Under the pieces are notes generated by a model that did not search any database, was not told where the DNA came from, and saw only the letters and a list, made by a program, of their open reading frames with translations. Positions 1 through 30,167 of a stretch of DNA of 30,167 nt are shown one piece after another. Origin of the DNA: a virus. The position numbers and the translations under genes are program-made. How positions within the stretch are numbered: position 1 is the stretch's first letter; each line of letters begins with the position of its first letter. The DNA is taken from positions 1 to 30,167 of IMG/VR virus record IMGVR_UViG_3300029266_000174, one strand, 5' to 3'.

Positions 1-141
1 AGAAAAAGTAGCACTCCCAGTAGGAAGCTACAAATTAGATGATGGGCAAGAGCTTGTTATTGAAGAAGCAGGAATTATTAAATCTATTGGAGAAGCTGTT
101 GAAGAAGCTCCAGAAGAAGCTCCTGTAGAAGAAGAAGTTGA
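1..141 (+). repeat. 141-bp terminal direct repeat, left copy (circular assembly overlap)
   Basis: Bases 1-141 are identical to 30027-30167. The repeat lies inside one continuous reading frame that makes sense only when the ends are joined. A length of exactly 141 matches a common maximum k-mer size of short-read assemblers, so it is probably the overlap left on a circular or circularly permuted molecule and not a biological terminal repeat. Confidence 0.95.
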
Positions 142-424
142 AGCGGCTAAAGAAGAAATGGCTTATGCAACTAAAGAAGACCTTGCAGAAGTTAAATCTA
201 TGATTGACGAAATCAAAGCAATGATTGAAAAGAAAGATGAATTATCAGTTGACGAGACTGTTGAAAATATTGTTAAGGAAGCTAAGGAAGAACTTTCAGA
301 AGTTGAAAAAGTAAACCATAACCCTGAAGCAAAAGCGGATAAAGCATTAAATCTTTATTCACAAAAACGTGGAACCACTACAATGGATAGAGTTCTAGCA
401 AAAATAAATAACATTAAAAAATAA
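1..424 (+). CDS. Scaffold-like head protein, 3' part (gene spans the contig junction)
   Basis: This is the C-terminal 140 residues of a protein whose start lies at 29872; codons run in frame from base 2, and the 141-base overlap joins the two parts into about 192 residues. The visible part has a highly acidic stretch rich in EEAPEEAPVEEE, then a Lys/Glu-rich helical, coiled-coil-like segment (EVKSMIDEIKAMIEKKDE) and a basic C-terminus. An acidic middle with a helical C-terminal half fits a scaffolding or capsid-associated protein. It sits directly before the decoration candidate and the major capsid protein and behind the head protease, the usual place for a scaffold. The function is inferred from position and composition. 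An internal ATG at 158 is in frame but is not the start. Confidence 0.7.
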   Translation, partial: EKVALPVGSYKLDDGQELVIEEAGIIKSIGEAVEEAPEEAPVEEEVEAAKEEMAYATKEDLAEVKSMIDEIKAMIEKKDELSVDETVENIVKEAKEELSEVEKVNHNPEAKADKALNLYSQKRGTTTMDRVLAKINNIKK

Positions 425-429
425 AAAAA

Positions 430-849
430 ATGTCTACAAAAATTACTACAAGTAATGATGTGTTAAGAGCTCGCTCAAAACAAATCACTTTAACAGATAC
501 TGGTAGCGTTTACGCTAATCAAGCTGGTTCAGAGTTTAACATTGCAACTGATGCAAAAATTATTTCACTTCCTTTAATTTCAGCTGAAAATTTAGGAATG
601 GAATTTACTTTTAGAAATTCAGGTGCTGATGGAAACAACATTATAACTATTTCTCCTGCCGCTACTGATGCAGTTGTTGGAACTATTGCAAACGCCGCTG
701 CTGATTCAGTTTCGGGTGGTGTTGCTGGAAAAGATATAATAAACACGAAAGCTACTGCAAACCTTGGTGACTTCATTAAACTTACCGCTTTATCTACTAC
801 AAAGTGGGTAATTAGTGCTGGAGTTGGAATCTGGGCTTCTCAATCTTAA
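430..849 (+). CDS. Putative head decoration or other small capsid protein
   Basis: A 139-residue protein rich in Thr, Ala, Asn, Ser and Gly with few charged residues, typical of a beta-rich virion component. It starts 5 bases after the scaffold-like gene and ends 26 bases before the major capsid protein, the place where many siphoviruses carry a decoration or cement protein. There is no signal peptide or membrane segment. The start follows an A-run with no Shine-Dalgarno sequence, as for most genes here. I recognise no family motif, so decoration is inferred from size, composition and position. A head fibre or another minor capsid component is equally possible. Confidence 0.5.
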   Translation: MSTKITTSNDVLRARSKQITLTDTGSVYANQAGSEFNIATDAKIISLPLISAENLGMEFTFRNSGADGNNIITISPAATDAVVGTIANAAADSVSGGVAGKDIINTKATANLGDFIKLTALSTTKWVISAGVGIWASQS

Positions 850-875
850 TAATTAATAAAATAAAATAAAAAACA

Positions 876-1802
876 ATGGCGACTACTAACAATTTAACAA
901 CCTCATATAGCGGACAATTTGCTGGACAGTACATTTCGGCTGCTCTTCTAAGTGGGTCAACTTTGGATAACGGTTTAATTACTGTTAAACCAAACATCAA
1001 ATTCAAAGAAGTATTAAAAAAAGTTGCAACTGATGGTCTTGTAAAAGATGCAAGCTGTGATTTTGATCCTACTTCTACTCTAACACTTACTGAAAGAACT
1101 CTTCAACCAGATTTTCAGCAAGTAAATTTACAATTATGTAAATCTGATTTTCATTCGGATTGGGAAGCTGAAAGTATGGGCTACTCTGCCTTTGATTCTT
1201 TACCTCCGACATTTGCGGATTTCTTAATTGGACACGTTGCTGCTAAAGTAGCACAAAGAACTGAGCAGTCTATCTGGAATGGAGCAGCTGCACAGAATGG
1301 ACAATTTGCAGGTTTTACAGAGCTTATGTTAGCTGATGCTACAGTAACAGACGTAGGTGGTGGAGCAGCGGTAACAGCAGCAAATGTAATTGCGAAAATG
1401 GGATTAGTTATTGACAAAATTAATTCTTCTATCTATACTTCAGAAGATATGTTTCTCTATGTTTCTCAGAATGTAGCTAGAGCATACGTAAGAGCTCTAG
1501 GTGGTTTTCAAGCGACAATAGGTGCAGCTGGTTTAGATAACAAGGGAACACAATGGTACAACGGTGGAGGTCTATCTTTTGATGGTATTAAAATCGCAGT
1601 AGCAAACGGATTATCTGATAATAAAATGGTTGCAGCTGAAAAAAGCAATTTATATTTCGGGACTGGTCTCTTATCTGACCAAAATGAAGTAAAAGTAATC
1701 GATATGGCTGACATTGACGGAAGTCAAAATGTAAGAGTTGTAATGAGATTTTCAGCAGCAGTCAACTTCGGAATTGGTTCTGACATTGTACTCTACTCTT
1801 AA
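876..1802 (+). CDS. Major capsid protein (HK97-fold type inferred)
   Basis: A 308-residue protein with the look of a major capsid protein: mixed alpha/beta, no membrane segment, an Ala/Gly-rich centre (AAAQNGQFAGFTE, then GGGAAVTAANVIAKMG) and a C-terminal beta-rich region ending FGIGSDIVLYS. It lies after protease, scaffold and decoration candidates and is followed at once by a strong terminator (1822-1857), as expected for the most abundant transcript. Length is typical for HK97-fold capsid proteins of small siphoviruses. Fold assignment is from context and general resemblance to capsid proteins of marine Bacteroidota phages. The start ATGGCG follows an A-rich leader. Confidence 0.8.
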   Translation: MATTNNLTTSYSGQFAGQYISAALLSGSTLDNGLITVKPNIKFKEVLKKVATDGLVKDASCDFDPTSTLTLTERTLQPDFQQVNLQLCKSDFHSDWEAESMGYSAFDSLPPTFADFLIGHVAAKVAQRTEQSIWNGAAAQNGQFAGFTELMLADATVTDVGGGAAVTAANVIAKMGLVIDKINSSIYTSEDMFLYVSQNVARAYVRALGGFQATIGAAGLDNKGTQWYNGGGLSFDGIKIAVANGLSDNKMVAAEKSNLYFGTGLLSDQNEVKVIDMADIDGSQNVRVVMRFSAAVNFGIGSDIVLYS

Positions 1803-1821
1803 TAAATAAATTTAAATAATC

Positions 1822-1857
1822 AAAAAGGGTAGGTGGGATAACTGCCTACCCTTTTTT
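1822..1857 (+). terminator. Intrinsic terminator after the major capsid gene
   Basis: The arms AAAAAGGGTAGG (1822-1833) and CCTACCCTTTTT (1845-1856) form a 12-bp stem around a short loop, ending in a run of six T. The A-rich 5' arm makes the hairpin bidirectional in form. No promoter is visible between it and the next gene at 1872, so the tail tube candidate probably depends on read-through. Confidence 0.85.
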
Positions 1858-1871
1858 AATACAAAAAACAG

Positions 1872-2462
1872 ATGGCTTGTGATTTAACAAAAGGGCGAAA
1901 AGTTCCCTGCAAAGACGTTGTGGGAGGATTAAAAAATATTTATTTTCTAGATTTTGGTTCATTAGGTACAGTTACCTTAACCAATGACGAAATAACTAAT
2001 TTAACAGGTACTACGATAGGCGGTTCTGCAAATTCTTTAACAGCTTACAAATATGAATTAAAAGGAAATAGTAGCTTTGAACAAGCTATTACAAGTTCAC
2101 GTGAAAACGGAACTACTTACTTTGAACAAACTTTAAATTTAACGTTTAAAAAATTGAGCAAAGAAGATAATAAAGAGGTTAAACTTCTTGCGTATGGCAG
2201 GCCTCATATTGCTATAGAGGATTATAATGGAAATGTGTTTATGATGGGGACAGAGCACGGAGCAGATTGTAACGGTGGAACAATAGTTACCGGAGCTGCG
2301 ATGGCAGACCTCTCGGGATATACTTTAACATTCTCTGCTTCTGAATTATCACCTGCTAACTTTATGGATTCAGATACTAAGGACGTTGACTTTCCGTTTA
2401 GTGTTGCAGATTACGCTGGACTGGATGGTACTGTTTTAATTACACTAGGTACTAATTCATAA
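1872..2462 (+). CDS. Putative major tail tube protein
   Basis: A 196-residue, beta-rich protein with few helices predicted by eye. It opens MACDLTKGRKVPCKDVVGG, an opening I associate with tail tube proteins of flavobacterial phages. It contains two central beta-hairpin-like stretches (TAYKYELKGNSSFEQ and EQTLNLTFKKLS) and an Asp-rich C-terminal part. Size is in the usual range for siphovirus tail tube proteins. It lies alone between two terminators (1822-1857 and 2485-2508), separated from the rest of the tail module, which starts at 20458. No other gene in the window is a better tube candidate. The assignment is inference from size, composition and elimination. Confidence 0.55.
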   Translation: MACDLTKGRKVPCKDVVGGLKNIYFLDFGSLGTVTLTNDEITNLTGTTIGGSANSLTAYKYELKGNSSFEQAITSSRENGTTYFEQTLNLTFKKLSKEDNKEVKLLAYGRPHIAIEDYNGNVFMMGTEHGADCNGGTIVTGAAMADLSGYTLTFSASELSPANFMDSDTKDVDFPFSVADYAGLDGTVLITLGTNS

Positions 2463-2484
2463 TTAATATTTACTAAAAATTAAA

Positions 2485-2508
2485 GGGGGCTTAATTGCCC
2501 CTTTTTTT
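2485..2508 (+). terminator. Terminator shared by convergent genes
   Basis: GGGGGC (2485-2490) pairs with GCCCC (2497-2501) around a 6-base loop, with A residues before and seven T after (2502-2508). It lies between the stop of the tail tube candidate and the stop of the oppositely oriented GIY-YIG gene (2510), so it can end transcription from both sides. Confidence 0.8.
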
Positions 2509-2509
2509 A

Positions 2510-2911
2510 TTAACGCCCATTATAATATCCTAAGTATCCTTTGGAATGATATTCAGCTTCTAGAGCTTTAGCTTCCTCTCTTGTCTTGTATTTACCTATA
2601 ATTTGTACATTAGAAACATCTCTGCCGTTTTCACTCTTGTGGACTCCAAGCCTAGAATATAAGCAGTTGGTCTGCCCCACGTAATTTTCATTAACTAAAA
2701 GATATACAGTAAATAAGCCATCTTTTTTAGATTCGTTAAAAGTTTTATCAATAGCATCTTTCCTTTCTTTATTAGCTTCCTGCCAAACTCTCATTTGAGC
2801 CAAGCGTTTTTCTTTGTTCTTTTCGTAGCACTTTTTATTAGCAGCAGCTTTCTTTTCTTTATTATCTAAATAGTACTTTTTGTAATATTCTTTTGTTTCT
2901 TCTTTTGTCAT
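2510..2911 (-). CDS. GIY-YIG endonuclease, homing-type, the only minus-strand gene
   Basis: 133 residues from the ATG at 2911; an upstream in-frame ATG at 3043 would run back into the next gene and its promoter. The C-terminal half carries the GIY-YIG nuclease signature: TVY at 68-70 and YVG at 77-79, then Arg87, His91 and a late Glu (about 117-120). The N-terminal half is a basic helix with three NKEK/NKER motifs at residues 17, 32 and 47, exactly 15 apart, probably a DNA-binding repeat. The gene faces all its neighbours, has its own host-type promoter (2926-2956) and sits between capsid/tail and portal genes, which fits a free-standing homing endonuclease. Its target is unknown. Confidence 0.85.
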   Translation of the reverse strand: MTKEETKEYYKKYYLDNKEKKAAANKKCYEKNKEKRLAQMRVWQEANKERKDAIDKTFNESKKDGLFTVYLLVNENYVGQTNCLYSRLGVHKSENGRDVSNVQIIGKYKTREEAKALEAEYHSKGYLGYYNGR

Positions 2912-2925
2912 AATATCTGTTTTTA

Positions 2926-2956
2926 CAAATATATAAAACTTTTTTAAATTAACAAA
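2926..2956 (-). promoter_or_regulatory. Host-type (Bacteroidota) promoter for the GIY-YIG gene
   Basis: On the minus strand TTTG (2956-2953) is followed by exactly 19 bases and TATATTTG (2933-2926), a full match to the Bacteroidota housekeeping pattern TTTG-N19-TAnnTTTG. It lies 15 bases upstream of the ATG at 2911. Its -33 box is the reverse complement of part of the plus-strand late motif at 2951-2956, so the two promoters overlap. Confidence 0.75.
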
Positions 2957-2981
2957 ATAGGTAAAAAAGTATTGTATATAT
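2951..2981 (+). promoter_or_regulatory. Phage late promoter motif, copy A (portal operon)
   Basis: AACAAA at 2951-2956, 14 bases, then ATTGT at 2971-2975 and an A/T run leading directly into ATG at 2982. The arrangement is shared at identical spacing with 18285, 20427, 28543 and 29841. If ATTGT is the -10 region, the expected transcription start falls at or next to the A of the start codon. Confidence 0.7.
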
Positions 2982-3338
2982 ATGATAATACTACAAAGCT
3001 CTACAAATGCACAAACTTTTAGTTTTATTCCTAGAGAATACACCCAAGGGACTACATATTCTATTAAAATAAAAGATGAAAGTTCAAACTCAGAGGCTTT
3101 TACAGCTACAACTACAACATTTACAGCTGTAGATTATTATTATCAATATAGTGCTTCTTTTGTTTTAAACAGTAAAACACTAAAACAAAATACAATGTAT
3201 ATGTTAGAAATTAAAGATGGAAATAATGTTGTTTTTAAAGACAAAGTATTCTGCACAAATCAAAACGTTACAACTTATAGTGTAAATAATTCTGCTTATA
3301 CAAGCAACACAATAGCTAATGACTTTATAGTATTATAA
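2982..3338 (+). CDS. Small beta-rich protein at the head of the portal operon
   Basis: 118 residues, Thr/Ser/Asn/Tyr-rich, with alternating hydrophobic and polar residues that suggest an immunoglobulin-like or other beta sandwich (for example TYSIKIKDESS and MYMLEIKDGNNVVFKDKVF). No signal peptide or catalytic motif is visible. The stop overlaps the portal start by one base (TAATG), so the two are translationally coupled. It begins directly after late motif A with no leader. The position before the portal suggests a virion protein or an assembly factor, but I do not recognise the family. Confidence 0.6.
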   Translation: MIILQSSTNAQTFSFIPREYTQGTTYSIKIKDESSNSEAFTATTTTFTAVDYYYQYSASFVLNSKTLKQNTMYMLEIKDGNNVVFKDKVFCTNQNVTTYSVNNSAYTSNTIANDFIVL

Positions 3339-5092
3339 TGGCAAGAAATAACAACAAAAAAGACGGAGGTCTACACATAGTAAATTTATCTACCTATAAC
3401 AGACCTGAAATATCTGAGGACAAGAGAAAAGAATGGGTCGCTTATGGATCTGATAATAATTACTATCAATATTTAATTGAACTTTTTACTAATAGTGCAA
3501 CTAATAACGCTATTATTGGAGGGGTTTCTTCAATGATATATGGCAAAGGATTAGACGCTTTAGATAGTTCTACTAAGACAGAAGAATATGCAGCAATGAG
3601 GTCTATATTTTCTAACGATTCATTAAGAAAAGTTTCTTTAGATTTAAAATTATTAGGAGAAGCAAGCTTTCAAGTTACTTATAAAGATAAAAAAGTATAT
3701 AAAGCAGAGCATTTCCCACGTCAAACTCTACGAGCAGAGAAATGTAATGATGAAGGAAAAATTGAAGCTTACTATTATTCTCCAGACTGGGCAAATATTA
3801 AACCATCTGACAAGCCTAAAAGAATTGCATACTTTGGATATGGAAATGGAACTGAGCCAGAAATAAAAATAGCTAAAAGATACATTTCAGGATATGATTA
3901 TTATTGTCCTGTAGATTATCAAGGGGGTCTAGCTTATGCAGAACTAGAATCAGAAGTAAGTGATTACCTTATAAACGATGTACAAAATGGCTTCAGCGGA
4001 ACAAAAGTTGTAAACTTTAACAACGGAATCCCAGACCAAGACCAACAGCTAAGTATTAAGAACGATGTAATGCGTAAGCTTACAGGTTCACGAGGAGAAA
4101 AGGTTATTATAGCATTTAACAACAATGCCGAAAGCAAGACTACAATAGATGACGTTCCTTTAAATGATGCTCCTGCTCATTATGAGTATTTATCTACGGA
4201 ATGTTCTAATAAGTTAATGGTTGCTCATAGAATTACGTCTCCTTTACTTTTAGGAATAAGAACAGGTAACAATGGACTTGGAAATAATGCTGATGAAATC
4301 AAGACAGCATCCTTGTTATTTAACAACGTTACTATAAGACCGTATCAAGATCTTTTAATAGACTGTATTGACGATATATTAGCTTTTAATAGTATATCAT
4401 TAAAATTATATTTTAAGACCTTACAGCCGCTTGAATTCATTGATACAGATAACGCAATAACAGACGAAGCAAGAGAAGAAGAAACTGGAGTAAAACTTTC
4501 TAAGGAAGAATCTTTTAACGATGATGAAGCTTTTGATTTATTGAATGAATTAGGAGAAGAAGAAAACCTTGACGAATGGGAATTAGTAGATAAGCGTGAA
4601 GTAGATTATGAGCAAGAAGAAGCATTAGATAAAATGATAGGTTTAGCTTCAACAGGTTCTGCAAGACCAAACGCTAAAAGTGAACAAGATGGAGAATCAG
4701 ATGGATTTAGGTTTAAGGTTCGTTATCAATATGCACCTTTAAGAACTTCTGCAAATAGCAGGGACTTTTGTAAAAAAATGGTTAGTGCTGCGAAAATATA
4801 TAGAAAAGAAGATATTTTGCAAATGGGACAGCAACCTGTCAATAAAGGATGGGGTCCAAAGGGCGATACAGCAACCTATTCCATCTGGGAGTTTAAAGGC
4901 GGTGGAAGCTGCCATCATTTTTGGATGCGTAAAACCTATATGGCTAAAGGAGTTACTCCAGATGCTAAAAATCCTAATGCAGAAGTAAGCGTAAATAAAG
5001 CAAAGAAAGAAGGATTTACTCCTAAAAAAAACGAATCAAACGTGGCTAAACGACCAACGGATATGCCTAAAAAAGGTTTTGTAAATAAATAA
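3338..5092 (+). CDS. Portal protein with an additional C-terminal domain
   Basis: 584 residues. The N-terminal ~370 look like an HK97-type portal: an early WVAYGSDNNYYQYLIELF segment, NSATNNAIIGGVSSMIYGKGL, a clip/stem-like central part, and a region at about 280-350 where gp6/portal-like proteins carry long helices (CSNKLMVAHRITSPLLLGI). After a very acidic linker (about 375-440) comes a second domain at about 455-545 with FRFKVRYQYAPLRTS, DFCKKMVSAAKIYRKEDI and GGGSCHHFWMRKTYM, which I associate with portal C-termini in Bacteroidota phages. The tail is basic. Location beside the connector and under a late promoter supports the role. What the second domain does is unknown. Confidence 0.8.
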   Translation: MARNNNKKDGGLHIVNLSTYNRPEISEDKRKEWVAYGSDNNYYQYLIELFTNSATNNAIIGGVSSMIYGKGLDALDSSTKTEEYAAMRSIFSNDSLRKVSLDLKLLGEASFQVTYKDKKVYKAEHFPRQTLRAEKCNDEGKIEAYYYSPDWANIKPSDKPKRIAYFGYGNGTEPEIKIAKRYISGYDYYCPVDYQGGLAYAELESEVSDYLINDVQNGFSGTKVVNFNNGIPDQDQQLSIKNDVMRKLTGSRGEKVIIAFNNNAESKTTIDDVPLNDAPAHYEYLSTECSNKLMVAHRITSPLLLGIRTGNNGLGNNADEIKTASLLFNNVTIRPYQDLLIDCIDDILAFNSISLKLYFKTLQPLEFIDTDNAITDEAREEETGVKLSKEESFNDDEAFDLLNELGEEENLDEWELVDKREVDYEQEEALDKMIGLASTGSARPNAKSEQDGESDGFRFKVRYQYAPLRTSANSRDFCKKMVSAAKIYRKEDILQMGQQPVNKGWGPKGDTATYSIWEFKGGGSCHHFWMRKTYMAKGVTPDAKNPNAEVSVNKAKKEGFTPKKNESNVAKRPTDMPKKGFVNK

Positions 5093-5095
5093 GAA

Positions 5096-5596
5096 ATGGC
5101 AGAAGCATTATTAATAGGAAGAGCAGACGTAGTGAAATTTACTGCAATGAACGGAAATGTAGACACGGACAAATTTATTCAGTACATTAAAATTGCTCAA
5201 GATATACATATACAGAATTATTTAGGGACAGACCTATTTAAAAAAATACAGGTTTTAATAATTGCTGGGCAATTAGCGAACAACTATTTAAACCTTGTAA
5301 ACGTACACATAAAACCTATGCTGATACATTGGGCTATGGTTGAGTATTTACCCTTTGCAGCTTATACAATCGCTAATAAAGGAGTATTTAAGCATTCTAG
5401 TGAAAACGCTGAAAATGTAAGTAAGGAAGAAGTAGATTTTTTAATTGAGAAAGAAAGGGATTTAGCCCAATATTATACTGATAGGTTTATTTCTTATATG
5501 ACTTTTAATAATAGTTTATTTCCAGAATATAATTCAAATAGTAATGATGATATAAATCCTTCTTATGATTCAAATTTTTCTGGATGGGTATTATAA
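5096..5596 (+). CDS. Putative head-tail connector (gp6-like)
   Basis: 166 residues, largely helical, starting three bases after the portal stop. A segment AQDIHIQNYLGTDLFKKIQ followed by a second helical block (HIKPMLIHWAMVEYLPFAAY) resembles head-tail connector/adaptor proteins of the gp6 type seen in Bacteroidota phages. The C-terminus is a low-complexity Asn/Ser/Asp-rich tail. Position directly after the portal is where connector proteins are normally found. Assignment is by resemblance and synteny only. Confidence 0.6.
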   Translation: MAEALLIGRADVVKFTAMNGNVDTDKFIQYIKIAQDIHIQNYLGTDLFKKIQVLIIAGQLANNYLNLVNVHIKPMLIHWAMVEYLPFAAYTIANKGVFKHSSENAENVSKEEVDFLIEKERDLAQYYTDRFISYMTFNNSLFPEYNSNSNDDINPSYDSNFSGWVL

Positions 5597-5715
5597 AAAG
5601 AAAAAAAGTAGGAAGCTACAAACCAAAACAAGATAACGTTATTAAATTAACTAAATATCTTAAAAATATAAATAACAAAATTGCTAAAAAGGTGTTGTAT
5701 AGATATGGCGAATAA
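5584..5715 (+). CDS. Small basic protein
   Basis: 43 residues from ATG 5584, overlapping the end of the connector gene by 13 bases in another frame and ending 11 bases into the next small gene. It is strongly basic (MGIIKRKKVGSYKP, then KNINNKIAKKVLYRYGE), with no cysteine or membrane segment. Overlaps at both ends leave no free sequence between 5096 and 5979, which argues for a real gene. The stretch coding VGSYK shares 16 nucleotides with the scaffold-like gene near base 14. Function unknown. Confidence 0.55.
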   Translation: MGIIKRKKVGSYKPKQDNVIKLTKYLKNINNKIAKKVLYRYGE

Positions 5716-5812
5716 TATTAACTGGGGTGAGTCTTATTGTTGTTCTTGGTGGGGAGATATTCTTAATCAAGAAACTATAAATATTGATTCAAAACCTGAA
5801 AATTTAAATTAA
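5705..5812 (+). CDS. Small Trp/Cys-containing protein (SWWG motif)
   Basis: 35 residues from ATG 5705, with INWGESYCCSWWGDI near the N-terminus and a polar C-terminus. The next gene carries the same SWWGN/D motif (PLSWWGNVNEANGW), so the pair looks like small paralogues. The stop shares a base with the next ATG (TAATG), indicating coupled translation. It lies between connector and fibre genes and is probably a small virion or tail protein. No family function is known to me. Confidence 0.55.
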   Translation: MANNINWGESYCCSWWGDILNQETINIDSKPENLN

Positions 5813-5979
5813 TGGGTTTCGGTTCAATTTATCCATTAAGTTGGTGGGGCAATGTAAACGAAGCAAATGGCTGGGGCATAGTTTACCCTTTTGATGCAGA
5901 TGGTTCTTTACTTACAGTAGACGCAACATTAATACTAGCAGATACAACACAATATAAAGCAGATGCAACAGAATACTAA
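5812..5979 (+). CDS. Small structural protein, SWWG family
   Basis: 55 residues: MGFGSIYPLSWWGNVNEANG then WGIVYPFDADG and a C-terminal part with the repeated ADxTxY/ADATEY pattern (VDATLILADTTQYKADATEY). It resembles short proteins I associate with flavobacterial and marine phages, next to tail-fibre genes. It overlaps the preceding gene by one base and lies 11 bases before the fibre gene. Role unknown, probably a minor tail or fibre-associated component. Confidence 0.6.
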   Translation: MGFGSIYPLSWWGNVNEANGWGIVYPFDADGSLLTVDATLILADTTQYKADATEY

Positions 5980-5990
5980 AATAAAATAAA

Positions 5991-6791
5991 ATGGCTAAAC
6001 AAACGGTAAATATTGGTACAATAGCAAACGATGGTACAGGCGACCAGTTACGGGATGCCTTTGATAAACTCAATGATAATTGCGATGAAATTTATGGCAA
6101 TAATTTTGTAACTGAATTAATGCTTAACGACAACATTGTTGGAGCAGCTGAATTGAAAGTAACAGGTAATGGAACTGATGGTCAGATTTTAAAAACTGAT
6201 GGTGACGGCACATTTTCTTGGATTAATAATGATGTAGGAGATATTACTGGAGTTACTGCCGGAACGGGTTTAACTGGAGGAGGAGATGCTGGCGCAGTAA
6301 CATTAAATGTTATCGGTGGAACTGGTATAACTGCAAACGCTAATGATGTAGCAATCACATCTGGAGGCGTTGGAACTACTCAATTAGCGGGAAGCTCTGT
6401 CACGACCGCCAAAATAAATAATGATTCTATCACTCACGACAAACTAGCTGCACGTTTTACGGCTGAAGTTGCTATAAGTACAAGAACAGGAACAGTCAAT
6501 TATGACTGTGCAACTGCTTCATCATTTAAATTAAGTGGAGATTTAACTGGAGCTTATACTATAAACTTAACTAATTACAAAAAAGGTCAAGTAATAACAA
6601 TCTATCCTTTAAAAGCTCAATCGGTCACCTTAACGGCTGGGACAGGAACAGAAGTTTTCAATAAACTTAGTGCTGTTGATTACGACAATACAGTATCTAG
6701 TATTTTACAAATTGAGTGTGTTGATGACCAAGACGCAAACCCAGTATTTTTCTATTCAGTTGCAACTTTTGCAGCAGATTCTACAATTTAA
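5991..6791 (+). CDS. Tail fibre-like structural protein
   Basis: 266 residues. The N-terminus MAKQTVNIGTIANDGTGDQ followed by a DAFDKLNDNCDEIY segment is a common opening of marine phage virion proteins. A Gly/Thr-rich beta-repeat middle follows (GVTAGTGLTGGGDAGAVTL and GTGITANANDVAI), then a TTAKINNDSITHDKLA spacer typical of phage fibres, and a beta-rich C-terminal domain (about 150-266). The Gly/Thr repeats fit a trimeric fibre. It is followed by the glycine-rich adhesin, so the two may form one receptor-binding apparatus. Function is inferred from repeats and position. Confidence 0.7.
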   Translation: MAKQTVNIGTIANDGTGDQLRDAFDKLNDNCDEIYGNNFVTELMLNDNIVGAAELKVTGNGTDGQILKTDGDGTFSWINNDVGDITGVTAGTGLTGGGDAGAVTLNVIGGTGITANANDVAITSGGVGTTQLAGSSVTTAKINNDSITHDKLAARFTAEVAISTRTGTVNYDCATASSFKLSGDLTGAYTINLTNYKKGQVITIYPLKAQSVTLTAGTGTEVFNKLSAVDYDNTVSSILQIECVDDQDANPVFFYSVATFAADSTI

Positions 6792-6801
6792 AAATTAAAA
6801 T

Positions 6802-8514
6802 ATGTTAAGTAAAAGAATACTTTCTTTAATAGCCGTAGCTACAGGTATAGATATTGATTATTTAGTTGTTGCTGGTGGTGGCGGTGGTGGTTCAGCAAGG
6901 GGAGCATCGGGTTCTGCAGGGGGTGCAGGCGAGTTTTTATCTCAAACATCTACTTCTGTAGAATTAGACACAAACATTTCTTTAACTGTTGGAGCAGGAG
7001 CAGCAGGAGGACCAGGAAGCCAAAATGCTCCTGGGACTCAAGGAAATAATAGCAATTTTATAATACTTACTAGAGGAGGAGGTTTTGGTCAATGTAGTTC
7101 ATTTTCTGGATTACCTGGCGCAGGTGGTTCTGGTGGTGGAGGAGATGCGGGTAACACGTCTGGAGGAGCTTCAACGGCTGTTAGTCCGGGAGTAGGAAAT
7201 GCTGGTGGAAATTCTGGTTCTAATGGTCAACGTTACGCTTCCGCAGGTGGCGGAGGAGCTGGTTCTGTAGGCGGAAACTCCAGCGATGCATTAGGTGGAG
7301 GAGATGGTGGTACTGGATTACAAAATTCTATTACCGGAACTAACTTATTTTATGCTGCAGGTGGTGGAGGTGGTCTTTATCAAGGCACAAATGTAGGTAT
7401 AGGAGGATCAGGAATAGGAGGTTCTTCATCTGCTTCAGGAACCGCATCTGCTGGAGTTACAAACACAGGATCTGGAGGTGGTGGAGGAAGTATTGCTACA
7501 AACGGCACTATCTTTGGTGGTGGAAATGGAGCCTCTGGAATAGTAGTAATTAAATACCCTAAAACACATAAAATAAATATTCCCAATAGTATAGGATATA
7601 CAGTACTTCAAAACGTAGGCGATTTTAAAATAAGAAAATTAATTAGTGGAACTGGAAACATTCAATTTACTCCAATTCAAAGTCAAATGGACGTAATTTG
7701 TTTAGTTGTTGCAGGTGGTGGAGGTTCTGGGGGTGCAAGTCATTATGCAGGTACATCAGGAGGTGGAGGCGCTGGAGGATATATAACAGATAATAGACCT
7801 GCCGATGTTAATGAAGATATTATTTTAACTATTGGCTCAGGCGGTGCTCTTGGACAAGGCGGTGGAGGTAGTGCAAATTCATTTAGAGGTAATAAAGGAA
7901 ACGATTCTGTTTTTGGTAACATAATATCATCGGGCGGAGGATATGGCGGAGCAGGAACAGACCAAAGCGCTGAAGCTGAGGGAAGCGAAGGGGGTTCTGG
8001 AGGTGGTTCTGGAGCTAGGCAAGTTTCTATGAGTAACTCAGGAACTGGAAACAGGCCAGCAACTTCTCCATCACAAGGTAATAACGGAGGTGTATCTTTT
8101 GGATCTTTCTCTGGAAGTCCAGGTAGATTTGGAGGAGGTGGAGGTGGTTCATCTTCAGCGGGTGCAAATGCTTCAGCTTCTTCGTCTGGAAATGGTGGAG
8201 CAGCGACAACAAACAATATAACTGGCTCTAACGTAGATTATGCCAAAGGTGGAAACGCTCCCTCGTCACTTAATACTCAGGCAAACAATGCAGCCGCAAA
8301 CACAGGGAATGGATCTGATGGCTCAAAAGCTCTTAACAGTGGCAATACTGACTTGAATGGGGCTAATGGTGGTTCTGGAATAGTAGTTTTAAAATATCCT
8401 AACACCCATTCTTTGACAATACCAAACACAATAGGCTTCACACATCTTTCAAATGTTGGAAACTTTAAAATAACAAAATTCACTAGTGGAACTGGACTTA
8501 TTAAATTTACTTAA
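6802..8514 (+). CDS. Glycine-rich tail-tip adhesin with two tandem domains
   Basis: 570 residues made of two glycine-rich units (about 19-290 and 291-570). Each begins with a (L/V)VVAGGGG motif (IDYLVVAGGGGGG and ICLVVAGGGGSGG), continues in long GGGG/GGSG/GNGG runs and closes with GIVV(I/L)KYP, an IPNxIG(Y/F)T segment, a VG(D/N)FKI segment and SGTGxIxFT. This is the architecture of polyglycine-rich adhesins in which loops form the receptor-binding surface. It follows a fibre gene and probably carries host specificity. Four of the 11 GATC sites of the genome lie here, which GGA-TCN Gly-Ser codons explain. Minus-strand Pro-rich frames here are shadows. Confidence 0.75.
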   Translation: MLSKRILSLIAVATGIDIDYLVVAGGGGGGSARGASGSAGGAGEFLSQTSTSVELDTNISLTVGAGAAGGPGSQNAPGTQGNNSNFIILTRGGGFGQCSSFSGLPGAGGSGGGGDAGNTSGGASTAVSPGVGNAGGNSGSNGQRYASAGGGGAGSVGGNSSDALGGGDGGTGLQNSITGTNLFYAAGGGGGLYQGTNVGIGGSGIGGSSSASGTASAGVTNTGSGGGGGSIATNGTIFGGGNGASGIVVIKYPKTHKINIPNSIGYTVLQNVGDFKIRKLISGTGNIQFTPIQSQMDVICLVVAGGGGSGGASHYAGTSGGGGAGGYITDNRPADVNEDIILTIGSGGALGQGGGGSANSFRGNKGNDSVFGNIISSGGGYGGAGTDQSAEAEGSEGGSGGGSGARQVSMSNSGTGNRPATSPSQGNNGGVSFGSFSGSPGRFGGGGGGSSSAGANASASSSGNGGAATTNNITGSNVDYAKGGNAPSSLNTQANNAAANTGNGSDGSKALNSGNTDLNGANGGSGIVVLKYPNTHSLTIPNTIGFTHLSNVGNFKITKFTSGTGLIKFT

Positions 8515-8526
8515 AATTAAAAAATA

Positions 8527-8913
8527 ATGGCACATTACGCATTTTTAGACTCAAATAATATAGTTACCGAGGTAATTGTTGGAATAAATGAAAGCGATAC
8601 TTCTGAAGATTGGGAGCTATTGTATGGAAATATAAGAAATCAAACTTGTAAAAGAACATCATACAGCACTTTTGGCGGAGTTCACTCTTTAGGTAAAACA
8701 CCTTTTAGAAAAAATTATGCTGGTATTGGCTATAGTTATGATAATTCAAGAGATGCTTTTATCCCTGCGAAACCTTTTGCAAGTTGGACTTTAGACGAGA
8801 ACACTTGCTGGTGGGAAGCACCTGTTTCTTATCCTACAGACGTAGAAGATGAAGATGGAAATATTAAATTTTATAGCTGGAACGAAGAACGCCAGCGATG
8901 GGATTTAAATTAA
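8527..8913 (+). CDS. Conserved marine-phage type structural protein
   Basis: 128 residues starting MAHYAFLDSNNIVTEVIVGI, an opening I associate with proteins of cyanophages and other marine phages that lie near tail-fibre genes. It is rich in Trp and Tyr (WELLYGN, YAGIGYSYDNS, CWWEAPVSYPTD, FYSWNEERQRWDLN). It probably folds as a compact beta domain. It is 12 bases after the adhesin and shares TAATG with the next gene. A tail-tip or fibre-associated role is likely from position; the biochemical function is not known. Confidence 0.65.
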   Translation: MAHYAFLDSNNIVTEVIVGINESDTSEDWELLYGNIRNQTCKRTSYSTFGGVHSLGKTPFRKNYAGIGYSYDNSRDAFIPAKPFASWTLDENTCWWEAPVSYPTDVEDEDGNIKFYSWNEERQRWDLN

Positions 8914-9062
8914 TGGAACAAGATTTGAAAATATATGGATTAAGTGTTGGCTCACTATTATTTAGTGGGGTAAGTGATGTAAACCCTTTTTTACAATTTA
9001 TAGTTTTAATACTAACTATAGTTTATACAGGAATTAACATATATAAAGTAAGAAAAAAATGA
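8913..9062 (+). CDS. Small membrane protein of the lysis region, holin-like
   Basis: 49 residues with a weakly hydrophobic first half, one clear membrane segment at about 27-45 (PFLQFIVLILTIVYTGINIY) and a basic end KVRKK. It overlaps both neighbours (TAATG before, ATGA after), so it belongs to one translated block with the next membrane protein and the endolysin. Small size, a membrane helix and a charged C-terminus fit a holin or antiholin, but a larger three-helix holin candidate lies at 9807, so its exact role is open. Confidence 0.6.
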   Translation: MEQDLKIYGLSVGSLLFSGVSDVNPFLQFIVLILTIVYTGINIYKVRKK

Positions 9063-9424
9063 GAAAAAGAGATTTGATTCATTATTGCGGTGCAGCTGGT
9101 ATATTTTTAATGGTTGTTTTGCTGCTTTTATACTTAGCAAATAATTCAATACCCGCAGATAACAAAGATATTTTTGTGAGTATTACGGGAATGATAGTTG
9201 GAAGTTTATCTGTTGTAATATATGCTATTATTGGACGCAATCCAGACGAAATTGCACAGCTTGAATCTAAAACAGAATCACAACAAAAGCAGATTGAAAT
9301 GCTAGTTAAGCAAAAAGACGAACTGGAACAAATGCTTATATCCTTGCAAAATAGTTTAATAGACAATATGACTATTTTTGGTTCTTCTTTGTTTGATTCA
9401 CTTAATATAAAGACTAAAAAATAA
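9059..9424 (+). CDS. Two-helix membrane protein with coiled coil, lysis region
   Basis: 121 residues with two membrane segments (about 11-29 and 41-58), then a Gln/Lys/Glu-rich coiled coil at about 62-100 (IAQLESKTESQQKQIEMLV) and a hydrophobic C-terminal part. It follows the holin-like gene with ATGA overlap and ends 2 bases before the endolysin. Two N-terminal helices with a long periplasmic or cytoplasmic coiled coil could be a holin, an antiholin or an i-spanin-like protein. The sequence does not settle which. Confidence 0.6.
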   Translation: MRKRDLIHYCGAAGIFLMVVLLLLYLANNSIPADNKDIFVSITGMIVGSLSVVIYAIIGRNPDEIAQLESKTESQQKQIEMLVKQKDELEQMLISLQNSLIDNMTIFGSSLFDSLNIKTKK

Positions 9425-9426
9425 AT

Positions 9427-9780
9427 ATGTTACATTTTGATATACAAGAATTTGATTCACCAGATGAAAAAAACAGCGGTTCTCGTATGCAGTCTAGTAC
9501 TTTGCAAATGCTCAACGATGCACGTGGAATTGCAGGGATTCCCTTTAAAATCAATTCAGGGTTTAGAACGAAATCTCACAATGCGTATATTGGAGGAGCT
9601 AAACTCTCGTCACATTTGTACGGATATGCGGTTGATATCCATTGTACCGATTCAAGAGGAAGAGCAGTCATTGTTGATGCACTCCGTAAAGCAGGATTTA
9701 CAAGATTTGGAGTTGCGAACACATTCATTCACACAGATAACGACCCTGACAAAGACCAGAATGTTATGTGGCTCTATTAG
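9427..9780 (+). CDS. Endolysin, peptidase M15 family
   Basis: 117 residues. The M15 zinc peptidase signature is present: SxHxxGxAxD at 61-70 (His63 and Asp70 as zinc ligands) and His102 in FIHTDND as the third ligand, preceded by the NSGFRTKSHN segment typical of this fold. Family members cut peptide cross-links or stem peptides in peptidoglycan. It has no signal peptide, so release would depend on a holin, and holin candidates lie on both sides. Codon use is more C/G-ending (CTC, ATC, GAC, GCG) than in the neighbours. A 125-residue frame in +1 overlaps the whole gene (see findings). Confidence 0.88.
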   Translation: MLHFDIQEFDSPDEKNSGSRMQSSTLQMLNDARGIAGIPFKINSGFRTKSHNAYIGGAKLSSHLYGYAVDIHCTDSRGRAVIVDALRKAGFTRFGVANTFIHTDNDPDKDQNVMWLY

Positions 9781-9806
9781 TTGTACTGCTGGTAATACTT
9801 TGACTT

Positions 9807-10223
9807 ATGAGTAAAAAAAAATTTAAAGATACTAAGGTTGGTCAGTTCTTACTTGAAAAGATTCCTAGTGTTGTAGGTTCACTTGCTGGAGATACGCCTT
9901 TAGGTAATGTAGTAAAGACCTTAATAGGTGGCTCTGATATGTCAGACGCTGACAAAGAAATAGCATTAAAGAAACTAGAACAAGAAATAAACGAGTTTGA
10001 TGGTATAACCAAAAGATGGGTTGCAGACTCTAAAAGCGGTTCTTGGTTATCTAGTAATGTTAGACCCCTTACGTTAGCTTTTCTCACAGTTGCCTTTGTA
10101 ATCGGGTGGGCTTATCAATTAGAGGGCTTAGATACTGTTAAAAGCCTTTTACAGATTGTTTTTATGGGTTACTTTGGTTCACGTGGATTTGAGAAAGTAA
10201 TGGGAAATAATAAACATAATTAA
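9807..10223 (+). CDS. Holin, three-helix GTA/3TM type
   Basis: 138 residues. The N-terminal half is soluble (VGQFLLEKIPSVVGSLAGDT, then an acidic and helical ADKEIALKKLEQEINEF). The C-terminal half starts with the WVADSKSGSWLSSNVRPLT motif typical of 3TM/GTA-type phage holins and continues with membrane segments at about 87-104 and 110-128. It closes the late lysis block; after it come only a short intergenic region and the early genes. No terminator hairpin was found directly after it. Confidence 0.75.
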   Translation: MSKKKFKDTKVGQFLLEKIPSVVGSLAGDTPLGNVVKTLIGGSDMSDADKEIALKKLEQEINEFDGITKRWVADSKSGSWLSSNVRPLTLAFLTVAFVIGWAYQLEGLDTVKSLLQIVFMGYFGSRGFEKVMGNNKHN

Positions 10224-10247
10224 TATTTATTAACAAAATCATTTTTA

Positions 10248-10273
10248 TTTGTAAAAAAAATAAACTACCTTTG
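10248..10273 (+). promoter_or_regulatory. Possible host-type promoter for the first early genes
   Basis: TACCTTTG at 10266-10273 fits the Bacteroidota -7 box TAnnTTTG exactly, and TTTG lies at 10248-10251. The spacer of 14 is shorter than the usual 19-20, so the -33 half is doubtful. The 91-base gap 10224-10314 separates the lysis genes from the first early gene, so a promoter is expected here. A purine-rich GGTGGGAGGAGG at 10273-10284 is too far from the ATG to act as a ribosome binding site. Confidence 0.4.
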
Positions 10274-10314
10274 GTGGGAGGAGGCTAATTAAAGTTAATT
10301 CTTAAATAAACAAT

Positions 10315-10551
10315 ATGACAAAAGATGTTAAGCTAAAAGCTGAACAATATGCTAAAGATTTTGCATTAAGTATAAAACAAAGAACAGATAAACTATTAAA
10401 ACTAGATTGTAATCAATACACCAACCTAGGAAGTGATTCTACAAAAGCAGAAAAAATAGAAGTTAAAAAAAATTCTAAGTTCATTTATAAGCAAATAAAA
10501 GGAATAGATGAAACATCTGGTAATTTATTACTTAAATCCTTAGATGCCTAA
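10315..10551 (+). CDS. Small early protein of unknown function
   Basis: 78 residues, helical and lysine-rich (AEQYAKDFALSIKQRTDKLL, then KAEKIEVKKNSKFIYKQIKG). No cysteine pair, membrane segment or known motif. It is the first gene after the late/early boundary and overlaps the NinG-like gene by 8 bases, which suggests coupled expression. The leader AAATAAACAATATG resembles those at 15396, 19824 and 19981. Function cannot be read from sequence. Confidence 0.55.
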   Translation: MTKDVKLKAEQYAKDFALSIKQRTDKLLKLDCNQYTNLGSDSTKAEKIEVKKNSKFIYKQIKGIDETSGNLLLKSLDA

Positions 10552-10930
10552 AAAATTAACAAGAAGCAAAATAGTTAAAAAACTAGATGCCATATTTAGT
10601 CAATATATAAGACTAAGCAATTCAAAAGATTTACATTGTACTTGTGTTACTTGTGGCAAGGTTGGACATTGGAAAAATGGAAGCATACAAGCAGGTCATT
10701 TTATGAGCAGAAAACATTATTCTACTAGATGGGATGAACGTAATGTTAAACCTCAATGCATAGGTTGTAATATGTTTAAAGCAGGAGAACAATACAAATT
10801 TAGTTTATATCTTGGTAAACAACTTTCTGAAGAACTATTGCAAGAAAGTCATAAAACAGTTAAATTTACATCAGATGAATTAGAAGAAATGATAACACAC
10901 TATTCTAATGAAGTTAAAAAATATTCTTAA
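10544..10930 (+). CDS. NinG/Rap-like recombination nuclease
   Basis: 128 residues resembling the C-terminal half of lambda NinG (Rap), a protein that works on branched recombination intermediates. The core is CTCVTCG (32-38), QAGHFMSRKHYSTRWDERN (about 49-67), then QCIGCN (71-76) with a trailing KAGEQYKFSLYL helix. Two Cys pairs and an AGH motif make an HNH/zinc-type nuclease core. The N-terminal extension of lambda NinG is missing. It probably acts with the ERF annealing protein and the RecE-like exonuclease encoded downstream. A terminator follows directly. Confidence 0.8.
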   Translation: MPKKLTRSKIVKKLDAIFSQYIRLSNSKDLHCTCVTCGKVGHWKNGSIQAGHFMSRKHYSTRWDERNVKPQCIGCNMFKAGEQYKFSLYLGKQLSEELLQESHKTVKFTSDELEEMITHYSNEVKKYS

Positions 10931-10953
10931 GTGAATTGTTTGTTTGTGATAAG

Positions 10954-10986
10954 ATGGGTAGGATTAATTTCTTATCCATTTTTTTG
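10954..10986 (+). terminator. Intrinsic terminator after the NinG-like gene
   Basis: ATGGGTAGGA (10954-10963) pairs with TCTTATCCAT (10970-10979), with two or three G-T wobble pairs, around TTAATT and followed by a run of T to 10985. It separates the first two early genes from ERF. TTTG in its T-run (10983-10986) followed 19 bases later by TAAATTG could be a weak host promoter for ERF. Confidence 0.75.
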
Positions 10987-11035
10987 TTATGTTAAAAAAA
11001 AGTTGTAAATTGCTTTAAATTATAAACAACTTAAT

Positions 11036-11578
11036 ATGAGCAAACAACAATCAATCAACGAAAAGCTGTTTAACTTACAGCAAGAAATCGGTACTATTAG
11101 TAAAGATGCTAAGAACCCGTTTTACAAGTCAAAGTATTTTGACATTAATTCACTTATTAAACAATTACACGAAAAATTAGGTAAGTATAGATTAAGTTTA
11201 AAGCAGCCGATTAAATTTGATGCTATAAATAACTTGTCTTATATTCAGACTTATTTTGAATGTGCTGATACTTCTCAAAGAAGTGATTCAAGTGAAATGA
11301 AATTACCTGAAATAAGCGACCCTCAAAAAATGGGTAGTATTATTACTTACTATAGACGCTACACTTTGGTTTCTCTTTTAGCCCTACAAGCGGTTGATGA
11401 TGATGGAAATCTAGGGAGTGGCAAGGTAGCAGCACCAGAATTGCCTTGGCTTAATGAAAACAGTCCTAAGTATGCAAAAGTAATACAAGCCTTAACAGAA
11501 GGGACTGCTACAATAGCAGACGTAAGAACTAAGTTTACAGTATCTAACAAACTAGCAGATGAATTATCAAAACTGTAA
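11036..11578 (+). CDS. erf: ERF-family single-strand annealing protein
   Basis: 180 residues. The N-terminal ~140 follow the ERF family: NLQQEIGTISKDAKNPFYKS, a DINSLIKQLHEKLGKYRL helix, a beta segment, then the conserved block DPQKMGSIITYYRRYTLVSL followed by LLALQAVDDDGN. ERF proteins anneal complementary single strands in recombination and in circularisation of phage DNA. The C-terminal part is short and divergent. The exonuclease partner (RecE-like) is about 4 kb downstream and not adjacent. The leader after the terminator is A/T-rich without Shine-Dalgarno. Confidence 0.85.
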   Translation: MSKQQSINEKLFNLQQEIGTISKDAKNPFYKSKYFDINSLIKQLHEKLGKYRLSLKQPIKFDAINNLSYIQTYFECADTSQRSDSSEMKLPEISDPQKMGSIITYYRRYTLVSLLALQAVDDDGNLGSGKVAAPELPWLNENSPKYAKVIQALTEGTATIADVRTKFTVSNKLADELSKL

Positions 11579-11631
11579 AATAAAAAGAGTATATTTAACA
11601 TTTAATTATAAACATTTAAAAATAACTATTT

Positions 11632-11943
11632 ATGGGAAACACATCAGCAATTTTATCGGGTTCAATAGATTTGGAGTCGATAGACAAAAGTAAACTAACA
11701 AAAGGCAAATATCTCAACTTTGATATCTTTGTTAGCGAAGAAAGCAAGTACAACAATAATGCTTGGGTAACACAAGGACAATCTAAAGAAGAGCGTGAAG
11801 CTAAAGAAAAGAAAGTATCTTTAGGAAATGCAGGGGTACGTTGGATAAACCCAGAATCAACTATAGTTGTAGCAAAAAGGGAAGAAGTGACAAACACTCA
11901 GCAACAATCATCAAGAGAATCTTCGGTAGATTTACCGTTTTAA
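11632..11943 (+). CDS. Small protein with an SSB-like C-terminal tip
   Basis: 103 residues with beta-type segments (GKYLNFDIFVSEES, AGVRWINPESTIVVAKRE), a Gln/Ser-rich linker and the C-terminus SSVDLPF. An acidic residue followed by a hydrophobic-Pro-Phe end resembles the DDDIPF tip with which single-strand binding proteins recruit partners. It lies between ERF and the helicase. A single-strand DNA binding role is attractive, but the core is shorter than a normal OB-fold SSB and I cannot confirm the fold. A terminator follows. Confidence 0.5.
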   Translation: MGNTSAILSGSIDLESIDKSKLTKGKYLNFDIFVSEESKYNNNAWVTQGQSKEEREAKEKKVSLGNAGVRWINPESTIVVAKREEVTNTQQQSSRESSVDLPF

Positions 11944-11950
11944 TTTAAAT

Positions 11951-11975
11951 GGGGGCTTAACAACCCCCTTTTTTT
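11951..11975 (+). terminator. Intrinsic terminator before the helicase operon
   Basis: GGGGG (11951-11955) and CCCCC (11964-11968) form the stem around CTTAACAA, followed by seven T (11969-11975). The next small gene begins only 10 bases later, so downstream genes need read-through or an undetected promoter. Confidence 0.75.
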
Positions 11976-11985
11976 ATACTTTACA

Positions 11986-12141
11986 ATGCCGAAACTTAAA
12001 AAACTAAAACAAGGAGAAACTTTTCCATTTGACTTTTGGAATTATAAAATAAATCCTATTACGGGTTATGAGTTTGAACCAAGAAGAAAAAAGGATAAAG
12101 AGTTATGGAAATACTTACAAACAAATAAGGGGGTAGTATGA
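11986..12141 (+). CDS. Small basic protein before the helicase
   Basis: 51 residues (MPKLKKLKQGETFPFDFWNY, then KINPITGYEFEPRRKKDKEL), basic with several aromatic residues and no cysteine. It fills the space between the terminator and the helicase and overlaps the helicase start by ATGA, a strong sign of real coupled translation. No function is recognisable; a small DNA-binding or helicase-associated protein is only a guess. Confidence 0.6.
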   Translation: MPKLKKLKQGETFPFDFWNYKINPITGYEFEPRRKKDKELWKYLQTNKGVV

Positions 12142-13055
12142 TAGCACAAGCAGCAAACATAGAGCAAAGAATATTAGATATAAAATACGGTAGAATAAAA
12201 GAGGGTCTAAAAATGGATATACCAGACATAGACGAATACATAAGGTTTAAACAAGGAAACTTTAATTTATTGATAGGTCACGCTAATGTAGGGAAGACTA
12301 CGATAATAACATACCTTTTTACAGTATGGGCAATTAAACACAAGCTGAAGTTTTTAATTTGGTCTAGCGAGAACAGCTCTTCAGGTCTAGTAAGAAAGAT
12401 AATAGAATTTAAAATGGGTTTACCAATACAAACAGCATCAGATTCACAAATTAATGCAGCTGTTAAATGGACAGACAAACACTTTAAAATTATTGAGGTA
12501 GAAGATTTATGTACATATAAACAGCTATTAAAACAAGCAAATGATATAAAGGATGCTTGGAACTATGACGCTTTATTAATAGACCCTTATAACTCTTTAG
12601 CTAAAGACACTCAATTAATGAGGGGTGTAGGAAGCCACGAATATGATTATCAAGTAGCTTCTGAGCTTAGGCTATTTGCTAAAAAAAGAAATGTTGCTGT
12701 ATATTTAAATGCTCACGGTGTTACTGATGCACTCCGTAGAGTACATATTAGAGACCACGAATACGAAAACCTACCACAACCTTTAGGATTAGCTGGAGTT
12801 GAAGGAGGCGGTAAGTGGGGAAACCGAAGTGATGATGTGATTTGTATTCATAGATATACAGGTTCAGCTATGGATTGGATGTATTCTCATTTACACGTAT
12901 TGAAGGTAAAAGAAACAGAAACAGGTGGTAGATGTACCCCTTATAATGAACCGATAAAATTAAGAATGAGCAGAAATAATGTTGGTTTTGAATTTATGGG
13001 TAAGGACATACTACATAGCAAAAAAACAGAAGTTAAAGAAATACTTAAATTTTAA
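12138..13055 (+). CDS. DnaB/RecA-type replicative helicase, ATPase core only
   Basis: 305 residues with a RecA-fold ATPase: Walker A GHANVGKTT (47-55), the KFLIWSSEN strand with a catalytic-type Glu (Glu78), and Walker B DALLIDPYNS (144-153). A later segment AVYLNAHG corresponds to the sensor histidine region, and VEGGGKWGNRSDDVICIHR (about 219-237) to the DnaB C-terminal loop where helicases contact DNA. The N-terminal primase-binding domain of DnaB is missing, so it resembles short phage helicases. No phage polymerase or primase is visible, so it probably loads host enzymes at the phage fork. Confidence 0.75.
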   Translation: MIAQAANIEQRILDIKYGRIKEGLKMDIPDIDEYIRFKQGNFNLLIGHANVGKTTIITYLFTVWAIKHKLKFLIWSSENSSSGLVRKIIEFKMGLPIQTASDSQINAAVKWTDKHFKIIEVEDLCTYKQLLKQANDIKDAWNYDALLIDPYNSLAKDTQLMRGVGSHEYDYQVASELRLFAKKRNVAVYLNAHGVTDALRRVHIRDHEYENLPQPLGLAGVEGGGKWGNRSDDVICIHRYTGSAMDWMYSHLHVLKVKETETGGRCTPYNEPIKLRMSRNNVGFEFMGKDILHSKKTEVKEILKF

Positions 13056-13059
13056 AATT

Positions 13060-13275
13060 ATGATTACATTTTTAGCCATATTGATTTTAGCAGCAATTTT
13101 AATAATCTTTATATCTCAACAAGTAGATGCTGATATTCACATACAGCCTATAGTGGGATTAATGTTTGGTGCTTTATATTCTAAAGAAAACCTTGAAGAT
13201 GATTTGGTACAGTACACTATGCAATGCTGCATAGCTTTTATGAGTTTAACAATTATATGGATAGAGAAGAAATAG
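13060..13275 (+). CDS. Small membrane protein
   Basis: 71 residues from ATG 13060; an upstream ATG at 12979 would overlap the helicase. Membrane segments lie at about 2-19 (ITFLAILILAAILIIFIS) and 53-67 (CCIAFMSLTIIW), with a conserved-looking MFGALYSKENLEDDL link between them. The 3' end overlaps the sigma factor start by 19 bases. I associate similar two-helix proteins with Bacteroidota phages. Function unknown. Confidence 0.65.
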   Translation: MITFLAILILAAILIIFISQQVDADIHIQPIVGLMFGALYSKENLEDDLVQYTMQCCIAFMSLTIIWIEKK

Positions 13276-13808
13276 ATTGGTTAAAAATTGTTGCAAGTCA
13301 GCACGAAGACTGGATTAAAATAGTAAATGGATTTGGAGAGTTTAACTATGCAGAAGACATAGTCCAAGAAAGTTATATACGATTATTTTTATATGCAAAA
13401 CCAGAGAACATTATTAAAGGTAACAAAGTATCTAGAGGGTATATGTTTTTTACTCTCCGTTCATTATACTTTCAATATTATAATTCTAAGAGAAAAATTA
13501 CTAAAGTTAGTATTGATGATGAAGAAAACTTTTTACAGATAGCAGATCAAACCAATTTAGAAGAACAAGAAGCTTTTAACAAAGTTTGTGTTTTAATTGA
13601 TGAGGTTGCAGAGGAATGGAATTGGTACGACAGAAAGCTGTTTAAATTGTACCGAGATACTGATTTAAGTATTAGAAAGATAGCATCAGAAACAAGTATA
13701 AGCTGGGTATCTATATTTAACACCTTAAAAAATTGTAAAACCGACGTCCAAAGTAAGTTAGGTGAAACTTATGAGGATTTTAAAAACGAAGATTATGACA
13801 GAATTTAA
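13257..13808 (+). CDS. Sigma-70-like RNA polymerase sigma factor (sigma2-sigma4 type)
   Basis: 183 residues from ATG 13257; an earlier in-frame ATG (13224) would lie deeper in the preceding gene. Region 2 is visible at about 15-80: YAEDIVQESYIRLFLYAKPE with the typical E/D-D-x-x-Q-E pattern, then GYMFFTLRSLYFQYYNSKRK. Region 4 lies at about 125-170: DRKLFKLYRDTDLSIRKIA and a helix-turn-helix ETSISWVSIFNTLKNCK. Only sigma2 and sigma4 are present, as in ECF-type factors. It is the best candidate to read the non-host motif AACAAA-N14-ATTGT in front of the five late units. No anti-sigma partner is visible. Confidence 0.8.
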   Translation: MDREEIDWLKIVASQHEDWIKIVNGFGEFNYAEDIVQESYIRLFLYAKPENIIKGNKVSRGYMFFTLRSLYFQYYNSKRKITKVSIDDEENFLQIADQTNLEEQEAFNKVCVLIDEVAEEWNWYDRKLFKLYRDTDLSIRKIASETSISWVSIFNTLKNCKTDVQSKLGETYEDFKNEDYDRI

Positions 13809-14205
13809 AGGAGACAAAAGAAGTAAGGCTTACAAGGAGTGGAAAAAGAACCACGCTCAAGCGAGCAAGGGTTTAGGAGACCAAGTAGAAAAGTTTACAG
13901 AAGCCACAGGTATAAAGAAGTTTGTTAAATTTGTAGCTGGGGATGATTGTGGCTGCTCAGAACGAAAAGATAAATTAAATAACTTATTTCCTAGCAATAA
14001 CCCTAATTGTTTAACAGAAAATGAATATAATTACTTAGCTGATAGGGTTGGTAAACTAAACAAAGTAACAAGTGAAGAACAAAGAGCTTTATTAAACATT
14101 TACAATAGGGTATTTAATGATAGAAAAGAATTAACTGGATGTAGTTCTTGTTTCTTAAATGGGGTTTGGAAAAAATTAGAAAGAGTTTATAAAGAATATA
14201 TTTAA
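13795..14205 (+). CDS. Cys-rich conserved protein of unknown function
   Basis: 136 residues from ATG 13795 (14 bases inside the sigma gene); a more upstream ATG at 13762 is unlikely. The N-terminus is basic (MTEFKGDKRSKAYKEWKKNH). A motif FVAGDDCGCSERKDKLNNLF at about 55-74 and a later GCSSCFLNG at about 119 give two close Cys pairs, possibly binding zinc, around CLTENEYNYL. I associate this layout with flavobacterial phages without known function. Location directly after sigma and overlap suggest shared expression; a transcription or DNA role is possible. Confidence 0.6.
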   Translation: MTEFKGDKRSKAYKEWKKNHAQASKGLGDQVEKFTEATGIKKFVKFVAGDDCGCSERKDKLNNLFPSNNPNCLTENEYNYLADRVGKLNKVTSEEQRALLNIYNRVFNDRKELTGCSSCFLNGVWKKLERVYKEYI

Positions 14206-14585
14206 TGAAGGAAGCTGATTTGTTTGAGTACCTTTTAGAAAATTGTTATCCTGACTTAGTTAAAGCTAAAAAGAAAATGAGCAGATGGGATTGTTATTCT
14301 CCTGCTACTTTCCACAGGATAGAATTAAAGTGTAGGGCAACACATTATAACACATTAATACTTGAAAGAAAAAAGTACGATGCAATGATTCTAAATTGTA
14401 ATGATAACTTAGACATTCCTATTTATATTAATTCAACACCTAAAGGAATATATAAATTTAATCTATTTGAAATAAAACCTAACTGGGAAGTTAAATATTT
14501 AAAAAAGACTACTACATTTACAAACAATAATCAGATTGCAAAAGAGATTACAATGCTCCCAGTAATTGATGCAGAAATATTATGA
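14205..14585 (+). CDS. Predicted PD-(D/E)XK nuclease, resolvase-like
   Basis: 126 residues. The short core MSRWDCYSP followed by RIELKCRATHYNTLILERKK reads like the D...(D/E)xK active site of small PD-(D/E)XK nucleases (Asp29, Glu43, Lys45 by eye), with the preceding Trp-Asp and the following Y-x-T-L-I-L helix seen in resolvase-like and VRR-NUC-like proteins. It overlaps both neighbours by 1-4 bases. Junction resolution or repair would suit the recombination genes around it. No full fold check was possible; a structural prediction would settle it. Confidence 0.5.
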   Translation: MKEADLFEYLLENCYPDLVKAKKKMSRWDCYSPATFHRIELKCRATHYNTLILERKKYDAMILNCNDNLDIPIYINSTPKGIYKFNLFEIKPNWEVKYLKKTTTFTNNNQIAKEITMLPVIDAEIL

Positions 14586-14914
14586 CAGCAAAAGAAACAA
14601 TGTACAAGAAGTTTGATGTAATGGATGACTTAACATTAACAAGTAACCTTTTGACCATACAAGAAAACGTTTGGAAATGGTGTAAAGCTAAACCAGATAA
14701 TAAAAACTTAAACGATGTAAGAACTGCCATTGTAAAGGTTAGTCTTATATCAAACAAAATGCAGCTGGAAAAGAACAATTATCATTTAGCACTTGAACAA
14801 TACAGGCACGATGCAATAAGGTCTGTACAAAGAGCAAGGAAAGCGGAAGATAAAATATTAGAATTAGAAAAAGAATTATCTATATATAAAAAGAAAGAAG
14901 AACTAGGATTATGA
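14582..14914 (+). CDS. Helical/coiled-coil protein of unknown function
   Basis: 110 residues, mostly helical. It ends in a clear coiled coil (about 78-105: RSVQRARKAEDKILELEKEL) with heptad Leu/Ile/Lys/Glu spacing. The N-terminal part has KWCKAKPDNKNLNDVRTAI. No enzyme motif or cysteine cluster. It starts with an ATGA overlap after the nuclease candidate and ends with an ATGA overlap before the next gene, so it belongs to the early transcript. It may be an interaction or scaffold protein for the recombination enzymes; there is no direct evidence. Confidence 0.6.
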   Translation: MTAKETMYKKFDVMDDLTLTSNLLTIQENVWKWCKAKPDNKNLNDVRTAIVKVSLISNKMQLEKNNYHLALEQYRHDAIRSVQRARKAEDKILELEKELSIYKKKEELGL

Positions 14915-15207
14915 GCGACAGCGTAACAAAATATTTTGAAAGAGAAAACGAAAATATGTATGATGAGTTTATGGCTTTACAATACGCTTGTAATTCAACA
15001 ATGAATATAAATTCAAAAGATGGTATAGTTCAGAACGTTAAAGACCTTTATGAAGAGCGTAGTGAAGTAGGAATCAAAAAGTACAATACAACACTAGAAG
15101 AAAGCACGGAGGGCTTAGAAGCTTTCCTAATACATTTACAGCAAGAGTTGATGGATGCAACTTTATATATAGAAAAACTTAAACAGCTAAACAATGAAAG
15201 AGAATAA
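14911..15207 (+). CDS. Small helical early protein, possible NTP-PPase-like fold
   Basis: 98 residues. The C-terminal half contains RSEVGIKKYNTTLEESTEG, then FLIHLQQELMDATLYIEKLK. A Lys-Tyr-x-Thr-Thr-Leu stretch followed by a helix with E-L-x-D-A and a second helix is reminiscent of all-alpha NTP pyrophosphohydrolases (MazG-type), but the full EExxE...ExxD metal-binding pattern is not complete. I therefore list it as unknown. It overlaps the previous gene by ATGA and the next by 14 bases. Confidence 0.55.
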   Translation: MSDSVTKYFERENENMYDEFMALQYACNSTMNINSKDGIVQNVKDLYEERSEVGIKKYNTTLEESTEGLEAFLIHLQQELMDATLYIEKLKQLNNERE

Positions 15208-15334
15208 ACTAATATGGATGATGAAAGAAGTCCAGCAAATGCAAAAAGTCTTGATGGTAATGATTAGTAGAATAGAAATTATTGAAAAGAAACTATTTGA
15301 AGATGAAGAAGTTATAGAAGAAAAAGAAAAATAA
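15194..15334 (+). CDS. Small helical protein, Glu/Lys-rich tail
   Basis: 46 residues (MKENKLIWMMKEVQQMQKVL then MVMISRIEIIEKKLFEDEEV), an amphipathic helix rich in Met followed by an acidic tail. It overlaps the previous gene by 14 bases and ends at the start of the leader block 15334-15398. Overlap and continuous reading support a gene. The heptad-like pattern fits a coiled-coil dimer. No function recognised. Confidence 0.5.
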   Translation: MKENKLIWMMKEVQQMQKVLMVMISRIEIIEKKLFEDEEVIEEKEK

Positions 15335-15355
15335 TTAAAAATAATTGTTCATAAT
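15334..15355 (+). repeat. Duplicated leader block, copy 1
   Basis: 22 bases that match 19747-19768 at 21 positions (core ATTAAAAATAATTGTT). Each copy is followed by a CCAAAAA tract and, further on, by an A-rich leader with AAACAAAC and an ATG. Here the ATG is 15396. TAAGTTTA at 15370-15377 resembles a -7 box, with TTG at 15345-15347. Probably a promoter region shared by duplication. Confidence 0.55.
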
Positions 15356-15395
15356 CCAAAAAGGTTTTGTAAGTTTACATTATAAAACAAACAAT

Positions 15396-15560
15396 ATGAA
15401 CTACGAAGATTTTATTTACGCACAGTACACACCCGAACAACTTACAAATGTTATAGCAGCAAACAAGCACGATGGAAGCTACTTAGATATGCACGTTAAA
15501 CGTTGTAGGTTAGAAATTATTAAGAGACATTACGAACAACAAGAAGCACTTGAATTATGA
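15396..15560 (+). CDS. Small early protein
   Basis: 54 residues from ATG 15396; an ATG at 15345 would fall in the promoter-like block. The leader TAAAACAAACAATATG matches that of 19824 and 19981. The protein begins MNYEDFIYAQYTPEQLTNVI and ends HVKRCRLEIIKRHYEQQEAL, helical with mixed charge. It overlaps the RecE-like gene by ATGA, so it is probably its translational lead. Unknown function. Confidence 0.6.
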   Translation: MNYEDFIYAQYTPEQLTNVIAANKHDGSYLDMHVKRCRLEIIKRHYEQQEALEL

Positions 15561-16324
15561 TAACACTATTAAATAATGAGGTTTGGAATCAAGAAGAGAT
15601 TCTTACTCAAATGTATGACGATGACTTCTACTATGGTCATCTAGGTAAACACGCTTTAAGTAGCAGCAGTCTAAAAATGATACTTAAAAGCCCTAAGACA
15701 TATAAGTACGTAACTAAGTATGGAGACCCTAGTTCAGACAGTCCAGCTTTAGCAATGGGTAAACTAATACATTGGATGATATTAGAGCCACACAAGATAG
15801 ACAGCTTAAACTTTATTGAATCGTCTACAAAAGGAACTAAGGTTTATAAAGAAGCCAAAGCAATGCACGGGGAAGTGTTCCTTAATAAAGAACGTAGTGC
15901 AGCTGAAAGAGTAACTGATGCGGTTCTAAGAAATGAACAAGCATTAAGATTTCTAAACAAAGCAGATTTTGAAGTACCAGCTGTAGAGATGATAGAAGGA
16001 TTACCATTTAGAGCAAAGGCAGATATTATACAAGGCAATACAATAATTGATTTAAAGACTTCTGCTGACCTTTCTACATTTAAGTATAGTGCAGATAAGT
16101 ATGGCTACGATTTACAAGCATACCTATACACTAAGATGTTTAAAGCAGATGACTTCAAGTTCTTAGTAGTAGACAAAGGAAGTCTAGATATTGGAATATT
16201 TGAAACAACAGAAGACTTCTTAGCAAAAGGTAAAGCAAAGTTTGACAAAGCAGTAGAAACATATAAATACTTCTTTGAAGATGACAACGACTTAGACCAA
16301 TATGTAATGCGAGCAATATTATGA
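15557..16324 (+). CDS. RecE-like (exonuclease VIII) PD-(D/E)XK nuclease
   Basis: 255 residues with the layout of the RecE-like/PDDEXK exonuclease family: ALSSSSLKMILKSPKTYKY near residue 33, ALAMGKLIHWMILEP at 65-78 (conserved Gly-x-x-x-His), then FRAKADIIQGNTIIDLKTS (151-169) containing Asp156, Asp165 and Lys167 as the metal site, and DLQAYLY (185-191) with the conserved Gln. Such enzymes chew one strand to expose single-stranded DNA for annealing. The partner is the ERF protein at 11036. It overlaps the HNH gene by ATGA. Confidence 0.85.
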   Translation: MITLLNNEVWNQEEILTQMYDDDFYYGHLGKHALSSSSLKMILKSPKTYKYVTKYGDPSSDSPALAMGKLIHWMILEPHKIDSLNFIESSTKGTKVYKEAKAMHGEVFLNKERSAAERVTDAVLRNEQALRFLNKADFEVPAVEMIEGLPFRAKADIIQGNTIIDLKTSADLSTFKYSADKYGYDLQAYLYTKMFKADDFKFLVVDKGSLDIGIFETTEDFLAKGKAKFDKAVETYKYFFEDDNDLDQYVMRAIL

Positions 16325-17031
16325 GTTCCAGGTTAGAAGAAGAAAGACCTAAAAGATATAAAAGGAATGGAATTGAGATTGTAAAAGAGAAAACAGAAAA
16401 GCCTATAAAAAACAATAAAATTAAAAATACAATAAAAAAAGGATATGTTTTAAATCAAACCCAAGTTGATTTGTTAAAATCCACAAAACAGAAGAAAGCA
16501 TATAAAAATGTCCGACCGGGTTTTAAAGGTATGTTAACACAAGCTATTAGTAGGAAAAGAATTATTAATAAAAAACACCTTGATGGTATTAATGTAGCTT
16601 TAAAATTTACAGGAGTAACCAATGTATTAAAGTTTAAAAAAAAGCTAAGCCAAAAATCAAGTATTATACAAGTAAAAAGAGAAAACCCTAATCCTTTTGA
16701 AGAAGTATATAGTTTTTCAGAAGATAAACAATATAATGATTACATAAGGTCAGGTCTATGGAAAAGAAAAAGAAGGTATTTATTAAAAAAAAGAGGAGCT
16801 ATTTGTCAAAGTTGTGTATATATACCGAATAAATTAAGTGAATTACACGTGCATCATAGAACATATATAAATATTGGAAAAGAAAAAGAACAAGATTTAA
16901 CTATACTATGTAAAACTTGCCATAAAAACACACACGACAAATATACAATTAAAGAGCTTGAACAATTATATAAAAAAAGTTACGATAAAATAAACAACAA
17001 ACAAAAACAATTAGATTTGAAAAGAAGCTAA
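16321..17031 (+). CDS. HNH endonuclease with long basic N-terminal region
   Basis: 236 residues. The C-terminal ~90 carry an HNH nuclease: LKKRGAICQSC (Cys pair), HVHHRTYINIG, then DLTILCKTCHKNTH with the second Cys pair and trailing His. The ~135-residue N-terminal part is very basic (RPKRYKRNGIEIV, RKRIINKKHLDG) and probably binds DNA; I do not recognise it. It overlaps the methyltransferase start by one base (TAATG), so the two are co-expressed. A homing-type enzyme or a partner of the methyltransferase are both possible. The N-terminal region is unusually A-rich. Confidence 0.8.
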   Translation: MSSRLEEERPKRYKRNGIEIVKEKTEKPIKNNKIKNTIKKGYVLNQTQVDLLKSTKQKKAYKNVRPGFKGMLTQAISRKRIINKKHLDGINVALKFTGVTNVLKFKKKLSQKSSIIQVKRENPNPFEEVYSFSEDKQYNDYIRSGLWKRKRRYLLKKRGAICQSCVYIPNKLSELHVHHRTYINIGKEKEQDLTILCKTCHKNTHDKYTIKELEQLYKKSYDKINNKQKQLDLKRS

Positions 17032-17645
17032 TGATTACAAATGAAGATAATAAGCAGCTAATGGCTAGGTACGAAGATAACTACTTTGACCTAGCAATTG
17101 TTGACCCGCCATACGGAATAAATATAAATGTTAGTATGGGCAGAAGAAAAAACGATAAAAAAAGTAAGTATCATAAATTTGCTGGAGAAGATTCTAAAAT
17201 ACCAAGTGAAGAGTATTTTAATGAACTTTTCAGAACAAGTAAGAATCAGATTATATGGGGAGGTAATTATATGACAGATTTTCTATATCCATCATCTTGC
17301 TGGTTATTATGGGATAAAGGATTTTCTGAAGATGTTAGTTTTGCTCAATATGAATTAGCTTGGAGTAGTTTTAAAACAAGTGCTAAAAAGTATGATTTTA
17401 ATTCAGCGGCAAATAGAAACAGAATACATCCAACACAAAAACCTTTTCAATTATATGAATGGCTTTTAATGAACTATGCTAAAGAAGGGGACAAGATATT
17501 AGACACACACTTAGGAAGCGGATCAATAGCTTTAGCTTGTCATAATTTAGGATATGAACTAATAGCTTGTGAACTTGACAAAGAGTATTACGATGCAGCA
17601 ATCAAACGAATAGAACAACATAAACAACAAATAAGATTATTTTAA
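17031..17645 (+). CDS. DNA N6-adenine methyltransferase, beta class
   Basis: 204 residues. Motif IV DPPY is at 25-28 (LAIVDPPYGI), followed by QIIWGGNYM, the HPTQKP motif (133-138) and motif I DTHLGSGS (158-165) with ALACHNLGYELIACELD. The order IV - spacer - I marks a beta-class amino methyltransferase, which transfers a methyl group from S-adenosylmethionine to adenine (or, less likely, cytosine). It is shorter than many full beta enzymes. The recognition site cannot be read from sequence. GATC is strikingly rare in this genome. It pairs with the HNH gene upstream and sits directly before the DnaA-like gene. Confidence 0.88.
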   Translation: MITNEDNKQLMARYEDNYFDLAIVDPPYGININVSMGRRKNDKKSKYHKFAGEDSKIPSEEYFNELFRTSKNQIIWGGNYMTDFLYPSSCWLLWDKGFSEDVSFAQYELAWSSFKTSAKKYDFNSAANRNRIHPTQKPFQLYEWLLMNYAKEGDKILDTHLGSGSIALACHNLGYELIACELDKEYYDAAIKRIEQHKQQIRLF

Positions 17646-18182
17646 ATGAATAAATTAAGCAAAGAAGTAGTAGTAAACAAAACAGAACTATTAAAATACC
17701 TAATAAAAAAAACTCTTAAAAAAGATGTCAACTTAGTAGGAAGGGAGAACTTATTAGTAGAAGCTAGATTTATATACTTTTACATCCTAAGAAATAAAGA
17801 GAAAATGGTATATCAAAAGATAGCAGATACTGTTGGAATGAATCACGCTTCTGTTTTACACGGATATAACAAAGCAGAGTTGTGGATGGAAAACGATTTT
17901 AATTTTAAAAACAAGTACCTAACAATACTGGCTTCCTATTCTCGATGGGTATATGGAGCTACAGCAGAAGACGAAGTGCTAAAAAAGATTCAAGTTGTTA
18001 AAGAACCAAAAGAGTATATAGAAGACAAGACATTGAGACCAATGAAAAGAATAGCAACAGTTTACACTAAATTACATTCACTAATAGACAAAACACCAGA
18101 AGACAAAGCAGATGACTTACTAACAAGGGTAGAAGCTATTTATAATATGATGCAAAGCGACTTAAAAAGAAAGCGGATATGA
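17646..18182 (+). CDS. DnaA domain IV-like DNA-binding protein
   Basis: 178 residues. Residues about 38-78 (VEARFIYFYILRNKEKM, then KIADTVGMNHASVLHGYNKA) follow the helix-turn-helix of DnaA domain IV: an Arg on the first helix, a degenerate basic loop, and N-H-A-S-V-L-H in place of the D-H-T-T-V-x-H signature that reads DnaA boxes. No AAA+ ATPase domain is present, so this is a stand-alone origin-binding-type module. The C-terminal ~80 residues are helical and unknown. It could direct replication or regulate transcription. The start follows the methyltransferase stop at once. Confidence 0.7.
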   Translation: MNKLSKEVVVNKTELLKYLIKKTLKKDVNLVGRENLLVEARFIYFYILRNKEKMVYQKIADTVGMNHASVLHGYNKAELWMENDFNFKNKYLTILASYSRWVYGATAEDEVLKKIQVVKEPKEYIEDKTLRPMKRIATVYTKLHSLIDKTPEDKADDLLTRVEAIYNMMQSDLKRKRI

Positions 18183-18286
18183 TGGGTTCATTTTTATTAT
18201 TATTTTTATTAGTATGGGTAATTATATTTGCTTCCTTATGGGTTTGGTACGAAGATTACTACAACAACAAAGACAAGGACTTTTAA
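18179..18286 (+). CDS. 35-residue membrane peptide
   Basis: MMGSFLLLFLLVWVIIFASL then WVWYEDYYNNKDKDF: one membrane helix followed by an acidic/aromatic tail. It starts with an ATGA overlap on the DnaA-like gene. Its stop codon shares bases with the late promoter motif at 18285, so it is the last gene of the early block. Function unknown; position and overlap argue for a real gene, while its small size keeps some doubt. Confidence 0.5.
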   Translation: MMGSFLLLFLLVWVIIFASLWVWYEDYYNNKDKDF

Positions 18287-18315
18287 CAAAAGCCTGATAT
18301 TATTATTGTTATAGT
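18285..18315 (+). promoter_or_regulatory. Phage late promoter motif, copy E (terminase operon)
   Basis: AACAAA at 18285-18290, 14 bases, ATTGT at 18305-18309 followed by TATAG. Spacing is identical to the other four copies. Here no start codon lies 11 bases after ATTG; the terminase ATG is at 18335, about 19 bases past the expected start of transcription. This copy shows that the motif acts on DNA and is not tied to translation initiation. Confidence 0.7.
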
Positions 18316-18334
18316 GTATCATTAATGAAATTAA

Positions 18335-18580
18335 ATGATTATGGATAAGAGAAAATTTAACGGTGGTAATAAGAATGCAGGTAGGAAATCTAAATCAGAA
18401 GAGATAGCTTTAATAGAGAAACTAACTCCACTTGAACCATTAGCACACGCTGCTTTATTAAAAGGCTTAGAGAATGGAGACTTTAAATATGTACAGTTGT
18501 TCTATAACTACTATGCAGGTAAACCAAGAGAAACCAAAGATATTACAATAAACGAAGACCTACCATTGTTTATAGATTAG
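18335..18580 (+). CDS. Putative terminase small subunit
   Basis: 81 residues with a basic N-terminus containing GGNKNAGRKSKSEE, then a helical LEPLAHAALLKGLENGDFK and YNYYAGKPRET motif. This pattern matches small DNA-binding proteins placed before the large terminase in phages of this type. It is shorter than classical small subunits (usually 130-180), so it may be only the DNA-recognition part. Start ATG 18335 is chosen because Met1 and Met3 are in frame and it ends one base before the large subunit gene. A tiny frame (MKLNDYG) at 18325-18348 overlaps the start. Confidence 0.6.
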   Translation: MIMDKRKFNGGNKNAGRKSKSEEIALIEKLTPLEPLAHAALLKGLENGDFKYVQLFYNYYAGKPRETKDITINEDLPLFID

Positions 18581-18581
18581 T

Positions 18582-19751
18582 ATGCAGGTAAAGAAAACCG
18601 AAGCACTTACTAAATTAAGAAACCTCAACAGCAGAACTAAGATTGTTAGGGGTGGAACAAGTGCAGGTAAAACTATGTGCATCTTATTAATCTTGATTGA
18701 TTACGCAATAAGAAACAAAGGAAAAGAAATTAGTGTAGTATCTGAATCAATACCTCATCTACGTAGAGGTGCTTTTAAAGACTTCTTAGCAATACTAAAA
18801 GGATTAAATAGGTATAAGGACAGCCAATTAAATAAGAGTACCTTAAAATACACCTTTACAAATGGAAGCTACGTAGAGTTCTTTAGTACAGACCAGCCAG
18901 ATAAACTAAGAGGAGCAAGAAGAACAGACCTATATATTAATGAGTGTAACAATATACCCTTTGATGCTTACCAACAATTAGTAGTAAGAACGTCTGGAAA
19001 CATTTGGTTAGATTATAATCCATCTGCTTTGTTTTGGGTAGACAAGGAATTAATAGGAAAAGAAGATACAGACTTTGTGACACTAACCTATAAAGACAAT
19101 GATTCACTTCCTGAAAACATTGTAACAGAGATTGAAAAGGCAAGAGATAAAGCTAAGACATCTACATACTGGTCTAATTGGTGGAGAGTATATGGACTAG
19201 GAGAAGTAGGAAGCTTAGAGGGTGCTTGTATACCCGACTGGAAAGAGATTGACACAATACCACAAGAAGCAAGACTACTTGGACACGGACTTGATTTTGG
19301 CTACTCGGTAGACCCAAGTACGATTATTTCTTTATACAAGTGGAATAATGCTTACATATACGATGAAGTACTATATAAGAAAGGAATGCTTAACAGGGAT
19401 ATAAGTAGATTCTTAGAATCAAATGATATAAGAGAAAGTATTACGGCAGATAGTGCTGAACCAAAATCAATAGCAGAATTACAAGGTTACGGTCATAACA
19501 TACACGGAGTATCTAAAGGAAGGGACTCAATAGTATATGGTTTAAACCTAATGAATCAAAACGAGATATACGTTACAAGCCGTTCTAAGAACCTTAAAAG
19601 AGAATTAGGTGGTTATATATGGGCAACAGATAAAGAGGGCAACAAGACCCAGAAACCAAGTGGACTACATCCTGATTGTATTGATGCTGCTCGGTACATA
19701 TTAACAGACACTTTAGAGAACCCTAATAAAGGGCAATATTACATTTATTAA
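18582..19751 (+). CDS. terL: Terminase large subunit
   Basis: 389 residues with a full packaging motor. The ATPase has Walker A GGTSAGKT (24-31) and Walker B with catalytic Glu (LYINECN, Glu121). The RNase H-like nuclease has Asp238 in GHGLDFGYSVDP, Asp290 in ITADSAEP and a final acidic pair in HPDCIDAARY. It cuts concatemers and pumps DNA into the prohead through the portal. It begins one base after the small subunit stop. The gene is transcribed from late copy E and ends 18 bases before the promoter of the moron-like cassette. Confidence 0.93.
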   Translation: MQVKKTEALTKLRNLNSRTKIVRGGTSAGKTMCILLILIDYAIRNKGKEISVVSESIPHLRRGAFKDFLAILKGLNRYKDSQLNKSTLKYTFTNGSYVEFFSTDQPDKLRGARRTDLYINECNNIPFDAYQQLVVRTSGNIWLDYNPSALFWVDKELIGKEDTDFVTLTYKDNDSLPENIVTEIEKARDKAKTSTYWSNWWRVYGLGEVGSLEGACIPDWKEIDTIPQEARLLGHGLDFGYSVDPSTIISLYKWNNAYIYDEVLYKKGMLNRDISRFLESNDIRESITADSAEPKSIAELQGYGHNIHGVSKGRDSIVYGLNLMNQNEIYVTSRSKNLKRELGGYIWATDKEGNKTQKPSGLHPDCIDAARYILTDTLENPNKGQYYIY

Positions 19752-19768
19752 AAATAATTGTTAATAAT
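19747..19768 (+). repeat. Duplicated leader block, copy 2
   Basis: 22 bases matching 15334-15355 at 21 positions. Copy 2 overlaps the last five bases of terL and continues with CCAAAAAAG and an AAAAACAAACACTATG leader. Compared with copy 1 it has about 10 extra bases before the CCAAAAA tract, which supply the TTTG of the host-type promoter. Confidence 0.55.
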
Positions 19769-19800
19769 TTTGGTAGTTCCAAAAAAGAATTTTATATTTG
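19769..19800 (+). promoter_or_regulatory. Host-type promoter of the cassette between terL and tail genes
   Basis: TTTG at 19769-19772, 20 bases, TATATTTG at 19793-19800: a full match to the Bacteroidota housekeeping pattern. Transcription would start near 19806, giving a leader of about 18 bases before ATG 19824. It lets the three small genes be read by the host polymerase without the phage sigma factor. Confidence 0.7.
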
Positions 19801-19823
19801 GTGTATAATTAAAAACAAACACT

Positions 19824-19961
19824 ATGATAGCAGGAATAGATTTCAACGAATCAATACAGAACTTTAACAGTTTATATCAACACGAATGCCTAGAGTGTGG
19901 AGCAGAAATAATATCAGAGGGCTATTGTAGTACTCAATGTTCAGATGCAAGTTGGTTATAA
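19824..19961 (+). CDS. Small zinc-ribbon-like Cys protein
   Basis: 45 residues: MIAGIDFNESIQNFNSLYQH followed by ECLECGAEIISEGYCSTQCS. Two close Cys pairs (CLEC and CSTQC) make a treble-clef or zinc-ribbon knuckle likely. It is the first gene behind the host-type promoter and has the AAACAAAC leader. Small zinc-knuckle proteins in such cassettes often bind nucleic acid or host proteins, but there is no direct evidence here. It is too short for usual gene finding. Confidence 0.6.
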   Translation: MIAGIDFNESIQNFNSLYQHECLECGAEIISEGYCSTQCSDASWL

Positions 19962-19980
19962 TAATTTAAAAACAAACGAT

Positions 19981-20148
19981 ATGAAAATACAAGATACAAC
20001 AGAATACATAATGGTTAAGCAATTAACATCTAAACAAAATAGGTCTGCTGTAAAGAGGACAATCTTTCAGGGTCTATTATTATCAGCCTGTCTTTTTATA
20101 GGCTTACATCTATTCTTAAATGCTTTTGTATGGGTGCTAAAGTATTAA
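19981..20148 (+). CDS. Single-pass membrane protein of the cassette
   Basis: 55 residues from ATG 19981; an in-frame ATG at 19945 would fall in the preceding gene. A soluble N-terminus with several Thr/Lys is followed by a basic patch (KRTIFQG) and one membrane helix at about 35-52 (LLLSACLFIGLHLFLNAF). The same AAACAAAC leader is found upstream. Its 3' end overlaps the next gene by 19 bases. Unknown function; a superinfection or host-takeover role is only a guess from its cassette. Confidence 0.6.
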   Translation: MKIQDTTEYIMVKQLTSKQNRSAVKRTIFQGLLLSACLFIGLHLFLNAFVWVLKY

Positions 20149-20369
20149 AGGACTGGGAGATTAAAATGCGTTGCTGGTCAAACGAGGTCTATGTTATTGT
20201 TAATCCAATATCAAACAAATGGAAAAACGGAGGTCAGCCTGTTACATTAACTATAGACTTTCAGAAAACATTTAGAAGAGGTAAGGAAGTATTTGAACAG
20301 AACAGCAAAGAGTTAGAAAATAAGATAGACGAAATATATAGATATTTATACGAGAATAATATTAAGTAA
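20130..20369 (+). CDS. Unknown protein, last of the cassette
   Basis: 79 residues with a beta-type N-terminal half (EVYVIVNPISNKW, GGQPVTLTIDFQKTF) and a charged helix at the end (GKEVFEQNSKELENKIDEIY). It contains one Cys and three Trp. It could start at 20130 (MGAKVLKDWEIKMRC) or at Met13 (20166); both are possible. A terminator begins 21 bases after the stop and closes the cassette. Not recognised. Confidence 0.55.
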   Translation: MGAKVLKDWEIKMRCWSNEVYVIVNPISNKWKNGGQPVTLTIDFQKTFRRGKEVFEQNSKELENKIDEIYRYLYENNIK

Positions 20370-20389
20370 TATTTTTTTTATTATTCATT

Positions 20390-20420
20390 AAGGGGTTACA
20401 TAGATATGTAACCCTTTTTC
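20390..20420 (+). terminator. Terminator of the moron-like cassette
   Basis: GGGTTACAT (20393-20401) pairs with ATGTAACCC (20406-20414) around AGAT, flanked by A and followed by a run of T. A perfect 9-bp stem extends by A-T pairs. It separates the cassette from the late promoter at 20427, so tail genes are not read from the cassette promoter. Confidence 0.9.
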
Positions 20421-20426
20421 TATTTA

Positions 20427-20457
20427 TACAAATCAAAGGTTTTTTTATTGTTATAAT
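20427..20457 (+). promoter_or_regulatory. Phage late promoter motif, copy D (tail operon)
   Basis: TACAAA at 20427-20432, 14 bases, ATTGT at 20447-20451 followed by TATAAT, then ATG at 20458, 11 bases after the A of ATTG. This copy has T in the first position of the upstream box; the rest matches the others in spacing. It lies directly behind the cassette terminator. Confidence 0.7.
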
Positions 20458-21120
20458 ATGAAAGTTCAAATACAAATTCCAAGTAGTTTATCTGAAGTAA
20501 CATTAGAACAGTATCAAAAATTTACAAAGTTAAACACAGATGAAAACGAAGACAGTAGTTTTTTAATGCATAAGACTGTTGAAATATTTTGTGACCTTAA
20601 TTTGAAAGACATAGCTAAAGTAAAATTCACTTATGTTCAAGAAATCCTTAACGATATAAATAACCTATTTGAAAAGAAGCAAGATTTGATTCCAACCTTT
20701 ACTCATAGAGGTATTGAATACGGGATAATTCCAGTACTTGACGATATGACACTTGGAGAGTATGTAGATCTCGACGAAAACTTTACAGACTGGGATAATA
20801 TGCACAAGGCTATGGCAGTACTTTACAGACCTATTACACTACACAAAGGGGATAGATACCAGATAGAGGAGTACAACGGTTTAGATAATGCAGAAACAAT
20901 GAAGCAAATACCATTAGATGTTGTTATGGGATGTATGTTTTTTTTTTGGAATTTAAACGAAGAGTTACTGAAAACTACCCTGAACTATTTGAACAAGGAA
21001 ATACCGAAGGAGCTGACTACGGAGCAGCTACAAACTTTGGTAAAAAATGGGGGTGGTATCAATCAATCTATGGACTCGCTAAAGGAGATGTTAGACGATT
21101 TGAACATATCACTAAACTAA
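20458..21120 (+). CDS. Tail assembly chaperone, unshifted product (gpG-like)
   Basis: 220 residues: MKVQIQIPSSLSEVTLEQYQ, then a helical domain with MTLGEYVDLDENFTDWDNMH and AMAVLYRPIT. I associate this layout with the first tail gene of flavobacterial phages and by position compare it to lambda gpG. It runs through a 10-T tract (20938-20947) and then for 58 more residues in frame 0, ending at 21120. The -1 frame stays open to 21200, where the next gene starts with overlap. It therefore probably makes a short and a longer product, as tail chaperones do. Confidence 0.65.
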   Translation: MKVQIQIPSSLSEVTLEQYQKFTKLNTDENEDSSFLMHKTVEIFCDLNLKDIAKVKFTYVQEILNDINNLFEKKQDLIPTFTHRGIEYGIIPVLDDMTLGEYVDLDENFTDWDNMHKAMAVLYRPITLHKGDRYQIEEYNGLDNAETMKQIPLDVVMGCMFFFWNLNEELLKTTLNYLNKEIPKELTTEQLQTLVKNGGGINQSMDSLKEMLDDLNISLN

Positions 21121-21200
21121 AATTTCACGAATGTTTTATGTATTTAGCATTTGAAAAAGAGAAGAACCAATTAGAAGCAAAATTAATAAAGAATAGATGA
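20931..21200 (+). CDS. Tail assembly chaperone, -1 frame extension (gpGT-like)
   Basis: The -1 frame relative to the 20458 gene. An ATG at 20931 is available, but the probable use is a shift at the T-run, giving a fusion of about 247 residues (163 from frame 0 plus about 84). The extension has a compact domain-like sequence (GKKWGWYQSIYGLAKGDVRR and KLKFHECFMYLAFEKEKNQL). Its stop overlaps the next ATG (21197) by ATGA, while the frame-0 stop at 21120 would leave 76 empty bases, which supports the fusion as the coupled product. Confidence 0.7.
   Translation: MYVFFLEFKRRVTENYPELFEQGNTEGADYGAATNFGKKWGWYQSIYGLAKGDVRRFEHITKLKFHECFMYLAFEKEKNQLEAKLIKNR
20938..20947 (+). other. Slippery run of ten T, -1 frameshift site
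   Basis: Ten consecutive T read in frame 0 as TTT TTT TTT T. It offers several T TTT TTT positions for a -1 slip, and the RNA polymerase could also slip here. Frame 0 is open before and after it, and the -1 frame is open downstream to 21200. Confidence 0.65.
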
Positions 21201-21652
21201 CAGGATTTTATAATGTAACGAAAAAAATAAAGGATGCACTTAATGCAGAACCGTTTGTTAATACTGTTTCTTTTGGCTCATTAGATGATATTGATTTAAA
21301 TAAGCAAACTATATTTCCATTGTCTCATATAATAGTAAACAATTGCAATGTAGACACTAATATAATGATATTTAATATTAGCATTATTTCTATGGATATT
21401 GTAGACGAAAGCAAAGATGTAGTGACAGATATATTTGTAGGTAATGATAACGAACAGGATGTTTTAAATACTCAGTTAGAGGTAATTAATAGAGTTGTTG
21501 CATTACTACAAAGAGGAGATTTATATAAAGACTTATTTCAGATAGATGGTGCTGTAGGATGTGAGCCGTTTGTTGATAGATTTGAGAACAAGCTAGCAGG
21601 CTGGGCTGCTTCATTCGATGTAATAGTACAAAACGATATGACTGTATGCTAA
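21197..21652 (+). CDS. Putative tail completion / terminator protein
   Basis: 151 residues, mixed alpha/beta. The segments KKIKDALNAEPFVNTVSFGS, HIIVNNCNVDTNIMIFNISI and VGCEPFVDRFENKLAGWAAS are hallmarks that I associate with short tail proteins next to the HK97 gp10-like gene in related phages. It follows the chaperone by ATGA overlap and ends 7 bases into the next gene. Tail tube terminators are of this size and place, but the assignment is by synteny. Confidence 0.5.
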   Translation: MTGFYNVTKKIKDALNAEPFVNTVSFGSLDDIDLNKQTIFPLSHIIVNNCNVDTNIMIFNISIISMDIVDESKDVVTDIFVGNDNEQDVLNTQLEVINRVVALLQRGDLYKDLFQIDGAVGCEPFVDRFENKLAGWAASFDVIVQNDMTVC

Positions 21653-22152
21653 CAAATGTAAATTCAGAGTTACTAAAGTTTAAAAAGTTTGTTTCACAGC
21701 AATCAAGGAGTAGGCTAACTAAGGCTAAAAAGAACGTTTCTAGGGGGCTTTATAAGAGATTGGATGGTGTATTAAAAGTAAGTCCTAATTCGTTTGAATT
21801 AAGCTGGGATTTAGGGTATGGAGAATTTCAAGACAAAGGTGTAAGCGGTACTGAAAAGAAGTACAATACTCCTTATAGTTTTAAATCTAAAATGCCTCCA
21901 GTAAAACCATTAGCTGATTGGGCAAAAGCTAAGGGTCTTAAATTAAGGGACTCTAAAGGTAGATTTCAAAAGGGTGGTTATATGACTTTAGGTTTTTTAA
22001 TAGCAAGAAGCATACAGAAAAAAGGATTAAAGCCTAGCCTATTCTTTACTAAACCATTTGAGCAAGGATTTAAGAAACTACCAGACGAACTATTAAAAGC
22101 ATACGGATTAGATGTAGAAGAGTTTTTAAAATTTACTTTAAAGAAAAAATAA
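21646..22152 (+). CDS. HK97 gp10-like tail completion protein
   Basis: 168 residues, basic. The N-terminal helix (SRLTKAKKNVSRGLYKRLDG) followed by SFELSWDLGYGEFQDKG, a Pro-rich loop with MPPVKPLADWAKAKGLKLRD, and a C-terminal IARSIQKKGLKPSLFFTKPF segment are the typical layout of the HK97 gp10/tail-component family, which joins head and tail or completes the tail. It overlaps the preceding gene by 7 bases and ends one base before the next ATG. Good resemblance, no search made. Confidence 0.65.
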   Translation: MLTNVNSELLKFKKFVSQQSRSRLTKAKKNVSRGLYKRLDGVLKVSPNSFELSWDLGYGEFQDKGVSGTEKKYNTPYSFKSKMPPVKPLADWAKAKGLKLRDSKGRFQKGGYMTLGFLIARSIQKKGLKPSLFFTKPFEQGFKKLPDELLKAYGLDVEEFLKFTLKKK

Positions 22153-22153
22153 T

Positions 22154-23662
22154 ATGAGTACAAAAATAAATGTAAGAAGTCCCTTCTTTTTAAACCTTAC
22201 AGCTCCAGTCATATCGCTAGGAACTTTTACTTGTACAACGGCAGGACTTACAAATTTTTCTGTGGATAGTTCTGGTTTTATAACAAACCCCCAGTTATTA
22301 GTTGGTACTATTGTAGGTCAAACAGCTACCGCATTTCCCCTTAATACGACAGGAAGTTCAATTACAAGGAGCGTTACTTATACAATATCAATTCCTACAG
22401 GTTACTCAAATTTAAATAATTCAACCATAGATTGTGTTAAAACTTTTGCACAACCTACAAGACCTTCTAATGAAAACCCTAGCGTAAATAATAACTGCCC
22501 GACCTTTGCAGGAACTATTCCTAATTCAAGTGGTTCAGCAAGTACATCAATAGCTTTGTCTAGTGGATCTTCACCTTTTTTTACTCGTGGAAGTGGTGCT
22601 CCAATTAGTTCGTATGAAATTGAAAAAACTCCAAGTAATGCCTCAGTAGATGCGGTTTTAACTGGAACTGCTCCGAGTCAAACTTTAACTATTTCAAGTT
22701 CTATTAATTGTTCTTTTGCGACTTTTATAGTTATAGCTAGACAGTCCTCAGATGCTTGTACTGCGATATCTAATTCATTTACTTTTGCCTCTGCTAATTG
22801 TGGGGCTTATGATTGTGACGATGCTGCTATAACAGGCGGCAATATTGAAAAAGATGGAACGGTAAACAAGGGAATAATAACTAGAGGCACTTTAAACGCT
22901 GTAAGATATGATGGTTCAGATATTACAACTTCTTTAAATGCAGGCGCAAATAATTCAGGGTCAGCAGTAAATAAGACAATAACATATAGAATAAATATAC
23001 CTAGTGGATATAGTAATTCAGGGACTTTTGATTGTAATGTAGTTTATTCTCAACCATCGTCTGCTACTCTTCCTACTTTTAATTGTGCTCAAGCTCAAAT
23101 AACAACTCCCTTTATTTCTGAACAGGGTTCAATTCAAAACCCTACTACTAAAGTTGGGGTCGGAACTTACGTTAGTCATACTCCAGCAGGATTTGCAGAA
23201 GTCTCAACAAATACAGTTAGAACAATAGTATTCACTATTACACCCCCTTCAAGCGGATATTCAAATTCAGGAGGCAGTAATATAACTTGTAATGTAACCC
23301 AAACACAACCAGCAACGCAGACAAATTGCTTTGGTAATCTGTTTTTTATATCTAAAGAATCTTTTATTAACCCCCAAGACACTTGTCAGGCTGGGATGGT
23401 ATGGTCTACCACTGTTATAGTTACAAGTGAAAAAAGTTTTAGCACTATAATTTCTAGTATAGGAAACACAATTTGTTTTAGGCTTTCACCATTTAGAGGA
23501 GGCGATAAGTATTATGTTGTAAATTCAATTAGAGCAAACAGTATTGGAGGTACAAATAACAAATATTATTTAATTAAAATTAGTGATTATGGAGTTACAC
23601 AAGAAGTTGTTGAGTGGAATTGTTCAGGCGGTGGGTCTGGTTCAGGGGCTAGAATAGCATAA
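22154..23662 (+). CDS. Tail protein with three Cys-containing beta repeats
   Basis: 502 residues, Ser/Thr/Asn-rich with little charge. Three repeats share the core I/F-x-I-P-x-GYSN followed by a C and a QP(T/S/A) ending: around 75-105 (YTISIPTGYSNLNNSTIDC), 275-305 (YRINIPSGYSNSGTFDC) and 355-390 (FTITPPSSGYSNSGGSNITC). Each has one or two Cys. The C-terminal ~100 residues differ and end in a Gly/Ser-rich stretch. It looks like a surface-exposed tail component or a carbohydrate-binding adhesin. Position between tail completion and tail-tip genes agrees. I do not recognise the family. Confidence 0.55.
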   Translation: MSTKINVRSPFFLNLTAPVISLGTFTCTTAGLTNFSVDSSGFITNPQLLVGTIVGQTATAFPLNTTGSSITRSVTYTISIPTGYSNLNNSTIDCVKTFAQPTRPSNENPSVNNNCPTFAGTIPNSSGSASTSIALSSGSSPFFTRGSGAPISSYEIEKTPSNASVDAVLTGTAPSQTLTISSSINCSFATFIVIARQSSDACTAISNSFTFASANCGAYDCDDAAITGGNIEKDGTVNKGIITRGTLNAVRYDGSDITTSLNAGANNSGSAVNKTITYRINIPSGYSNSGTFDCNVVYSQPSSATLPTFNCAQAQITTPFISEQGSIQNPTTKVGVGTYVSHTPAGFAEVSTNTVRTIVFTITPPSSGYSNSGGSNITCNVTQTQPATQTNCFGNLFFISKESFINPQDTCQAGMVWSTTVIVTSEKSFSTIISSIGNTICFRLSPFRGGDKYYVVNSIRANSIGGTNNKYYLIKISDYGVTQEVVEWNCSGGGSGSGARIA

Positions 23663-23672
23663 TAAAAAAGAT

Positions 23673-24662
23673 ATGGCATTAAAAAAAATAGGTTTAAAAT
23701 TATATGTATATACAGGAACTTCAGGTTCTTATGCTTCTTCAGATTTAAAATACCAAATTGAAAAAGATAGGATTTCTAATCAAAATAATATAGTTGTAGA
23801 AATTGCTGAATTAGTAAAAGACTTTTTAGACAACAATTTTAACAATGATTATATATGTGCTACTAAATGGGTTTCAGCGGTTGTTGAGTTTTTTGATTCA
23901 GATACTGATGCAATATTTGAAACTAACGGAACTCAAGTATTTAACTACTTAGCTTTTGATGGTTACGGACATTTCCAAGAAGAAATAAACCCTGCTTTAA
24001 GTACTGATTTATTACAAACTAGCTTGAATATGTATTTGCCAGATGATACAGCTGGTAAGATTCCGATATTTTCCGAGGGTGTAGGTAAGATTATAATTGA
24101 TTCTGCTACAACTCAAATAACTGACAACGGAAATAGCAATCAAAAGATACAATATATAACAATACCTGCGAATAAAAGCACAGTTCAGATTTATGCTACA
24201 GACGATTCTACATTATTAAAGACAGTTACTATCAATAATGTATGTGAAAGAAAATTTATACCCTATAAAGTGAGCTTTGTGAATAAGCTTGGAGCATATC
24301 AAGATATATATTTCTTTAAAAAGACCACTGAAAGGTTTAATGTAACTGATGAAACCTATAAAAGGAACAATATAAATACCGCAACGGTTACTTATGGAAC
24401 TAACGATGGACAAAAACAACGTTATAATGTAAACGGTTCTACTAAAATCACTCTAAATACTGGTTATGTAAAGGAAGATTTCAATAGCGCACTAGAAGAA
24501 CTGTTCCTATCTGAGAACGCTTGGATTAGATGGGAGGGTAAAACGCTTCCTGTTATAATAACAAGCAAAGATATGACTATTAAAAGCGTATTAAACGACA
24601 AGTTAATTGATTATACAGTAGGTTTTGAGTTTGCCTTTAACAAGATAAACAATGTTCGTTAA
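23673..24662 (+). CDS. Tail structural protein
   Basis: 329 residues: MALKKIGLKLYVYTGTSGSY, a segment QNNIVVEIAELVKDFLDNNF, then QVFNYLAFDGYGHFQEEINP and a C-terminal domain with WIRWEGKTLPVIITSKDMTI. The order (mostly beta, one helix near 45-65) and position before a large tail protein are known to me from flavobacterial siphophages, without a defined function. It may be a distal tail or baseplate protein. The stop shares a base with the next ATG (TAATG). Confidence 0.55.
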   Translation: MALKKIGLKLYVYTGTSGSYASSDLKYQIEKDRISNQNNIVVEIAELVKDFLDNNFNNDYICATKWVSAVVEFFDSDTDAIFETNGTQVFNYLAFDGYGHFQEEINPALSTDLLQTSLNMYLPDDTAGKIPIFSEGVGKIIIDSATTQITDNGNSNQKIQYITIPANKSTVQIYATDDSTLLKTVTINNVCERKFIPYKVSFVNKLGAYQDIYFFKKTTERFNVTDETYKRNNINTATVTYGTNDGQKQRYNVNGSTKITLNTGYVKEDFNSALEELFLSENAWIRWEGKTLPVIITSKDMTIKSVLNDKLIDYTVGFEFAFNKINNVR

Positions 24663-26836
24663 TGACAGAACTACAATTATACATAGAGGGTCAAGAAGTA
24701 GAGCTACACGACAATGAAAGTGTAGTACTTAAACAAGCTTTACAAGATGTAAGAAGCTTAGATAAAGTTTTCACGGATTTTACTAGGACTTTTAACGTTC
24801 CTGCTTCTACAGTAAATAATAAAATTTTTAAGCACTTTTACAATTTTAATATCATTGGATTTGATGCAAGACACAAACAAAATGCAGAATTAAATATAAA
24901 TTATAAACCTTTTAAAACTGGCAAAATAAAGTTAGAAGGTGTTCAAATGAAAGATAACAAGCCTGTAAATTATAGGGTAACTTTCTATGGAAGTTTAGTT
25001 TCTTTAAAAGATATATTTTCTACTGATAAAATAAGCTCTTTAGATGGATTAAGTATTACCCTAGATTATACATCTGCTGGTATATCTAACCTTTTACAAA
25101 ACGGGGCAAACATAGTGTTAAACAGTGAAACAATTTCTAGAGGCTTTATAGCGCCTTTAATAACTCACACCGATAGATTATATTATAATTCAACACAGGA
25201 CACCGCAGGGACGTTTAATTTGCATCCTACTAGCACAAAGAAGGGCGTTGTTTGGAATCAATTAAAACCAGCGATTAAAGTTTACGCTATTATTAAGGCT
25301 ATTGAATTTAAATATAACATTAAATTTAGTGCTGATTTTTTTAGTTTAACAAATACTGCTTTTGACAATTTATATCTTTGGCTACATAAACAAAAGGGAG
25401 GAGTTTTTGATGTAGAAACAAGAAACCTAGTTGCTGTTTCAGGGTGGAGCAATATTCAAGGCTCATTAAATGGTGGAACTTTTACTCTTGATGCGTTTTT
25501 AAATGAATCTATACCAGCTGACGCAAATAGATTTCTTCAGTTAACTGTTGGAACGAGTAGTTCAGCAGAATATGAAATCATTGTTTATTACGATGAAGAG
25601 ATAATTCATAATTCAGAACATACTGGTGGGGCTGATATTATAAGGTTTCTAGACCAGTTTAGAATACAAAATCCTACAAGGATTAATGATGAATCTGTTT
25701 TAGATTCTGACAGAATACACGTAAAAATACTAAGTTCTTCAGCTGCGACTTTTGCTCTTTCAATGTCTGTAAGAGACTCTTCTCTTGACGGTTCAACTAA
25801 TACTGTTACTGCTCAAACTAGCAATGTAAATTCCACAGTAACTAAAATAGTAGCAACTGACCAGATGCCAGATATTGGTGTTATGGACTTCTTGACTGGG
25901 CTGTTTAAGATGTTCAATCTAACAGCTTTCTTTGAAGATGATGTTATTAAGGTTTTACCTTTAGATGATTTCTACGCAAGTAGTACTTCAACTTATGATA
26001 TCACAGAATATCTTGACAAAGCTAAATCAGAAGTTAATTCAGCAGTTCCATATAGTTCAATTAATTTTAGTTATAAAGAAGCTAAAAGTTTCTTTGCTGC
26101 AAATCATAAACAACAATTCAATCAAGATTGGGGCTCTTTAAAATATGAAGATTTAGGCTCTGCCGAAGGTTCAACATATACAGTCCAATTACCTTTTGAA
26201 AACCAAAAATTTGAAAGGTTAAAAAATTCAGGTGGAACGGCATTCACAACTATACAATGGGGGTTTTCTGTAGATATAAATCAAACTCCATATTTAGGCA
26301 AACCGTTGTTATTTTATGCAATGCGTGAAGATGATAGCTTTGGAGTTTTAAATCCAATATCTTATTTAGATAATGTTGGAGGAAATCAATCTACATTAAA
26401 CGCTTATTTTGTTCCAAGTAATTCCGTTGACCCTTTAACAAGTACCCAAACTTTAAATTTTGGCTCTGAGAAAAGTGAATATGCTAGAGTTAATTATGAT
26501 AAATCTTTATTTAGCACGTATTACAAAAACTATATAGTTGATACGTTTTCAGAAAACAGACGAATTAGCAAATTCAAAGCATACCTTCCTTTAAGTATTA
26601 TCTCAAAACTAAAGCTACAAGATAAAATAATTGTGTTTAATAATCTATATAAGATTAATACTATAAGCACCAATTTACAAAACGGATTATCAACGTTTGA
26701 ATTAATTAACGAGGTAACAAACTTCACAATTTCAGCACTTGCAAACCCACAAGACCAAGCAAGGACAATAGATGATGACTTTACAACTGCCGACAGTACA
26801 TTAGTAAGAGCTGATAATGCATTACAAAGAATATAA
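24662..26836 (+). CDS. Large tail-tip / baseplate protein
   Basis: 724 residues, the largest protein of the window. The N-terminal part has EVELHDNESVVLKQALQDVR, TDFTRTFNVPASTVNNKIF and YRVTFYGSLVSLKDIF, which fits a family of tail proteins seen in Bacteroidota phages. A central beta-rich part (about 250-400) has galectin-like or carbohydrate-binding features by eye (ADANRFLQLTVGTSSSAEYE), and the C-terminus returns to QDKIIVFNNLYKINTISTNL. Location between other tail genes and the tape measure supports a tail-tip hub or distal tail role. No catalytic motif is visible. Confidence 0.55.
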   Translation: MTELQLYIEGQEVELHDNESVVLKQALQDVRSLDKVFTDFTRTFNVPASTVNNKIFKHFYNFNIIGFDARHKQNAELNINYKPFKTGKIKLEGVQMKDNKPVNYRVTFYGSLVSLKDIFSTDKISSLDGLSITLDYTSAGISNLLQNGANIVLNSETISRGFIAPLITHTDRLYYNSTQDTAGTFNLHPTSTKKGVVWNQLKPAIKVYAIIKAIEFKYNIKFSADFFSLTNTAFDNLYLWLHKQKGGVFDVETRNLVAVSGWSNIQGSLNGGTFTLDAFLNESIPADANRFLQLTVGTSSSAEYEIIVYYDEEIIHNSEHTGGADIIRFLDQFRIQNPTRINDESVLDSDRIHVKILSSSAATFALSMSVRDSSLDGSTNTVTAQTSNVNSTVTKIVATDQMPDIGVMDFLTGLFKMFNLTAFFEDDVIKVLPLDDFYASSTSTYDITEYLDKAKSEVNSAVPYSSINFSYKEAKSFFAANHKQQFNQDWGSLKYEDLGSAEGSTYTVQLPFENQKFERLKNSGGTAFTTIQWGFSVDINQTPYLGKPLLFYAMREDDSFGVLNPISYLDNVGGNQSTLNAYFVPSNSVDPLTSTQTLNFGSEKSEYARVNYDKSLFSTYYKNYIVDTFSENRRISKFKAYLPLSIISKLKLQDKIIVFNNLYKINTISTNLQNGLSTFELINEVTNFTISALANPQDQARTIDDDFTTADSTLVRADNALQRI

Positions 26837-26838
26837 CT

Positions 26839-26985
26839 ATGGTAGAAAATATTTTAAAAATGTTAGAGATAGCAAAACGAGAAAAGAAAATAGGAGAGTT
26901 GACTCATATAGCATTGGGTAAACATAAGTTGCCTGACACTTTTAAAGAAGGATATAAAATGCTAAAACTTGAATTATGGCAGTAA
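26839..26985 (+). CDS. Small protein before the tape measure
   Basis: 48 residues (MVENILKMLEIAKREKKIGE then LTHIALGKHKLPDTFKEGYK), amphipathic helical with a Lys-rich centre. It starts 2 bases after the large tail protein and overlaps the tape measure start by 10 bases, so it fits the operon without free space. Possible assembly partner of the tape measure, but there is no recognisable motif. Too short for standard gene prediction. Confidence 0.55.
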   Translation: MVENILKMLEIAKREKKIGELTHIALGKHKLPDTFKEGYKMLKLELWQ

Positions 26986-28544
26986 AGAAAACTATTGAAA
27001 TAGAAGCTAATGTAGGGAAAGCTCAAAAAGACCTAAAGGGATTAGATAAAAGCTTACAGAAAGTTGATAAGGGTGTTGAAAATATTGGAGACTCGTCAAA
27101 AGAAACTAAAAAGGAAATGGGTGCTTTTGGAACTGCCATAGATAAAGCTACTGGAGGCGGTGTTACTGGTTTTAAGAATATGACCAAGTCTGTAAAAGGG
27201 GGTAATATAAGCTTAAAAGCTATGAAGGTGGCACTTATTGCAACTGGTATAGGTGCGTTCGTTGTTATTGTTGCAGCCCTAGCAAAGAATTTTAACAATA
27301 GTGAAGAAGGGGCTAACAAGCTAAGTAAGATGTTATCTCAAATTGGGGTAGTTGCAGGCAATATAACTGACATTTTTTATAGTTTAAGTCAAAGTGTATT
27401 TGCTCTTTTAACTGGAAATTTTGAAGAAGCTGGCAAGTCTTTTGAAGAAGCTACAAACCGAATGAAAAACTTTGGCGAGGAAACCAAAAAAGAAATAGCA
27501 TTACAAGGAGAATTAGCAGACAAGCAAGCGGAACTAAATAAAATAGAAAGACAATTAACTGTAGATAGAGCTGAAGCAAACAGGAAAAGAGCAGATTTAT
27601 TAGACAAAGCAGCAAACAAAGAGAAATTTACAGCAAAGCAAAGGATAGAATTTTTAGAAGAAGCCGCAAGAATAGATGAGGAAATAACAGATAAAGAAAT
27701 TCAAGCTGCAAAAACTAGACTTGAAATTAAACAACAAGAAAACAGTTTAAGTGAAAGCTCTGCTCAAGACCTTGCAGATGAAGCAGCATTGAAAGCTGAA
27801 TTAATTAATTTAGATACAGCTAGATTAAGGAAGGCTAAGACTGTAACTGCTCAGATTGTAGGTGCTATAAATGAAGAAAAGGCAGCTCATAAGGCATTAG
27901 TAGACCAAAGGCAAAAAGAAATTGACGGATTTCAAAAGCAAAGGGATTCTTTAGATAAGATATTAAGCGAGAGTGTAGGCAAACAAAAAGAAGTAACAAT
28001 AAAAACTGGGGATATAACTTTAGATTTAAAGAAACGAGCCGCAAAAGATGAAATAAAAATAGACAAACTTACATCTGACCAAAAATTATCAGTTGCTTCC
28101 AGCACTTTAGGCAACCTTGCGGGTCTTTTAGGCGAGAGTAGCTCAGCAGGAAAAGCGGCTGCAATAGCACAAACAACGATAGAGACTTATAAAGGTGCTC
28201 AATCTGCTTTTAGTTCCTTAGCTGGCATTCCGATTGTTGGGCCAGTACTGGGAGGTATAGCGGCAGCGGCAGCGGTTGCCTCGGGTATTGCAACAGTTAA
28301 ACAAATAACATCCGTTAAAACGCCCACAGGAAAGGGTGGTGGAGGTACTAGTATTTCAGCTCCAAGCAGAGCAACATCAACACCAGCTGCCTTTAACGTT
28401 GTAGGGGCAAGTGAAACAAACCAATTAGCACAATCTATAGGACAAGAAGAAAAACAGCCTGTAAAAGCATTTGTAGTGTCTAATGATGTGACTGACGCAC
28501 AAGCTTTAGATAGAAACATAGTAGAAAATGCATCAATAGGTTAA
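26976..28544 (+). CDS. Tape measure protein
   Basis: 522 residues. The N-terminal ~60 are coiled coil (NVGKAQKDLKGLDKSLQKVD), a membrane-type segment lies at about 84-101 (VALIATGIGAFVVIVAAL), a long Lys/Glu/Ala coiled coil runs at about 150-340 (KEIALQGELADKQAELNKIE), and a second hydrophobic stretch at about 415-440 (AGIPIVGPVLGGIAAAAAVA) is followed by a Gly/Ser/Pro-rich tail. This is the classic plan of a siphovirus tape measure, which sets tail length and enters the host envelope. A length of ~520 residues suggests a fairly short tail. It is the last gene of the tail operon. Confidence 0.85.
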   Translation: MAVKKTIEIEANVGKAQKDLKGLDKSLQKVDKGVENIGDSSKETKKEMGAFGTAIDKATGGGVTGFKNMTKSVKGGNISLKAMKVALIATGIGAFVVIVAALAKNFNNSEEGANKLSKMLSQIGVVAGNITDIFYSLSQSVFALLTGNFEEAGKSFEEATNRMKNFGEETKKEIALQGELADKQAELNKIERQLTVDRAEANRKRADLLDKAANKEKFTAKQRIEFLEEAARIDEEITDKEIQAAKTRLEIKQQENSLSESSAQDLADEAALKAELINLDTARLRKAKTVTAQIVGAINEEKAAHKALVDQRQKEIDGFQKQRDSLDKILSESVGKQKEVTIKTGDITLDLKKRAAKDEIKIDKLTSDQKLSVASSTLGNLAGLLGESSSAGKAAAIAQTTIETYKGAQSAFSSLAGIPIVGPVLGGIAAAAAVASGIATVKQITSVKTPTGKGGGGTSISAPSRATSTPAAFNVVGASETNQLAQSIGQEEKQPVKAFVVSNDVTDAQALDRNIVENASIG

Positions 28545-28573
28545 CAAAAACAATAAAAAAGTATTGTATTAAT
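28543..28573 (+). promoter_or_regulatory. Phage late promoter motif, copy B (head protease operon)
   Basis: AACAAA at 28543-28548, 14 bases, ATTGT at 28563-28567 and ATG at 28574, 11 bases after the A of ATTG. The flanking TAAAAAAGTATTGTAT is shared word for word with copy A near 2962-2977 except for one base. It begins before the last base of the tape measure stop. Confidence 0.72.
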
Positions 28574-29704
28574 ATGGATATAATTGAATTATTTATAGAT
28601 GAAGAGGATGAAGTTTCTGGAATAGAAGCTGTATCAATAGTTGAATCCCCTGCAATTGAAAGCGACTTTATTGCATTGAAGAACCAAGAGTTCAAATTTG
28701 CAGAAGTGAACAAAGAAAAGCGTATTCTTATGGGTGCAGCTTTGATTCCTAACAAACCTATCTATCGTAAAAACGAAGAAAACGAATACTATATATATTT
28801 CAGTAAATCAACAGTTAGAAAAGCTTCTGAGTTATTCTTTATCCGAGGCAATCAAAACAATTCTACACTAGAACACAACGTTCCTTTAACTGGTTTGACA
28901 GCTGTTGAAAGTTGGATAGTAGAAGATGAAAAAGACAAGACTAGATTCTATGATTTAGATGTACCTATTGGAACTTGGATGTTATCAATGAAAGTACAAA
29001 ATGATGACGTATGGAACGACTATGTTAAGACAGGAAAAGTGAAAGGATTTAGTATTGAAGGCTACTTTGCGGATAAGTTAGAAAGACCAAAAGATAAAGT
29101 AAAGGATGATTTATCTAAAAAAGACAAAACGTCTTTGGAATCAAAAATTATAGATGGACGTATAGCATACGATACAAAAGAAGAAGCTATAGCAATATCT
29201 AAAGAAATGGGGTGTAGTGGTTATCATTCGCATAATCTTGATGGTCAAGATTGGTTTATGCCTTGTGAATCACACGAATTAAATAAATTAAGTAAAGAAT
29301 TAATTGAAATTGAAGAAGCGGAAGCTCATTATTTATTGGGTCAAGTTACCGCTATTATTAAAAAAGATAAACGCACTAAGGCAGGCAAAAAAACTGAAAT
29401 GAAATCTTATAGTGATTACCCTAATTCAGTTAGTAACAACGCAAAAAGAGGTATTGCATTAAACGAAAAAGTGAATAATAAATGCGCAACACAAGTCGGA
29501 AAGATTAGAGCTCAACAATTAGCAAATGGTAAACCAATAAGTAAAGAGACTATAAAAAGAATGTTTAGCTATTTAAGCAGAGCTGAAGTTTATTACGAAA
29601 AAGGAGATACAGAAAGCTGTGGATATATATCTTTTTTACTATGGGGTGGTAAAAGCGCAAAGTCTTGGGCTGAATCTAAAATAAAAAGCTTAGAAAATGA
29701 ATAA
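28574..29704 (+). CDS. XkdF-like head maturation protease, three-domain
   Basis: 376 residues. Residues about 50-168 resemble XkdF-type prohead proteases: ALIPNKPIYRKNEENEYYIY, then His101 in LEHNVPL and Ser160 in VKGFSIEGYF as the likely catalytic pair. A middle unit at about 193-238 has GRIAYDTKEEAIAISKEMGC and GQDWFMPCESHE. The C-terminal unit at about 276-372 has YSDYPNSVSNNAKRG, KCATQVGKIRAQQLANG and CGYISFLLWGGKSAKSW, found in many phage head proteins. It lies before the scaffold and capsid genes, which it would process. It starts directly after late motif B. Confidence 0.75.
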   Translation: MDIIELFIDEEDEVSGIEAVSIVESPAIESDFIALKNQEFKFAEVNKEKRILMGAALIPNKPIYRKNEENEYYIYFSKSTVRKASELFFIRGNQNNSTLEHNVPLTGLTAVESWIVEDEKDKTRFYDLDVPIGTWMLSMKVQNDDVWNDYVKTGKVKGFSIEGYFADKLERPKDKVKDDLSKKDKTSLESKIIDGRIAYDTKEEAIAISKEMGCSGYHSHNLDGQDWFMPCESHELNKLSKELIEIEEAEAHYLLGQVTAIIKKDKRTKAGKKTEMKSYSDYPNSVSNNAKRGIALNEKVNNKCATQVGKIRAQQLANGKPISKETIKRMFSYLSRAEVYYEKGDTESCGYISFLLWGGKSAKSWAESKIKSLENE

Positions 29705-29834
29705 ATACGCACCTAGTCCAAAAAATGATAAAAGAGGATGCCTTTGTAAAGATGGGAAAAAATATTCTAGGAAGTGCTGTGATGGTAGCTTTCAAGCACA
29801 AGGGATTGGAAACATAATTAAAGAACCATCTTAA
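29697..29834 (+). CDS. Small Cys-rich protein
   Basis: 45 residues: MNKYAPSPKNDKRGCLCKDG, then KKYSRKCCDGSFQAQGIGNI. Four Cys in two pairs (CLC and CC) with Gly and basic residues; similar short proteins are familiar to me from marine phages in the head region. It overlaps the protease gene by 8 bases. A disulphide or metal-bound fold is likely. Function unknown. Confidence 0.65.
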   Translation: MNKYAPSPKNDKRGCLCKDGKKYSRKCCDGSFQAQGIGNIIKEPS

Positions 29835-29840
29835 AAATAT

Positions 29841-29871
29841 AACAAACTAATATTAATTTTATTGTATAAAT
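29841..29871 (+). promoter_or_regulatory. Phage late promoter motif, copy C (scaffold/capsid operon)
   Basis: AACAAA at 29841-29846, 14 bases, ATTGT at 29861-29865 and ATG at 29872, again 11 bases after the A of ATTG. It gives the scaffold-like, decoration and major capsid genes a promoter of their own in addition to read-through from copy B. Confidence 0.7.
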
Positions 29872-30167
29872 ATGAAAGCAACAGATATGTTAAACAAAGT
29901 AAAAGAAGTTCTTGGGGTTGAATTATCCGAAGAAATTAAATTGGCTCAGGCTACACTAGAAAACGGGACTATAATTGAAGCAGAGGAATTTGCTGAAGGA
30001 AAAGAAGTTTTTATTGTAACTGATGAAGAAAAAGTAGCACTCCCAGTAGGAAGCTACAAATTAGATGATGGGCAAGAGCTTGTTATTGAAGAAGCAGGAA
30101 TTATTAAATCTATTGGAGAAGCTGTTGAAGAAGCTCCAGAAGAAGCTCCTGTAGAAGAAGAAGTTGA
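29872..30167 (+). CDS. Scaffold-like head protein, 5' part (gene spans the junction)
   Basis: The N-terminal part of the protein that continues at base 1-424 once the molecule is closed; the frame is identical (base 30028 equals base 2). It begins MKATDMLNKVKEVLGVELSE and contains a small beta domain (GTIIEAEEFAEGKEVFIVTD, then VALPVGSYKLDDGQ and LVIEEAGIIKSI) before the acidic stretch. The complete protein has about 192 residues. Start ATG 29872 follows late motif C at the standard 11 bases. Scaffold or capsid-associated role from position and composition. Confidence 0.75.
   Translation, partial: MKATDMLNKVKEVLGVELSEEIKLAQATLENGTIIEAEEFAEGKEVFIVTDEEKVALPVGSYKLDDGQELVIEEAGIIKSIGEAVEEAPEEAPVEEEV
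30027..30167 (+). repeat. 141-bp terminal direct repeat, right copy
   Basis: Identical to bases 1-141. The unique sequence is therefore bases 1-30026, and the circle closes between 30026 and 1. Confidence 0.95.

Follow-up and report, generated by a model that had tools for sequence, protein, structure and literature searches.

Introduction

Late sigma factors of phages, such as T4 gp55 and SPO1 gp28 and gp33/34, redirect the host polymerase to virion genes. In Bacteroidota, the housekeeping promoter has been described as TTTG at -33 with TAnnTTTG at -7 (PMC7366714, PMC6847099). Messages with little or no leader form a small fraction in the two species for which we have figures: mapped leaderless mRNAs are given as 5.5% in F. 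psychrophilum (PMC9723704), and 5' UTRs under 10 nt as about 3.7% in B. thetaiotaomicron (PMC7366714).

Here we analyze a virus sequence of 30,167 nucleotides (the window), in which five operons were originally predicted to begin with a shared bipartite motif read by a phage-encoded sigma factor. The sites resemble the housekeeping promoter in being AT-rich, with no Shine-Dalgarno sequence expected downstream. Neither the motif nor these sigmas were described among the titles and abstract openings listed as matches in the openly licensed (CC) literature.

Results

All five predicted copies of WACAAA-N14-ATTGT were recovered exactly, at 2951, 18285, 20427, 28543 and 29841, on the plus strand only, and the bases described around ATTG (T before it, T and A/T bases after it) match the sequence. 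One hundred dinucleotide shuffles of the window gave a mean of 0.23 copies and at most two; the whole-window scan thus found no surplus of exact copies at random places. The statement that no further copy has this spacing holds for the exact motif, but not when one mismatch is allowed: a sixth site, AACAAAATTGCTAAAAAGGTGTTGT, lies at 5674-5698, and a 35-aa ORF begins after it, at 5705. An ATG stands exactly 6 nt past TTGT in five of the six sites (2982, 5705, 20458, 28574 and 29872), and ACA[AT]A-N14-[AG]TTGT-N6-ATG matches five times in the window versus none in 300 shuffles. The palindromic core alone, ACAA-N16-TTGT, is a weaker signal (six sites versus a shuffle mean of 1.29 and maximum of 5), and when up to two mismatches are allowed the enrichment of the motif in the window is mild (94 versus 63.2).

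The promoters, units and hairpins described here are all on the plus strand. The predicted portal promoter (2951-2975) consists of box 1, AACAAA (2951-2956), and a -10 hexamer, TATTGT (2970-2975), with a predicted +1 at 2982, the A of ATG; the portal unit (2982-5596) contains ORFs at 2982-3338, 3338-5092 (portal) and 5096-5596. The sixth predicted promoter combines AACAAA with TGTTGT (5693-5698), and its predicted +1, at 5705, is the A of the ATG of the 35-aa ORF. The predicted terminase promoter (18285-18309; AACAAA, TATTGT at 18304-18309) is leadered: its predicted +1 is a G at 18316, ahead of a unit (18335-19751) with a small ORF from 18335 or 18341 to 18580 and the large subunit at 18582-19751. 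Just upstream of this site lies a phage gene for a DnaA-C-like HTH protein. The tail unit (20458-28544), which runs to the tape measure gene (26976-28544), has its predicted promoter at 20427-20451 (TACAAA, TATTGT at 20446-20451, predicted +1 20458). Those of the head maturation protease (28574-29704; Peptidase_S78_2) and the scaffold/capsid unit lie at 28543-28567 (AACAAA, TATTGT at 28562-28567, predicted +1 28574) and 29841-29865 (AACAAA, TATTGT at 29860-29865, predicted +1 29872). Because the record has a 141-bp terminal repeat, the unit from 29841 carries on into position 1. Pattern matching alone places terminator-like hairpins ahead of the portal unit (2482-2505) and the tail unit (20390-20417). 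Pfam and PHROG matches bear out the terminase, portal, S78 protease and tape measure assignments, but the "tail" gene at 20458 itself matches only families of unknown function.

The motif had been said not to fit the Bacteroidota housekeeping pattern, and indeed TTTG-N17-21-TAnnTTTG occurs in the window at chance (2 versus 1.84). This pattern is absent from the late sites except for a minus-strand match at 2926-2956, which overlaps the portal box 1. The host-type TANNTTTG is likewise at chance in the window (48 versus 48.9).

We then turned to 236 related loci, which contain overlapping stretches of some contigs. Counts of contexts, sigma classes, initiators and short contigs are of distinct contexts or proteins, residue-60/box-2 site counts are of records, and the window's own copies (L001-L005) are excluded from counts of relatives. 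The spacing of ACAAA-Nk-ATTGT peaks at k=14, with 318 matches versus 4-39 at any other k from 6 to 26. In relatives the motif precedes the same five late genes as in the window; the regions upstream of 30 other genes contain between 0 and 3 matches apiece. The orthologous site is present at the portal in 55 of 63 relatives, the terminase in 56 of 74, the protease in 35 of 39 and the scaffold/capsid unit in 30 of 39. The strict motif is frequently missing at tail and terminase orthologues: the tail site keeps the strict core in 33 of 68 relatives, and in the others box 1 is often TACATA or TACACA. Of 265 contexts, 141 have the ATG 6 nt past TTGT, and a further 33 have it at 7-8 nt. The 40 nt upstream show no other conserved element, as no column between -40 and -4 exceeds 0.43 bits. 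In most records nearly all matches are on a single strand. Shared coding sequence overwhelmed de novo counting of gapped pairs in the pooled upstream regions, and recurrent pentamers at ATG-6 gave a noisy signal.

The candidate reader is a 183-aa ECF-type sigma factor (13257-13808, plus strand) in which Arg60 sits in the loop leading into the sigma2 helix and residues 148-158 form a recognition helix, ISWVSIFNTLK. It has the sigma2 and sigma4 parts and lacks sigma1.1 and sigma3. TIGR02985 and TIGR02937 each match all 35 aligned homologues at E<=0.01, with best values of 1e-11 and 4.2e-11; the window sigma itself scores 32.9 and 28.2 bits, relative to cut-offs of 126.4 and 42.9. Pfam sigma region 4 is matched by nine of the 35 and region 2 by two. 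In the predicted structure a linker of low confidence connects two helical parts, and the pTM is only 0.41. At E<=0.001 Foldseek returned 14 matches, all ECF sigmas except one named just "RNA-guided transcription complex", and the sigma4 part superposes on 2h27 with an rmsd of 2.3 A; VIA-align Z scores up to 9.9 are middling and common among helical proteins. When the trimmed alignment (A2) was searched against the PDB, SigR came first (E 0.0014), with other ECF sigmas amid unrelated chains. Profile A1 hit only antibody-type chains among PDB sequences and was discarded as an artefact. The aromatic two residues after Arg60 aligns with a Trp of SigR, and its offset also matches it to sigma-L Trp68.

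Related genomes with the motif should carry a homologous sigma, and 33 of 34 records do (12 of the 34 came from the sigma scan, two further contigs were also in that scan, and one is the window). Among the 19 records reached solely via terminase or portal loci, 18 have it. The only record without it is 24.3 kb, versus the usual 30 kb. Neither the GenBank phages, queried with the window and G026 sigmas (the latter an intact 164-aa ORF at 6737-7231), nor assembled genome contigs yielded a sigma relative; P12024S gp33, discussed below, is too distant for such searches.

If this sigma reads the motif, the two should vary together. Genomes whose sigma has Arg60 carry G as the variable box-2 base at 97 sites and A at five; two of these five belong to G011, which has one of them at an additional promoter located between the protease and scaffold genes. 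With Lys, Gln or Glu at position 60 the base is A at 28 sites and G at two: K/Q60 sigmas have A17/G0 and E60 sigmas A11/G2, both G sites coming from one chimeric-looking record, and N60 sigmas have G2/A2. These site counts include G034 (39 kb, with duplicated pre-portal and scaffold genes), which was kept out of the column control described next. While the box-2 base and residue 60 vary, neither box 1 nor the recognition helix of sigma4 changes.

Sigmas were labeled by majority site type, seven loci with late gene starts being mixed. Arg60 occurs in 53 of 54 distinct class I sigmas (ATTGT) versus none of nine in class II (ATTAT); G026 was excluded from the class I/II tests. Maximal mutual information with class is reached only at sigma positions 26, 60 and 71, and because position 26 covaries as well as the other two, statistics alone do not single out Arg60. 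Columns that separate class I from II number three of 180 in the sigma versus four of 5535 in 23 other genes (Fisher p 0.001); 12 genes were skipped for too few rows, and the DnaA-like gene was tested separately. On a tree built without the covarying columns class II needs three changes, two being forced by starred branches. With so few independent origins (2-3) the paired test gives p 0.5, because fewer than six pairs cannot reach 0.05. In a third class, CGTTAT-N6-ATG occurs exactly four times in 11 of 12 records, versus 0-1 times in 23 others, and the sigma2 and sigma4 helices are altered. The promoter sequence thus changes genome-wide in step with the specificity residues of the sigma, through few independent changes. 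For sigmas with the helix ISSSS no clear promoter could be defined, and short contigs with class-II-like sigmas (L054, L084, L426, L428, L443, L451 and others) showed no late site by the patterns used.

Finally, we considered where transcription might begin. A start 9-12 nt after ATTGT had been expected, but in five of the six units it would fall within coding sequence. The terminase sites point to a different position. In relatives the motif lies 15-34 nt from the terminase start codon, and these leadered sites have a T(-1)/purine(+1) step that coincides exactly with the position of the ATG's A at the other sites. A purine occupies the predicted +1 in 39 of 40 non-redundant leadered sites, and is less constrained at neighboring positions except 4 nt after the hexamer (81%). 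We therefore predict that transcription starts on the seventh nucleotide past TTGT, which in five of the six units is the A of ATG; most late mRNAs should then lack a leader. A pair of boxes with constant spacing, followed at a set distance by a putative initiator, has the form of an ECF-type promoter. No convincing shared fold was found in the terminase leaders.

Discussion

These observations lead us to propose that the six sites are very probably late promoters read by the phage ECF-type sigma acting on host RNA polymerase. The original suggestion that the motif is read by this factor gains support from their co-occurrence and from the change of the motif with sigma specificity residues. 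The sigma4 helix would read box 1 (AACAAA or TACAAA) at about -31 to -26 and sigma2 the TATTGT hexamer at -12 to -7, with Arg60 accounting for G at -8. Transcription would begin at the purine of a T-purine step, 7 nt past the hexamer; where this purine is the A of the start codon the mRNA would have no leader, and the terminase unit would retain one of about 19-25 nt. According to PMC6372665, sigma-L contacts -8 via sigma2 and beta; the same paper reports a proposal that loop L3 sets specificity at -11 rather than at -8. The base that covaries in our register is -8, so either this register or the proposed Arg60 contact may be wrong.

Because the motif switches with the sigma, it is hard to see it as a symmetric operator, a translation signal or a target of the DnaA-like protein. 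The dyad ACAA-N16-TTGT could be the operator of a dimeric activator or repressor, with transcription starting elsewhere: the core is a perfect inverted repeat, its halves about two helical turns apart, and the DnaA-C-like protein is encoded just before the terminase site. However, the half-sites vary independently. Class II has TTAT with ACAAA unchanged, not the ATAA that symmetry demands, and tail sites have TACATA or TACACA with TTGT unchanged. The one-stranded matches and the lack of another conserved element in the 40 nt upstream also count against an operator, as does the finding that none of the DnaA-like protein's 131 columns distinguishes class I from class II; we consider an operator very unlikely. 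It is highly improbable that the sites are served by an ECF sigma of the host, with some other role for the phage sigma, since the box-2 base tracks the phage sigma's residues across lineages, for which a host factor offers no reason. A translation-initiation or RNA element would explain the fixed distance to ATG, and A-rich sequence is reported to be favored before F. johnsoniae start codons (PMC6847099). Such an element is scarcely credible, given that terminase sites keep the motif far from the start codon with the T/purine in the same place, that boxes 1 and 2 show no stem-like covariation and that the motif covaries with a sigma factor.

A subtler alternative accepts the promoter but places the start a few nucleotides further upstream, giving late mRNAs short leaders. 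The contexts with ATG at 7-8 nt fit this, and exact start points vary at real promoters. We nevertheless think it unlikely, as the leadered sites show T/purine exactly 7 nt past the hexamer and, apart from the position at 4 nt, neighboring purines are less constrained.

If the phage sigma takes over the polymerase at promoters placed at the AUG, the late program would also shift to leaderless translation. We lean toward this picture of two coupled switches, in which the ECF-type sigma captures host polymerase and most virion mRNAs start at AUG, within a series of relatives that pairs Arg60 with G at -8. The phage family would then be a natural series of sigma-promoter specificity changes. More generally, using nothing but sequence, the analysis outlines a system of late transcription in a large, mostly uncultured group of Bacteroidota-type phages. 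Three promoter classes paired with three sigma classes suggest a testable code, in which residue 60 corresponds to the base at -8 and the sigma4 helix to box 1. Late mRNAs without leaders are predicted for a phylum in which such messages are uncommon. The motif could also set unit boundaries and start codons in annotation across the family.

One relative, P12024S, exists in culture together with its host, Persicivirga/Nonlabens sp. IMCC12024. Of the Nonlabens phages P12024S/L (Inhavirus), P12024S shares the architecture of the window, with a portal 36% identical. P12024S gp33 is annotated as sigma-70 region 2 and matches the family HMM (E 4.9e-7); ACAAA-N14-CGTTAA occurs five times in that genome versus 0.04 expected, and CGTTA(A/C)TA-N4-ATG six times versus 0.03. 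It differs in its -10, CGTTAA, and gp33 and the window sigma share 19% identity where they align. The CGTTA of class III and P12024S resembles the CGT box in the ECF motif described for F. psychrophilum (PMC9723704), whereas the -10 of classes I and II, TATT(G/A)T, is unlike CGT-type ECF promoters. The window sigma shares its sigma2-sigma4 layout and fold with ECF (group IV) sigmas (Mtb sigma-L, E. coli sigma-E, Bacteroidota TIGR02985), together with a two-box promoter and a loop preceding the sigma2 aromatic, close to the specificity residue; unlike them, it is phage-encoded and apparently aimed at virion genes. In steering host polymerase to virion genes it would resemble T4 gp55 and SPO1 gp28 and gp33/34, from which it differs in its ECF subtype, its host phylum, the near-leaderless distance of its promoters and the absence of an identified co-activator.

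A two-box element at the late units

The original prediction held that five late operons share [A/T]ACAAA-N14-ATTGT and that the phage sigma factor probably reads it. The five copies were confirmed: WACAAA-N14-ATTGT occurs five times in the whole 30,167-base window, always on the plus strand, against 0.23 expected. The set itself had to be extended by a sixth site, at 5674, that departs from the motif by a single base. At five of the six sites an ATG lies exactly 6 nt after TTGT; at the terminase unit it is farther downstream. Taken as one pattern, boxes, spacing and ATG give five matches in the window and none in 300 shuffles. Terminator-like hairpins lie upstream of the portal unit (2482-2505) and the tail unit (20390-20417). 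Because a 141-bp repeat is found at both ends of the record, the scaffold/capsid unit spans those ends.

A short ORF (5705-5812) starts at the sixth predicted promoter and adjoins another (5812-5979), the two having similar Trp-rich stretches, CCSWWGD and PLSWWGN; many related records have an ORF of 34-72 aa downstream of the corresponding site. Upstream of the portal promoter, a minus-strand ORF (2513-2911) matches the GIY-YIG nuclease domain at E 1.5e-4, scoring 22.4 bits where the cut-off is 22.6, and possibly encodes a homing-type endonuclease.

Conservation in related phages

Scanning viral contigs with the sigma, terminase and portal proteins gave at least 236 loci together. In the 236 loci listed, ACAAA-Nk-ATTGT with k from 6 to 26 occurs 318 times at k = 14, against 4 to 39 times at each other spacing, and the distance to a following ATG is 6 nt in 141 of 265 distinct contexts, 7 nt in 26 and 8 nt in 7. 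Among the loci listed, ACAA-N16-TTGT precedes 55 of 63 orthologues of the gene before portal, 56/74 of the terminase small subunit, 33/68 of the tail gene, 35/39 of the protease and 30/39 of the scaffold; the remaining 30 genes with usable upstream regions have only 0 to 3 matches apiece. In many tail sites that lack a match, box 1 reads TACATA or TACACA and TATTGT is kept. Relatives (G002, G003, G006, G007, G011, G015, G020, G021 and others) frequently carry a further copy in the protease-scaffold interval, ahead of an ORF of roughly 110-170 aa, and in several phages of the ATTGT class it reads ATTAT; the window has no motif copy there.

The sigma protein (183 residues, 13257-13808) hits a sigma family in PHROG at E 1.1e-5. 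NCBIfam ECF models match each of the 35 aligned members; the window protein scores under the curated cut-offs. Its AlphaFold2 model (mean pLDDT 78, pTM 0.41) is ECF sigma-like, with Mycobacterium tuberculosis sigma-L as the top Foldseek match. Motif and homologous sigma were indeed found together in related genomes: of 34 records of 20-35 kb, 33 encode the sigma and 33 have at least three one-strand matches to a slightly relaxed motif. The single record without sigma, G027 (24.3 kb), may be incomplete; the sole one under three matches, G026, has one. Even among records reached through terminase or portal alone, 18/19 encode the sigma.

Predicted promoter classes track the sigma factor

In G004, G013 and G014, and likewise in G035 and G036, ATTAT replaces ATTGT at the matching late units (class II; class I has ATTGT), and box 1 is identical in the two classes. 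The element in G026 reads TGCAAAA-N14-CGTTAT-N6-ATG at three late genes, and a fourth shares its box 2 (class III). Further scans with the sigmas of the new classes raised the set to 184 distinct sigma sequences, 87 of them with a site classified by majority type: 54 class I, 9 class II and 24 class III. Mutual information with class is maximal at sigma positions 26, 60 and 71 only. Residue 60 is Arg in 53/54 class I sigmas, the exception being Asn in G007, a phage with mixed sites (2 A, 2 G); class II sigmas have Lys, Gln and Glu three times each at this position, and class III sigmas have Tyr, His or Asp. An aromatic residue stands at position 71 in 53/54 class I sigmas; class II has Leu, Thr or Ala there. 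The sigma4 helix starts ISWVSI in 9/9 class II sigmas and all class I patterns listed; in class III, where box 1 differs too, it is ISYYSLYNTY in 19/24, with near variants in the others. An additional sigma class (L461-L468, record G047) has the helix ISSSSIF and Lys60, and its candidate late promoters seem to combine ACAAAA with a TTAT-like box near the ATG.

The variable base of box 2 was counted at sites with an ATG 6-8 nt downstream in whole or nearly whole records. It is G at 97 sites and A at 5 with R60, G 2 and A 2 with N60, A 17 and G 0 with K or Q60, and A 11 and G 2 with E60; the record without sigma has G at 2. Both E60 G sites belong to G034 (L469/L470), a 39-kb record in which the pre-portal and scaffold genes are each present twice; it is probably a chimeric assembly, and one of its gene sets has class I and mixed sites resembling those of G011. 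Under a stricter consensus, with deduplicated contexts from all loci with an ISWVSI-type helix, the counts were G150 A6 T2 C2 for R60, G1 for N60, and A18 T1 for K, Q or E60. Of 12 class III records, 11 contain exactly four copies of CGTTAT-N6-ATG on one strand; the twelfth contains one, plus three in which the ATG is 7-10 nt away. The count is 0 or 1 in 23 other records.

On a tree built without sigma columns 26, 60 and 71, class II requires three changes, two of them forced by starred branches; because there are so few pairs, a paired test cannot reach significance. Columns with no residue common to classes I and II number 3/180 in sigma, including 26 and 60, against 4/5535 in 23 other genes (Fisher p 0.001). 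We also considered as regulator a protein with a DnaA domain-IV-like HTH (17646-18182; Bac_DnaA_C E 1.7e-6, under the Pfam cut-off), which is encoded directly upstream of the terminase promoter and found in 34/35 records; none of its 131 columns separates class I from class II.

Predicted start point and leaderless mRNAs

Leadered terminase sites have a purine 7 nt after the hexamer in 99% of 72 distinct contexts and a T before it in 97% (39 and 38 of 40 representative sites). At ATG-linked sites, the T and the A of ATG occupy the corresponding positions. The initiator is thus retained separately from the start codon, placing +1 at the A of ATG. The AUG should be the mRNA 5' end for the gene before portal, the small ORF, tail, protease and scaffold/capsid; the terminase mRNA should not begin at AUG. 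A leader is retained by the terminase unit alone, in the window (18316-18341) and in relatives, with recurring GAATAATCAA or ATCATTAATGA types; single-sequence folding gave weak structures. Leaderless mRNAs are few in mapped Flavobacterial and Bacteroides transcriptomes, according to passages of PMC9723704, PMC7366714 and PMC6847099. A remark in one phage paper calls phage transcripts frequently leaderless (PMC5312081), so the lack of a leader is by itself no novelty for phages.

With the A of ATG as +1, the hexamer TATTGT spans -12 to -7, which places its variable base at -8. Residue 60 sits two positions ahead of Tyr62, which aligns with a SigR tryptophan and, by alignment-table offset, pairs with sigma-L Trp68. 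Passages of PMC6372665 describe Trp68 as stacking on the flipped -11 base and -8 as also contacted by sigma-L, via sigma2 and beta, and they name loop L3, which precedes the tryptophan, as a proposed determinant of -11 specificity; in E. coli RpoE, a passage of PMC8103513 reports, loop swaps redirected specificity. R60 would touch the -8 base, in some tension with the published link between L3 and -11.

Comparison with known systems

Conserved spacing, position at late genes and the tracking of promoter class with sigma all argue that the phage sigma reads the late promoters, as originally proposed. From its relatives we infer which phylum hosts the window phage. Flavobacterium phage Fpv5 has a terminase 51% identical and no clear sigma in a family HMM search (best E 0.016). 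In the cultured Nonlabens phage P12024S the portal is related (36%), a sigma-region-2 protein, gp33, matches the family HMM at E 4.9e-7, and a variant of the element is present: ACAAA-N14-CGTTAA occurs five times against 0.04 expected, and CGTTA(A/C)TA-N4-ATG six times against 0.03. Late promoters read by a phage-encoded sigma are of a kind already known; as far as we searched, what appears new is that the sigma is of ECF type in phages of Bacteroidota type, that predicted promoter classes follow it and that their predicted placement is mostly leaderless.

Follow-up and report, generated by a model that had tools for sequence, protein, structure and literature searches.

Gene order around the locus

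The window, 30,167 nucleotides of a marine Bacteroidota phage analysed at full length, begins and ends with an exact 141-base direct terminal repeat (positions 1 to 141 and 30027 to 30167), and one ORF continues across the join of the repeat. Because of this exact repeat the genome is probably complete, and the record is probably an assembly of about 30,026 bases that is complete and either circular or terminally redundant. The early region encodes an ERF annealing protein, a DnaB-like helicase, an ECF-like sigma factor, a PD-(D/E)XK nuclease, an HNH protein, and an N6/N4 methyltransferase. The methyltransferase is followed by the gene under study, which resembles domain IV of DnaA (the DnaA-IV gene), then by a 35-aa membrane-like ORF and the genes for the small (TerS) and large (TerL) terminase subunits (Table 1). 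The earlier note had described a phage with a short helicase and no polymerase, and both statements held: the 305-aa helicase lies in the replication region, and no polymerase-like ORF was seen among the ORFs of the window, as judged by size and reading, the early ORFs being no longer than 305 aa and the larger ones reading as structural or packaging genes. The sole clear minus-strand gene (2510 to 3043), by eye GIY-YIG homing endonuclease-like, lies between structural genes.

Table 1. Positions in the window of the DnaA-IV gene, its parts, and associated features
Feature	Position	Strand	Basis
Short DnaB-like helicase, 305 aa	12138..13055	+	PF03796, 27.9 bits (cut-off 27)
N6/N4 DNA methyltransferase, abutting the DnaA-IV gene	17031..17645	+	PF01555, E 3.7e-19
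Stand-alone DnaA domain IV-like gene, 178 aa	17646..18182	+	ORF call; PF08299; profile E 2e-20; fold Z 16.3
DnaA domain IV fold, residues 11-103	17676..17954	+	AF2 pLDDT 93-98 (residues 11-100); 93 residues on 3pvp, 1.4 Å
Arg33, equivalent of E. coli Arg399, minor-groove reader	17742..17744	+	84/85 relatives; Arg399 role from PMC5742627
NHASVLHGYNKAE, residues 66-78, start of recognition helix	17841..17879	+	Alignment with relatives
C-terminal helical tail, conservation confined to the window's clade	18045..18179	+	Identity to relatives' tails
35-aa membrane-like ORF between DnaA-IV gene and TerS	18179..18286	+	Read from sequence; found in relatives too
TAACAA-N16-TTGT element before TerS, candidate late promoter	18284..18309	+	Sequence, relatives
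TerS-like protein, 81 aa	18335..18580	+	Position and synteny; no Pfam match
Terminase large subunit	18582..19751	+	PF17288, PF04466

Relatives of the window protein numbered 33 in viral contigs, at 49 to 100% identity, and many more were reached via the terminase; a scan of genome contigs for close family members found none. The gene has diverged to 49 to 66% identity, compared with often 80 to 90% for its neighbours. Among 108 terminase loci with upstream sequence, which are not all independent, some being the same contig fetched twice, a DnaA-IV-like ORF stood upstream of TerL in 105, mostly by 270 to 500 bases. Three loci had no such ORF; one of these contigs ends too early to tell, and another belongs to a more distant phage. 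The constant neighbour of the gene is the terminase, and the helicase lies several kilobases away. What is new here is that the gene is almost always present in a large group of marine phages and sits just upstream of terS-terL. The site directly upstream of it behaves as a cassette, in which single or tandem methyltransferases, thymidylate synthase-like genes, or other genes interchange (loci L198, L207, L233, L234, L237, and others).

The protein as a DnaA domain IV lacking domains I to III

The 178-aa product had been described in the earlier note as a stand-alone DnaA domain IV-like protein without an AAA+ domain, and the profile searches agreed. Alone, the protein matched the Pfam family PF08299 (Bac_DnaA_C) with an E value of 1.7e-6 at 28.4 bits, slightly below the curated cut-off of 31.5, and the DnaA model TIGR00362 with an E value of 1.5e-6, the match covering only model positions 365 to 433 of 437 (the last ~69). 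PF08299 was matched by 49 of 49 diverse relatives, and hhalign, with a profile of 49 family members set against one of bacterial DnaA domain IV (13 Bacteroidota sequences plus E. coli), gave a probability of 99.3 and an E value of 2e-20 over 88 columns. Against the PDB, the family profile recovered DnaA 1j1v (E 7.6e-15). As a single query the window protein had no significant match in the PDB, PHROGs, or INPHARED, where matches needed profiles or diverged relatives as queries. Bac_DnaA_C was the sole Pfam family matched by the window protein itself, a RinA/ArpU-type activator profile not being among the matches of this single query. Domain I at the N terminus and the AAA+ domain III are absent, the protein being too short and no other domain being matched.

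Structure prediction, which had been proposed along with the profile search as a check, likewise led to DnaA domain IV, so that the lack of a structural match, named in the earlier note as grounds for refutation, clearly did not occur. The AF2 model, built with relatives, superposed on 3pvp with a Z score of 16.3 and on 1j1v with 15.5 (90 residues, 1.5 Å); the top six entries in the structure comparison were all DnaA, and the best non-DnaA entry reached 6.6. Identity to the solved domain IV structures was 14 to 18%. The likeness to DnaA domain IV (PF08299; 1j1v, 3pvp, 8btg) lies in the fold over ~93 residues, in the equivalents of Arg399, Arg407, and His434, and in the recognition-helix sequence, whereas the window protein lacks domains I to III, has Asn in place of Asp433, and carries an N-terminal strip and a C-terminal helical tail of its own. 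The profile, residue, AF2, and superposition results together establish fold and homology, and the window protein can be taken with virtual certainty as a genuine DnaA domain IV that lacks domains I to III.

E. coli DnaA reads its box with Arg399 in the minor groove and with the helix 434-451 in the major groove (PMC5742627). The equivalents of Arg399, Arg407, and His434 were kept in 84, 85, and 85 of 85 distinct relatives, respectively. In NHASVLHGYNKAE, the window protein has Asn66, His67, Ala68, and Ser69 at the positions of Asp433, His434, Thr435, and Thr436 (E. coli numbering). Across the 85 relatives, the Asp433 position was D in 49, N in 32, and H in 4, and the Thr436 position was T in 52 and S in 33, while the Thr435 position was mostly Ala, as in Bacteroidota DnaA. 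The box-reading residues are thus mostly kept, a pattern that would be permissive for reading of a DnaA box; the Asp433 position varies, and the target may therefore not be a DnaA box. That the protein binds DNA in a sequence-specific manner is very likely.

Within the protein, the linker was conserved least and the tail most: the tail was 66 to 98% identical to the tails of relatives, and the preceding linker dropped to 17 to 34% outside the closest relatives. Outside the window's clade, the 5' end of the DnaA-IV gene is overlapped or directly adjoined by an ORF of ~70 aa (75 hits). Members of the clade lack this ORF and have a longer tail on the DnaA-IV protein, which suggests that the tail may have replaced the partner ORF. 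An origin of the tail by fusion with a copy of the partner was considered, but HMM comparison did not support it (E ~0.5). The partner ORF (for example, L207:9103-9324, L220:9029-9241, and L233:8970-9194) is acidic, helical, and conserved, with a YEACAGILKAI motif, and matched no Pfam family.

Short phage DnaA-like genes have been named before (PMC4615864, PMC6811365), among them DnaA of the HTVC010P pelagiphage group (PMC6811365), and short "DnaA" or "DnaA HTH" genes are annotated in Olleya phage Harreka_1, Flavobacterium phages, Polaribacter phages, and pelagiphages. The kind of gene is already known; the regularity of its gene order is new. The flavophage proteins (Harreka_1, Polaribacter P12002L, Flavobacterium phages tooticki and mumin, Leeuwenhoekiella Arctus_1, and Cellulophaga Nekkels) are likewise short and carry only Bac_DnaA_C, at about 25 to 41% identity over the domain to the relatives of the window protein, but their tails differ and, in the stretches read, their genes are not beside the terminase. 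Pelagiphages (HTVC010P group, Skadi) also have a short DnaA-like protein, although similarity is weak and hosts and gene neighbourhood are other; for Skadi-1 the absence of a DNA polymerase has been reported (PMC10504331). Some REP-type transposases carry a C-terminal Bac_DnaA_C-like domain, a box-reading fold outside DnaA (PMC6006769), which is fused to a Y1 transposase, unlike the window protein. In PHROGs, 8 of the 49 relatives matched families named replication initiation (PHROG 30669, 27829), names that reflect sequence likeness alone. The literature searched contained no experimental test of any stand-alone phage DnaA-like protein.

Candidate target DNA and the element before terS

DnaA-box-like repeats, which the earlier note had thought worth seeking in the phage, were not enriched: the window held 3 boxes compared with 5.0 expected (7 compared with 8.6 with one mismatch), and no enrichment was found in 46 related loci. 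An apparent depletion in relatives vanished against permuted control words (90, range 41 to 233). No conserved iteron array was found in the window and its relatives. A cluster of GCAGGTA in the terS and terL genes of the window was rejected as an iteron, being codon-driven and not conserved, and an intergenic dyad scan tried as a site finder gave terminators and a conserved coding stretch as its best signals.

Between the DnaA-IV gene and TerS, most loci carried a TAACAA-N16-TTGT element. On the plus strand of the window it occurs at 2950, 5673, 18284, 28542, and 29840, and probably also at ~20430 to 20457; besides terS it precedes the genes at 2982, 5705, 28574, and 29872, in all of which TTGT lies six bases before the ATG (four of the five copies). 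A spacing of 16 accounted for 34 hits in 27 related loci, compared with 1 to 3 at other spacings. The ends, AACAA and TTGTT, form an inverted repeat 21 bp apart. The element stayed unchanged while the recognition residues of the DnaA-IV protein changed. Other phages with a DnaA-IV gene showed no copy of it ahead of terS where the stretch read included terS. The ECF-like sigma factor (13224 to 13808) matched TIGR02985 with an E value of 7.9e-8, under the curated cut-off, and is conserved in the phage group; a tblastn search of INPHARED with it gave no match. We infer from sequence that the element may be a late promoter for this sigma factor rather than the binding site of the DnaA-IV protein; its geometry is ECF-like, and its products may be leaderless mRNAs. 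The stop codon of the 35-aa membrane-like ORF falls within the element. In relatives, the TerS leader just 3' of TTGT often carries, ahead of the start codon, either a TCATTAATGA palindrome or arms of the form AATCA...TGATT, which might fold into a leader hairpin.

Possible roles

Tentatively, and with less than even confidence, the domain and its tail are read as a phage replication-site recognition adaptor. A phage factor must select the start site, because the complete-looking genome has a DnaB-like helicase and no visible polymerase. The protein would act as domain IV plus a short helical tail, and itself has neither an ATPase domain nor one for oligomerising or helicase loading. It is predicted to bind a specific double-stranded site with DnaA geometry, one Arg in the minor groove and one helix in the major groove, and would thereby mark the phage site where replication starts. 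The tail or, in relatives, the small overlapping partner protein might then recruit the phage's own DnaB-like helicase or replication proteins of the host, so that the protein would serve origin recognition and not be a full initiator. In favour of this reading, families named replication initiation were matched by some relatives in PHROGs, and similar genes in isolates sit among replication or recombination genes: that of Arctus_1 overlaps a "DNA replication protein," that of P12002L lies two genes before a DnaD-like HTH replication protein, and that of pelagiphage HTVC034P is near a nuclease and an annealing protein. Near-universal presence in the phage group suits an essential role. Against it stand the lack of DnaA-box enrichment or a conserved iteron cluster, the variable residue at the Asp433 position, and the fixed proximity to the terminase, several kilobases from the helicase.

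A close second to replication-site recognition, although rather unlikely in itself, is a regulator of the early-to-late switch that would bind near the promoter before terS and turn late genes on or early genes off, possibly with the ECF-like sigma factor. RinA/ArpU-type activators turn on late genes in Gram-positive phages, and the DnaA-IV gene shares their placement as the last early gene, directly before TerS in 105 of the 108 loci; the conserved element lies between the two genes, its inverted repeat could fit a dimer, and DnaA itself also regulates transcription. However, the constancy of the element despite varying recognition residues and the failure to find it before terS in the other phages looked at fit such a regulator poorly; the element fits the ECF-like sigma factor better, and in isolates the DnaA-like gene is not next to terS. 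The more specific proposal, a detached DnaA box-reading domain acting as late-switch regulator with the sigma factor at TAACAA-N16-TTGT promoters in an uncultured marine Bacteroidota phage group, is unlikely.

The earlier note had suggested that the protein may recruit the replication origin machinery by mimicry or repress host initiation. The mostly kept box-reading residues would permit either, but DnaA boxes are not enriched, no conserved iteron array was found, and the constant neighbour of the gene is the terminase and not the helicase. Without an AAA+ domain, origin melting as carried out by DnaA is impossible. A protein that reads boxes and cannot melt DNA would block DnaA if it occupied the DnaA boxes of oriC, and a decoy or repressor of host replication of this kind would agree with the largely host-like box-reading residues (Arg399, Arg407, His434, Ala at 435, Thr/Ser at 436), with the unenriched boxes in the phage itself, and with the inability of the domain to initiate. 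It is nevertheless improbable: the window protein has Asn instead of Asp433, and a takeover gene that the phage could do without should show a patchier distribution than 105 of 108 loci. Least probable is a packaging factor, proposed because the downstream TerS-like protein has only 81 aa, in which the domain would be the DNA-recognition part of the small terminase and mark the packaging start site. The near-invariant gene order beside so short a TerS speaks for it, but similar genes in other phages lie far from terS, and no conserved repeat was found near terS, the codon-driven GCAGGTA cluster included.

The DNA-reading part of DnaA thus occurs alone in a large group of marine phages, nearly all of which carry the gene. 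Once found, the DNA that it binds would tell whether the reading code of DnaA serves here for the start of phage replication, for gene control, or as a block on the host.
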